A DNA stretch of 64,000 bases, taken from contig CM049313.1 of assembly GCA_026874595.1 (NCBI GenBank), forward strand, positions 30,376,008-30,440,007, given 5' to 3'. This document shows positions 1 through 64,000 of this stretch, in pieces. Made by a program: the position numbers and the translations under genes. Numbering within the stretch: the stretch's first letter is position 1; every line of letters starts with the position of its first letter. Source of the stretch: Sipunculus nudus (taxonomy: Eukaryota; Annelida; Sipuncula; Golfingiida; Sipunculidae). The notes beneath the pieces were generated by a model. The model had not been told where the DNA came from and ran no database searches. It saw only the letters and a program-made list of their open reading frames with translations.

Positions 1-1123
1 AGGCACCTCCACCTGTTTGCCAATATGCCGAAACCGTTTTAAACATCACGTCTGCCGCAAGATAGGCGATAATTCAGTATTCTCTCGTCGTCTTCCATGT
101 TTCGGTGTGAAAATGGCTTCATCAACCACTGTCGAAGAAAAAAAGCGTCATCTCCGAGGAGGAAATAGGGTCCATCATGGTCATCATTCGGGAGTGGTTC
201 TGGGGCTGGAAATCCTATGTCCCCACTGTCCAAGGCGGGCTGGAGTGGTTAAACACTTGGCAGTCTGATGAGGATCCTGGTGCCCCTACATCTGCCCACA
301 TGAACTTATAGTTTCCGTCTACTAGGGCTAGTAGAACTATACTAAAGTATCCCTTATAATTGTAATACAAGCTCCCAGACCTGCGCGGACGACGGATGGC
401 GACATGTTTTCCATCTAATGCTCCACATGCATGGTGGAAGTTCCATCGACGACCGAATAGTTCGCTACCTCTCTCCATCCTTTTTTAGCGTCCGTTTGAC
501 ACGCAAATATGCATAAACTTAATCACATTTCACATTTTAGAAAATAATGTAGTTTCCAGTATAAGTTAGTTCTAATCCAGGCTTATATATAATATTCATA
601 GTAAACTAGTAAATGAAACCAGTCTATAATTCTATTTATCAATATATTCCATTTGTAATATATATTATTTTCTGAATAGTGGGGGGGGGGGGGAGATTAC
701 ATTGACCATCCCCCCCCCCCCCCCGGTCAAAAAGTGGGGGGATATATATCCTATATATTGAGGCCCCTGCGATAATTCTGAATTCAGATTGGCATTTATT
801 AGAAATAACTACCTTTGATCCTTTTGGATATGGGGCGCGACACGCTGTAACAGCTCTCTGAACATCTGGGGCTCCATACGTAAAAAAATTGATGTAGTCA
901 CCATCACACTCCCGAGCCAATTCAATCATGAGTGTGTCATATTGGCCCAACAGAGTCCGCCGCTGAATCCAAGGCTTCACCCACCATCAACGCTGCCTTT
1001 TTACGACCCGTCTCTGCTGCCGAGCCTAGTTAAGGCTGCCAAAATAATACCTTGTCGCTCCTGCAGGATCTGGAGCTGTAGACGAACCCAGACCAGTCCG
1101 ATTCTCTCCGGTGGTAGCGCCAT
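1..1123 (-). pseudogene. PIF/Harbinger transposase pseudogene (HARBI1-like, DDE_Tnp_4), cut by the window edge
   Basis: Read on the minus strand, this is a decayed Harbinger transposase. The N-terminal part starts at the ATG at 1121-1123. It continues, in a shifted frame with an in-frame TGA, to the family's WWVKPWIQRR motif near 986-960, then GQYDTLMIEL. An extra base in a T run near 886-892 breaks the frame; beyond it the next frame gives MFRELLQRVAPHIQKDQ, ending at a GT donor (812-811). The DDE part follows a probable acceptor near 478: WREVAN, GALDGKHVAIRRP (first Asp), DVGAPGSSSDCQVFNHS (second Asp), PEPLPNDD, PYFLLGDDAF, LMKP, NYRLS. Further shifts lie near 455-460 and 240-246. The catalytic Glu position reads TAA (39-41), then NGFGILANRWRCL. 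No helix-turn-helix exon is visible in 480-812. Intact members nick and join transposon ends; this copy cannot. Confidence 0.9.
680..724. repeat. Paired poly-G and poly-C runs
   Basis: A G run (about 680-693) is followed 20 bases later by a C run (about 710-724), so the two can pair as a hairpin. They lie in the gap between the two surviving parts of the Harbinger pseudogene. Length is likely variable between individuals. Confidence 0.8.
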
Positions 1124-1159
1124 GATTACATACATGATTATGTAGAACGATCTGGTATC

Positions 1160-1640
1160 TAGTTCAATATATAGGCAGGCATTGAACATTAATATTTTCA
1201 CGACAGCCTTGCGACTGATGTAAGATAGGATTATAGTCCTAAGACAAACCCACGGCGGTCGCAGGAATAACCTACAACGGTAGAACATTCGTGGGATCGT
1301 CATAGGTAGAACGTGCGTCAATCGTAAGGCAGTCGTAGGAAAGTTCTACGATTCTTAGGGCCTCAGATTACCAAAAAATCGTACGAAAGTCGAAGGTTAA
1401 TCGTAACACAGTCGTAAGGCATCGTACGACAGACCTACGAGATCGGCCTGACATAAAGGATGACCTACGACGCTGAAAAAATTTTGAACATGTTCAAAAT
1501 TCTACGACAAGGGTCTACGACAGCTTTTTCCGTCGCAAGACGCCTGATTTTCGTACGACACACCCACGACTGTCCTAGGTATTTCCCCAAATTTCTGTCG
1601 TAGACCTGTCGTATATGTGTTGTACGATGTATGTGACTTA
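1160..1640. repeat. TCGTA/TACGA-rich palindromic repeat block
   Basis: Short words GTCGTA, TCGTAC and TACGAC recur on both strands more than a dozen times. A perfect 22-base palindrome (1480-1501, centre AACA/TGTT) sits in the middle. The arrangement suggests a fold-back MITE, possibly the 5' flank of the adjacent Harbinger element. No coding content recognised. A cysteine-bearing open frame on the minus strand at 1644-1904 borders it but matches nothing I know. Confidence 0.45.
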
Positions 1641-2327
1641 GGCTTAAAGGAACCTGCATGTTTTCTTGCATGGTAGTACAGCAGCGTTGAGAAGTGTTCT
1701 CGGAAATTTATTGCATTCCCTTACGCACAAAAACTGAACACTCACAGGGTCGGGCAATCCCGCTGCGCAGAAGTTCGTGGTAGCATTATAGTATGAAGTA
1801 CATTGAATGGCTGTATTTTGTTTTAAAATATCACGCATCCCCAAAGAACATTCTTGTTTGAAAGCTGAGCCAATGTTTTCCAGTGAGACAGTCAATGCAT
1901 TCACTACAGGAGCGTACTCAGTTAAGATGGTTCAAGTTCAGCATCAAACTTCAAAATTCCATATATCTTAACCCCACATTACATTTAAGAGATAATATTT
2001 TACAAATTATTAATGTGGATGCACCTTATCGCCATCCCACTGCATGTTGCAAAAACTAAAATTTTATACCATAAGTGTGAAGAAATATGAATATGAAATA
2101 TTGATCCCATCTACAGTTTGAATACATTAAGCAGTTTCTGAGGAACAGAAAATCCTCATGTATTTTTTGTGAAAATTCCCTCTAATGTCGTCCTTGGTGT
2201 ATTCAAATATTCCCCCATATGGAAGGGGGTTACCCCCTCTCATACCCTCCCTTGTGTACCTGCAATTAACATTGATCATAATTGAAATTAATATATATAT
2301 TTTTTTTTCATACACTGAAATACATAG

Positions 2328-2328
<1 letters not shown>

Positions 2329-2392
<64 letters not shown>

Positions 2393-2464
2393 ACTTAAGT
2401 TTTCATAATTACCACCAAACACTTACAAAATATTAGCGGAAGCACCCCCCCCCCCCCCCCCCCC
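2329..2464. repeat. (TA)n microsatellite (2329-2386) and poly-C run (2445-2464)
   Basis: An uninterrupted TA dinucleotide array of about 58 bases is followed 58 bases later by 20 consecutive C residues. Both are simple-sequence DNA with no function visible. Confidence 0.95.
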
Positions 2465-4429
2465 GAATTTCTGGATCCGCACCTGATTACGACCCTCTTC
2501 CCTCCCTTTCCTTTCTCCACCCCTTCAATACATTTCGGGTAATTGTGATCGATTTAAAATCCCCCTTTTGAGCATGCAAGATCTCCTTCTGCAAAATAGA
2601 CCCTGTCCCCGCGTGGAGGTTGTCTTTTCAGCAGAGATCACCAAGGTGGATTATTTCCAGCCAGTGACTGCGAATTGCACTAAAAAACCCGCATAGAGCC
2701 CCCAGAAAAAGGTGGGTCCAGGCATCACACACTTAATGGCCGTTGTTTACCAGGCCCGAACGCACAAAGAAAAAGGGCGCCCATGGAGGGCAAATATTTA
2801 AATTATTAATTATGCACGTAATATGCAAATATTGCAAATATAAGTGGGTGGAATCTCTTCGGACAAACCCAGAGTATATGTATGTCGAAAATCACGGCAA
2901 TCCGTACGGTGGTATCAGAGTTGATATGATACGGAAAATTACAAAAATCGCCTTAGGCTATTAATATATAGATTCTTAGAACAATTCTAATATTAAAATA
3001 TACTAAATCAATACAATTACACAGTATAACAAAAATAAAAATGTACATCACCAGAGTGTCCGGATCCTAGGCTTTGATATCTGGATACCACAACTGTCAC
3101 ATCTCAACAAGAGTCCTTTAAAACAAATACTCCACGTAAACAGTTCAAATAAATATTCCCAGAGAAAATAGTCCGATTTACTCTCGAAAACAATCTGTTG
3201 TAATCCAAAAATTAAGTTCTGGTAATAATCCAGAAGGCAAACTGAAGACAATCCGTAAATAAAGATTGTATAAAATCCGTAGAATATCTCTAAATTCTGC
3301 AATTATCGGAAAGGTCCCAAAAAAATTACGAGAGAGTCACATTTCCTTGTCCGCTGGTATTTTTCTCTCTCTGCCGACTCTAAACACAGCCCCTATTTAT
3401 AGCTTTTTCACCCGGAGCCCAGAAACTTCCCTTTTCACGAACGTTCCAAACACAACAATACACACGCGCCCATAGCGCATGAACAGACCCGAATATCCTA
3501 GACTGCAACGAGCACTGTGTCTCTACACGCCAGGGTTCAACCAGTACAGTTCCCATAGCAACGCCCAGGGCTTGAGCCTTACACAAATCAGAATGCCAGG
3601 CGCATAATAAACAGATACATGTTACAAGGTGGCGGACTTAGACGTCGCATTGACTGACGTCATCGGTTGGAATTGCAGCACTGATGAATATCTTGCAGTC
3701 ATTGTGAACCGTCTTGCAATAATTTGGATTATTTTTCTCATACGAATTACGTGACATGCAGGTAAAACATTATTATTCACACGGTAGTTGGAGGAATTGC
3801 CCCTGCAACCTTTTGCCTAGAACTTTTTAAACTAATTTGTATAAAAAATATCCAGGAGAACATGCCGAAATGGGTACTGGTACAGACTACACGTGTTGGG
3901 TTTGGGAGAGGTTTATATTATGGCAGATTATATTATGGTCAGATAACTCACGGTTTACAGTAATATCGGCGACCTGACTTGCTGCATGGAAAAGTTATTC
4001 TCATGATTATTCATTTAATGAATATGCTATTAAGGTCACGTAAAGTTCATGGTGAGGTCAATTTCTTCCTCTTAGTCTTCTACATAAACTGGTCTAGTTG
4101 ACTGTACTTAATCTTGTGTCACTTTGTCAGTATGTCTGTCCGTTTGTCAGTTGTCCTCAATTTCGCCTGCTTGCTGGTTTTTGTGTCTTACATATAGCAT
4201 TTTACAGGCCACAGTTTTGCAGGAATCACTTTGTAACTTACACATTACATATATTGCGATGATTTCTGGGACCTGTTTGTGTATTTCTTAATCTAGGTCG
4301 AATTCCAAGGTCAAGGTCATCAAAACCTGTCAATATCTAATTTCCTTCATAACTTCGTCAATATTGGTCCTATCTTCACAAACTATGGCTCATTTTCTTC
4401 TTCTTCTTCATTTCTCATTTATTTGACTG
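2465..4429. other. Stretch with no recognisable gene
   Basis: Mixed-composition DNA with only short chance open frames. No splice-bounded coding segment, conserved motif or transposon end that I can name. Around 4100-4430 a run of TCTGTCCGTTTGTCAG-type sequence resembles the decayed head of the pearl-like repeats found later in the window. Confidence 0.5.
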
Positions 4430-4455
4430 TTTCCACGTGGGTCTGTCTAAAACGT

Positions 4456-5002
4456 AGACTGGTGCCCCGCTCTAGTTGCTCTAGTTGGCACCGTTGCTCT
4501 AGGCCAATCACAGAGACGGGCGAACAACGCCATCTTATGTCCTCCCGGCAGACTGGTTCCAACTCCAGTATGTATTATATATATGTATCTTGAAAATAGG
4601 CATTTCGTTTGCTCAGAAGTTGCCAAAAGTTGGTTGTACATTACGTGTGACTTTAATGATTAGATTAATAGATATTAATAATAAATCAATGCTACGTGCA
4701 GTGGAATATCAAAGATTCAGTATATCGTATTATCTATACATCCACCTTTCAATTTTTGTGCAACCAATCATCCTTCAATATTTGAAAACTAGAAATACAT
4801 AAAGAAAGTTATTTTATATATATATTCACGGATAATTAACGAGGATCGCGTGAACGTCCATGACAACCGGTATGAGCGGGCATACTGGAGTTGGAACCAG
4901 TCTTCAGGTAAGTCGGGAGTTGCAACTGGGAGTACTTAAGATGGCGTTGTACGCCTGTCTCTATGCTTGGCTGAGGGCCATAATAGAGCAGGGTACCAGT
5001 CT
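4456..5002. repeat. Inverted-repeat arms inside the MULE-like element
   Basis: The arm 4456-4573 (AGACTGGTGCCCCGCTCT ... GGTTCCAACTCCAGTAT) reappears reverse-complemented at 4880-5002 (ATACTGGAGTTGGAACC ... AGAGCAGGGTACCAGTCT). The arms are about 120 bases with scattered differences, and the loop of roughly 300 bases is AT-rich. It is probably a duplicated and inverted terminal region, making the left end a fold-back. Confidence 0.75.
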
Positions 5003-5899
5003 ATCTAAAACGCGGAGAATCCGCGGAAAGATGGAGAATCCGCGGAGAATTCGTGGAGAATTTGCGGAGAGTTTTTATATACAATGATACTTTCAAATAC
5101 ACATTAAAATCACCTAAAATGTCGAACTATATACTCTTAACGTATTTGCGCACTGTTAAATGACCGAATAATTAAAAAATCTGTACATAACTAAGCATTT
5201 TATGCTTAACAATGTAGACTCAACGCCGAGTGAATGCGTTACATAAAATTTAACTTGAACACCCGTGATAGTCACCAGCTGACACTGACATTTTAGAGGA
5301 AACTGCAAAACTGTTTCAACAGTTTATTGTGCAAACCATAACAAAACCATGCAGGTGTATCAAATTTACAGGTGGTGAACGAAATATATAACATAATTAA
5401 TAAATCATACTTTTTCCTACATTTATTGAAAGATAAAAAACACTGTCACCATTAATAGTGTATAGACCAAATTTACATGCACAAATAAAGTTGAAACACA
5501 AACATTCAACTTTATACACTTTATACACAAATAAAGATCACACCTTTAAGCTAATGAATCATATTGGCGCGGTAGAATTAAATAAAAGAAAAGAAAAAAT
5601 TGTAAATATATACTGTTATCATAGTTAAAGAATACATTCAGCAATAATATAAGAACTTATTTGTACAATCTTCACAAAACCATTTTATTAATTGTTTTAG
5701 TTATGTTTAAGACAAATGCACATTTTAAATGAAACCACTTAAAATAATTATAACATTTTTTTTATCACATCCAATCATGTCTTCGAATCCATCTCCTAAC
5801 CCACATTCACATTTAATCCCAATGGTTACAGTTGCATTAAATTTAGGCTTTGGTATTCTAGGAGACTAAATACTATTCTCTTAATAAAACAATTTTGTT

Positions 5900-6103
5900 T
5901 TAGGGAATTGTGTAAAATGCCTGAACTGAATGTTTTTGCATTATTCCCTGGTTAAAATTTTCAATTTGTTTAATTTCTGGATTGAATAAAAAATGAACTG
6001 CAGTTGCAATCGCAGATAGCCCACAGTCTCCTGATGCTATTCGTTGTCTCTGGCATGGCATAGATAAATTCTTAAGAGAACCTGCTTGCCCAAACAACTG
6101 CAT
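5900..6103 (-). pseudogene. Fragment resembling the C-terminus of a Ulp1/SENP-like (C48) cysteine peptidase
   Basis: The 67-codon frame contains RQRIASGDCGLSAIATAV followed by FNQGIMQKHSVQAFY. This resembles the Q(x)nDCG active-site block (catalytic Cys, oxyanion Gln) and the following (D/N)Q-x-MR-x-H segment of Ulp1-type peptidase domains carried by several transposon groups. The N-terminal His and Asp of the catalytic triad are not present and a stop lies shortly upstream, so it is a remnant. It lies wholly within the MULE-like element, and Ulp1 domains are known passengers of some plant MULEs. The match is from motif memory only. Confidence 0.4.
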
Positions 6104-7164
6104 GAGAGTGCTGTCTCACGTGAACGTACAAAATTTTAGTAATTTTAATGTGTATTTAAAAGTATCATTGCATATTTAAATACTCTCCACAAATCCTCCA
6201 AGAATTATCCGTAAATTGTACGCGAATTCTCCATCTCTCCGCGGATTCTCTGCGTTTTGGACAGACCCTTTCCACGTCATTTCTGACAAACACTCGACCT
6301 CTGGTCGTCTAGTTTGTTATTTCTTTGTTCCGAGGATTCCGACTTCCGAGTTTTATCTGCTGCCGCGAAACTCCTCATCAGATCAGGCTTTCTCTTTTGT
6401 CCTTTTCAAACCACCACAGTGTTTTTACTCTCCCTGGACGATTGTAACTGTAGGAACACTTCATTGACCGTGCTGTAAGTACTGCCTTCTTGTTTCTTGT
6501 GTTGGTGTGTGGTGCTTACTTAATATATTTTCGCTCTGCTCCTCTTCATCAACGTCCTGACTGAGTTCGGCCTTACTGTTTTACACTTTCGCTGCCTATG
6601 ACGAGTATACTCGTCATTTTTGTGATTTCCCCGGCCCAGTACCCATGACGGGTCCGCCTAAACACCCAAAACACCAGTGTTTTGTGTACGTGTGACGAAA
6701 CACCCTTTTAAATTCGAACTTGAAGCAAAACACTGGAATCAGTTAATAAATCATCATCTGTTGCATATGTTAATGCGGAATTGTGCCACTATTCTGTAAA
6801 ATAAAAGAAAGCAATAGTGTTTTGTACAACTGACAAGTGTGCTGCTTGATTGCGACTTGTGCCACTAGGGGGCAGGGTCATAGCTGGCATAAATGGCGGA
6901 GCGAATATAGAATAACTCAGGCACCCTAGTTATCAGAACGTCCTAAAAAGGGCGATACATTTGATGGGGATAGAGAGGAAAAATGGGGTATAGTCTTTTT
7001 TGGGGTTCATTTTAAATAATAGAAGAGTTGTGATGGGACTTGCAACATCTGAGTATCTGACTGTTAGGTATGTCTTAATTGTACCTATCTGACGTCCAGT
7101 ACTGTTCGATCTGGAAGAGACAGAGATATATGTGATTTTTATACATGACATTCAATGAACATAT

Positions 7165-7238
7165 CCATGAGCAAGACTCGAACCAGTGACCGTCTGCAGA
7201 GAAGTCCTGAGCTCTACCACTGAGCTGATAATGAAGAC
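7165..7238 (-). repeat. tRNA-related sequence, SINE-head-like
   Basis: On the minus strand TCAGCTCAGTGGTAGAGC matches a Pol III A box with a well-paired D arm (GCTC/GAGC). GGTTCGAGTCT, about 40 bases further on, matches the B box. The anticodon stem and acceptor stem do not pair cleanly, so this is more likely a tRNA-derived SINE head or tRNA pseudogene than a working tRNA. Confidence 0.5.
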
Positions 7239-7521
7239 TTGTTGAATGTTTTTGGAAAATGGGGGTATTTAAGTATAGACAAAAGATGTTTATGGGTGAA
7301 TGAGCATGATCACATGAGTTGGTCTCGTTGTCAAAGTGTTAGGGGAAACCCCAGTTGCGATGACGTCATTTATAGTGGGCGAAATTGTCCCTAGACCAAA
7401 TCGTCAATTCATATGTTTGACATGGAAATGTGTGGTAGGCCTAGTATGATGAGGCACTAAGTAAATATGAAAGTGAAAATGGTAACAATATGATATTACA
7501 ATAAATATAAAATAAATTAAA

Positions 7522-7655
7522 ATGATGAATGATAAATAATCTGGAATAATGATGGGGGGAGACCCCCCAACCCCCCTGTAATAGGTAGAATGATAATAAT
7601 GAATGATAAAAAATGTGGAATAATTGGGGGGAGACCCCCCAAACCCCCCTTGTGG
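7522..7655. repeat. Two tandem copies with GGGGGGAGACCCCCC hairpin
   Basis: GAATGATAAA(T/A)AAT(C/G)TGGAATAAT followed by a GGGGGGAGACCCCCC hairpin and a further C run occurs twice, about 85 bases apart (from 7522 and from about 7605). Confidence 0.75.
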
Positions 7656-8064
7656 GAGGAATAGATGAATGATAGATCAATGAGTCAGTAGGAAAAGATC
7701 GTAGAGAAATGGCACAGGAACGAAGTGAAGTGTAGCGAGATAGTGAATGGATGAGATTGTGTGAGATGGTGATTCCTGATGACGTAATTGGGAAAGTAGG
7801 GGAAGCCTATGGCAACATGGCGGCGTTGGTTCAGGAAAGACGGAGGGGAGGAATACAGAATACAAATGATAGAAAACTTAGAAGGAATTGACAAATAGAC
7901 AGTTATTAGTGACGGTATGTGTAACTAAATACATACATCTCTTGCAACAGACAGGGTGGGCCAGTTATGTTGGCCGGTTTAGGTGCCTGAGGTATTCTAT
8001 ATTCGTACCTAAATGGCTGCAGTGGGCGCCGGTGAACTGACCACGGCACGAAACACTCGTTTTT

Positions 8065-11000
8065 AGCTCAGCTGACTTTCAGTCATGCTGGGCTATAGCG
8101 ATGGGTCTTTGTCCGGCGTCCGTCCGTCTGTCTGTCCGGCCGGCCGTCCGTTAGCAGGGCACAAATCGTAACCATAGGGGCTAGGGCCATGAACCCTATG
8201 CAGTCTTAGAGGTCCTAAAAAGATCTCCTTGCAAACCTGAAATTAGGTCACTGCGACCTATATTCTCGAAGTTATGGGGTGTATTTGCACCCCCCAGAAA
8301 TAATTCTTTTAGCCAAAATTTTCATCCCAAACCTTCCATCTTACACATACAGCTCACCTACCAACAGGGGAAGAACCATTATTATTTTGAGGTCACAAGG
8401 TCAAAGGTCAAGGTCACAGAACCAACTTCTTTGAAAAGCCTCAGGATGCATTTTAAGCCAAACCTTTCATCTCAATTCTTTGATCTTTCACATATAGCTC
8501 ACCTACTAAGTGGGAGAGGAATCCTATAGATGTTGAGGTCACAAGGTCAAAGGTCAGGGTCACAGGATCCATTTCTTTGAAAAGGTTGTGGACACATTTC
8601 AAGCTAGACCTTTCATTCCAAACCTTTCAGCACTGATATCGCTTCTCTGCCAACAGGGGAAAAGACCTGTTGATTTTGAGGTCAAAGGTCAAGTTCACAG
8701 CACCCTCTTCTTGCGTGGAGTCATTTTAAGGCAAACTTTTCAATCTATACTTTCCATCTGTAATATATGGCTTGCCTACCAATAGGAGAAGAAGCCTATT
8801 GATGTTGGGTTCAAAAGGTCAAAGGTCAAGGTCACAATATTGTTCTAAATACTTGCGTACATATTTCAAGTGAAACTGTTCAACCCAAACCTTCAGTCTT
8901 TCACATATGCCACATCTATGCATCACTGAATTTGATTCAAACTTCATATTTAATTGATTTTGAGGTCAGCTGGTCAGGAGGTTAAAGGTTGCAGGTCTAA
9001 GTTATTCACTCATTGGTTGCCAAGTAATTACACCCGGCCAGATGTAAGTGGTAAGTAGTTACCCATCATTTAGAAAGAATCCAGTTGATATGTGGGCAAA
9101 AGGCCAAGGTCATAGGTCAGGAATGTTCACAGTAACTTATTTTGTAGACCATCTCTATTTTTCTTGTTTTCTTGTATATGTAACTATGGCACTCACAACT
9201 GGTACATCTCACTATGTGCCCATAATTGTCAGTGACACCTGTGATATAGGACTCCCTTTTGTATCAGCTCATGGAGTGATAAGGATATATCATTAGTGCA
9301 TAACAAAAACACTGTTGTCGGAATGCTTTGGCCAGGCATTAAGACTATGAGAGTTAAGTGTTAAGGTTTAGCTACTGATTTATAAAATGATGGGAACATT
9401 TTGCAGTTTATATCATGGAATCATAGCAATAAACTTAGTTTTCTAGATATCTGAATATTATTATAAAAATCATCAGATATACCAGCAAGTGTTTGTTCTG
9501 ATAATATGTGGGTCTTTACCTGGATTTAGGATGGCTTTATTTGATTACAAGACTCTTAATGATGCTTTCTGCATTTATTTTCTTTTAGGTTTTGCAGTTT
9601 ACCTACCCTGCTGACCCTATTGAATAGCAAGCTGATAATTAAAACAAATTGGACTTGCACTTTTTACATTTGCATGTTCATAAATCTGATATGAGAGCTC
9701 TCCAACCTGATCATGCCTTTTGAATTGTTTTGGACATTCATAACTGTTACATTCTTTGAAGCAATTGCTACAAGTTTAGTGTCTTATTGGAGGATGTGTG
9801 ACATCAAATGTCAGACTTGTCAGAAAACCATTATGTCTGCCAGGTAGCCATTTTAGAAATCCTTTTGCCAGGGCAGTTTCTGTGATTTTTTATGATGTTT
9901 GGTCCCTTTTAGAGGATGTTTGTTGTTCAATTTCCGACCTGTCAGAAATCCAATATGGCCACCAGGAAGCCATCTTTAAATTCCTTTTAGAACATATTAT
10001 CTCAAGAACTATTAAAGTGAATGCAGTGGGATGTATATTAATGTTATCTTGCATTGGGTCAAAGATTTCTTAATAAATATGACCATCATTTATGAAAGCT
10101 CAGTACAGTTGGCTTGTATTAAATAAAAATTAATATGGAAGCACCCGTTTCACAATAATTCTTGCATGGATTTCCTTGATCTTTTGCTATATTTTGATCT
10201 TAAATGTGGCCTGTGTGGTATTCCTTTTGAGACTGACAGGTATTGAGCAAGCTGTGGGATTAGTTCCTGATAGCTCAACAACCATACATTTTGCCTCAGA
10301 CCATCATTGTATCCCCAGACAAAGTCGGGATACTATGGTTTCACAACGGTCCTGCCGCCACCGCCGCAGAAAAACCTTGTGAGTGGGATAACTCAAAAAA
10401 TATTTCACTGATTTTTTTCAAACTTTACATTTGTATAGATATAGGTAAGGGGACGAAGCCTATTTAAAATGGGGTCATGACCTATGCTAGGAGAATGACC
10501 TTGACCATGAATAGGTCCATTATTGCTGAAAATAACACAAATTCTTAAATATCTCAAGTAAGCTTGCATGGACTGGTCTAAAAATTAAGGTGACCGAAGA
10601 TCTTGGATAGCCTTGTGATATACCGGAAACTGGTGGCGCCACCTATTATCCTTTTCTTGTTTTTACGCCTTTTAATACCCCCATAATTGCCACTTGACAG
10701 TACTGTAAGCATTATAAGTCAAAAACTAATGGACAGATTTCTTTCATATTATGCACATGTAGAGAGATGGGCTATGGGATGAGGTCTGTTTACATTTGGG
10801 TCATGACCTTTACCATGAGAGTGGCCTTGACCTTTAATGTGTCCATATTTGGTGAAAATCACACACCTCTTATGATATCTCCAGTGTTGATAGTCATATG
10901 GATTTCAAACGTGACTTATGTATGTCCCACCACTAAAGTAAGAACCCTATAGGTTCTAGGATCATGAGGTCTAAGGTCAAGGTCACTGGACTTGCATCTT

Positions 11001-12349
11001 ACAAGATACTGTGGATGCATTTTAAGCCAAACTTTCAAGGTCTTCCATCTTGAATATATAGCCCACTTCCCAATAGTGGATGATCCATATCAATTTTGGG
11101 GTCACAAGAACAAAGGTCAAGGCCACAGGAGCTATATGTCAAAAAATTAGTTTCTGGATGATAATTCCTGCTTTTATTGATGTATTGATTTCAAACTTGA
11201 TTTATATATGTCCCATTGAAAAAGCAAGACTCCAATTGATTTTGGGGTCATGAGGTCAAAGGTCAAGGTCACAGGACACATCTTTAAAAGATTGTGGATG
11301 CATTTTCAGCCAAACATTTCATCTCAGACCTTTCAGCTTGCACATATAGTTCATCTGCCAAGAGTGGAAGACCCCTATCAATTTTGAGGTCACAAGGTCA
11401 AAGGTGAAGGTCACAGGAGCCATCTGTCCAAAAATTAGTTTCTGGATGATAATTCCTGCTTTTATTGATGTATGGATTTAAAACTTGACTTGTATATGAC
11501 CCATTGGAAAAGCAAGACCCGAATTGATTTTGAGGTCATGAGATCAAAGGTCAAGGTCACAGGACACATCTTTAAAAAGATTGTGGATGCATTTTCAGCC
11601 AAACAATTCATCTCAGATCTTTCATCTTGCACAAATAGATCACCTGCCAAGAGTGGAAGACCCCTATCAATTTTGAGGTCACCAGGTCAAAGGTGAAGGT
11701 CACAGGAGCCATCATTCCAAAAATTAGTTTCTGGATGATAATGCCTGCTTTTATTGATGTATGGATTTCAAACTTGACTTGTATATGTCCCATTGGAAAA
11801 GCAAGACCCGAATTGATTTTGGGATCATGAGGTCAAAGGTCAAGGTCACAGGACACATCTTCAAAAAGATGTGGATGCATTTTCAGCCAAACATTTCATC
11901 TCAGACATTTCATCTTGCACATACAGTTCCCCTGCCAATAGAGGAAGATGCCTGTCAATTGTGAGGTCACAAGGTCAAAGGTGAAAGTCACAGGAGCCAT
12001 CTGTCCAAAAATCAGTTCCTGAGATGATAATGCAAGCTTGGATTAATATATGGATTTCAAACCTGACTTATATATGGCCCATCAATAAATCTCTATTGAT
12101 TTATATATAAAAGTGGATGATCAATAAGCAAGATCCCAATTGATTTTTGGGTCATGAGGTCAAAGGTCAAGGTCACAGGACCAACATCTTCAAAAAGATT
12201 GTGGATTGATAGATGGAAGAAACAATAATTGCTTGCCAAGTGTCAGTATATGCTGCTTAAAATGGGGGCCTATTCTTAAAAGGGGGGTGGGCCCTACTAT
12301 GTCTGGGGATACTCTGGCACCTGCGGTGCCAAGAAATATCTAGTTCACT
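8065..12349 (+). mobile_element. Pearl/Helentron-like repeat B1: hairpin head, CCGTCC microsatellite, long degenerate core array
   Basis: It begins after a T run with AGCTCAGCTGACTTTCAGTC, then a (GTCC/GTCCG)n tract (8118-8150). A long array of about 140-300 bp degenerate cores follows. Each core carries words such as AAGCCAAACC, TTTCATCT, CACATATAGCTCACC, GGAAGA(A/C)CC, TATTGATTTTGAGGTCA and CACAGGA. Regions 9300-10300 and around 10320-10400 (CCGCCGCCACCGCCGC-like) are less regular and may be separate insertions. The right end near 12300-12349 (GGGATACTCTGGCACC) is not a clean terminus. It is non-coding: open frames here are repeats of the cores. Confidence 0.65.
8398..12169 (+). promoter_or_regulatory. 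Array of AGGTCA direct repeats (DR1-type) in the B1 cores
   Basis: Perfect AGGTCAAAGGTCA (two AGGTCA half-sites spaced by one base) occurs at 8398, 8544, 8679, 8816, 11253, 11830 and 12157. Near-perfect versions and additional AAGGTCA half-sites lie around 10968, 11395, 11540, 11690 and 11970. DR1 is the known recognition form of RXR, HNF4 and COUP-TF nuclear receptors. Whether any are bound here is unknown; the sequence is part of the repeat consensus. Confidence 0.35.
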
Positions 12350-14430
12350 ATGTTTCTGTGTTAGCTAGTGTCATATCAACGATCTGGCATTACGACCAGA
12401 TTACTGGGGCCAGAGTGTCTCTACATCTAAGTCTGAGGAACGCATTATAAGCCTTATGTAGATATTTCTGACGCTTCATAGTCTACAGGTACACTGTCAA
12501 TCAACGTTAACCAGACCAATCATTAGCATTTTTATATACTTTCTGATAATACAAAACACGAGCAAGAAAATTTCCGTTTAAACCCAGCACATTGGTAAAC
12601 CCCTCTGCATGTTTGTTGAATTTATGTCTGCATGAACACATGCATGGTTCGCATGGGTTACAGGATGCAGGCAGCTTGCAGGCCATACAGGAAATGACCC
12701 ATGTCCATGGACACATTGTTTCAGTTTTGGTTGTGAGCTCACATGTGTATTATTGTGTTTATCATTCTTAGCATAATATTGAGATTATGGGCTGTTTACC
12801 ACAATATGAATGTAACCTGATGCAAGACCACTGCGATACATTCACTCGATATTACTTGTATCACAACTTGAGTAGGCTTACAAGCCAATTATCCGATTGC
12901 CTACTGAGTCAGGTTGTCACGGCTGAGTGATAGCCTGCATGGTTTACATATCAGTGTAATAAATCTATCATAACTAATTTTAGGTGCATGTATAAACATC
13001 ATCCTCTGGGCAGACAGTTTTGCTTGTGTTAGATTTACCTTCAGCTTTAATTGTGTTTTAGCAACAGTACTTTGATCTTTGTATTCATTATTAAGAGAAA
13101 GGAGATGGGGAACTAAGACATGGGATAACAGAGAGACAGACAGAGAGAATCCAAACAAGTGGAAATTATTACAAAAATAACAGCATATATTTTGGACATT
13201 TGTCATTTTTAAATTTTATTTATAAACTGGGGCTAAATTACATCTGGATTATATAATTCTTCAGTATGAGAAAATCAGCTTCGAAGGGATTAAAACACAT
13301 ATATTTATAAAAAGCCTTATGATGGTAGCTACTTCAACTTAAATGCTACTTTACATATGTGACTAATTGATGCTGTCTCCTGTAAGTTATGGTTTTAACT
13401 TTTCCAGTTGGGTGTTTCCTGTGTATTAGATTGTTTGTAAAGAGCATACAATATGAGTGTAAGAAAACCGTGTAACACTGTGCCACCCCACATGGCAAAT
13501 GTAATATAATTTGAAACATGACAAGATGTGTGTTTTGAGATTAAAAAATGGTCCTCCACAAAGCTTAATGCAGTTACCATGGGAAAATTATTTACAGCTA
13601 CTGATGGAATTAAAATAAAGCTTGCTTCCAGCTTTAAAGACTTGGCATGGCTAATTATTGTAGCAGCAACAGAACCCACACCATGTGCTGGACCCCCATG
13701 GTGGTACAATGTACATGCGAGCATAGGTGTTAGTTTAGGCCGGGAACAGCAGTAGTAGAATCTGGGACATTTTATTGCAAGGTTATAGGAACAAATTAAC
13801 TAATTAATGCATAAAATAATCATTACATATTTTTGATCAAATTGTTTAAAGGTTTGCAAATAAGATTTTACTGAAAACAGTAATGTACCACAAGAAAATT
13901 CATGAGACAACAAATGTTGATAATTCTTTTAATTTAGGACTTTGGTATAACTTTAATGAATACACTAAAGATAAATAGGCCACATGCATAATATTTTTAA
14001 TTATTTTATTTTAGCTGCACAACTTGATGCACTTTCCCACAGCCTTTTAAATCATTATCTCTTTCCTGGCACACTTAGCAACTTTTTACTGCTAATTATA
14101 AGATAAGATAACATAAGATCGTCTTGAGTTCCAGGAATTTGTTGTTGACTTGCAATTCATTACTTTAAATCATCCACTTTAAATTTGTTTATGGGACAGT
14201 CAGATATTTTTTTTATAATCTTTGGCATTTGTTTATGGTTTGTGTATACTGTACCTGAAGTAGAATTCCAATACATTCCTTTATATGTAAAAATAGCAGT
14301 CATAAACCAGGCAGAGTCAAGCAGTGGCACCACACGTTATATACATATGATGTTCTTAACCATGGTCATCTGGCTTGTCTGTTTGAAACTTCACTCAAAA
14401 AGCAGTGATAAGAATTTAATGAATTTTTTT
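12350..14430. other. Unassigned AT-rich stretch between repeat arrays
   Basis: It contains overlapping open frames on opposite strands (13395-13724 minus, 109 codons; 13528-13755 plus, 75 codons) that I do not recognise. They have no convincing splice signals, so I do not call them genes. The rest shows no repeat end or motif I can name. Confidence 0.4.
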
Positions 14431-17337
14431 AGCTCAGCTAAACTGAAAGTCATCCATCTGTCTGTCTGTCTGTCTGTCCGTTAACCAGGCACAAATCATA
14501 ACTGCTGGACCTAGAATCTTGTAACTTGGGATTCTGAGAGGTCCACAAAAAATCTTCATTGAAACCAGAAATTAGGTCTCTGTTACCCTTATCCTTCGAG
14601 CTATGGGGCCCCGAATTACCCCCCAGAATTGTCAAAAATTTCATACAAAAACTTCAATATCTCATTAACTACATCACTGATGGTCATGATTTTTGGCATA
14701 CATATTGATCATGAGATGTTTCATCAGTTTCTGCAGACTGGTGATGCCACCTGTATTTTTCGATTTCTTACGAATTGTTTTCTCTATTTTTGAGACCTTT
14801 AAAAATGTGAACATCTGTTAACAGGGCACAAATCATAAAGACTGGACCTAGAATCTTCATTCTTGACACAGTGAGAGACCTATGAAAAGTGTCCATGGAA
14901 AATAAGGTCTCTGTTACCCATATCTTTGAGCTGTGGGGCTCCCAATTACCTTTGATAAAAACAAACTGCAACATCTCAATAACTTCAACACTGATGGTCA
15001 TGATATTTGGCATACATATTGATCAAGAGGTGTTCCATTTATTTCCAGCAGACTGGTGGTGCCACCTGTATTTTTCAAATTTTCACAATTTTTTTTCTCT
15101 CTTTTTTTTGAGACCTTTAAGGATGTAGTTATCTGTCAACAGGGTACAAATCGTAACGACTGGACCTAGAATCTTCCTTCTTGACACACAGGGAGACCAA
15201 TGAAAAGTCTCCATGGAAACCTGAAATTAGGTCTTTGTTACCCATATCCTTTTAGCTATGGCACTCCAAAGTACAGCTCAGAATAAAAGAAAATTTGATA
15301 CAGAATCTGAAGTATATGAACAACTAATGCCGAGATCACCATAATTGTTTGCATGGATATTGATCATAGAGTGTTTCATCAGTTTCTGCAGACTGGTGAT
15401 ACCACCTGTATATGTTCGTTTTTTTTTCGGAATTTTTCTCTTTTTTGAGACCTTTAAAGATATGAACATCTGTTAACAGGGCACAAATCATAACAACTGG
15501 ACCAAGAATCTTCATTCTTGACACACAGGGAGACCCATGAAAAGTCTCCATGGGAACCTGAAATTAGGTCTCTGTTACCCATATCCTTGAAGCTGTATGG
15601 CTCCAACATACCCCCAAGAATAATGAAAAATTTGATACAAAAACTACAGTATCTGAACAACTAATGCAGAGATCAGCATGATTCTTTGCATGGATATTGA
15701 CCATTAGGTGTTTTTATTAGTTTCTGCAGACTGGTATTTTTGTATCCGCCAAAACAAAGTTTTGTGGATACTATGTTTTTGACGGGGTTCCGCCGCCGCC
15801 GCCCATTTGTTTCTGGAGAACTCCTCTGAGACTACTGGACTGACTTTTCCAAAACTTACACCAATTATCGGGTCACGTGAACTGGTGCCTAACCAATTTG
15901 CGTTGACCTTTGACCTTTCCTCTCTGCCCAATGTCCATTTGTGCATCTTTTTCCACACATAAACCCTCATATCTAGGGAACCGTTTGACTGATCAGGAAA
16001 ATTTTTTATACAAATGTAGATCTTGGATAGTTTCATAAGATGCACAAAAAATGGTGGTGCCACCTGCAACCATGTTTGCAGTATCCATCTGTTCATCTGC
16101 CTTTGGTTAAAATCACTCATCTCTCTGCAGTGAATTGACTAATTCACCTGAAATTAGGCATGCGTATACATCCTGGATAGCTTTCTTGATTTTTGACAGG
16201 TGGCGCCACCTACATTCATGTTCACTCTGCAGACATCCAAGCACATATCTCGGGAACCGTTTGACAAATCAGGACAAAATTTTTCATGTGTATCTCACAT
16301 AGCTCTTTCTCATACGCAAAACGGGTGGCACCACCTGCAACCTTTTTCGCACAGCGTCTGTCTGTTTGTCTGCCATTGGATCATATCACTCATATCTCGG
16401 CAGTGGTTTGACATGTCTGCCTAATATTTTGCAGTTTTATACATCCCGGACAGTTTTCATGATTTTATGACAGGTGGCGCCACATACATTCTAATTATGC
16501 TGCAGACATCCAAGCTCATATCTTGGGAACCGTTTGACTGATTGGGCCAAAATTTTGCATGTGTATTCATCTAACATAGGTCTTTATCATACACAAAACT
16601 GGAGGGGCCACCTGCAACCATTTTTGCACAGCGTCTTGTTTGTCTGCTGTGGACTAAAATCACTCGTATCTCTGTAGTTGTTTGACATAACTGCCTAAAT
16701 TTTTGCAGGATTATACATCCTGGACAGCTTTCTTGATTTTATGACAGGTGGCGCCACCTACATTCTAGTGTACGCTGCGAAAAACCAAGCTCATATCTCG
16801 GGAACCGTTTGACCGATTGGGCCAAAATTGTGCATGTGTTCAGATCTCGAATAGTTCTTTATCATACTCAAAACTGGAGGGGCCACCTGCAACCATTTTT
16901 GCACAGCATCTGTCTGTTTGTCTGCCGTGGGCTAAAATCACTCATATACATGTAGTGGTTTGACTTTTCTGCCTAAAATTTAGCATATGTATACAACTTG
17001 GACAGCTTTCTGGATTTGTGGTAGTTGGCACAACCCACATACACATTTAGGCTGCAGACATCCATGCTAATATGCAACACACCTCACTCTATTTCCCCTT
17101 GCCACTCAATCCATGCCTCACTCTGATTTTGGCAGATACACGTAGTCACTCGTTTTTAAAGTTTACACATTTTTTCTCTATTTTTGAGATATATAAATAC
17201 AGACACAATCTTGGCCTGTTGGTTAATCTGTTTGATGCTTCAGTTGAATGGGTATACACTACCATTCTGATGATAAAATTTCCTTTTGCAAATCTCTTCC
17301 CAGTCAGCTGAGCATCATGACCGATGGGTCACTTGTT
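14431..17337 (+). mobile_element. Pearl/Helentron-like repeat B2, interrupted by a D element
   Basis: The head AGCTCAGCTAAACTGAAAGTC follows seven T residues and leads into (TCTG)n. Four degenerate cores of about 300 bp follow, each with ACAGGGCACAAATC(A/G)TAAC, GGACCTAGAATCTTC, GAAATTAGGTCTCTGTTACCC and TTTCATCAGTTTCTGCAGACTGGTG. At 15741 the last core breaks off and resumes at 17155 (TTTACACATTTTTTCTCT). The tail CAGCTGAGCATCATGACCGATGG(...)CACTTGTT ends at 17337. The body is non-coding. Confidence 0.7.
15742..17154 (+). mobile_element. D-family element inserted in B2
   Basis: It starts GTATCCGCCAAAACAAAG and ends CTCTGATTTTGGCAGATA followed by CACGTAGTCACTCGTT, so both termini carry an inverted GTATCCGCC-type word. 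A GCCGCCGCCGCCC tract lies near the 5' end. About four 270-300 bp cores follow with GGTGGCGCCACCT, GCAACC(A/T)TTTTTGCACAGCGTCTG, AAATCACTC(A/G)TATCTC and CGGGAACCGTTTGAC. The sequence on either side is continuous B2 core, which defines both ends. A near-complete inverted relative is at 40865-42299. Confidence 0.75.
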
Positions 17338-17964
17338 ATCTTTATGTCATAAATTTATGAAACAAAATTGCAGGTATATTTCCATATGATGATTATTTAT
17401 TGATTGGTGTTACGTTTTGGGTTCAGGTTTGAAGTTAAGTGGGTGTTTTGTGGTGTTTCGTCACAGATACCCAAAACACCGGTGTTTTGGGTGTTTAGGG
17501 GGACCGCCTATGACGGGTATACTTGTCATGAATTTATCGGTACGAGTCTAGAATTCAGGCTGCTGTTCTGGACACGTTAAGACACCACAGATACATGTGA
17601 AACGTTGTAATACTATATCCAGTTTACTCCTTTGTAAGTTAATGGTATCCTATATCCTTCCCATGTACCTCTTACCCTGTAATAATGTACAATTTATCCT
17701 TCCTTCACGCAATTTAACATGCTCGTATCCGTCATGATTCCTCCCTCTTGCTTGTTTACACCACTTGGCTTATGTGCACATGTCCTGCCTACATCATTCA
17801 AATTCGTTGTCTTGCGCCCTCCAGGCATTTGTACGCACACACACATCATGGATATATTTGGTGTATTTCAAGGTTTAGGGTTCACAAATAAAACAGTGAC
17901 TCAACCTTGTCCGCGCAAAGCGCGAGCCGGAGTACGGTTTAGTGGTAGGCAGTTAACAAACGGC

Positions 17965-18006
17965 TGAGGGTTAATTTTTTTTAAGCTTGACAAAAATTAA
18001 CCCTCA
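17965..18006. other. Perfect 15 bp hairpin
   Basis: TGAGGGTTAATTTTT and its exact reverse complement AAAAATTAACCCTCA are separated by a 12-base loop. A GC-rich stretch with the small hairpin GCGCAAAGCGC lies just upstream (about 17914-17924). No gene context explains it; it could be a short MITE or a recombination product. Confidence 0.8.
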
Positions 18007-18075
18007 TTTTAACAACTACGACCAATTCTGAAAAGGAGATTTAAATACCCCCACTGGACCCCTCACACCCAACTC

Positions 18076-18150
18076 GTCTTGCATGGCGCAGTGGTAGTGC
18101 ATAGGACTTGTTAATCCCTGATTGCTGGTTCGAGACCCGGTGGAGAGCTT
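18076..18150 (+). repeat. tRNA-related sequence (Asn-like), SINE-head-like
   Basis: TGGCGCAGTGGTAGTGC fits a Pol III A box and GGTTCGAGACC (18127-18137) a B box. The anticodon loop would read TTGTTAA (GTT, Asn). Stem pairing is incomplete in the anticodon and T arms, so a tRNA-derived SINE or pseudogene is likelier than a functional tRNA. Confidence 0.45.
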
Positions 18151-21100
18151 CACAATTGCAAGTTATGTGTATTAATAATTGCATTTCTCATTACAGGTCT
18201 GCCACTAGACGGAGACACAGACACATACGGCAGACATACGAACAAGAGACTAGAAACCACAAACATAGACACCAGAAGTTTTTATTCATTGACTCAAACT
18301 CAGTGACTCAAACAGCAGCCTGAATTCTAGACTCACTCCAATTTATCAGTAATTTTTATAGTAATAAATCACTTAAATTTATCAATAAACTCTTCGTAGG
18401 TGAGTTGTAGTTCATTTATAAATTGTTTTTTTTGCATGAAATGGAAAAATTTGTAACTCATCAGTGTGCTTGATAACTCAAAAGCAAGAAAGGTGTGGGG
18501 AGCGTGAAAACATCCCGTCCTTTGCCGTGAAATAAGTTCATGACCCGCTTTAGTGTAAAATTGATACTGTGTAGGAGTATTCTTTAGAATCAAACAAAGC
18601 TAGGATCGCAAAAAAAATCTGTCTAGTTTTATATTTGGGCGTGTTTTGGCCACTTACTTCCAGCAAACCTGCTGGTGACACCAAGGTATGACAGATCACA
18701 CCTTAGGTGTGAACTCGAGATAGCGAGGCGTTTGGTCGTTTAGGTTTATTTCCCCGCGAGAACAGCCTGTTGCACAATCAACAACCATAGGGCGTGTGCC
18801 ACGTACATGCCTGACACACAGATCAGCAGGGTAATCAGAACGCAGCTGCATATTATTGGTTTGGCTTATTTGGAGTTATTTCACGTATCCTATATATTTA
18901 GAGATAGCAATATGCATGTGTAAACTGTACATTCGCCAACAAGTGCATGTGAATTGTAAAATTCTGAAAGCAAACCTGGGCGATCACTTGCAGAACATGT
19001 TGGCCCCTTAGTATACCGACAATCCCAAACGCAAATTGGAATTCACCATAGGCACCCACTACATATGAATTTCAGACAATTCATAATAAAGTATTATATC
19101 ATAAGCCCTAGAGTTGATCATATTAAGTTACATTTTGATCACTCGCAATTTTCGTATAATTCCCAGCTTTGTTTGACAGTGACAATGACAAGGTCCACTG
19201 CATCATGCTATGTAAATAACTCTATGACTGTGTGTAATAAAAGATAATACAGTTTTTAGAATTATATTGATTGGTAGAATCAGTTTGTTCGTAATGAAAA
19301 GCAAAAGAAGTATTTTTTTCAGTAAAAATACAAGTTTGTAAAATGAAGGAAAAATAAAAAGAAAAGACGGGGGTTCAGATCTGCAAGGTTTTTCATCATG
19401 CGTTGCTTGACCTACTATATTACCCCTGTGCCATTTTTCCACATATGTGATTTGTTTCTAAAGTTTAGAGCAACCATAAACCAGAATGAGACAAAAACCC
19501 TTGCGTGTTCTACCAGATCGATATAAAGTGACATTAGAACTTTGATGATCATACATGATAATAACTGTGACGTTTTATATATCTTCATCTATTATTTCCA
19601 ATACATGTAATATATCAATGGTCAATCTGAGTGTGTACCAGTACAGTAGGCGCTGTTGCGTTGGCCGCTGGACTTTCCTGGTGTAAACATATGAATTATC
19701 TCTCTCTCTTTTTTTCTCCTGATATATTATAAATGTGTTATATATATTACATATATATTATATATATATATAAATATAAATATATCATTGTGCATGTGAG
19801 CGCGTATCTGTGTTTGTTTGCGCTTGTTTCCTATGAAGTCTTTACTGGCTGTAGGCCTAATTAGCAAAATAGGCTGAACAGAGTTATGACATCCTGTGCA
19901 TAACACCTCAGGCAAGTTTTATGGCCCTTGGACCAGGTGGACTTCACACCCTCGTTATCAGCTTTTCACACCTAGAACTAACTCACCCAGACCTCACCAA
20001 GACTGTTGCAGGCCCTGGCACTGGGGGAGTATTTGGCTGGGCAGCGAATGTGTTAAAACCTGTATGGTTCCAAACAGACATGGGGTCTATTACAGTTGTT
20101 CTATGACTATTACTTTTACTATTACTTTCAATTTCTGATATTACTATTACTATTACCACATTTTATCTTCTATTACTATTACTATTACTGGGGTATCTAT
20201 TACTATTACTATCACTTTAACTGATGGGAGATTCTAAACCTTGCGCAGCCATGAGTGCTATAAACTAGCTCTATCATCACATGTTTAAATAATATTACAA
20301 GCACCTATATCATCCAGTACTACACAATTTTCTTATATGTGTCTGTCATTTACAAGAAGCCTACTGAAACTGGAGATCTTAATTATTTCAGCCTCTTTAA
20401 TTGTGATTTTTTTTTTATATTTTGAAACCTCAATGATCTTATTGGGCCATTTCAAGTTGAAATTATAAGATAATTGTATGAACTCTTGAATGTATGAATT
20501 TAAAAGCAACCCATTGTTAAGGCCCAGGCATATGCAAAATGCTGATTTATAATTATTTGTGTACTTGAACATTTTATATTATTTTCATATATATTTCACA
20601 TAAATTTATTTTATAGTACATATTTCCGTGTAGATTTAATCTTCTTTCTCATAGTTAATAAATAAGAGATTTTTTAGTGTAACTAAAAATTGTCTCCAGA
20701 GGAATTTTTCATTATTATTGCATATTATTATTTAGTATCATAGCTGACAATTCAGTCCTTTATGTATGTATCAGGAGAGGAATTTATTAAGTGCTGTGTC
20801 CTGTTTCCCAATCCTTATAAATATTTCCAACAAAAATACTGTTTATTTCAAGATTTTCTACAGAACCAAACTGGAGACAAAAGTACCCCATCTTCTCGGG
20901 TGTATATGTTCATTTTGATGTGATGCCATGTTTTATTCCATCACATAGTACATCTTGAGAGTGAACAGAGAGGTGGTATACTTTACAATAATGGTAGCAT
21001 GCATGGCTTTTATTCTTCAGGCATGCCCTTCTTCATTGCAGCAAAACCAGGATAATTTAGGAATATGGAGAGTGATTTTAACTTACATCAATTTTACAAA

Positions 21101-22149
21101 ACAAATAAAATATTATTTCAATCACATTCACAATAAATTTGGTATTAAACAATCTTGTACTTTAAATTTTGTACATAACAGGATCTGATTATTTGATATC
21201 AAAATTTCAGATATTTAATAATAAATATTAACAGTTACTTATATTCTCATATTATATAATCAAATAACTTAATATCATGAAAAATGGTTATATTTATCAA
21301 AATATAAATTAACATAATTTTAGATACTGAATGAAGGTCTGCAAAATTAGTTCTTTTAAATAACTACAGGTTTTAAAGGAATTGTTTTGAAAGAATATGT
21401 ATATAAATTAACTATGGATATTACATGTGCCTGCAGTATGACTTTATCCGTGTGATTGTGGTACTGGTATGACTTTATCGCAATGTAGGCTAAGTAGTAA
21501 GCTTCAATAATATGTTATGGGTAGTAAAAACACCATAAGCTTATCATGGGCTGTTTCACAATCAGGGTACCTAAGTTTGTTTCACTGACACCCAAAATTC
21601 AGCCTCTTTATTTCAACAAATGATTACTTTTAAATCAATGTCCATATGATAGACTAATGTCCAGCTTAAAGTCAGACCTGGATGTCAAAAACTTATTGTG
21701 TAATATTCAGGTGAAGACCACAAGGTGAAATTTTTCGAAAATTAGTTAGGATTTGCATAAGCAGGCAAAAGGTGATAATCTGAGACTTCCTTTTGCATCA
21801 TGCCACATGCTTTCATACAGGGAAAGTTTATTTTCATAATAGGGCCCAAATTAACCATGTGTTATTAATTTTACACAATATAATTGCTAATATACATGTC
21901 TAGTTATAGAAACTTTTCAATTGTTCATTGTTTCTATTGCTGTAACATGTTGATCTAGTTGTTAGTTCTGATTTGAATTGATTGAAACATAAACATGAGG
22001 AAGAGAGCTATACATTGGTGAAAATATTATAGATTTATCGCATTCAATAGTGAAGTTATCCCCAGTTGAAAACAGCATGTAATTTTAGTATTTTTTTCCG
22101 GAGAAGACATTCACTTTGACATAAACTTAAGACCTGTTTTCCTTACATG
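18151..22149. other. AT-rich stretch without recognised genes
   Basis: It contains a (TA)-rich patch at 19730-19785 and a TATTAC array (listed separately). A GGGCTGTTTCACAATCAGGG word at about 21547 matches, inverted, the sequence at about 47375-47395, and TTTTCCGGAGAAGACA lies near 22093. A plus-strand frame at 19921-20106 (61 codons, Gly/Thr/Val rich) has no family match or clear splice sites. Confidence 0.4.
20105..20215 (+). repeat. TATTAC/CTATTA microsatellite-like array
   Basis: About fifteen units of TATTAC or close variants follow AGACATGGGGTCTATTAC. A similar array is at 47868-47990, where it is followed by CCCCATGTCTGG, the inverted form of the same flanking word. It is probably part of a dispersed repeat family. 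Confidence 0.7.
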
Positions 22150-25100
22150 TATATGTCGAAGGAAGAATGAGAATCTGGGAAGATCCGGAATCCTCCCAGA
22201 AAAAATCAGAATTCTGATTTTTCTTGGGAAAAATGAGAATCCAGAGGTGGTATGAAGGGATTCCCATTCTTCCCGGGAAGAATGAGAATTCTCATTCTTC
22301 CTGGGACAAATGAGAATTCCAGTCTGTCCCGGGAAAATTGAGAATTCTCATTTTTCCTGGTAGAGATTTGAATTCAGTTTTGAAATTCAAACCTGGGAAA
22401 AATGTGAATTCTCATTCTTCCCGGGAAGAATGGGAATTATCGATGCCAACTTAACACTTTTAATTTTTTAGCTCAGCTGACTATAAGTCAACTGAGCTAT
22501 AGTCGTGGTCCATTGTCCGTCGTCCGTCCGTCCGTAGATGTGGCACGTTTTGAAACCGTAAGACCTAGGAATCCAAAATTCGGCATAATGTTAGATGTCC
22601 CCAAGATCTCCTACCAAGCCGAAAACTGGGTCTTTTCGACTTCGTTCCTATGAGAAATTAAGGAAAAACCTCAATTTTTTATTAAAAACTTATTTTCACA
22701 CTTCAGGACTGCCTAATATCAAAACCACTCATCTGTTTTTCCTCATATTTACCATAAATATTCCTCTTTATAGTTCCTATGTACATTCAAGAAAATATGT
22801 CTGTATTATATAATTTAAAAAAAGTTATGGACCCAAACATAATGCATTTTGTAAAAAATCAGGAAAGATATTTGATCACTTAACACAAAACATGTTAAAG
22901 CTATGGACCTTTTTTCCAGTAATATAACTTTAATTAATCAAAATTAAATTGTATACCCAAAATTAGATGAAAATCTTTTAAATCTTTAAAATATTAATAA
23001 AAATAAAAAGTTGGTACCTTAAATTTTGCCCAAATTTGACCATGGCACGTTTTTTCCCTGTAAGTACTGTGGATTTAATTTTCAGAGCATGTTTTTGTTA
23101 CCTTTTCAACTGTTAACACCAAAAATTTGAAACCAGTTGATCAAAAACTGTAGATTTTATTCAAGTTTTCAAGCACCATGTAACATATTGTATACATCAA
23201 GCTAGTGTTATGCAGTTTGCAAGAGCTCAGCTCCCCAGCTTCAGCTCTTAGTTCCTTAAATTCGGCATACAGCTAGATGTCTCCAAAATCCCCTACCATG
23301 CCAAGAATTTGGTCACTAGGACTTAATACCTTCAAGATATTAATGAAAAACCTCATTTTTCCATTAAAAACCCATTGTTACACTTCAAGACTGCCTAATA
23401 TCAAAACCACTGATCTGACTTTAATCATAAATAATATACATATTTTTCATTCTCTATGCACATGCCAGAATGATGTCAGTATTGCGTAATTGTTTTAAGT
23501 TATGAGCCCAAACATAATGCACTTTGTAAAAAAATCAAGAAATATATTTACTCGCTTGACAAGGGCATTGCTGAAGCTAGAGATTTTTTTGTCAGGGATG
23601 TAACATTATTTAATCAAGATTCAATTGAATACCTAAAATTAGTTCTGAATTTTTCAAATTTTATAAGTTATTAGTATAAATATAAAATTAGTACCTTAAA
23701 TTTTGCCAAACTGTGACCATGGCACGTTTGTTTCCTGTGAGCACTGTTGATATAATTTTCATATCATGCACACATAAGGATTTCAGCTTTTTAGTTTAGA
23801 AAGCTGAAAGAAATTGGCCAAAAATTGTAGCTTTTATGAGACCCTGTCAGACTTTGGCTCTCTCCAGCCCCTCTTGAGTCACCTGTATGTTGACCTTGTT
23901 GACCTTTCATCAAATTATGCACGCTTGAGGCAAGAATCCAGGCAGCTTATGGCCAGCCACAGTTGATCCAGGTGTCCAACCCAACTCATCTAGTAGTTTT
24001 ATCCAACAACATAACAATAAACAATAAATTAATAAATTTTTATTGGTGTTTAATAACAAATTAAAGAAAAATAGAAAAGGAATTTGTTAATTTATAATAA
24101 CAGGAAATTAACGTACAGTTACTGATGATATAAGAATCTTGTATCGATGGGTAGAATGTCACATATTCCAAACATCACCATGCAGTCACCTATGGCATTT
24201 TTCAGTTCAATTTTAATAATAAAGAAGTAAATTATATGAAGGAAATTAATGATAGACAAAGATGCAGTTGATAATATTAATCTAGATTCCTACTGTGTCT
24301 AGTGTGTACATTGATGTGAAATGAGTCCAAAATGAATTTTATACAGTTATTTTTTAATATAAATAAAAGCCATAAAACCAGGTACTTATGGTCATTATTT
24401 AAATGTGTGAATTTTGTATATTCTGGATTCTCAACATCATTGTTTGGTGAAAACTGAATAAATACCAGACATGGTGTGAATACTTTGTAATTGTATTTAA
24501 ATACAAATATGATTATGTATTCCATTATAAAATTTCTTGCATAAAGAATGAGAATTCAGGTAAAAATGAAAGTATAGGAATACTCGTGCAAATACTTTCA
24601 AAATGTATTCATGAATGCATTCATGAATATATTCTTTAATATTATTTTAATAATCATATCAGTTATATTTCATTTTAAAAAATCATATGATTCTCTTATT
24701 ATTTTTAATAAAAATTATATTTGGGACAATATTTGTAAATTTTTAAAATAAATAGTTAAACTCTTATATTATATGTTCTGCTTATAAGTTATATGGCCAA
24801 GTCAAAATCTGTGTGACAATAGTACTCCATTTGTTAATAAAAGAAATGAAATCAATCCTCTTCCCTGTCTCCAAAGGTACTATCAAAATCATACATAAGC
24901 TAAACAACAACAACTCATAATACAGCTTATATTTATTACCACACAAAACCAGTATGTATCCATTTCTAAATAATATTTTTTTATCATATATAACAGCTGA
25001 GCGTCGTGACCCATAGGTCCCTTGTTTTATCATATATTACAGCTGAGTGTCGTGACCCATAGGTCCCTTGTTTCATACTTATTTCTCTTTTTCAGAAAGA

Positions 25101-25686
25101 ATTTTTGATCATCTTTCTTTTACATTAATTCACTGAATTGTAGATAAAAAATATTCACATCTAGAAATCTTTATAATTGAATGATGTGTGCTAAGAACTT
25201 ATATGTAAATATCAGGTGTGCTTGTTTTCAACTTACATGTATGTGATGGGTTTAGTACTATCTTGTGTGAATAAAACTGATTTTAACAGAAATGTGTTTT
25301 CTACTTTTTTCATGACAACAAAATGTTACTATTCTTTTAGCAATGGTCAGTAAATAACATTAAAGTTTGGTTATAATATAATAGTAAAATATGCAAACTT
25401 AACCCACCTTAACTATTAAAAGGATATCATTTAACAAATTGGAGCTGGCTTGGAAAAATAAGAATTCTGGTTTTTCCCAGGAAAAATCAGAATTCTCATT
25501 CTTCCCAGAAAAATGAGAATCGAATCATAGTATGAAATGATTCTCATTTTTTCCGGGAAGAATGGGAATTCCCATTATTCCCAGGAAAAATCAGAATTCT
25601 CATTTTTACTTGGAAAAATCAGAATTCTCATTTTTCCCGGGAGGATTCCGGATCTTCCCAGATTCTCATTCTTCCCTCGACATATA
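22150..25686. mobile_element. Fold-back element with GAATTCTCATTCTTCCCGGG inverted arms, split by family-A copy A1
   Basis: The left end (22150 onward) reads TATATGTCGA(A)GGAAGAATG, AGAATCTGGGAAGATCCGG, AATCCTCCC. The right end (to 25686) is its reverse complement with only a few differences over about 50 bases. Both arms (about 290 and 240 bases) are chains of imperfect palindromes built from AGAATTCTCATT(C/T)TTCC and CCCGGGAAGAATG. Subtracting A1 (22470-25072) leaves an element of about 0.93 kb, so A1 inserted into a pre-existing fold-back transposon. No coding capacity. Confidence 0.75.
22470..25072 (+). mobile_element. Family A element, copy A1 (2.6 kb, pearl/Helentron-like)
   Basis: It begins after a T run with AGCTCAGCTGACTATAAGTC, a 13 bp hairpin with an ATA loop, followed by (CCGT)n. 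Then comes GATGTGGCACGTTTTGAAAC and two long diverged cores, each ending near TTTGACCATGGCACGTTT. The end CAGCTGAGCGTCGTGACCCA, TAGGTCCCTTGTT is present twice with a 46 bp period (ends at 25026 and 25072). The element is followed by T and shows no target duplication. Non-coding, apart from conserved short frames near the 3' end. Confidence 0.85.
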
Positions 25687-26300
25687 TATCAATTGCTTTA
25701 ACTGTAAATATGCCATATAAGTTTCCTACTACTCAACATGTATACTGCACAAAATATGCATATGCAATATGAGAATTTCTTTAAAAAATATGTTGCACAG
25801 CAGTACATTTTACACTTTAAACTGTAATCAGAATGTACTTAAAAGTATGATGAACTGTATAGCAAAGCCAAAATTTAATAGTACAGGTTGGAAGTAATAA
25901 GGTTATTTATGAAGGACTTCATGGCAGGAGATATGTTGTATTAATATAGGCCTAGTTTGAATAAAGAAAATGTGCATTATCCACAAACTTGCATTCTAGG
26001 AGGTACACATGTTTTAACTGACATTTTTTTCAGTAAATGTATTTTTCTTGAGAAAACATTCAGTTTGACAATGAACTTTCATTATCTTTTTTATATCTCC
26101 TGGTTAAACTGATAACTATAAACATGATAATTGTTTTTACTGGAATACAGAAGGGACCCATGGGCTATAGCACTTAGCTGAATGTGGTAATTTTAACAAA
26201 TGCAGAATATTCTTATTTCTTTTATTTTTTTGTATATAAGCATATGAAAAGCTTCAAGAAAATGATCTGCTATTTGATGATAATAAAATACTAAATATAT
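25687..26300. other. Short unassigned stretch
   Basis: AT-rich. A minus-oriented family-A-like tail (AAGGGACCCATGGGCTATAG, CACTTAGCTG) lies at 26151-26180, with no matching body next to it. No gene visible. Confidence 0.45.
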
Positions 26301-26304
26301 GACT

Positions 26305-26564
26305 GGCAAACCAATAATGAAATATTTACATATGGCAAACCAATAATGAAATATTTACATATTGCAAACCAATAATGAAATATTTACATATGGCAAACCA
26401 ATAATGAAATATTTACATATGGCAAACCAATAATGAAATATTTACATATGGCAACCAATAATGAAATATTTACATATGGCAAACCAATAATGAAATATTT
26501 ACATATGGCAAACCAATAATGAAATATTTACATATGGCAAACCAATAATGAAATATTTACATAT
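26305..26564 (+). repeat. 29 bp tandem repeat, nine copies
   Basis: The unit GGCAAACCAATAATGAAATA + TTTACATAT is repeated nine times almost without change. One copy lacks an A (GGCAACC) and one has TTGC instead of TGGC, giving exactly 260 bases. The homogeneity suggests recent expansion. Confidence 0.97.
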
Positions 26565-26657
26565 TGACTTGATGTACAGGAAGAACTGATCACTTTATTT
26601 CACTTTCTGCCAAGGCAGAGGAATAATGATTTCAAGTTTATATGAAAACCTATTTTT

Positions 26658-29258
26658 AGCTCAGCTGACTATAAGTCATCTGAGCTATAGTCGTGGTCCA
26701 TTGTCCGTCTGTCCGTCCGTCCGTCCGTCCGTCCGTAGATGTGGCACGTTTTGAAACCGTAAGACCTAGGAATCCAAAATTCGGCATAATGTTAGATGTC
26801 CCCAAGATCTCCTACCAGGCCGAAAACTGGGTGTTTGCAACTTCGTTCCTTTGAGAAATTAAGGAAAAACCTCAATTTTTTTATTAAAAACCTATTTTCA
26901 CACTTCAGGACTGCCTAATATCAAAACCACTCATCTGTTTTACCTCATATTTACCATAAATATTCCTCTATATAGTTCCTATGTACATGCCAGAAATTTT
27001 GTCTGTATTATTTAATTTAAAAAAGTTATGGGCCCAAACATAATGCATTTTGTAAAAAATCAGAAAAGATATTTGATCACTTAACACAAAAAATGTTAAT
27101 GCTATGGACCTTTTTTTCAGTAATATAACTTTAATTAATCAAAATTAAATTGTATACCCAAAATTAGATGAAAATCTTGTAAATTTTTTAAAATATTATT
27201 AAAAATAAAAAATTGGTACCTTAAATTTTGCCCAACTTTGACCATGGCACGTTTTTTCCTGTAAGTACTGTGGATTTAATTTTCACAGCATGTTTTTGTT
27301 AGCATTTCAACTGTTAACACCAAAAATTTGAAACCAGATGATCAAAAACTGTAGATTTTAATCAAGTTTTCAAGCACCATGTAACATATTGTTTACATCA
27401 AGCTAGTGTTATGCAGTTTGCAAGAGCTCAGCTTCCCAGCTTCAAATCTAAGTTCCTTAAATTCGGCATACAGTTAGATGTCTCCAAAATGCCCTACCAT
27501 GCCAAGAATTTGGTCACTAGGACATTCGAGATATTAATGAAAAACTTCATTTTTCCATAAAAAACCCATTGTTACACTTCCAAACTGCCTAATATCAACA
27601 CCACTGATCTGACTTTAATCATAAATAATATACATATTTTTCATTCTCTATGCACGTGCCAGAATGATGTCAGTATTGTGTAATTGTTTTAAGTTATGGG
27701 CCCAAACATAATGCACTTTGTAAAAAATCAAGAAATATATTTACTCCCTTAACAAAAGCATTGCTGAAGCTAGAGATTTTTTTGTCAGGGATGTTACATT
27801 ATTTAATCAAGATTCAATTGAATACCCAAAATTAGTTCTGAATTTTTTCAAATTTTATTTAGTATAAATATAAAATTAGTACCTTAAATTTTGCCAAACT
27901 GTGACCATGGCACATTTGTTTCCCGTGAGCACTGTTGATATAATTTTCATATCATGCACACATAAGCATTTCAGCTTTTTAGTTTAGAAAGCTGAAAGAA
28001 ATTGGCCAAAAATTATAGCTTTTATTAATGTTTTTTATGAGACCCTGTCAGACTTTGGCTCTCTCCAGCCCCTCTTGAGTCACCTGTATGTTGACCTTGT
28101 TGACCTTTCATCAAATTATGCACGCTTGAGGCGAGGCATACATGGAATCCAGGCAGCTAATGGCAAGCCACAGTTGATCCAGGTGTCCAACCCAACTCAT
28201 CTAGTAGTTTTAACCAAGAACATAACAAAAAACAATAAATTAATAAATTTTTATTGGTTTTTAATAACAAATTAAAGAAAAATAGAAAAGGAATTTGTTA
28301 GTTTATAATAACAGGAAATTAACTTGCAGTTACTGATGATATAAGAATCTTGTATCGATGGGTAGAATATCACATATTCCAAATAACACCATGCAGTCAC
28401 CTATGGCATTTTTCAGTTCAGTTTTAATGATAAAGAAGTAAATTTTATTATTCATTACTAATCATTAGGGATCATATGAAGGAAATTAGACAAAGATGCA
28501 GTTGATAATATTAATCTAGATTCCTGCTGTGTCTAGTGTGTACATTGATGTGAAATTAGTCCAAAATGAATTTTTTACAGTTATTTTTTAATATAAATAA
28601 AAGCCATAAAACCAGGTACTTATGATCATTATTTAAATGTGTGAATTTTGTATATTCTGGATTCTCAACATCATTGTTTGGTGAAAACTGAATAAATTCC
28701 AGACATGGTGCAAATACTTTGTAATTGTATTTAAATTCGAATATGATTTTGTACTCCATTATAGAATTTCTTGCATAAAGAATGGGAATTCAGGTAAAAA
28801 TGAAAATATATGAATACTCGTGCAAATACTTTCAAAATGTATTCATGAATGCATTCATGAATATATTCTTTAATATTATTTTAATAATCATATCAGTTAT
28901 ATTTCATTTTAAAAAATCATATGATTCTCTTATTATTTTTAATAAAAAATTATATTTGGGACAATATTTGTATTTTTTTAAATAAATAGTTAAACTCTTA
29001 TATTATATGTTCTGCTTATAAGTTATATGGCCAAGTCAAAATCTGTGTGACAATAGTACTCCATTTGTTAATAAAATAAATGAAATCAATCCTCTTCCCT
29101 GTCTCCAAAGGTACTATCAAAATCATACATAAGCTAAACAACAACTCATAATACAGCTTATATTTATTACCACACAAAACCAGCATGTGCCTCATTTCTA
29201 AATAATATTTTTTTATCATATATAACAGCTGAGCGTCGTGACCCATAGGTCCCTTGTT
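26658..29258 (+). mobile_element. Family A element, copy A2 (2.6 kb)
   Basis: Same architecture as A1: hairpin head after five T residues, an uninterrupted (CCGT)n tract at 26706-26733, two long cores, and the tail CAGCTGAGCGTCGTGACCCA, TAGGTCCCTTGTT. It is followed by T and ends once. Differences from A1 are scattered point changes and small indels, indicating recent spread. Confidence 0.88.
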
Positions 29259-30448
29259 TCAACATATTCATTTTGGCAAGAGAATAATGAATAAATGTTT
29301 GAATTAGATCCTATTTTATTTAATTGTTTTAATTTTACAAATTTTAATAAATTCACAATAGAAATAAACTGCATCAGATTTTATATAATGCCAAATTATG
29401 CATGTATATACATGTATGTAAACATATATATTTTATTTTATTTTTTTTTAAATCACTGATTTAACTTAATTTCAAAGAAAATTAATTTTTTTAAGATAAA
29501 ATCACTAAGAAAATCTACGGTACCATAAAATTGCATCTTATTGCATCTAGATTAATCCTTGAATTACTATTTGTAACACCTTGTAATACAGAATAAAATC
29601 AAAGTGAAGCAAAAGTCTAGAAAGTGAAACATAGACAGTTAAGGGTAGATAATTAGCCAGGCTGGCATACATCAGTGGCTGCATCTGATGTTATAATACT
29701 TATGTATGACATGGTCTTGTAAAACCTAAATAAAGGTTTTAAAATATTGCTTTCAAATTTCAGATTATAAAAGATTAAATCCTTTATTTTACATGCTGTG
29801 AAAATTTAATCAACAGTGCTTACACACTGTTAATTTTGTGTTCAGTTCTGCACACAAAATATTACACATTCTCTGTAACAAAAATATTACACATAAAATG
29901 TGTACTTCTATAATGTGTTCCATGTGGTACACATTATGTTCACACATAATCAATGAACACATTTTGAAAACACATTTATGTGTGCCAAAAGTGTGCTTTA
30001 AGTACACTTTAAAGTGTATGGGGCCTGTAACAAAAATGTTACATATTAATGAGTGATAATTGTTCAAAGCATATATTATCTGTGTGGTTTAGCACACAAA
30101 ATTTTGTATTTCCAAACAGGGAGACATGAGTTTCAGTTTATAGGAAATCACCTTTCCAAGTATTATACACTAACCAGATTCTGGCCAAGTTGATCAAAGG
30201 TTGGTCTGGTGATCTTTACTGTCAGTCCCTTGGTCTGCACATTTTAGATAAGAAACATTCACTGAAATATACAGTTCTGTTTGAGAAGAAAAGCAAATTA
30301 GACCTTCATTTGACTAAATATTTATTACATTTTACTAATACATGTATGGCTTCAAACAAAACAAAGAGTCGGCTACAAAGTCTGTATGTGGTAAGTGACA
30401 GTCAACAGTTAACAAACCTTTTTAGACCTTATTTCTTAAATTGTAGAG

Positions 30449-30511
<63 letters not shown>

Positions 30512-30714
30512 TCATTACTAAATAAGATTTTCATAGTCAGCCCCTGTGTTTAACTCACAAGTGAGTGCAGCTTCAGGGGGCTCCTTTGTGTTATGACCCA
30601 GTAAGAGGGTGATTACACACTTAGGCCCTGCAGATGAGGTAGTCACTGGGCCTTGTTGACACTAGGATATAAACTGAGAGGAAGCATACTCAAAATGCAA
30701 CCATGCCTTCCACA
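29259..30714. other. AT-rich stretch with palindromic TGTGTAC block and simple repeats
   Basis: 29810-30060 is crowded with TGTGTAC, GTACACA, ACACATT and AATGTGT words and reads open on both strands because of this symmetry. The two frames (29810-30067 minus, 29838-30056 plus) are therefore not called as genes. GTAACAAAAATATTACA-type words sit at both sides. An A run plus (AT)n lies at 30450-30512. The part nearest 30.7 kb may be the 3' untranslated region of the minus-strand gene. Confidence 0.5.
30450..30512. repeat. Poly-A followed by (AT)n microsatellite
   Basis: Eighteen A residues run into about 20 AT units. Simple sequence. Confidence 0.95.
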
Positions 30715-30720
30715 TTTATT
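30715..30720 (-). terminator. Candidate polyadenylation signal of the minus-strand gene
   Basis: TTTATT on the plus strand, AATAAA on the minus strand, about 94 bases beyond the TAA stop of the last exon. The position fits a short 3' untranslated region. Chance AATAAA is common in such AT-rich DNA. Confidence 0.35.
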
Positions 30721-30813
30721 TGTATCCTTGGTTATGCTGCCTCCCCTAATAGTTGTTTTGAAAATGCCAAAAAATAAATACAATATCCATAAGGATAGGC
30801 AATATCACAAACA

Positions 30814-30979
30814 TTAAAGACAGCCAAAATCTGGACAATCAGCCAAGTCTGAAGTGTAGCACACTATGGTCTCATCATCTCCAACGATGAAGCATCCTGA
30901 CACTGCTCCACTGTGAGTGAAACAAACTACCTGACGGTAGTGTCTGAAGTTTTGAACTGAGCTCAAAGTAGGGCACATC
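30814..30979 (-). CDS. Unrecognised protein, predicted last exon (exon 3 of 3)
   Basis: The minus strand shows a good acceptor (TCTTATTTCAG, AG at 30981-30980), then 54 codons and TAA. It needs one base to complete a codon split 2/1, which is exactly what exon 2 leaves. The peptide reads MCPTLSSVQNFRHYRQVVCF, then THSGAVSGCFIVGDDETIVC, then YTSDLADCPDFGCL: rich in Cys and acidic residues, with no signal peptide or membrane segment. I recognise no family. Composition is clearly less AT-rich than the neighbourhood, and an AATAAA follows at a suitable distance. The joined model is 642 bases, 213 residues. The model could miss exons in the long introns. Confidence 0.5.
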
Positions 30980-31289
30980 CTGAAATAAGACAGATCCAAA
31001 ATTTATGGCAATTCAAACAGTATTGAAACACCATTCCAAAATACCTTAATCCCTTTTGTAAACTTAAAACTAATTTTTATTCATGAATGTTCTAATGCAA
31101 TGTAGCTATATCAAGAAATACTTGTAATTTTTAAAATATTTTTCTAAAGAGTTTGTTTATAGTTCCGTGAGCCAATTCTGGATGGATAAACAAAAAGTCA
31201 GATGCACAATCTTTGCTAGGGGATAATTATTGAAAAGCAAAAATCTATACACTCATGGAAGTTAAAATCAGAGTATTTCTTCCTATAAA

Positions 31290-31372
31290 CATAGGACAGA
31301 CAGGCAGGCAGACGGATGGGCAATGGCCCACGAGTAAAGCTTAGTTGACTTGTAGTCAGCTGAGCTAAAAAT
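31290..31372 (-). mobile_element. Head of a pearl-like element, minus orientation
   Basis: Read on the minus strand: TTTTTAGCTCAGCTGACTAC, AAGTC, then GCCCATCCGTCTGCCTGCCTG, the A/B-type head with microsatellite. The body expected on its lower-coordinate side is not recognisable, so this is a truncated copy inside an intron of the minus-strand gene. Confidence 0.65.
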
Positions 31373-31879
31373 CTGTGGTGTTGGAAGCAGGGGGCAGAGG
31401 GTGGTATAGTAATATAAAATATTTTGATCAAATAAATTATCCCATACAACAATTTTATCTGATCAAAGGTATTCCTGTGACTGAGCATTCAATCACCCCC
31501 CCCCCCCCCCACTCCTGAAGTGAGGCTCTCCTTAGGGAAGGTAGACTGCCAGACCAGAGGCTGTCACAAACTAGATACAGTGTGTAAAAATTCATTCCAT
31601 TCAAAGCTTCCTGGGAGCAGGGATTACAAATTAGGCCGCATGAAGTGGAGCTAATATTTAACACACAACACATTATTCCAATGCATATCCCACTCCCTGA
31701 TAAACTCATCACATGTTCAATCACTGACTCTTCATTTATGACCAAAACAGTTGATAAAAAAATTTAACATAATTTTAAATATTAGTTTATCCTTATTTCT
31801 GGCTTTGTTCATCTAATTACTAGAATCAGCTTAAGTATTTTATAGAATATCGATTCAAACTGGCCCTGCATGTAAACCA

Positions 31880-32399
31880 TAACATTTTGATAAGATCCAT
31901 GATCAAAATGCATGCAAAAAATTCATGGTGATCAATGCATTAGTTGTTCAGAAATTGAAGCTTTTATTTTTAATTTTCAGCTATTCTTGGGGGGGGGGAG
32001 GGGGAGGGTACTTCAGAACCCAACAGCTCACAGGGTATGAGTAACAGAGATCTTATTTCAGGATTCATCAAAGATTTTTCATGGACCTCGCTGAAAGTTA
32101 AGTTTGAAGATTCCAGGTCCAATGGTTACAATTAGTGCCTTGTTATCAGATGACCGCATCTTTGAAGGTCTCAAAAATAAAGGGGAAAAAATCTGTAGAG
32201 ATTCAAAAAATTCCAGTTGGTGCCACTAGTGTGCAGAAACTGATGAAACAATCCATGATCAATATGCATGCAAAGAAACATGCATGTCTATGCATTAGTT
32301 GTTCAGATATTGAAGCTTTTGTTTAAAATTTTCATTATTTCTGGGGGGTAATTTGGAGCCCCATAGCTAAGAGGATATGGGTAACAGAGATCTAATTTC
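31880..32399 (-). mobile_element. B2-type core repeats, minus orientation
   Basis: Reverse complements of the B2 core words are visible: CATTAGTTGTTCAG, GTAACAGAGATCT(A/T)ATTTCA, CAGAAACTGATGAAACAAT and GACACC-type spacers. Two cores are present and a G-rich run lies at 31988-32007. The homology stops at about 32396, within a few bases of the predicted splice donor of exon 2. Confidence 0.65.
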
Positions 32400-32403
32400 A
32401 TAC

Positions 32404-32581
32404 CCAAGGCTTCCAGGAAACCTTAGATCAGGGTATTGTGCCATCCTCCTCCTGCTAATGATGAGGTAGTGGGTTTGTGTGTTGACATCTTTCAGAGTTG
32501 GCCAGAAATGTTGGACCACTCTGCTCAGCACACCCTTCCACTGTACTTTGGGATCCTTCATCATCTCTGTAAGGCCAACAG
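32404..32581 (-). CDS. Unrecognised protein, predicted internal exon (exon 2 of 3)
   Basis: The acceptor TTGAATATGATTGCAG ends at 32582; the donor is GTATGA from 32403. The exon supplies two bases to a codon opened by exon 1 (phase 1) and leaves two bases for exon 3. The peptide reads AVGLTEMMKDPKVQWKGVLS, then RVVQHFWPTLKDVNTQTHYL, then IISRRRMAQYPDLRFPGSLG: basic, with helix-like hydrophobic spacing and an Arg-rich patch. An alternative donor at 32421 (AAG/GTTTCC) has the same phase but a poorer consensus. No domain recognised. Confidence 0.5.
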
Positions 32582-32657
32582 CTGCAATCATATTCAATAA
32601 AATGAAAAGGGAATGAATGTGGCTTTCACTAGTTAATCATCCCTGCAAATTAAGGGG

Positions 32658-32732
32658 CCTGGTCAGCTGACTGGTAACATGCTCAGCGTTCTCCGCTGGT
32701 GACCTGGGTTCAAATCTGGATGTTCACTATGA
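32658..32732 (+). repeat. tRNA-related sequence, SINE-head-like
   Basis: GGTCAGCTGACTGGTAAC resembles an A box and GGGTTCAAATC (32706-32716) a B box, 45 bases apart. Stems are imperfect. It lies just upstream (in minus-strand gene sense) of exon 2, within the intron. Confidence 0.4.
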
Positions 32733-33121
32733 GAGTAGGTTGTAATGACCTGTCCAAGGTCATTGGTTTTCTTCTTAACTTTGTCCTTCAATATGAAGAT
32801 GCCTAATCAGGAATCTTAACTATTTAAGCTTTAAAATATTGCTGAAGAGATCAGCCTGGCTTTGGTCTTAGACTAAAAATGGTATCCATCTCAAGTCCAA
32901 ATGTCTGCCCATATCGTATTGTATGATTGCAAACTGGAGAAAGATCAAATATTCTCTTTGTGTGAAAGAAAATCACCAAATTTACTGTGGTGCTAATATT
33001 GAAATTTGGACAGGTCTGTAATTCAACAAGGTTAGAACCGTTATCGACACTAATTATTCTTGTTAAGATCAAATATATTCTGGCTGAGATACTGTGCAAA
33101 AAAAGTGTGACTGAATGGAAA

Positions 33122-33225
33122 GGGGGGGGGGGGGGGTTCACAGAAGGGAGGACAGACAGACAGTCAGAGGGTAATCACTATAGAGCCTTGCTTTACAAGT
33201 AGGGACCTAATCACCATGTCTGCCT
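33122..33225. repeat. Poly-G run and (GACA)n remnant of a pearl-like end
   Basis: Fifteen G residues (33122-33136) are followed by GAGGACAGACAGACAGTCAG, then AATCACTATAGAGCC and GGGACCTAATCACC. This resembles, in decayed form, the end of the repeat at 44090-44170. Confidence 0.5.
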
Positions 33226-33897
33226 TAAAGGTGAGATTCAATAAAGTACATGGGATCAATGGGTCATTTAGTTCAGCTGAAGTTGCAAATATACTGTAAA
33301 AAATCCTAAATTAAGGCAAGCTGTCAGATTTTGTACAACATTATATGAAAATGCAAGTATGAGCAATACTACTATAATGCAACAAAGACTGTGCTGCAGA
33401 TATTAAGTTTCCTTTCTCTTTGTTATCCCATATATGATATTGCTTGTGTATATGTGATAATGTGTGAGATGTAGAGAGTACTTTACAAAATCTATTGGCA
33501 GAAATAGACTCACAATCCTGTGTAAAAAACTTTTCAAGAGCATGAAAGATATCTACATTGATTATAAGGACTAGAATTCAAGCAAGGTCTTTGAACAGGT
33601 GTTCAATATTTCTCAATAAGCACATATATTTTTATATATGGGGGTTTTTATAGGGGTTCTCAAGTCACATAAGCTGTTAAAATAAAGTAATACATATGAC
33701 TGAATACAGCATGAATGAGAGCAGCATATTAAAAAAAGAATATAAATTATCAGGATGTGAATTAGAGGCCACACACATGCACTTTTGCATGTAAATTTCT
33801 TGAGGTGAAGGTAGAATTTGCCCTGCAGGTGCACCTTGTGCACATATATATATTAATTTACCAATGAAAAAATTTAGATGTCAGAAAGGAAGACAGA

Positions 33898-33930
33898 AAC
33901 AAGTGACCCATGGGTCATGACAGTCGGCTG
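33898..33930 (-). mobile_element. Isolated family-A/B-type 3' tail, minus orientation
   Basis: Read on the minus strand it ends CAGCCGACTGTCATGACCCA, TGGGTCACTTGTT, the same tail as B2 at 17337. The matching head was not found at higher coordinates before family A copy A3. A 122-codon minus frame (33915-34283) overlaps it and is probably chance. Confidence 0.6.
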
Positions 33931-34487
33931 TCAAGAAAGACATTATGACCAAAGTGTCGGGGTTGGGGAGGGGTTAGAGAAAAGACTACAGTCTGAAATA
34001 TAGAGAAAATGTGTGAAAAGATGAAAAATTCTTGTAGGGCCACCCATCCTGAGCAAGTAATGATAAATTTATGATCAAAAGGCACATCTTGTTTCATGAC
34101 AAAAAGGAAACCACATCTAAGTTCTAACACTATTGCTGTAATTAAGCAGTTTAAAAAAATAAAATGTTTGAAATATAAAAACAAAATATAAATGGCACCA
34201 GCAGTTTTCTGGAGCTGATAAGTATTATTAAAATAAGTCATGATCAGTAAACATACAAGGCTGATATAGTATTGAGGGTGCACCTGCTACGAGTAATTTT
34301 TTACACCCTTATTTGCACTCTGCTTATGGTTACTTTGTGAGATTACAGCAATAGTATCTATGACCCTAACTGCATTTTAATGGTAGACATGGATCTTATG
34401 CAGATTTTCCAGAAATAAGAAAGACTAATTAAGCCAAGTAATCTTGATATGAAAAAAGCAGCTTCAAAGAGTTCTTTGGGGTTTTTT

Positions 34488-37137
34488 AGCTCAGCTGACT
34501 ATAAGTCATCTGAGCTATAGTCGTGGTCCATTGTCCGTCGTCCGTCCGTCTGTCGTGCCGTCCATCTGTCTGTCCGTCCGTCCGTCCGTCCATAGATGTG
34601 GCACGTTTTGAAACCGTAAGACCTAGGAATCCAAAATTCAGCATAGTGTTAGATGTCCCAAAGATCTCCTACCAAGCCGAAAACTGGTTTTTTGCGACTT
34701 TGTTCCTTTGAGAAATTAAGGAAAAACCTCAATTTTTTATTAAAAACCTATTTTCACACTTCAGGGCTGCCTAATATCATAACCACTCATCTGTTTTTCC
34801 TCATATTTACCATAAATATTCCTCTATATAGTTCCTATGTACATGCCTGAAATTATGTCTGTATTATATAATTTAAGAAAGTTATGGGCCAGAACATAAT
34901 GCATTTGTAAAAAATCAGGAAAGATATTTGATCACTTAACACAAAACTTATTAAAGCTATGGACTTTTTTTCAAGTAATATAACTTTAATTAATCAAAAT
35001 TAAATTGTATACCCAAAATTAGATCAAAATCTTTTAAATTTTTTGAAATATTAACAAAAATAAAAAATTGGTACCTTAAATTTTGCCTAACTTTGACCAT
35101 GGCACGTTTTTTCCCTGTAAGTACTGTGGATTTAATTTTCTCAGCATGTTTTTGTTACCTTTTCAACTGTTAACACCAAAAATTTGAAACCAGTTGATCA
35201 AAAACTGTAGATTTTATTCAAGTTTTCAAGCACCATGTAACATATTGTTTACATCAGACTAGTGTTATGCAGTTTGCAAGAGCTCAGTTCCCCAGCTTAA
35301 GCTCTCAGTTCCTTAAATTTTGCATACAATTAGATGTCTCCAAAATCCCTCACATGCCAAGAATTTGGTCACTGGGACTTAATACCTTTGAGATATTAAT
35401 GAAAAACTTCATTTTTCAATTAAAAACCCATTGTTACACTTCAATACTGCCTAATATCAAAACCACTGATCTGACTTTAATCATATATAATATACATATT
35501 TTTCTATAAATTCTCTGTGCACATGCCAGAAATGATGTCAGTATTGCTTAATTGTTTTAAGTTATGGGTCCAAACATAATGCACTTTTTAAAAAATCAAG
35601 AAATATATTTACTCCCTTAACACGGGGCTTGCTGAAGCTAGAGATTTTTTGTCAGGGATGTAATATTATTTAATCAAGATTCAATTGAATACCCAAAATT
35701 AGTTCTGAATTTTTAAAATTTTATAAGTTATTAGTATAAATATAAAATTAGTACCTTAAATTTTGCCCAACTTTGACCATGGCACTTTTGTTTCATGTGA
35801 GCTCTGTTTATATAATTTTCATATCATGCACACATAAGGATTTCAGCTTTTTAGTTTAGAAAGCTGAAAGAAATTAGCCAAAAATTGTAGCTTTTATTAA
35901 TGTTTTTATGAGACCCTGTCAGACTTTGGCTCTCTCCAGCCCGTCTTGAGTCACCTGTATGTTGACCTTGTTGAACTTTCAGCAAATTATGCATGCTTGA
36001 GGCGAGGCATACACAGAATCCAGGCAGCTTATGGCCAGCCACAGTTGATCCAGGTGTCCAACCCAACTCATCTAGTAGTTTTAACCAACTACATAACAAT
36101 AAACAATAATTTAATAAATTTTTATTGGTTTTTAATAAAAAATTAAAGAAAAATAGAAAAGGAATTTGTTAGTTTATAATAACAGGAAATTAACTTGCAG
36201 TTACTGATGATATAAGAATCTTGTATCGATGGATAGAATGTCACATATTCCAAATAACACCATGCAGTCACCTATGCTATTTTTCAGTTCAATTTTAATG
36301 ATAAAGAAGTAAATCATATCATTCATTACTAATCATTAGGGATCATATGATGGAAATTAATGATAGACAAAGATGCAGTTGATAATATTAATCTAGATTC
36401 CTACTGTGTCTAGTGTGTACATTGATGTGAAATTAGTCCAAATGAATTTATTACAGTTATTTTTTAATATAAATAAAAGCCATAAAACCAGGTACTTATG
36501 ATCATTATTTAAATGTGTGAATTTTGTATATTCTGGATTCTCAACATCATTGTTTGGTGAAAACTGAATAAATACCCGACATGGTGCGAATACTTTGTAA
36601 TTGTATTTAAATACAAATATGATTATGTACTCCATTATAAAATTTCTTGCATAAAGAATGGGAATTCAGGTAAAAATGAAAGTATATGAATACCAGTGCA
36701 AATACTTTCAAAATGTATTCATGAATGCATTCATGAATATATTCTTTAATATTATTTTAATAATCATTTCAGTTATATTTCATTTTAAAAAATCATATGA
36801 TTCTCTTATTATTTTCAATAAAAATCATATTTTGGACAATATTTGTAATTTTTTAAAATTAATAGTTAAACCCTTATATTATATATTCTGCTTATAAGTT
36901 ATATGGCCAAGTCAAAATCTGTGTGACAATAGTACTCCATTTGTTAATAAAATAAATGAAATCAATCCTCTTCCCTGTCTCCAAAGGTACTATCAACATC
37001 ATACATAAGCTAAACAACAACAACTCATAATACACCTTATATTTATTACCACACAAAACCAGCATGTGCCTCATTTCTAAATAATATTTTTTTATCATAT
37101 ATAACAGCTGAGCGTCGTGACCCATAGGTCCCTTGTT
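34488..37137 (+). mobile_element. Family A element, copy A3 (2.65 kb)
   Basis: Hairpin head after six T residues, long mixed (CCGT)/(CTGT) tract (34536-34591), two cores and the tail ending CCCTTGTT, followed by T. It is nearly collinear with A2. It lies within the long first coding intron of the predicted minus-strand gene. Confidence 0.88.
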
Positions 37138-38060
37138 TTAGTTTAACTTAAAGATGAGGTCACAGTGACATAGTTTCTGGTATATGAGAATCTGCCCACC
37201 TAAGGGTGTGCTCAATTCAGCTTTGTAATTATAACAGTTTGATTTGTTCCCAGTTTATGGATGGACACACTGAACACTGGCCTAGAGTGATCACAATAGT
37301 TTAGTTATTAAGTCTTATGGCACTGACACAAATCAAATCCCTAAATGTTCATCTGCCTAGAGTGATCACAATAGTTTAGTTATTAAGTCTTATGGCACTG
37401 ACACAAATCAAATCCCTAAATGTTCATCTGAATATATCACAAGGTGACCATTTTGATTTGATATATAAAAGTTTATGGACATCATGTGCCCAATTGTCAC
37501 ATTGTCAGCCTATGTCAAGAAACACTAGTTTCTGATTAATTAAGAAATATATGTGCTAACATGCCTATAAGCCTCTCAATGTATTTTCAGTATATTGGCA
37601 GGTGGATCTGATCTATGTTAAATTATGTGCAGGCACTGTCCATTAAGTCAGACAACCATGTCCAGGCCACACTGATTTACATTTCAAAATGTATGTTATT
37701 CAACTCGGCTTGAGAGCAGACAGATGGACAACAGATGTCCTTTCTCAGTAGTTCACAGGTTTGCTAAAATTGTTCAAATCATTCCGTTAGAAAAGCAAGG
37801 ATTGCATTGGATCTAAAAAAAATCCTCATTTATACACTGGCACAATGTATATTCTGGGACCATCTTTCATTACTTTAATTATTTTCCATATTTTAAGCCA
37901 ATCTTGAGGAGATGCTCCAAGAATACAGAAATAAAAGTAAAAAAAAATATTAACAGACTTTTTCATCAATTTATATATAAATATATGGCATTGGAAGAAG
38001 ATGTAGGCATAAAATTTGATCATAAATTTATTTTTCACATTAATGAAAAATATAATATTT
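37138..38060. other. Intronic stretch with a 75 bp tandem duplication
   Basis: No coding segment recognised. It contains the 37281-37430 duplication and otherwise AT-rich unique-looking sequence. Confidence 0.5.
37281..37430 (+). repeat. Perfect 75 bp tandem duplication
   Basis: The 75 bases from CCTAGAGTGATCACAATAG to AAATGTTCATCTG occur twice in direct succession with no mismatch (37281-37355, 37356-37430). This is either a very recent duplication or an assembly artefact. Confidence 0.97.
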
Positions 38061-38070
38061 TATTACTTAC

Positions 38071-38368
38071 CTGTATCACCTTGTTCATCTTGAACGCAAG
38101 CCTCATCATCCTCACTTTGTCTGTTAGCTGAGGGCCCAGGGTCTGGCTCTGCTACTGTTCCTGACTTGTATTCACTGTCACATGAGTCTTGTATGGATCC
38201 AGGAGAGGCAGGACAGGAAGGTCCAGTACGTGGTTGCTTGGTGCATAGATCCACATGCACCTTTGGTCCACTGCTCTGGTGCCACAAGACCATAAACACC
38301 TCCCCTTTGTGGAAGACCTCAAGTGGGTCATTAATTTCTAACTCACAACCATCTTTGTCAATAATCAT
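38071..38368 (-). CDS. Unrecognised protein, predicted first coding exon (exon 1 of 3)
   Basis: The start ATG at 38368-38366 is preceded two codons upstream by an in-frame TAA, so translation cannot begin earlier in this frame. The exon runs 99 codons plus one base to an excellent donor (ACAG/GTAAGT, intron from 38070). The N-terminal 45 residues look folded (MIIDKDGCELEINDPLEVFH, then KGEVFMVLWHQSSGPKVHVD). The rest is a low-complexity acidic, Ser/Pro-rich tail (AEPDPGPSANRQSEDDEACV), suggesting a nuclear or cytoplasmic protein without signal peptide. An acceptor (TTTATTTTATTTTAG) about 38 bases before the ATG implies a 5' untranslated exon further upstream. I recognise no family. GC content is well above the flanks. 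Confidence 0.6.
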
Positions 38369-39075
38369 TTGTTAAACCTGGTGAAGCACAATTTTTTTTT
38401 CTGACCTAAAATAAAATAAACATGCTGTATATTTTAATCTTGATTGAGGAACACAGTATTGAGTAATTATTCAGGAAGCACATTGTATAAAACAAATATA
38501 GATATACAAATATATCACAAACAGTTTTTAAAATCTTAATTAATATATTTATATAATTAAAATGGAAGTGCTTAGATAGCTCAAACCTCAATAGAAAATC
38601 TGTATTTTTATGAATAACCAAATTTTGGGGATAACCAAATGGTTATCCAGATCACTCCCAAACTTTACTCACTTCTATGTTAGCCCAACAACCATGTTAA
38701 GAAATAATTTACATAAACATCTGCCCAGAAGTTTTTGCGGAATCCTGCAAACAAACAAACCAACAAACAAACTAGATGACCATAGGTTGAGTGATTGTCA
38801 GAAGTAGAGAAAGACAGAAACGAAAGATGAAGGCGTTTTCAAGTTAAAAGGCCATGTCAATCTTCCATGTTATAGTGTATAAAGAGATGAATAATATTTA
38901 ACATTCTTAGTATGCAAAGTGACTGGAGTTAAAAGCATTTGCTGGAAATCTCACATGCTCTCATTTGACAGTAAATGCTGCTAAATTTGCAACTGCTATA
39001 CTTAAAGATATCCTAAAGCTGACGCCCACTGACAATGACGACAGTCGATGGCACTTAAAACAACATGTCTCCCCT

Positions 39076-39091
39076 GGGGGGGGGGGGGGGG
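39076..39091. repeat. Poly-G run
   Basis: Sixteen G residues. Simple sequence of the kind repeated throughout the window on either strand. Confidence 0.95.
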
Positions 39092-39294
39092 ACAAAATTT
39101 CCAATTAAACACTGGACTCCCATGTGAATGCCCAATTTGCCTCGAAAACAGTTTGAAACCATTTTGATTACGCCATGTGAACGAAGTACTAGGTAAAAGG
39201 GAACAATATTACACAATAATGTGCAACAAAAATTTTGTACAGAGTGTACTTGAAAATTGAAATGTAGATCTATATTAAGTTAACAGAATCTCAC

Positions 39295-39370
39295 CTTCCA
39301 TTTTCAGCTTCTCCACTTTTGTCACCCTAAAGCCATCTTTCTGCAGGCATGCTTACTGTCGCATACTTTG
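39295..39370 (-). other. Candidate 5' untranslated exon of the minus-strand gene
   Basis: A strong donor AAG/GTGAGA (intron from 39294) on the minus strand ends a purine-rich, less AT-biased segment (GTGGAGAAGCTGAAAATGGAAG). A short upstream ATG there would read into a stop after joining to the 38.4 kb exon, so it is best seen as untranslated. The 5' boundary is uncertain. Confidence 0.3.
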
Positions 39371-40864
39371 GAGAATGCCATCTTATTTGCACCCTTAATG
39401 AACAGACTGTTATATCCTGTGATATTTGAAAGACTGGACAGGAATGTTTACACCCACATTGCTTTTTTGGCATTTCAAATTTTCAATATCGTCCTGCCAT
39501 TCCCTGCTATTTCACTAACAAATGAAAGTGCCTTTTAGGGGTTTGTAAGTCTCATGACTTAGAATTTGGAATGATTTCACATGAGACTTGCATGTGATTA
39601 TCATTAGTAGTGATGGGCAGTTGATCGATTATAATCAATGATCAGTCAGTTGGTGCAACTCGATCTGATGATCAATTTTCAGTATCATAATCTTAGGATT
39701 TGTGATTGGTTACATATAACTTAGGCTTTGCGATGAGGTAATGTGTACTTTCATATAATTTATAAAAGCAAATTGTAGAAATATGTTTACTTAAGTCTAA
39801 TAACTTCATCCCTAAGGCCTGGTTAACACCAGGATATACAAATGAGAGGTTATATGAACTACCACTCTGCCATGATCTGAAACCCTAATGGAATTCTATG
39901 GATAAACATGCTTATTTAAGCCCCCATTTAAATAATATAGACAGCTACCTACATCTTAAAGAAATGTGGCGCATGGGCCATGGCACTCAGCTGATTATGA
40001 CATTCAGGTAATGTATGCATAATTTATTGAGGTATCAGTGTACCATGTATGAATAATCAGGAATAATAGTAGTGACATTTTACAAGTGTTATTGACATTT
40101 CAGTAGAAATGGTTAGGCCAATTTGGTTAAAATTTTACATTCTGATAGATATAAAAGAGTGGTCTATTTTAAATTTCAATATTATGATCTGGTGCTAAAT
40201 ATTTGCTTGACTCAACCTTGAACATGGTTAAGAATGGCTTTGTTGGGGCTCAAAAATGTTTTTGCCCATAGTCTGCATGACCTAATCCAGGAACTCCCTG
40301 GGTGCTAAATTAGAAGTTTCTCAGCCACACTCTATAATGATGCCAATATGACTTACAAGGTACTCAAATCCAGTTCTCTCATATAGCTTGCAGAATATAT
40401 GTCACAGTGACCTTATATCAGGTTTCCAAGGAGATTTTTCAAGGAAGTGAGAAGTTCCTAAATTTCCTAAACAATAAAGTTCCTAAACAATATGTTTTGC
40501 ACATCTGACTTTAAGGATGCCATAATGATAATCTTCTCATAGCTTGCAGGATATGGGCCACACTGACCACATGTTGGATTTGCGCAGATTTACAAATTGT
40601 GACCTACAAAGTTACTCATGTGCAACCATGCGGAGCATAAATGTAAGAAAACACATGTAGGCAGTTAAATAGTCTAATACCAAAAATAGTGTGTTGAACC
40701 TTTTTTTGTGGCAGGCCAAAGTAGTTTACAGTACTAAAGCTGTTGTTTATAACTTTCAATTATTCTGAGGGGTACTTACTTACCCCATAGCTCGATTGCA
40801 TGTGGCGCCACCAGCCTGCAATAACTGCTGAATCACGCCATGATCAACTAGAATAAGGGTAGTC
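39371..40864. other. Repeat-like stretch of low clarity
   Basis: It contains degenerate core-like sentences (GGTACTCAAATCCAG, CATAGCTTGCAGAATATG, CAGTGACCTTATATCAGG, GGAGATTTTTCA) in minus-oriented pearl style. A decayed minus tail lies near 39965-39995 (GCATGGGCCATGGCACTCAG). No gene. Confidence 0.4.
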
Positions 40865-42299
40865 AACAAGTGACTACGTGTATCCGCCTAAATCAGAGTG
40901 GAACGGGTGAAGTGAGGCATGGATTGAGTGGCAAGGGGAAATAGAGTGAAGTGTTGCATATTAGCATGGATGTCTGCAGCCAAATGGTGTATGTAGGTTG
41001 CGCCACTTACCACAAAATCCAGAAAGCCATCCAAGTTGTATACATATGCAAAATTTGAGGCAGATAAGTCAAACCACTATATGTTTATGAGTGATTTGAG
41101 CCCGTGGCAGACAAACAGATGGACGCTGTGCAAAAATGGTTGAAGGTGGCGCCACCAGTTTTGCGTATGATAAAGAGCTATGTGAGAACTATACACATGC
41201 AAAACTTTGGCCCAATCGGTCAAACGGTTCCCAAGATATGAGCTTGGATGTCTGCTGCATAAACTAGAATGCAGGTGGCACCACCTGTCATAAAATCAAG
41301 TGAGCTATCGGGGATGTATAAACCTGCAAAATTTTAGGCAGATATGTCAAACCACTGCCGAGATATGAGTGATTTTATCCCATGGCAGACAAACAGACGG
41401 GAGCTGTGCAAAAATGGCTGCAGGTGGCGCCACCAGTTTTGCGTATGATAAAGAGCTATGTGAGATCATTACACATGCAAAATTTTGGCCCAATCGGTCA
41501 AACGGTTCCCGAGAATTGAGCTTGGATGTCTGCAGCGTAAATGTGAATGTAGGTGGCGCCACCTGTCATAAAATCAGAAAAGCTATCCAGGATGTATAAG
41601 CATGCCGAATTTCAGGTGAATTAGTCAAATCACTGCAGAGATATGAGTGATTTTATCCCGTGGCAGACAAACAGACGGGAGCTGTGCAAAAATGGCTGCA
41701 GGTGGTGCCACCAGTTTTGCGTATGATAAAGAGCTATGTGAGATCTATACACATGCAAAATTCTGGCCCAATCGGTCAAACGGTTCCCGAGATATGAGCT
41801 TGGATGTCTGCAGCGTAAACGTGAATGTAGGTGGTGCCACCTGTCATAAAATCAGAAAAGCTATCCAGGATGTATACGCATGCCGAATTTCAGGTGAATT
41901 AGTCAAATCACTGCAGAGATATGAGTGATTTTAACCCAAGGCAGACTAACAGATGGACACTGTGCAAACATGGTTGCAGGTGGTGCCACCATTTTTGTGT
42001 ATGTTATAAAGCTCTCCAAGGGCTACATTTGTGCAAAAAAATTTTCCTGATCCGTCAAACGGTTCCCGAGATATGTGGGTTTATGTGTGATAAACAGACG
42101 CACAAACCGACGCAGAGCGCAGAGGAAAGGTCAGAGGTCAAAACAAAATAGGGGCACAGCAGTTCACATGTGACCCGAACAAAATCCCAGGTTTCGTAAA
42201 ATTCCGCCCAGCGGTTACGGAGGAGTTCTCCGGACACCTACGTGGCGGCGGCGTGCAGCTGAAAACATAGTATTCGCAAAACTCTGTTTTGGCGGATAC
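40865..42299 (-). mobile_element. D-family element, minus orientation
   Basis: Reverse complement of the 15742-17154 element. It starts (minus sense) GTATCCGCCAAAACAGAG at 42299 and ends CTCTGATTTAGGCGGATA followed by CACGTAGTCACTTGTT at 40865. Four to five cores with AGGTGGCGCCACC, AATCGGTCAAACGGTTCCC, GAGATATGAG and GTGATTTTA are well conserved. Short open frames at 41369-41928 are translations of these cores. The flanks are B2-like core sequence (CATGATCAAC on the left, GGTGATCAATTCATTATT on the right), so again D sits inside a B2-type copy. Confidence 0.8.
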
Positions 42300-43249
42300 A
42301 ATAATGGTGATCAATTCATTATTTATTCAGATATTGAATTTTTTTAATCAAATTTTTAATTATTCTGGGGGTACTTATAACCCCATAGCTCAAAGAATAT
42401 AGGTCACAGTGACCTTATTTAAGATATCCAAGGAGGTGTTTCATCAAAATTCATTGCAGTCCTGCTAAATTATCATGGTCACTCCATAAAGTTTTGAAAA
42501 CTCTGACCTCATTAAATATTGCATGAACTAGAAAACTGACAGGTTAGTAAGGGCCCCGCAAAAGATGCAGTCATTATAAATTGAAGTACATGTACTGTGA
42601 ATTTGGTGTACTTTGGTAGCATGGACTGAAAGAGTGATATTTGAAAATTAAAGAACCTGTAAAGAACACTGACATGTATAAACTGGAAGAAAAGATATGG
42701 TAAAGTGAAAATGTTCAAAGCTATCAAAATAATGATTTAAAAGAACTGCATGCATTTTTAGTTTCTGTATTTCTGTATTACCTGTGCCAATTATTCTTGG
42801 TTGAAGTCTTGGCTGGGCTGTGTCAAATATTCTTCCAGTATTTGTATGTTGAATTGGCCTTATTATATGTGAGGCTTGAGTCTGTACATGAACCTTGTAG
42901 TATTAGAGAGAGTCAGCTGTTGATTAGTAGTGATAAAATGGTCATTCTCTTGAACTGAGATTCAGCTGTTCTTGGGCTTTGGTCTACTGATGCGCTGTGA
43001 TGTGTAGAATGGCTATATATGAATATAAATGTAAATTTGTTGATGGTCACTTTAATAGGTCCAAATTCCTTGAGATGTTTGAAGTGGAGATAGATTTGTC
43101 CAAACATGGTCTAAATGAGAGCCACTGTGGTGTGTTGGGCCAGTGTATCCTTTTCTGGGGAATCTTCAAATTGTCTGTACAAAATATGCTGTGAAAATGT
43201 AATGCCACTGTAAACGAGTAACTCGAAAAAGATTCATCCATTACTAGCC
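42300..43249. other. Unassigned stretch, partly repeat-derived
   Basis: It starts as the continuation of minus-oriented B2-like core (to about 42480). The remainder has short open frames on both strands around 42913-43241 that I do not recognise. Confidence 0.4.
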
Positions 43250-44175
43250 TGCTGAAGGAGACACCAGCAACTGAACACCAAACTGTGTATTACTTTTTTT
43301 TTTCCTTCAGACCCAAATATCAATAAGCTTCTCCCTTAGGCCGTGGGTGATACATCTTATGTTTGAATCCTATCAATCCTATGTAAAGGGGAGTTATTAT
43401 GGTGAAACGAATTTGATTGTTCATCAATTCTGTGCGGGTTATTGCATTAACATCATTTGAGAATTATTGCCTCTGTCAAGGTCATCCATCTTCGAACTTG
43501 ACCTAGCCCTTCATATTACAAACATTACTGGTGCAAGTGTTAGTCAAATTGTTTGTGAGCTATTTGGTTAACATCAATTTAGCATTATCACCTCTGTGAC
43601 CTTGAAAATCCATCAAGGTCACCCATCTTCAAACATGATGTAGTTCATCAAAAGGTCCATCACTGCCGTTAGTCTGGGGACCTTGTATGAAATACTTTTT
43701 ACAAGTTATTGTGTTAACAATGTGTGTTCTTTTGCATGCATTTTTGCTAAGAGAGTGTAACCTTACTAGGGGTTCAGTAATGGTATTTACCGCATAACTT
43801 ACAGAAAAATGGCTGACTATGACCATATATCATGCCTCGTTGCTGTTGACATGAGAACCTGTCCTACTGTTAAGGTGGAACAAACAATTATGGTTACAAT
43901 TATGATTTCTGCCCTGCTAAAAGAGGGACCTAAAATTTAACACCAAACTGTGAATAACTTTTTTGACCTTTGACCTCCGGACCCCAAAATCAATAGGGAT
44001 CTTCCATAATTGATGGTTAATACATATTTCAGGTTTGAACTCAATCCGTCAATCCTAACTGGAGTTATCATCCGGAAAAGAATTTGTGGACGGACGGACA
44101 GACGGATGGACGGACAGACAGACAGACAGGTCGATTACTATAGGGCCCCGCTTTTCAAGCGGGGTCCTAATTAGG
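43250..44175. mobile_element. Family E repeat with GACGGACA tract and CCCCGC/GCGGGG hairpin end
   Basis: Degenerate duplicated cores (AACACCAAACTGTG, TGACCTTTGACCTCC, AATCAATAGG, TATTTCAGGTTTGAA) precede a (GACGGACA)n tract (44090-44130). They end in ACTATAGGGCCCCGCTTTTC, AAGCGGGGTCCTAATTA, a terminal hairpin. The layout mirrors the A/B heads if read on the minus strand: terminal hairpin, microsatellite, cores. Confidence 0.55.
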
Positions 44176-44989
44176 AAATAAACCTGGAACCTGAAACAAT
44201 TATTTATAACGATTTTGAAAATCCATCAAATGTTGGTTTGGTTATGGCAACACCAAAGGACAACAGCTGAACACACTGATTGACAGACTGCCAATACAGA
44301 AATACAGTCTTTTATAAGGCACTAGCAGGTGTATAAAAACTGTTAACAGAAAAAAATATTGTTAACAATTATAGGGTTAAAGGATGTATAAAAATAAAAA
44401 TAGTCAACAAAAAAGTATATATTTAAATTCTAGAGAGATCATATGGGTTTGTTTAATTATCACTCATCAATATTAGTGTAATGGAGACTGATGTAGGCCT
44501 GTACCATATATACACACACACACATATATTAATATAGTGTTGGTGTTAACAATAAATAGACCTTGAACAACAAATAATACAACTTACAAGTTCACGTTGA
44601 AACTGATAAAAGGGTACTGAAATCGACCCAAGGTTAGGTTAACTGAGGCTCAGCTGTACAATGCAGTACAACCAGTAGTCAGTACCTCACTACAGGCTAG
44701 TATAGCATCCGTCAGCATTTTGGTGCGCATAACAAAGAACATGCAAATGGCGCCGCTCGTGAAAAAAGAGGCCAGTCACTGCACCATACAATAGGAACAG
44801 TTATGGGTGCGGGGCTAGCGTCTACACATGAAACTGAACGGATTCATCCTTTACTGAATTCAGTGCCGAACCAAAACGTATATGACATAAATATAATACA
44901 ATTTACATCGTTTTATATCACGAGGGAATGACAGGTTTGCAATCTTAAACAGAAAAAGCAATGTAAGGTGATATAATGTCCATTCTTAC
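44176..44989. other. Unassigned stretch upstream of the candidate leader exon
   Basis: AT-rich with a (CA)n patch near 44511-44523, becoming less AT-rich from 44640. No coding segment seen. Confidence 0.4.
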
Positions 44990-45181
44990 CAAAAATAATC
45001 AAGTGCAATTCTCCTGCGTAAAGAAACACGTGGCTGGAAGTGTGAAGGCGTCGGCAAAAGGAAGAACCACGGCGCACGCGCACTTAATACATGGATGTGC
45101 TGCCACCTTGTGAGAAACACACGCTATATTTCGTTCCTCAGGAGTGCTGATCAGTGCGCTAGCAGTCTTTTTCAAACGCAT
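44990..45181 (-). promoter_or_regulatory. Candidate promoter-proximal leader exon, minus strand
   Basis: A GC-richer island with several CpG-containing words (GTGCGCGTGCGCC) ends on the minus strand at a strong donor (TTG/GTAAGA, intron from 44989). A 60-codon frame from an ATG at 45181 closes three codons before the donor, so the segment would be untranslated or carry an upstream frame. Given orientation and lack of another gene, it may be the 5' exon of the unrecognised minus-strand gene whose coding starts at 38368. Inference only. Confidence 0.3.
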
Positions 45182-45499
45182 AATTGTATTATTTTTTCAA
45201 TCGTAAAATAATTAAAAATAGTTTGAATTTTGCAAGTATGTATAATTAATTCAGTTATGCCTAATTTTATTTCACATCTCACGTGATTATTCTTTTTTAA
45301 ATAAGAACTTGTAAAACACAATAAGAGCTGTGACCTATAACTTCTAAGTCTTAAGACTGTGCCCAGCTTGAGAAATTAGGCTTATGATTATGCCAAAAGC
45401 AACTTTAACTTTTCCTATAAAAAAAACAGGTACTGATTCCCTCATATGCTTACAAGAAACATCCATGTTGACATTTCTTCTTTTTTTTATATCATTATG

Positions 45500-45665
45500 A
45501 GTATAAGCCCATAAAGTGTGCAATTTGTCACACTTATTAATTATAGCAAAATTATATGCATAAAGTACACATTATATATATAACCAGCTAAAGTTTCTCG
45601 AAAATGTACTTCTGGCACACTTGGGGGTATTTTGGTACACATAATTATGTGTGCAACCAATCTGA
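45500..45665. repeat. GTACACA/TGTGTAC-rich segment
   Basis: AAGTACACATTATATA, GGTACACATAATTATG and TGTGTGCAACC resemble the palindromic block at 29810-30060 and are themselves partly self-complementary. Possible small MITE. Confidence 0.35.
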
Positions 45666-45667
45666 TT

Positions 45668-46190
45668 TTTACAGTGCAGGGAAAAATGTGCCATGGTCAC
45701 AATTCAAAATTTAAGGTACTGTTTTCAAATTTATGCTAATACTTAAAAAAATTGCAAAATTCAGATTAAATTTCTGGTATACAATTAAGTTTAAATTAAA
45801 TATAGTTATGTGTTTGAAAAAGATTCTCTAGCTTTGACAGTTGCCATGTTAAGAAGGTACCAATCGTTCCTGATGCCTTGACAAGGTTTTAAGTTTTTGG
45901 ATCTATAACTTCTAAAAATTACACGTAATATCTGGCATGTACATAGGATATATACAGAGGAATAACTTTATTCAACGAATCAACATCACTTTTGATAGAA
46001 AACTGAGATTTTTCTTTAGTTTTTAATGCAATGAAGTTGCAATGACCCAATTTTGGGTTTGGTAGGCGAACTTAGGGACATCTAACTGTGGGTCAAATTT
46101 TGGATTTGTAGGTCCCAACTGTTTCAAAACTTGCCCTGTTAACAGACAAATGGGGTACAAAGGACAATCACTATTGCTAAAATGACGAAT
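45668..46190 (-). mobile_element. Family-A-related fragment, minus orientation
   Basis: Plus-strand text GTGCCATGGTCACAATTC, AAAATTTAAGGTAC is the reverse complement of the family-A core word at, for example, 23695-23725. Continuing right, GGACATCTAACTGTG, AAATCC-like and TTTCAAAACTTGCC reproduce the head region inverted. A diverged, truncated copy. Confidence 0.65.
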
Positions 46191-48690
46191 ATTGAGCTTC
46201 ACAAAAAATAAAAGGTCAACTGGAGACCTGTAATTTGAAGAAAAAAAAATAAATAAATTGCATATTCAACAAATAAATGGAAAGAATTATTAAGAATCAT
46301 GTATATCAGGCTACTTCCTCACCATGTCAAATAAACATGTCTTCTCCGAAAATTTTCATTGGAGCACTGTTCAGTAGACTCAGTTAAGCATAGCATTTTT
46401 ATTAGGTTTTGATATTAGCATATTTGGGCTTAGTAAAGTTAATTTCTTTATTATGGCACATCTTACCCTTTGTTTTACCATGATAGGTGGTGCTTTTCCC
46501 TTTTTTTCCCCAAATATGATGGAAAACTGGCAATGGAAGATATATCTTTTCTCATGAAAGTTGCTTAATAACCATGGAGTACTACATAATTAATTGATAC
46601 AAAGGTCTCTTAATGTAATGAAGTGATAAACTTCAGTAAAAATTGTAAACACTTTTTATGTTATACAATTTCATGAGTGAGAGGTTTATTTCCGGAGAGG
46701 ACATTTTACCATGGAATTTGTTATATTAGTGTCAGTCTGGTATTAAAAAGAGCTATCCAAATTTAAAATATATCTGATAAATCTGGATGATGATACAAAT
46801 CTCTGAGTAAAAGATTCTTGGTACCAAGCTGCCTTCAGCTATGAGGCTACAGATAACAAACATTTCCGGAGAAGACACAAGTTTGACGGACAAGTGTACA
46901 TGCTTCAAATGATGGAATGTCACATTTAACTGACAGCCAATACTTAACTAAGGGTAACTGGGTTGGCATGACAACATTTATTACTTCATTATAAGAGTAT
47001 CCTTTACTTAAAGTATTTCATATGGGCTGTTTGATGCACTTTAAAGAACACATTTCCGGAGAAGACAATTTTTGACTTTTGTCACCATCAGACAGTATTG
47101 TTTCTGTAGTGATATAAACACCATTCCCCAGGCCATTTTTCAGTCCCCAGTTTTAATTGTGATGGATTGAATTAAGCATTTTACCAAAGGAAACATGCCC
47201 TTGTCAAAAATATGAAAATTATACAGTTGTGCAGAAAATATTTTTACTTCTCCACAAGAGGAATTTTTGCTACAGGTCTTCCATCTCTACTACCTCAAAT
47301 CCACATGCATTACACTCTGTATGATTCCATTTTTTATGCTACAGGATAGCTTATTATCCCCCACATCAGTTTGGTACCCTGATTGTGAAACAGCCCTCAT
47401 GAACATTTTGGGTCTGCACTAGTGTATCTGGTTCCATATTATGTTTTTCTTGAATGTGTGTTTTTGCAATCTGTATGATCAAAATGCAAACTGGCTTGTG
47501 AAAACAAATATAGGTACATTTCAGAATATGCATAATGATTGATGGATGTGAGATAAGATGTACATGTCACAATAATAATACACTATTTATCTGTCTCTTA
47601 ACATCAAACATGCCTCTGTTTATCCATGGTTTACTAATCAAAGGTCAGATTGTGCCAGGTAACTTATTTGGCTGTGACCTAATCTGTCCAGTACTCTTAT
47701 GTAATTAGCACCAGTGGTCACCAGCAATGTGGCAGCTAGCCCGTGCTTGCCTCAACAATTGGCACATCCTGGGCAATTACTGGTCAAGAACTGAGTCTGT
47801 TCAGCATTATTTGCTGATATGCTTCATGATCAAGGGGCTCACAGGAAGCAAAATAGAAAGTAATATGTATTACTCTATTACTTTATTACTGTTTCTATTA
47901 CTATTTAATATGTGTTACTCTATTACTGTTTCTATTACTATTACAGCTCAAACGTTTGAGTCTATTACTATTACTTATTACTATCACCCCATGTCTGGTT
48001 CCAAATAGGGGGACCCTATCGAATCGTATAAGTCACCATTTATCTGGCGTCAGCATAAGATAATTACATTTTCGTTGCCTTTGGGTATTGTATAAAACTT
48101 CTGAAAGGATGTAGCAACAATGTATAGCCCGATAATTACTCAATATTATTACTATTAGGCCCTGCCATATATTGAGTTGAATAGCCATACAGTTCAAGAA
48201 TTTCTACAATTATATATATATATAATACAATATAAGCCATGGATCATGCAACAGATCCGTTGCATCTTCTTTGACTGCTTGCATGTTTACTGCCAAACAA
48301 CAAGACAAAGGGTTACATCATTTTAACACAAATAAGTAGGTGTTTATGGTTTCAAAAGCAACTAAAATTAAACTTTGATCATTATTTTTAATCATTGACT
48401 GACCTTTTTACCAGAGGCATGTAGGTGAGTTTATTTTGACTGAGAAGAACGGTCGAATGGGCGAACTTGAAGACCTCACTGGGAGCCTCGCTGACTCAAG
48501 TGATTGACAGCCAGAATTTTGTTACGTTTTGTTTCAACGGGCCCAGCTTGGAAGGGTGATGCTCATGGGGTAATAAACACCTGTTGGCACTGGTTACAGG
48601 GCATTGGGTGGTGTGTGGTCTAAGGCTTATTTTGCAGAAACTCTCACTGTATAGCTATCAAGACTCAATATATGGCAGCCATTGGCAGGG
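46191..48690. other. AT-rich stretch with spaced TTTCCGGAGAAGACA motifs
   Basis: TTTCCGGAGA(A/G)GACA occurs at about 46690, 46864 and 47051, spaced near 180 bases, each followed by a T-rich and TTTGAC-like word. This looks like a degenerate tandem repeat. GGTACCCTGATTGTGAAACA at about 47375 is the inverse of a word at about 21547. No gene recognised. Confidence 0.45.
47868..47990 (+). repeat. TATTAC array
   Basis: Repeated TATTAC/TATTACTGTTTC units, ending in ACCCCATGTCTGG. Counterpart of the array at 20105-20215. Confidence 0.7.
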
Positions 48691-49964
48691 CCTACCGTAA
48701 AAACTTGCATATAAGTTGATCTTGCATATAAGACAAGTGTGATTTTTAGGGTGAAAAATATTTTTACCATCTCAGTCTATGAGAAATCTTACAGGTGAGT
48801 ACAGGCCTCGCTGTCCAAGGTTGTACACAAATGCTTAAAATATCTGTCAGAATGACATTCATTTGATCTTTGCAGATGAACAGAATAAAGGGACAAATAT
48901 TAATAAATCTACGATTTATCAAGAGTAAATATTTAATAAGATATAAATATTCATCTAATTTTTGATCGGTGGAAAAGCAAATCATGTACCTGAATCCAAA
49001 TGGCGGCCATGTCTGATTAAGGTTTGTCATGGTACCTTAAGTTGAATTACAATTTACATTAAAAAAATAAACAAATTTATATATGGCCTTGTGATTTTTA
49101 GCGAACCTGTGAGCTTATCGATGGTGTGGCGTCGTCCGTTGTCTGTACGTTAACCCATACCATCTTGAAAACGGCAAAAATTCTATGCAAAAAATTAGTT
49201 ATCTAAAAAACTATCTGACTTTGCTTATATTTTGGCTAACTGCATTTTCTTAGATTTTATAGGGAAAAAGCTAAAAAAGCTCTAAAAATCTTCTTCTCCG
49301 AAACTGTTCAGCCAAATTGTCCAATATTTCACAAAAATGATTCTTGGAACAATCTCAAGTTTGTTCGAATTTTTTAAGTTCTGTGATTTTTGGGCGAGTT
49401 ACAGGAAGTTGAACTTAGTCATCTGTCCAAAAAAACCATACTAAAATTAGAAACGGCTGGAGCTATCATCACCAAATTTTATCATGCCAATGTTGGTCAC
49501 ATGAGTCATATCTGAAATGGAGATATTAGTGGCGCCACCTGCATCGGCCTTTTTTGTACGGGGTTCATAAGTGCCCGTATCATACTGAGGGCTACAAAAA
49601 AATTCTTCTCTGAATTCATATTGCCAAATTGTTTAATATTGCACAGAAATGTTCCTAGGGTAGTGCTTTCTGAAGTTTGTTCAAATGGTCTCTGTTCAGT
49701 GACTTTTGGCCAAGTTATGGGAAGCTGAATTTAGTCATATGCCATAACAGCCCGTTTTAGCTCAGTGGCTACAAAGATCTTCTTCTAAAAAAAAACCACT
49801 GAGCCAAATTCTTAAATCTCACACATTAATTATCCTTAGATGTTGATATTTCAAGTTTGTTCAAATGGTTTTGGTTCAGTGATTTTTGGCTGAGTTATGG
49901 GAAGCTTAACATAGCCATTTTACTGTATTTTCCCATATGAGTTATAAACCTGCAAAACGTTTTT

Positions 49965-51820
49965 AGCTCAGCTGACTATAAGTCATCTGAGCTATAGTCG
50001 TGGTCCTTTGTCCGTCGTCCGTCCGTCTGTTCGTCTGTTCGTCCGTCCGTCCTTCCGTAGATGTAAGACCTAGGAATCCAAAATTCAGCATAATGTTAGA
50101 TGTCCCCAAGATCTCCTACCAAGCCGAAAACTGGGTCTTTGCGACTTCGTTCCTTTGAGAAATTAAGGAAAAACCTCAATTTTTTTATTAAAATCCTATT
50201 TTTACACTTCAGGACTGTCTAATATCAAAACCACTCATCTGTTTTTCCTCATATTAACCATAAATATTCCTCTATATAGTTCCTATGTACATGCCAGAAA
50301 TTAAGTCTGTAAAGTATAAATTCTTTAAGTTATGGGCCCAAACATAATGGCCTTTGTAAAAAATCAGGAAAAATAATAACTCACTAACATGAAAAATTTG
50401 GAAACTAGAGTCTATTTTCTCAAGTATATAACTATGTTTAATTAAGATTCAATTGTTTACCCAAAATTAAATCTGAATTTTGTAAATTTTTTTAAGTTAC
50501 TAGCATAAAAAAAAATCAGTACTTTAAATTTTGCCCAACTTTGACCATGGCACTTTTTTTCCTGTAAGCACCATTGATTTAATTTTCACAGCATGTAAAC
50601 ATAAATATTTAGTTTGTCTAAATCTGAAATTTGAAAATAAAAGCTTGAAAATTAAGCTAGTTATTGATTTTTTTTTCTGTAGTCACTTGCTTTGATTACA
50701 GATGCAGGGTCCCACTCCAGGTCACTGGAAGTCAGCTATGCCAGGGTTTCTGATTTGTTACAGTCACTGGGGGAGATCCCCTGCTGTGACAGGTGTACAG
50801 TTATTCTCATATCAACACCCCCCCCCCCCCCCCCCCCCGCAAACCCACAAAGTGTTATGCAGTAATTGTTATTGTTTTCACTGTATCTACTTAATTGTAA
50901 TGCTGTTTCCACTCCGATATGCAAAAACTTTCCTTGAAAAAATAATCCAGAAGATGCAATGTTGTGTAATGTAGCAATTTTAAAGAAATCAATTTTCTTT
51001 TAAATGATTTTAACAAAAAAATGAACCCATCAGTATGCTTAAATTATTATAAAATATGAAGCACATTATGGATAAATAAAGACACAATTAAAAATTGTGA
51101 AATCTAAATCAAGTATTATTTTTAGATATTTATTGTTTTGCAGATTTAAAAGATATATTTTTGTGGTAAAAAATAAATAAACATTTGTATGCATGATGTG
51201 GTGTTATCTGACAAGATTGAGATTTAGATGATGCAATTGAGAATTATGTATCAACTTTTATATTCAGATATATATGTTAAATTGGAAATGTATAGAAATA
51301 TAAACTTAAATTAGAAAATAATTGATGTGATAAAAAAATCAGGATTTAATACAAACATTTGTTCATTATTTTCCTGCCTCAGCAGAATTTGAGATCAGGC
51401 TTTGTTTGCCCTGTTTTATGTTGTTAATTTGCTATATATCAACAATACATTTCATAAAAAAAAATACATATATATTTAATCATATATATTATACAAAAAA
51501 ATAGATTCAATTGAACAAATGTGTAAACTACTGAAATGTCAACAGTTAATCCAAAAACCAACTAATGATCATGGTAATAGTACAGATCATTTGTTCACAA
51601 ACTGCTCACATGCTTTAGTTTCAACATTAGGAAACACATGGTCAGGTCACAAAATATTTTTTGCAACAATTTCTTGCTCATCAATACAAACCAATCATAT
51701 AAACCAACCATGGCCTTTATTACCTCTTCCTCTTACACTTTATCTCCATTAGATATTATTTTAGATTTTTACCTTCAAGGTTAACGTCAGCTGAGCACAG
51801 TGACCCATAGGTCCCTTGTT
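49965..51820 (+). mobile_element. Family A relative, copy A4 (1.86 kb), nested in C1
   Basis: Standard head hairpin and (CCGT)n, but it lacks GATGTGGCACG at the core start and has a different second half. This includes GATGCAGGGTCCCACTCCAG, a 21-base C run (50818-50838), a GCATGATGTGGTGTTAT segment shared with A5, an endonuclease remnant, and the tail CAGCTGAGCACAGTGACCCA, TAGGTCCCTTGTT. It is followed by T with no target duplication. The empty site is seen in C4 at about 60883-60888. Confidence 0.85.
51519..51752 (+). pseudogene. C-terminal fragment of an endonuclease/exonuclease/phosphatase (EEP) domain
   Basis: The frame reads LKCQQLIQKPTNDHGN, then STDHLFTNCSHALVSTLGNT, then WSGHKIFFATI. 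This fits the end of AP-endonuclease-like domains of LINEs and Helentrons, which have a (L)QLI-x-x-PT segment, DH(I/L)(Y/F)TN and a final SDH motif with the catalytic Asp-His. Here SDH has become SGH. Everything N-terminal is missing. It lies less than 80 bases before the element's 3' tail, where a Helentron's C-terminal endonuclease would end. A second copy with SDH intact is at 56017-56117. Confidence 0.55.
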
Positions 51821-52302
51821 TGAATTATGCCACTGAGGCCAATTAGTTTAATATTTTATAAGAATAATCCCCTAAATAATTCTTATAATAATTGTCTTTT
51901 ATGGTTCCAAAGAATGAATTTTGGCTGAATTATAAAGATTGAATTGAGTCATTTTACCATATATGTTAGCTGTGTGAAGCAGATACATCTAGCCTGGCAC
52001 CAGTTTATCAGCATCCGTTACATCATGCCCCTAGACATTTAGATTTCAGATAATCTATGATTAATATTGACAAGAATGTTTTTTAAAAGCTTTAAAAAAA
52101 TGTAGATTTATGATTTTAGATATTCCTCATGCCAGGCAGTGTTTACAATCACAGGTATACAGCTCTCTAAGGGTGTATAAAGACGGCTGTACATGGATTA
52201 TATATAATTGGTATCCATACTCAACTTAATTCAAGATTTTGCCATCAGTGAGATGTATCGGTATTATAATTTTGCAATCAATATGCATCTGTAGTAATTT
52301 TT

Positions 52303-54088
52303 AGCGAACCTGTGAGCTAATGCGATGGTGTGGCGACGTATGTTGTCCATTGTCTGTATGTTAATCCATAAAAACCTCATAATTTTAGCCTCTTTCAGCT
52401 TAAAATGTTTATGTTGAAACTGCTAAGTTGAATCGTTCAATTTTTCAAAAATATTTATCTTAGGACATGGTTCTTTTAACCACATCAGAATAGATTGAGT
52501 TCAAATGTTAATTTTTGGTTGAGTCATGAAAAGCTTAAGTTGGTCTTATGGCCATTATTATGTCTATTTAAAAACTAAGGACTGCAATAGTGTTCTTCTA
52601 CAAAATTATTGTTTCAATTATAACCTCTGTAAAATTGCACAAAGATTATTCATAGGTGGCCTTTGTTCTAGTTTACTTGAATGATTTTTGGCAGAATTAT
52701 TCGACCTTTAACAATGAAAGGACTGCATCTTTTATTATTCTTGATATTTTGATAAAAAGTTTATGAATATATCAGCTTGAAAAACAAAGCATTTTAGCCG
52801 AGGTCTTTCAGAATTTTTAAACAGATTGTGTCTATAACTTTAAATAGGTTGAGAAACTGCCATCTGTTTCAGATTTGGCAACAGATCAAGAGTTCATTCA
52901 GTGCAGCCATATATAGGTCAAGAGTTTAATCAGTGCAGCCAAGCACAAGGCATGTAATCACCTCATGTGTGACATGTGAACACCTCATGGGCACCATGTG
53001 ATCACCTCATAGGTAACATGTGATCACCTCATCAGTATCATGTGATCACCTCATGTGTGTCATGCCCCTCAGGGTTGCATGTGGAGCCAATCTTTGAGCT
53101 TATGCAATGGTGTGTCTACTGTTTCAAATTTTGCAACAGGCCAAAGGTCAGTCTGGATCTATTTATAGCTTTGGCAGACTGCTAACTGTATCAGATTAGG
53201 CAACAGGTCAAGAGTTCACTCAGTGCAGCCAGGTATAGGTCAGGAGTTCACTCAGTGCTGTAGCTGCATTCTATTTATAACATTGGCAGACTGCCCACTG
53301 CATCCAATTTGGCTACAATGTTCAGCCTGGATTTATTTATAGCTTTGGCAGACTGCCAGCTGTGTCAGAATATGCAACAGGTCAAGAGTTCACTCAGTGC
53401 AGCCAGGTACAGGTCAAATATTCACTCAATCTAGCCAGGTGCAGGTCATGAGTTCACTCAGTGCAGTAGCCTGAACCAGCAATTTGTCACAGTTCACTCG
53501 GGGCAACGGCCTTTCTCACATAAGCTTGGTCAGCCCCATGCATCAGACTCAAGGTAAGTTTGATGTATTTACCTGATATTTTGACCTGTCTATATGTCTT
53601 TGATGGCTTTCTCGTTCACAAGACAGGTGTCGCCACCTACAAAGACTTTTGCACAGTGTATATGCCTGCTTATTTCTACAGAGGAATTTGATATATCAGC
53701 CTGAAATTGGGCCAGTTTATACATATTGAAAAGCTTTGTCGTAAACAAGACTGGTGGTGCCACCTACAATAATTTTTGCACAGTATGTGTCCCTGCTTAT
53801 TTCTCAGGAGGGGTTTGATATATCAGTCTCAAATTGGGCATATGTATATATCTCTGATAGCTTCGTTGTATACTACTACTAGACTGGTGTTGGCAACTAC
53901 AATCATTTTTGTGTTGTGTGCACCCATGCCAGAATTTTAGCTGTGATATTTGTTAAATCGTTTCTTATTCAAACTGTTTAGTACTTGCATTGTTCATATG
54001 TACATTAAAAGTAATGGTCCAGTTTTGAAGCATTATACCTTTTGTATTTCCCAATGCACAGGTTCCCATTAGGCCTGTAGGCCTTGTT
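52303..54088 (+). mobile_element. Family C element, copy C2
   Basis: The head AGCGAACCTGTGAGCTAATG after five T residues leads to GTTGTCCATTGTCTGTATG. Diverged cores, a 22 bp tandem array, and repeated GGTCAAGAGTTCACTCAGTG and CAGACTGCC words follow. Two to three cores with GGTG(T/G)(C/T)GCCACCTAC and TTTGATATATCAG(C/T)CT resemble D cores. The tail GCACAGGTTCCCATTAGGCC, TGTAGGCCTTGTT ends at 54088 with T next. The terminal AGGCCTGTAGGCCT is a palindrome. Confidence 0.75.
52951..53060 (+). repeat. 22 bp tandem repeat, five copies
   Basis: CATGTGATCACCTCAT plus six variable bases, repeated exactly every 22 bases from 52951 to 53060. The constant 16 bases and changing 6 bases give a mosaic appearance. 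Local to C2. Confidence 0.9.
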
Positions 54089-54734
54089 TCATTCTTTATG
54101 TTCTGTCCTAACACTTTTCTATACTTAAAAAACGTGATCTGCATTCTATTTGTATGCGTTGAGAAAGCTCCAGTTGAAAACCCGTTCCCTTTCTTGAACT
54201 TTGTTGACCTTTAAAATAAATTTATTTCATGAGGTAGCTTAATACCACTCACCTATAAAACTTTGCATGGCTCATCAGGTGAAAAAAGCCCGCTCCATAC
54301 ATACTAATATCATGCGCTACTGGTTGTCTTGTAAAAGGAAGGGTTTTGGCTCGACATTGACGGTTTGGCCGAACATTCAGTGGCATTTTTATTATATTGG
54401 GATTAGAGGCATTAACAGAATAAAAAAATGATGGATGTACAGAATCGACAGGTTGGTCAGACATTCAAGTCACACATTTTTGCTCTCGGACTCGTACTGG
54501 CACATAAGTTGACCCCCCCAACTTTAAATGTTTTTTTTTCAGGGTGAAAATTTCTCGACTTACATGCAAGTTTTTACAGTAATAATATTGAGTCTGATTA
54601 AATCAGGCTAAACAATGTAATGCTCAATTGCCATAATCCATAATTTTACAAGAGACCTAATGTTGGGCACGGCTTTTTTCAAGAACTGACCAAAACTGAG
54701 GTTCATATTACTGGAACTGACCAAAACTGACTGC

Positions 54735-55273
54735 TTGTCCCCACAATAATTTTTATAATAATTGTCTTTAATGGTTCCACATGAATGATTTTTGGCTGAA
54801 TTATGGAGGTTGAATTCAGTCATTTTACCATTTATGTTAGCTGTGTGAAGCAGTTACATCTAGCCTGGCACCAGTTTATCAGCACCTGTTACATCATGCC
54901 ACTAGATTTCAGGTTAAATAGCTTGGCAGACTTTCAACTATTTCAGATTTGGCAACAGGTCAAAGGATAGCCTGGATCAATTTATAGCTTTGGCAGATTC
55001 GCAACTGTATTAGATAGGCAACAGGTCAAAAGTTCACTCAGTCTAGCCAGGTGCAGGTCAAGCATTCACTCAGTGCAGTAGCTTGAGGGATTAATTTGTC
55101 ACAGCTCACTCGAGGGGATATCACCATTAAATTAGGCATATGTATACATCCTTGATACCTTTGTCATATACAAGACATGTAGGCTTACTTGAAAAGTAAT
55201 TGCCCAGCAGTGAAGCATTATATCTGATGTATAAACCACTGCACAGGTTCGCATTAGGCCTGTAGGCCTTGTT
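54735..55273 (+). mobile_element. Family C 3' fragment, copy C3
   Basis: It shares CACAATAATTTTTATAATAATTG, GCTGTGTGAAGCAGTTACATC and GGCACCAGTTTATCAGCA with 51860-52030. It then shows the GGTCAA/CACTCAGT words and the tail GCACAGGTTCGCATTAGGCC, TGTAGGCCTTGTT (end 55273). No head. Confidence 0.65.
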
Positions 55274-56016
55274 AAATATTTATTAATTATGAATAAACTA
55301 TTTTCCTATTAGCACTTGAATTTAATTTCATATCATGTCCTGTATGTATATGCAAGGGTGTTGGAACTCCCATCATTCTCCCCCCCCCCTTGTCATGCAC
55401 CTGAGCACTTGGGACAAGACTTTGATTGCAACTGCATAAAATTATTAAATAAAGAAAATATACACAGAGGTACAGAGGTTTTTCTAACAACCATGAGTTA
55501 CCATCCCCCCCCCCCCCCCCAACCATTTATTTCTTCCACCTGTGGAGTGGGAAAGTTATGGCAACTGTATACATTTTAAAACATAGAAAAAATAAACGCT
55601 TGCATGCGTTGATCGCAGCTGATAATCGTTGCCAGAGGTATGTGTCATGTATAATTGAAAATATAGTGTCCAAAATTTTTACACGGATGCTATGAACGGA
55701 TGCAAATAAACCTTGGAATATGTCACCAATTTTTTACAAGGTTGATTTTGTCGAAAGAAAATTCAGAGGGCAACTTTAAATAGCGATGTTCAACAGAATA
55801 TATTTTTATATAAAAATTATTTCATTTATCATATCCACTTCTCCGAAAACATCTTCATTCAATCTCTTGGCTTCAATACGATGTTTATGCATATCACCCT
55901 ACATATAATGTATCTATATATTAATAGCGTATTGCGATGTGTATGATTTCCGGTGGATTTCTGATACCAACATACGAATTATTTCCTTCGTCCCAAACCG
56001 TGCGTAGCACGGGTAT

Positions 56017-56117
56017 TTGCTAGAAGATCTTATATTCACAAACTGCTTACATGCTTCAGTTTCAGCATTAGGAAACACATGGTCAGATCACAAAATATTA
56101 TTTGCAACAATTTCTTC
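56017..56117 (+). pseudogene. Second EEP endonuclease C-terminal fragment
   Basis: FTNCLHASVSALGNTWSDHK followed by ILFATIS parallels 51590-51690. The SDH motif is intact but the domain is cut by the window-visible F insertion at 56118 and lacks its N-terminal part. Non-functional. Confidence 0.55.
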
Positions 56118-57001
56118 AACCATATCAACGAAGTTGCGAAAGGGATATGGTAACGCCTCCATTTGTGCGTCCATCTGTCTGTCTGTCCGTCCATCCGGAA
56201 TTGGCTTGTGGGTCCTTTTCAAGCCAAACCATTTGATAAAAACCTTTTATCTTGCACATGTGGCCTACCCACCAATAGATGAAGAACCCTATCAATTTTG
56301 AGGTTACAGGGTCAAAGGTCAGGGCCACAGGACCCAGTTCTTGAAAAAGCTTTTGGACACATTTACACTTTTTTACAGCCAAGCCATTTGACCAAAACCT
56401 TTATCTTGCAAATATGGCTCCCCCATCCATGGATGAAGACCCTTATTGATTTTGAGGTCATGCCACACAGCCTACTTCTGGAAAAGCTTGTGGACCCATT
56501 TACAGCCAAACCGTTTCACTAAAACCTTCCCATCTTCCACATATGGCTCACCCACCCATGGATGAAGAACCCTGTAGATTTTGAGGTCACAGGGTCAAGG
56601 GAAGGCCTGCAAGGCCCACTTCTTGAAGAAGCTTGTGGACCCATTTTAAGCCAAACCGTTTTACTAAAACCTTCCCATCTTCCACATATGGCTCATCCAC
56701 CCATTTAAGAAGAACCATATCAATTTTTAGGTCATGGCATTAAAGGTAACGGCCACAGCTCCCACTTCATGAAAAAGCTTGTGGACCCATTTTAGGCCAA
56801 GCCATTTGACCAACACCTACCTGTCTGTGTCACCTTGCTCATATGGCTCACCCACCCATGGATGAATAACCCTATTTAGTTTGAAGTCAGAGGAGCAAAG
56901 GTCAAGGCCAGAGAGCTGCCCTTCTCATTTTCACACTGTGTAATACACCTATTCTAATTATGCCCCGTGCGATGGATGCTCTTCTTTGTGGTGCCCTTGT
57001 T
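56118..57001 (+). mobile_element. Family F element nested in A7
   Basis: It begins AACCATATCAACGAAGTTGC and GAAAGGGATATGGTAACGCC with a GTCTGTCTGTCCGTCC tract. Five cores of about 130-150 bp follow (AAGCCAAACC(A/G)TTT, CCTTCCCATCTTCCACATATG, GGCTCACCCACCCATGGATG, AAGAACCCTAT, TTTTGAGGTCA), closely resembling B1 cores. It ends GTGCGATGGATGCTCTTC, TTTGTGGTGCCCTTGTT at 57001. The host A7 sequence continues on both sides. Confidence 0.75.
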
Positions 57002-57101
57002 ACCTCTTCTTCTCAGACTTTAATCTCCATTTGATATTATTTTCAATTTTTACCTTCAAGGTCAACTTCGGCTGAGTACAGTGACCCATGAGTCCCTTGT
57101 T

Positions 57102-57434
57102 ATATGTTATGTATGTCATTTGTACTCTGGGTTACAAGGCGTTTCTACAATAAATCGTTGTTGTAAGATAAATGTATTTTGTAAACCAATTGTACTTCAT
57201 ATGATTTGAAAGTATTTGCCACAATTTTAAAATGCTACCACTTTGTCCTGTAGTGCATATTTTATTGGATGTCAGGATTCTATGGTTATATTTTAAATTT
57301 ACATTATTTGGATTCCTTTTCTTTTAAAATATTTGTAATTTTGTGCATATATGAAAATTTAATATTGTTAAATATTTGCTCTATTTGTTTTAGCAAAGGT
57401 GTCAGCCTATTTTAGCCATTGTTTAGCTAGAGTA
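57102..57434. other. Short AT-rich segment upstream of GEN1
   Basis: AT-rich, no obvious TATA-type promoter arrangement that I would defend, no repeat end until 57435. It may hold the GEN1 5' intron or promoter. Confidence 0.4.
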
Positions 57435-57472
57435 AAGTTCAGCTGACCACCACAACCCATGGATCTCTTGTT
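57435..57472 (+). mobile_element. Isolated A-type 3' tail immediately before the GEN1 start
   Basis: GTTCAGCTGACCACCACAAC, CCATGGATCTCTTGTT has the form CAGCTGA(n)CCCATGG(A)TC(n)CTTGTT of the family-A tails, in decayed state. Twenty bases separate it from the GEN1 ATG. Its pyrimidine-rich end, with the following CAATACAG (57473-57480), forms a plausible splice acceptor for the GEN1 5' region. Confidence 0.55.
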
Positions 57473-57492
57473 CAATACAGGCTGTGGTGAAA

Positions 57493-57650
57493 ATGGGAGT
57501 GACCAACTTGTGGAAAGTACTTGAACCAGTTAAACAGAAGAAATCTTTGTCAGAGTTGAGGGGCCAGCGTGTGGCTGTTGACATCAGTGGTTGGCTCTGT
57601 GAGGCTGCTCAGGCTGAAGGGGCATGTACTATTACAACAAAGATACTCAG
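57493..57650 (+). CDS. GEN1: GEN1 (flap endonuclease GEN homolog 1), first coding exon
   Basis: Fifty-two codons plus two bases, from ATG to a CAG/GTTTGT donor (intron from 57651). MGVTNLWKVLEPVKQ, then a basic linker, then RVAVDISGWLCEAAQ is the N-terminus of the XPG/Rad2 nuclease GEN1. The invariant Gly2 must be exposed after Met removal, and Asp30 is a metal-binding catalytic residue. The exon stops at the codon for the Arg before the family's NLFFR segment, the same place as I recall for the vertebrate gene. GEN1 cuts Holliday junctions symmetrically in recombination and repair. The ATG at 57493 is chosen over two upstream in-frame GTGs because family proteins begin MGV. No second exon is visible to 64000. 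Exon end GACTATTAC-type replacement of the usual KMMG segment is a local oddity. Confidence 0.9.
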
Positions 57651-57685
57651 GTTTGTCTTTAATCACTCCTGGCAAATGCATTTTT

Positions 57686-58759
57686 AGCTAAGCTGGCTGA
57701 AAGTCAACTGAGATATAGGAATGGCACTTTGTCTGTCGTCTGTCCAGTCATCCTGGCCGTCCCAGCCGTCCGTCAGCAGGGCAAAAATCATAACTGCTAA
57801 CACTAGAAACTTGTAACTGAATACCCAGGTAGGTTAATAAAAAATCTCCATTAAACCTGAAATAAGGTCACTGCAAACTAAATCCTCTGAGCTATTTGTC
57901 TTGTAAGTTCGCCCAGAATAATTAAAAATTTTATACAAAACCTCCTGTATCTTGATAATTAATGCATGGATCGCCATGAATCTTGCCATGAATATTGACC
58001 ATTAAAAGTTTTGTAAGTTCGCAAAAAGTGGTGGGGCCAACTGTAATTTTTAGCTCGGCTGACTTTAAGTCATCTGAGCTATAGCAATCACTCTTTTGCT
58101 ATCCGGCCGTCCTGCCGTCTGTCAATTAACAGGGCACAAATCGTAACCACTGGACCTGGAATCTTCTTATTCTACATCCAAAAAGGTTTATGAAAAATCT
58201 CCTTGGAAACCTGGAATTAGGTCTCTGTTACCCATATTCTTCAAGCTATGGGGCTCTGAAGTACCCCCCAGAATAATGAAAAATTTGATACAAAAGCTCA
58301 AGTATCTGAACAACTAATGGATTGATCACCATGATTCTTTGCATGAATATTGATCATGGAGTGTTTCATCAGTTTCTGCAGACTGGTGGCGCCACCTGTT
58401 TTTTTTTATTTTTAATGATTTTTTTTCTCTATTTTTGAGACCTCAAAAGATTGTCATCTGTTAACAGGGCACAAATCGTAACCGCTGGACCTGGAATCTT
58501 TTCACTTTACATCCAGAGAGGTCCATGAAAAGTCTTCTTGGAAACCTTGAATTAGGTCTCTATTACCCACATTCTTCAAGCTATGGGGCTGGTAAGTACC
58601 CCTCAGATTTATTAAAAAGCTAATACAAAAGCTCCAGTATCTGACTAACTAATGCTCTGAGGCTATCATATTTTGCATGCATATTGATCATGGAGTGTTT
58701 CATCAGTTTCTACAGACTGGTGGAACCACCTGTATTTTTTCAAATTTTTACACATTTTT
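57686..58759 (+). mobile_element. B-type elements in GEN1 intron 1 (two heads)
   Basis: Two heads, AGCTAAGCTGGCTGAAAGTC (57686) and AGCTCGGCTGACTTTAAGTC (58052), each follow T residues and lead into GTC/CCGTCCGTC tracts. They are followed by one and two B2-type cores (ACAGGGCACAAATCGTAAC, GAATTAGGTCTCTGTTACCC, TTTCATCAGTTTCTGCAGAC). Neither has its own tail before the next head, so they are tandem or nested truncated copies. They lie just 36 bases into the intron. Confidence 0.7.
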
Positions 58760-59955
58760 AGCTCGGCTGACTGTAAGTCATCTGAGCTATAGTCGTGGTC
58801 CATTGTCTGTCCATCCATCCGTCTATCCATCCGTTAGAATGGCACGTTTTGAAACAGTTGGATCTACAAATCCAAAATTAGGCATACCATTGGATGTCCC
58901 AAAAATCTCCTACCATACCGAAAATTAAGTCAATATAACTTTGTTCCTTTGAGATTTTAAGGAAAAAGCTCAAATTTCCATTAAAAACCTATTATCACAC
59001 TTCAGGACTGCCTAATATCAAAACCACTTATCTGTTTTTCTTTATATTTACCAGAAGTATTCTCCTATATAGTTTCTATATACGTGCCAGAAATTAAATC
59101 TATTAAGTGTAATTTCTGTAAGTTATGGGCCCGAACATTATGGACTTTGTAAAATATCAGGGAAAATATTTACTCACATATCATAAAATTATTGAAGCTA
59201 GAGCATTTTTTTCAAGTATATAACTTTGTTTAATTAAGATTCAATTGTATACCCAAAATTAGATATGTATTTTGAAAATTTTATAAGTTATAAGCATAAA
59301 CATAAAATTAGTACCTTAAATTTTACCCAACTTTGACCATGGCACGTTTTTTCCTGTGAGTACTGTTGATTTAATTTTCACAGCATGTAAACATAAGTAT
59401 TTAATTTGTTTAAATCTGTAATTTGAAAATAAAAGGTAGAAAATTAGGCTAGTTATTGAATTTTTTCTTGAGGCTCTATAGTAGTCACTTGCTTTGTTCC
59501 AGATGCAGGTAGGCCACTCCAGGTCACTGGAAGTCAGCTATGCCAGGGTTCCTGATTTGTTACAGTCACTGGGGGAGATCCCCTGCTGTGACATTGTTCT
59601 CATATCACAACCCCCCCACCCCCCCCCCCCCCACCCCGATGAATATATACATATTCATTTGTATGCATGATGTGGTGTTATATGAAAAGATTGAAATTTA
59701 TGATGATGCAATGTAGTTGGGAATGTATAGAAATTAAACTTAAAATAAAAAAATGAGGATCTAATACAAACATGTGTTTATTATTTTCCAGCCTCAGCAG
59801 AATTGGAGATCAGGCTTTGTTTGCCCTGAATGTATATTGAAAAGTGTTGTTAATCCCACCATCTCCCCCCCCCCCCCCCCCCCCCGATCCCCCTCATTGA
59901 TCCTTTGCACCTGTGCACTGGGACATAAGTTTTTATTGCAAATGTGTACAGTTTT
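58760..59955 (+). mobile_element. Family A relative, copy A5 (truncated)
   Basis: The head AGCTCGGCTGACTGTAAGTC follows five T residues. One core ends at TTTGACCATGGCACGTTTTTTC. It then follows A4: GGCCACTCCAGGTCACTGG, GGGGGAGATCCCCTGCTGTG, C runs (59609-59635, 59867-59885), GCATGATGTGGTGTTAT and CAGATCAGGC-type words. It stops where C4 begins, without a tail. Confidence 0.7.
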
Positions 59956-59957
59956 TT

Positions 59958-61392
59958 AGCGAACCTGTGAGCTTATGCGATGGTGCGGCATCGTACGTCG
60001 TTTGTCGTGCGTTGTGCGTCTTGCGTCGTGCGTCATCTGTACGTTAACCATAGCTATCTCAAAAATGGCAGGAGCAAGCATCACCAAAGTTTTTGCAAAT
60101 AATCAGTCTTCAGTCAAATCAGTCAAAAACTATATCGGATTTTGTTTATTTTTTTTTTTTACTGCATTTTCTTAGATTTTATAGGGAAAAAGCTAAAAAA
60201 GCTTTAATGATCTTCTTCTCCGAAACTGTCCAGCCAAATTGTTCTATATTTCACAGAAATGATCCCTGGAACAATCTCTCTCAAGTTTGTTGAATGGTTC
60301 CAGTTGGGAGATTTTTGGCCAAGTTACAGGAGGTTGAACTTTGTCATCTGTCTAAAAAAGCATAGTAAAATTTAAATCTCAGAAACGGCTGGAGCTATCA
60401 TCACCAAATTTTATGCCAATGTTGGTCACATAGGTCGTATATGAAATTGAGGCATTGGTTGCGCCACCTGCATCAGCTTTTTTGTACAGGGTCATCAGTG
60501 CCTGTATCACACTGAGGGCTACAAAAAACTTCTTCTCTGAAACCATATGGCCAAAATATTTAATATTGCACAGAAATGATCCTAGGGTAGTGCTTTCTGA
60601 AGTTTGTTCAAATGGTCTCTGTTCAGTGACTTTTGGCTAAGTTATGGGAAGCTGAATTTAGTCATATGCCATAACAGCCCATTTTAGTTCAGTGGCTACA
60701 AAGATCTTCTTCTCTAAAACCACTGGGCCAATTTCTTAAATCTCACACATTAATTTTCCTGAGATATTGATTATTCAAGTTTGTTCAAGTGGTTTTGGTT
60801 CAGTGCTTTTTTGCTGAGTTACGGGAAGCTGAACTTAGCCAGTTTGCTGTATCTTCCTATATGAGTTATAAACCTGCGAAATGTTTTTCGACTGTTGCCA
60901 CTGAAGCCAGTATGGTAAATATTTTACAAGAATAATCCCTACAATAATTCTTAAAATAATTGTCATTAATGGTTCCACATGAGTGATTTTTGGCTGAATT
61001 ATGGAGATTAAATTGAGTCATTTTACCATATATGTTAGCTGTGTGATTCTGTTACATCTAGCCTGCCACCAGTTTATCAAATCTATTACATCATGCCACT
61101 AGACATTTAGATTTCAGGTTATCTTTGGTTAATATAGACAAGAAAGTTTTTTTAAAAGCTTTTAAAAAAATAGATTTATGATTTAAGTTATTCATCATAC
61201 CAGACAATGGGATATTCATGTGTATTCAGCTCTCTGTGGCTATATAAATACAACTGTACATGGATTATAAATTATTGGTATCCCTACTTAACTTAATTCA
61301 AGAATTTGCCATCAATGAGACATATCTGTATTTTAATTTTGCACTCAGTATGCATCTGTAATAATTTTACATGTATATCTGATTTCTTTTTT
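59958..61392 (+). mobile_element. Family C element, copy C4 (uninterrupted form)
   Basis: The head AGCGAACCTGTGAGCTTATG follows six T residues and leads into GTCGTTTGTCGTGCGTTGTG. Cores parallel C1. At 60880-60900 it reads GTTTTTCGACTGTTGCCACTG, where C1 carries A4, and it then continues collinear with 51840-52290. It is cut by A6 at 61393 without a recognisable tail. Confidence 0.7.
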
Positions 61393-64000
61393 AGCTCAGC
61401 TGACTATAAGTCATCTGAGCTATAGTCGTGGTCCATTGTCCGTCGTCTGTCCGTCTGTCCATCCGTCCGTCTGAAGATGTGGCCCGTTTTGAAACCGTAA
61501 GACCTAGGAATCCAAAATTCGGCATAATGTTAGATGTCCCCAAGATCTCCTACCAAGCTGAAAACTGGGTCTTTGCGACTTCGTTCCTTTTAGAAATTAA
61601 GGAAAAACCTCAATTTTTTATTAAAAACCTATTTTTACACTTCAGGACTGCCTGATATCAAAACCACTCATCTGTTTTTCCTCATATTTACCATAATTAT
61701 TCCTCTATATAGTTCCTATGTACATGCCAGAAATTATGTCTGTATTATGTAAATTTAAAAAGTTATGGGCCCAAACATAATGCATTGCGTAAAAAATCAG
61801 GAAAGATATTTGATCACTTAACACAAAATATGTTAAAGCTATAAACTTTTTTCCAGTAATATAACTTTAATTCATCAAAATTAAATTGTATACCCAAAAT
61901 TAGATCAAAATCTTTTAATTTTTTTAAAATATTAACAAAAATAAAAAATTGGTACCTTAAATTTTGCCCAACTTTGACCATGGCACGTTTTTTTCCTGTA
62001 AGTACTGTGGATTTAATTTTCACAGCATGTTTTTTTAGCATTTTGTCTGTAAACACCAAAAATTTGAAACCAGTTGATCAAAAACTAGATTTTATTCAAG
62101 TTTTCAAGCACCATGTAACATATTGTTTACATCAAGCTAGTGTCATGCAGTTTGCAAGTGCTCAGCTCCCCAGCTTCAGCTCTCAGTTCCTAAAATTTGG
62201 CATGCAATTAGATGTCTCAAAAATCCCCTACCAAGCCAAGAATGTGGACACTAGGACTTAATACCTTCGAGATATTAATGAAAAACTTCATTTTTCCATT
62301 AAAAACCCATTGTTACACTTCAAGACTGCCTAATATCAAAACCACTGATCTGACTTTAATCATATATAATATACATATTTTTCTATACATTCTCTATGCA
62401 CATGCCAGAAATGATGTCCGTATTGCGTAATTGTTTTAAGTTATGGGCCCAAACATAATGCACTTTGTAAAAAATCAAGAAATATATTTACTCCCTTAAC
62501 AAGGGGATTGCTGAAGCTAGAGATTTTTTGTCAGGGATGTAACATTATTTAATCAAGATTCAATAGAATACCCAAAATTAGTTCTGAATTTTTCAAATTT
62601 TATAAGTTATTAGTATAAATATAAAATTAGTACCTTAAATTTTGCCCAACTTTGACCATGGCATGTTTGTTTCCTGTGAGCACTGTTGTTATAATTTTCA
62701 TATCATGCACACATAAAGATTTCAGCTTTTTAGTTTAAAAAGCTGAAAGAAATTGGCCAAAAATTGTAGCTTTTATTAATATTTTTATGAGACCATGTCA
62801 GACCTTGGCTCTCTGTAGCACCTCTTGAGTCACATGTATGTTGACCTTGTTGAACTTTCAGCAAATTATGCATGCTTGAGGCGAGGCATAAACTGGGGCT
62901 CCAGGCAGCTTATTATATAATGGCCAGCCACAGTTGATCCAAGTGTCCAACCCAACTCATCTATTAACCAACAACATAACAATAAACAATTAATTAATAA
63001 ATTTTTATTGGTTGTTAATAACAAATTAAAGAAAAATAGAAAAGGAATTTGTTAGTAGATAATAACAGAAAATTAACTTGCAGTTACTGATGATATAAGA
63101 ATCTTGTATCGATGGATAGAATGTCACGTATTCCAAATAACACCATGCAGTCACCTATGGTATTTTTCAGTTCAATTTTAATGATAAAAAAGTAAATCAT
63201 ATTATTCATTACTGATCATTAGGGATCATATGAAGGAAATTAATGATAGACAAAGATGCAGTTGATAATATTATTATCTAGATTCCTACTGTGTCTGTAG
63301 TTAGTACATTGATGTGAAATTAGTCCAAAATGAATATATCACATTTTTTTTAATATAAATAAAAGCCATAAAACCAGGTACTTATGATCATTATTTAAAT
63401 GTGTGAATTTTGTATATTCTGGATTCTCAACATCATTGTTTGGTGAAAACTGAATAAATACCAGACATGGTGCGAATACTTTGCAATTGTATTTAAACAC
63501 GAATATGAATATGTACTCCATTATAAAATTTCTTTCATAAGAATGGGAATTCAGGTAAAATGAAAGTATATGAATACCAGTGCAAATACTTTCAAAATGT
63601 ATTAATGAATGCATTCATGAATATATTCTTTAATATTATTTTAATAATCATTTCAGTTATATTTTATTTGCAAAAATCATACTATTCTCTTATTATTTTT
63701 AATAAAAATTATATTTGGGACAATATTTGTAATTTTTTTAATAAATAGTTAAACTCTTATATTATATGTTCTGCTTATAAGTTATATGGCCAAGTCAAAA
63801 TCTGTGTGACAATTGCACTCCATTTGTTAATAAAATAAATGAAATTAATCCTCTTCTCTGTCTCCAAAGGTACTATCAAAATCATACATAAGCTAAACAA
63901 CAACAACTCATAATACAGCTTATTTTTATTACCACATAAAACCAGCATGTGCCTCATTTCTAAATCATATTTTTTTATCATATATTACAGCTGAGCGCCG
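61393..64000 (+). mobile_element. Family A element, copy A6, runs off the window
   Basis: Hairpin head after six T residues, (CCGT/CTGT) tract, both long cores, and the start of the tail (CAGCTGAGCGCCG at the last bases). Only about 30 bases of the 3' end are missing. Well conserved with A1-A3. Confidence 0.88.

Follow-up and report, generated by a model that had tools for sequence, protein, structure and literature searches.

Ends, bodies and insertion sites of the elements

The analysed DNA, a stretch of 64,000 nucleotides from Sipunculus nudus (the window), contains elements of the families A to F, which are listed in Table 1. At least three kinds of ends occur, one in A, B and F, one in C, and one in D and E with CTAG. 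The heads at 57681, 58047, 58755 and 52298 and the E element are additional to those on which the preliminary description of this DNA had built its reasoning.

Table 1. Positions of elements, heads and tails in the window
Feature	Position	Strand	Remarks
B1 head	8060..8103	+	T5 and hairpin AGCTCAGCTGAC..., then GTCC-type microsatellite
E element	10308..12343	+	TGTATCCCC hairpin head, tandem cores, 3' hairpin, CTAG/TT end
D copy	15741..17154	+	TGTATCCGCC hairpin head; 3'-truncated, without CTAG end
B2 tail	17304..17337	+	differs from the Helentron L005 tail by 1 mismatch
A1	22465..25026	+	T run and head through first tail
A1 second tail unit	25027..25072	+	46 nt
A2 element	26653..29258	+	
A/B-type head	31328..31371	-	
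A/B-type tail	33898..33931	-	5 mismatches
A3 element	34483..37137	+	
D copy	40848..42300	-	3' hairpin GTAGTCA-CTTGT-TGACTAC, then CCTTATTCTAG/TT
A4	49960..51820	+	A head, different 3' body; sits in C-type repeat; empty copy at ~60888
C1	52298..54088	+	head T5-AGCGAACCTGTG, tail CACAGGTTC...CCTTG/TT
C2 tail	55242..55273	+	
F true tail	57068..57101	+	A4-like end
Extra A/B-type tail	57439..57472	+	6 mismatches
Three A/B-type heads	57681..58793	+	at 57681, 58047 and 58755; core arrays like the 5' region of gene-carrying elements
C head	59953..59983	+	of the C-type repeat whose A4-equivalent site is empty
A5 element	61388..64000	+	tail end ~20 nt past the window end

Comparison of the tails within the window revealed one shared tail module at 17337, 25072, 29258, 37137 and 51820. 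Its 33-nt A-form has 7,274 exact copies in the genome, compared with none for the reversed-pattern control (all genome-wide pattern counts comprise exact matches only), and a genome-wide pattern search located TT directly 3' of 7,274 out of 7,423 tails. Among the A/B tail matches, T was present at position +1 in 66 and at position +2 in 59 of 67. Across 41 distinct tails, 238 of 287 cells of the 3' palindrome are paired, against 39-115 when it is slid, and one pair changes from A-T (26) to G-C (12). The ground plan is common to the end classes: the 5' arm recurs in inverted form, followed by a short palindrome, CT(T/A)G and TT. In A, B and F, both the subterminal inverted repeat and the 3' palindrome are present. 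The A/B head consists of a T run and one inverted-repeat arm forming a hairpin. That T runs precede the heads, as stated previously, holds for A/B in 17 of 29 head matches (T5-T6); 11 others have only one T in front and resemble the hairpin as seen on the opposite strand, and the last one (L036) directly abuts a tail.

C tails, found in the window at 54088 and 55273, number 4,538 genome-wide. Hairpins and asymmetric terminal inverted repeats were detected at both ends of A/B, D and E; the C head, folded once, lacked a strong hairpin. Heads and 3' hairpins of D and E are unrelated in sequence to those of A/B/C, and both families have the same plan (inverted arm, hairpin, CTAG/TT) and TT targets. 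D and E end in CTAG, as do some A/B-type tails; most A/B tails and the C tails end in CTTG. The previously proposed shared 3' end was recovered for A, B, F and C, and the positions assigned to F and D had to be given up. An F end at 57001 was rejected as internal to the element, the true tail lying 100 nt farther on, and CTTGTT was rejected as the D end, as these letters form the loop of the 3' hairpin and the actual end, CTAG/TT, lies beyond. The D copy at 17154 is without a CTAG end.

The view that different bodies stand behind the shared A-type tail was confirmed: when 20 sampled A-type tails and four from the window were grouped by body, two large classes with 13 and 8 members and three singletons resulted. 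The copy ending at 51820, formerly counted as A, has indeed an A head, but its 3' body is unlike A1. With regard to the suggested exchange of cores, the likeness of F and B1 was found again in the repeat families, and the C and D cores look alike on inspection.

A, B and F have TT or T runs as insertion sites, in line with the TT preference proposed earlier, and a target duplication beyond these letters is lacking. TT opens the target in 17 of the 23 right junctions that match another copy and is absent from the other six, and the number of flanking T varies between A/B/F insertions. Empty sites comprise the uninserted C-type repeat for A4, two complete sites for D, one of a CTAG-ended element inserted in a T run of A, and the counterpart of the E element's left junction (L037 versus L039). 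They bear out the earlier claims of nesting, with elements inside other elements including their T runs, and of missing target duplications, none being longer than the TT or T-run context. A search of the 2 kb preceding the A1 head detected no A body, and the second tail unit of A1 therefore probably moved together with the element. Locus L016 carries a B-type tail and, 45 nt on, an A-type tail; since A body is absent from its 5' flank, the unit from the B-type head to the A-type tail appears to have been mobilised. Plain nesting was rejected as the origin of doubled tails, the searched DNA upstream of the A1 and U10 heads containing no A body.

Gene-carrying partners of the elements

Helitron_like_N, PIF1 and endonuclease domains are encoded in the partner Helentrons by frames exceeding 2,200 codons, the endonuclease scoring below the Pfam cut-off in L005 and above it in L001. 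Downstream of the Rep-helicase-endonuclease gene, and in its orientation, an A/B tail was found at 29 of 40 sampled loci. The first sample of endonuclease ends yielded 13/20 (up to 9 mismatches) and 0/20 on the opposite strand, the second 16/20 (up to 12 mismatches) and 1/20, a weak match, on the opposite strand. In the other 11 of the 40 3' flanks (7/20 and 4/20) the A/B tail was absent within the stretch taken; one of them has a C tail. L005 combines an intact long frame with an A/B tail about 1 kb past the frame end, and its head was not reached within 3.2 kb upstream. Its frame is about 90% alike to that of L006, with unrelated flanks. The near-identical copies L016, L017 and L018 all begin at the same A/B head after T5-T6, and their homology ends at the tail. 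L005 and one of these three are 96-98% alike over the compared part; the endonuclease-region open frames of the three copies comprise 852, 365 and 364 codons, and a long intact frame is missing. For A/B/F, the expected Rep-helicase element with the same ends was thus found by its tails and, in these three copies, by both ends together with the gene; L005 provides the tail alone.

The tail variants of A/B/F pair with different gene-carrying lineages. A further Helentron lineage bearing the C tail and cores is likely, as L041 has a C tail and a C core and L042 a C core; the C tail taken as L041's own could be a neighbouring insertion, which that of L026 seems to be. Around loci L001-L004, which represent another Helentron lineage, none of the A/B, C and D/E ends was found within the DNA examined. 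The loci examined contained no gene-carrying partner for D or E, and the D copies inside Helentrons are insertions.

With a probability of about 0.88, we regard A, B, F and C as non-autonomous Helentrons (HINE-type, with Helitron2-like ends) with gene-carrying partners, likely ones in the case of C. This Helentron/HINE reading had been put forward before, and the Rep-helicase-endonuclease elements sharing the A/B/F ends support it. The single replication machinery proposed at the same time is too strong a claim, because the ends fall into at least three kinds and the A/B/F tail variants are split among lineages; hints of cross-use of the ends stand, which is favoured because of the doubled tails and because A, B, C and D tails follow the same local strand rule (see below). 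It seems unlikely that one Helentron enzyme mobilises every family, D and E included. The inverted arm, palindrome and CT(T/A)G/TT of all end classes, the strand rule common to four tail types and the double tail of L016 with its apparent B-head-to-A-tail unit would suit such an enzyme, but the tail variants fit different lineages, C has a likely lineage of its own, and the unrelated heads and 3' hairpins of D/E are without a partner in the loci examined. Chance or convergence of the shared 3' letters is of negligible probability: the plus strand of the window contains 16 copies of CCTTGTT, several of them in unrelated positions, but the many exact copies of the 33-nt module, compared with none of the reversed pattern, and its position at the end of homology between gene-carrying copies leave this reading refuted for A/B and valid for F at 57001 and the former placement of D.

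For the mobilisation of these non-autonomous Helentrons the following steps may be envisaged. Rep would nick the 5' end, and one strand would be displaced and copied until the 3' palindrome halts the copying. The displaced strand would then be joined into single-stranded T-rich DNA, and skipping of the first tail would lead to double-tail units.

Strand order of neighbouring insertions

Neighbouring insertions are mostly co-oriented over tens to hundreds of kilobases in both regions examined. The statistics are based on the first 100 exact matches per tail, all on contig C1 (first 14-18 Mb), and on about 0.45 Mb of contig C8, with duplicated segments included; pairs closer than 2 kb were dropped, same-strand neighbours within 3 kb were merged in the segment analysis, and elements within one composite can share a strand. 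Among the matches listed on contig C1, 163 of 193 pairs with different tails agree in strand at 10-30 kb and 445 of 695 at 100-200 kb, and agreement falls toward chance past ~0.2-0.4 Mb. At 2-50 kb it amounts to 0.85, compared with a mean of 0.50 and a maximum of 0.63 in the circular-shift null. Of the C/D pairs among these listed matches, 29 of 31 at 10-30 kb are co-oriented, and along one segment of 981 kb 45 out of 46 elements share their strand. The local strand rule is common to A, B, C and D tails, the four types tested. The pattern recurs in the window and around it on contig C8 (~0.45 Mb), and within the window 25,452 bp of Helentron-like sequence lie on the plus and 2,781 bp on the minus strand.

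Retroelement motifs served as control and matched the strand domains at 15 of 30 places, i.e., did not follow them. This control is small because the LTR-type motif gave just eight places in the tested part of contig C1, and by reversed-pattern counts ~7% of the LINE-type and ~23% of the LTR-type matches are possible chance matches. A LINE 3'-end pattern (seven copies) and a tRNA pattern were unproductive; the latter had 196 matches, and nearly all of the 100 listed lie in clusters on contigs C8 and C9. Nor did the loci examined yield a further abundant repeat of non-Helentron type. Rep/endonuclease sites, many of which lie in clustered regions, showed no strand order genome-wide: of 26 pairs spaced 15-200 kb apart, 12 agree. 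In this set, same-strand matches up to 15 kb apart were merged, resulting in 182 sites; adjacent partial matches were left out, and two copies of a cluster on contig C7 were then dropped.

The strand domains led us to propose that a single-stranded target exposed at replication forks is used for integration. Since integration would use this target, fork direction would set the insertion strand. Judged from the sequence, we slightly favour this explanation, according to which Helentrons would integrate with fixed polarity into single-stranded DNA at forks and their strands would constitute a fossil map of replication direction. Counting against it are the unordered Rep/endonuclease sites and the similar gaps in switch zones of both directions: an asymmetry between origins and termination was not found at the strand switches, with median gaps of 64 versus 76 kb, both above the 26 kb overall. 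Discordant elements near the switches number 5/132 and 11/126 for the two directions.

A doubtful alternative is that the domains reflect transcription, with insertion relative to gene direction, e.g., into displaced strands at transcribed genes. Plus-strand coding-like stretches do lie beside the switch on contig C8 (open frames of up to 416 codons in L091), but agreement extends to 100-200 kb and the 981-kb one-strand segment is longer than expected of genes. Even less probable is an origin from a strand bias of T runs or from nesting in oriented T runs of other elements. Such nesting occurs, but by itself should fall short of 30-200 kb, and the runs are balanced (T5+ 277 versus A5+ 258 in the window, 106 versus 103 in its unmasked part) despite the lopsided Helentron-like sequence. 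Segmental duplication or fixed-orientation local hopping within each family can largely be set aside, for clustered duplicates exist, such as the cluster on contig C7 with near-equal scores, but families with unrelated ends agree, as the C/D pairs and all pairs of different tails demonstrate, the latter well above the null maximum.

Relation to known systems

The elements resemble the Helentrons, HINEs and DINE-1 described in the available sections of PMC4067079 in the partner with Rep-helicase and endonuclease, the subterminal inverted repeats, the 3' palindrome, the tandem cores with a microsatellite, the T-rich targets and the lack of target duplication. In the mite HINEs covered there the inverted arm lies 38-60 bp from the 3' end (PMC4067079), whereas in Sipunculus it is nearer to the 3' end and the palindrome abuts CT(T/A)G. 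Those sections of the Helentron/HINE description make no mention of strand domains.

With Cg_HINE of the Pacific oyster, as portrayed in the accessible part of PMC7492417, they share TT insertion, modular combinations and a central part of satellite-like repeats bordered by conserved sequence. According to that part, Cg_HINE integrates in both orientations, its relation to autonomous Helentrons was not established by the authors, and strand domains are unmentioned. In contrast, and compared by description only, gene-carrying partners with matching ends are present here, which supplies partners for a satellite-carrying HINE type left partnerless in oyster. Asymmetric terminal inverted repeats, hairpins, composites through self-insertion and TTTT/T-type targets are common to our elements and to Helitron2/FoHeli in the portions of PMC5148889 at hand. 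There, no endonuclease was found in the fungal elements, whereas the partners identified here encode one and do not conform to a Rep-helicase without endonuclease. Heads beginning with T5-AGC or TGTATCC and T/T targets also differ from the 5' TC and A/T target of canonical Helitron1. At the 3' end, where Helitron1 has CTRR behind a hairpin, our elements are mixed, with both CTAG and CTTG tails.

This genome displays a strong strand order of its rolling-circle elements. Bacterial IS200/IS605 elements possess an HUH-type enzyme and hairpin ends. For IS608 of this group, the available pages of PMC5371812 describe single-strand insertion with an orientation set by replication direction; it is an unrelated element and offers a mechanistic analogy for the strand domains only. 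If the strand order follows forks, it would explain the target choice of Helentrons, and their copies would record the direction of germline replication. Replication domains might then be deduced from the assembly alone by means of tens of thousands of insertion strands, and the orientation of IS200/IS605 would have a eukaryotic counterpart in animal chromosomes.

Common tail and plan of the ends

Several repeat families of the window had been described as sharing one 3' end, and a single tail module was found at 17337, 25072, 29258, 37137 and 51820, in which a short spacer separates CAGCTGAG(C/T) from a GACC...GGTC palindrome, followed by CTTG and TT. Two ends in the preliminary description were misplaced: position 57001 is internal to family F, whose true tail lies at 57068-57101, and the CTTGTT taken as the end of family D is the loop of a hairpin upstream, the D element continuing to CTAG before TT. 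In the genome, the exact 33-nt form of the A tail occurs in 7,274 copies (7,423 without the final TT), B-type variants in 5,276, the C tail in 4,538 and the D end in 4,466, with 0 copies for each reversed control. For the comparison of bodies, 960 nt before or up to the tail were taken for 20 A-type tails, picked among the first 100 matches listed, and for four window tails. Of these 24, 13 fell into one class and 8 into another, to which the window copy at 51820 belongs, whereas locus L071, window F and window B2 were each single; differing bodies therefore have the tail in common, as had been proposed. L071 stands alone because another element inserted there.

The 5' end (head) of family A is a T5-T6 run followed by AGCTCAGCTGACTATAAGTCATCTGAGCT or near variants, which form a strong hairpin. 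Of 29 A/B heads matched in the window and the fetched loci, 17 directly follow T5-T6 and one lies directly behind a tail; the remaining 11 are preceded by a single T and are apparently opposite-strand readings of the hairpin. The left arm of A/B recurs as a second, inverted copy before the tail palindrome. Family C has a T5-AGCGAACCTGTGAGC head (T5-T6 in 2/4 matches), for which the single-sequence fold gave no strong hairpin, and the tail CACAGGTTC...GGCCTTG before TT. The heads of D and E (TGTATCCGCC and TGTATCCCC) are hairpins, and their 3' ends consist of a hairpin and CTAG before TT. Comparison of these structures thus yields a plan common to the end classes: inverted arm, palindrome, CT(T/A)G and TT. 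Among 41 distinct A/B tails out of 72 matches, 238 of 287 palindrome cells were paired, versus 39-115 in slid versions, and one pair is A-T in 26 tails and G-C in 12; since the 41 tails are related to each other, these changes may represent few events.

For two D insertions, complete empty sites were present in near-identical sister copies, with one TT in the empty site and TT at each junction of the filled one. The empty counterpart of A4 (49960-51820, plus strand), which combines an A head with another 3' body, lies in a further C-type copy within the window, the left sides being about 88% alike. The presumed preference for TT was borne out: the target begins with TT at 17 of 23 right junctions matching another copy, some of these matches being weak, and the first and second bases after A/B tail matches in the window and fetched loci are T in 66/67 and 59/67 (both T in 7/7 after D ends). 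In agreement with the earlier claim of insertion without target duplication, none longer than the T's was seen at the insertion sites examined. At L036, only TT separates the tail from a second A/B-type head that follows it. At L071, the T run near an A tail holds an element of a further family, whose head is a GCCCCCGCC-type hairpin and whose end is CTAG.

Gene-carrying partners and doubled tails

The elements belong to the Helentron type, and most of them are non-autonomous. Helitron_like_N has at least 143 matches in the genome. L005, one of six loci with long frames, encodes a protein with Rep, PIF1 and endonuclease-like domains (the last below the Pfam cut-off here, above it in L001); a B-type tail follows its frame at a distance of about 1 kb. 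From 40 of the 133 matches to the endonuclease end, 3' flanks were taken in two sets of 20, and an A/B tail in correct orientation was present in 13/20 and 16/20; at one more locus, L041, the tail is of the C type. Tails nearest to family A occur at four of the more divergent loci (L036, L038, L040 and L043; 40-50% identity). In three gene-carrying copies, about 95-99% alike, homology starts at T5-T6 with an A/B head and stops at the tail; none of the three keeps a long frame intact at the endonuclease. Their sister L005, which has the intact frame and is 96-98% alike to one of the three over the parts compared, has its head outside the fetched DNA, and both ends were seen in the three copies without the long intact frame. 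For A/B/F, a gene-carrying Rep-helicase partner with the same ends, as had been anticipated, is supported by head and tail.

C-type cores lie downstream of the gene at L041 and L042, and the right junction of L026 looks like a Helentron inserted within a C-type repeat. In coding DNA, L006 and L005 are about 90% alike, and their flanks are unrelated. Among the Helentron frames of L001-L004, coding DNA is 82-93% alike and the flanks are mostly unrelated, the exception being L002 and L003, which both have long downstream repeats; the fetched DNA of this lineage showed none of the ends described above, and the ends of its elements were not located.

Two tails 45-46 nt apart are present in A1 (window 24979-25072) and at L016. 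As no A body was found in the 2 kb before A1 or the 3.7 kb before the head of the L016 element, the doubled tails probably moved as single units, which could arise, for example, when the first stop is missed. The order at L016, B-type and then A-type, hints at cross-use of ends. For Helitrons, the literature describes missed termination as well as composite transposition and self-insertion (PMC4067079 and PMC5148889).

Strand domains

Orientation was analyzed for the A, B, C and D tails among the matches listed (first 100 each), all in the first 14-18 Mb of contig C1, to which all tail statistics in this paragraph refer. A tails form 25 strand runs versus a shuffled mean of 50.7, and C tails 26 versus 50.5 (0/20,000 shuffles as low in either case). 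Unlike tail types share their strand in 67/71 pairs at 2-10 kb, 163/193 at 10-30 kb, 384/529 at 30-100 kb, 445/695 at 100-200 kb, 684/1,222 at 200-400 kb, 1,368/2,541 at 400-800 kb and 2,184/4,527 at 0.8-1.6 Mb. At 2-50 kb, agreement is 0.85 (349/411) versus a circular-shift mean of 0.50 and maximum of 0.63 in 500 trials. A two-state segmentation, evaluated on the data used for fitting, accommodates 318/345 elements in 37 segments. Consistency is lower for B and D tails than for A and C (A with B 20/29 at 10-30 kb; D with D 23/39 at 30-100 kb). The strand of the nearest Helentron of another tail type at 2-100 kb matches in 230/289 cases; retroelement motifs up to 100 kb from a Helentron, among the matches listed, have the strand of the nearest one in 15/30 (LINE-type 11/23, LTR-type 4/7), and LINE-type pairs agree in 3/12 at 10-30 kb and 37/65 at 30-100 kb. 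No origin-like signature was seen at the C1 strand switches, both kinds having similar gaps.

Around the window on contig C8, ten 5-kb stretches were sampled.

Helentron-like sequence by strand on C8
Region	Plus	Minus
Two stretches at 30.18 and 30.22 Mb	none	5,599 bp
Three stretches at 30.26-30.34 Mb	none	none
Window	25,452 bp	2,781 bp
Five stretches at 30.46-30.62 Mb	7,941 bp	none

Runs of five or more T or A are balanced in the window (277 versus 258), and target supply therefore does not account for the strand bias there. The three Helentron-free stretches (C8:30.26-30.345 Mb) separate a minus domain from a plus domain, and two of them are GC-richer with long open frames. Taken over the first 14-18 Mb of C1 and C8:30.18-30.62 Mb, the domains span tens to hundreds of kb; they are common to unrelated end classes and are not followed by retroelement motifs. 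The strand-domain claim is limited by the Rep/endonuclease sites of the whole genome (182 merged sites, from which two were removed; many clustered, several lineages), which show no agreement: they agree in strand in 6/10 pairs at 15-50 kb, 2/5 at 50-100 kb and 4/11 at 100-200 kb. On contig C9, a dense array at 40.605-40.762 Mb has tRNA-like boxes about every 1.67 kb, on the plus strand among the matches listed.

Proposed origin of the domains

As the best reading, we propose, with a probability of about 0.55, that the domains reflect the joining of one strand into single-stranded T-rich DNA opened by replication forks. Among the papers listed in the literature searches, none dealt with strand domains in Helitrons, which is not proof of novelty. 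Helraiser is reported to use a single strand of the transposon donor (PMC5876387), and for the bacterial IS200/IS605 elements orientation recapitulates the direction of replication, according to a review (PMC5371812).
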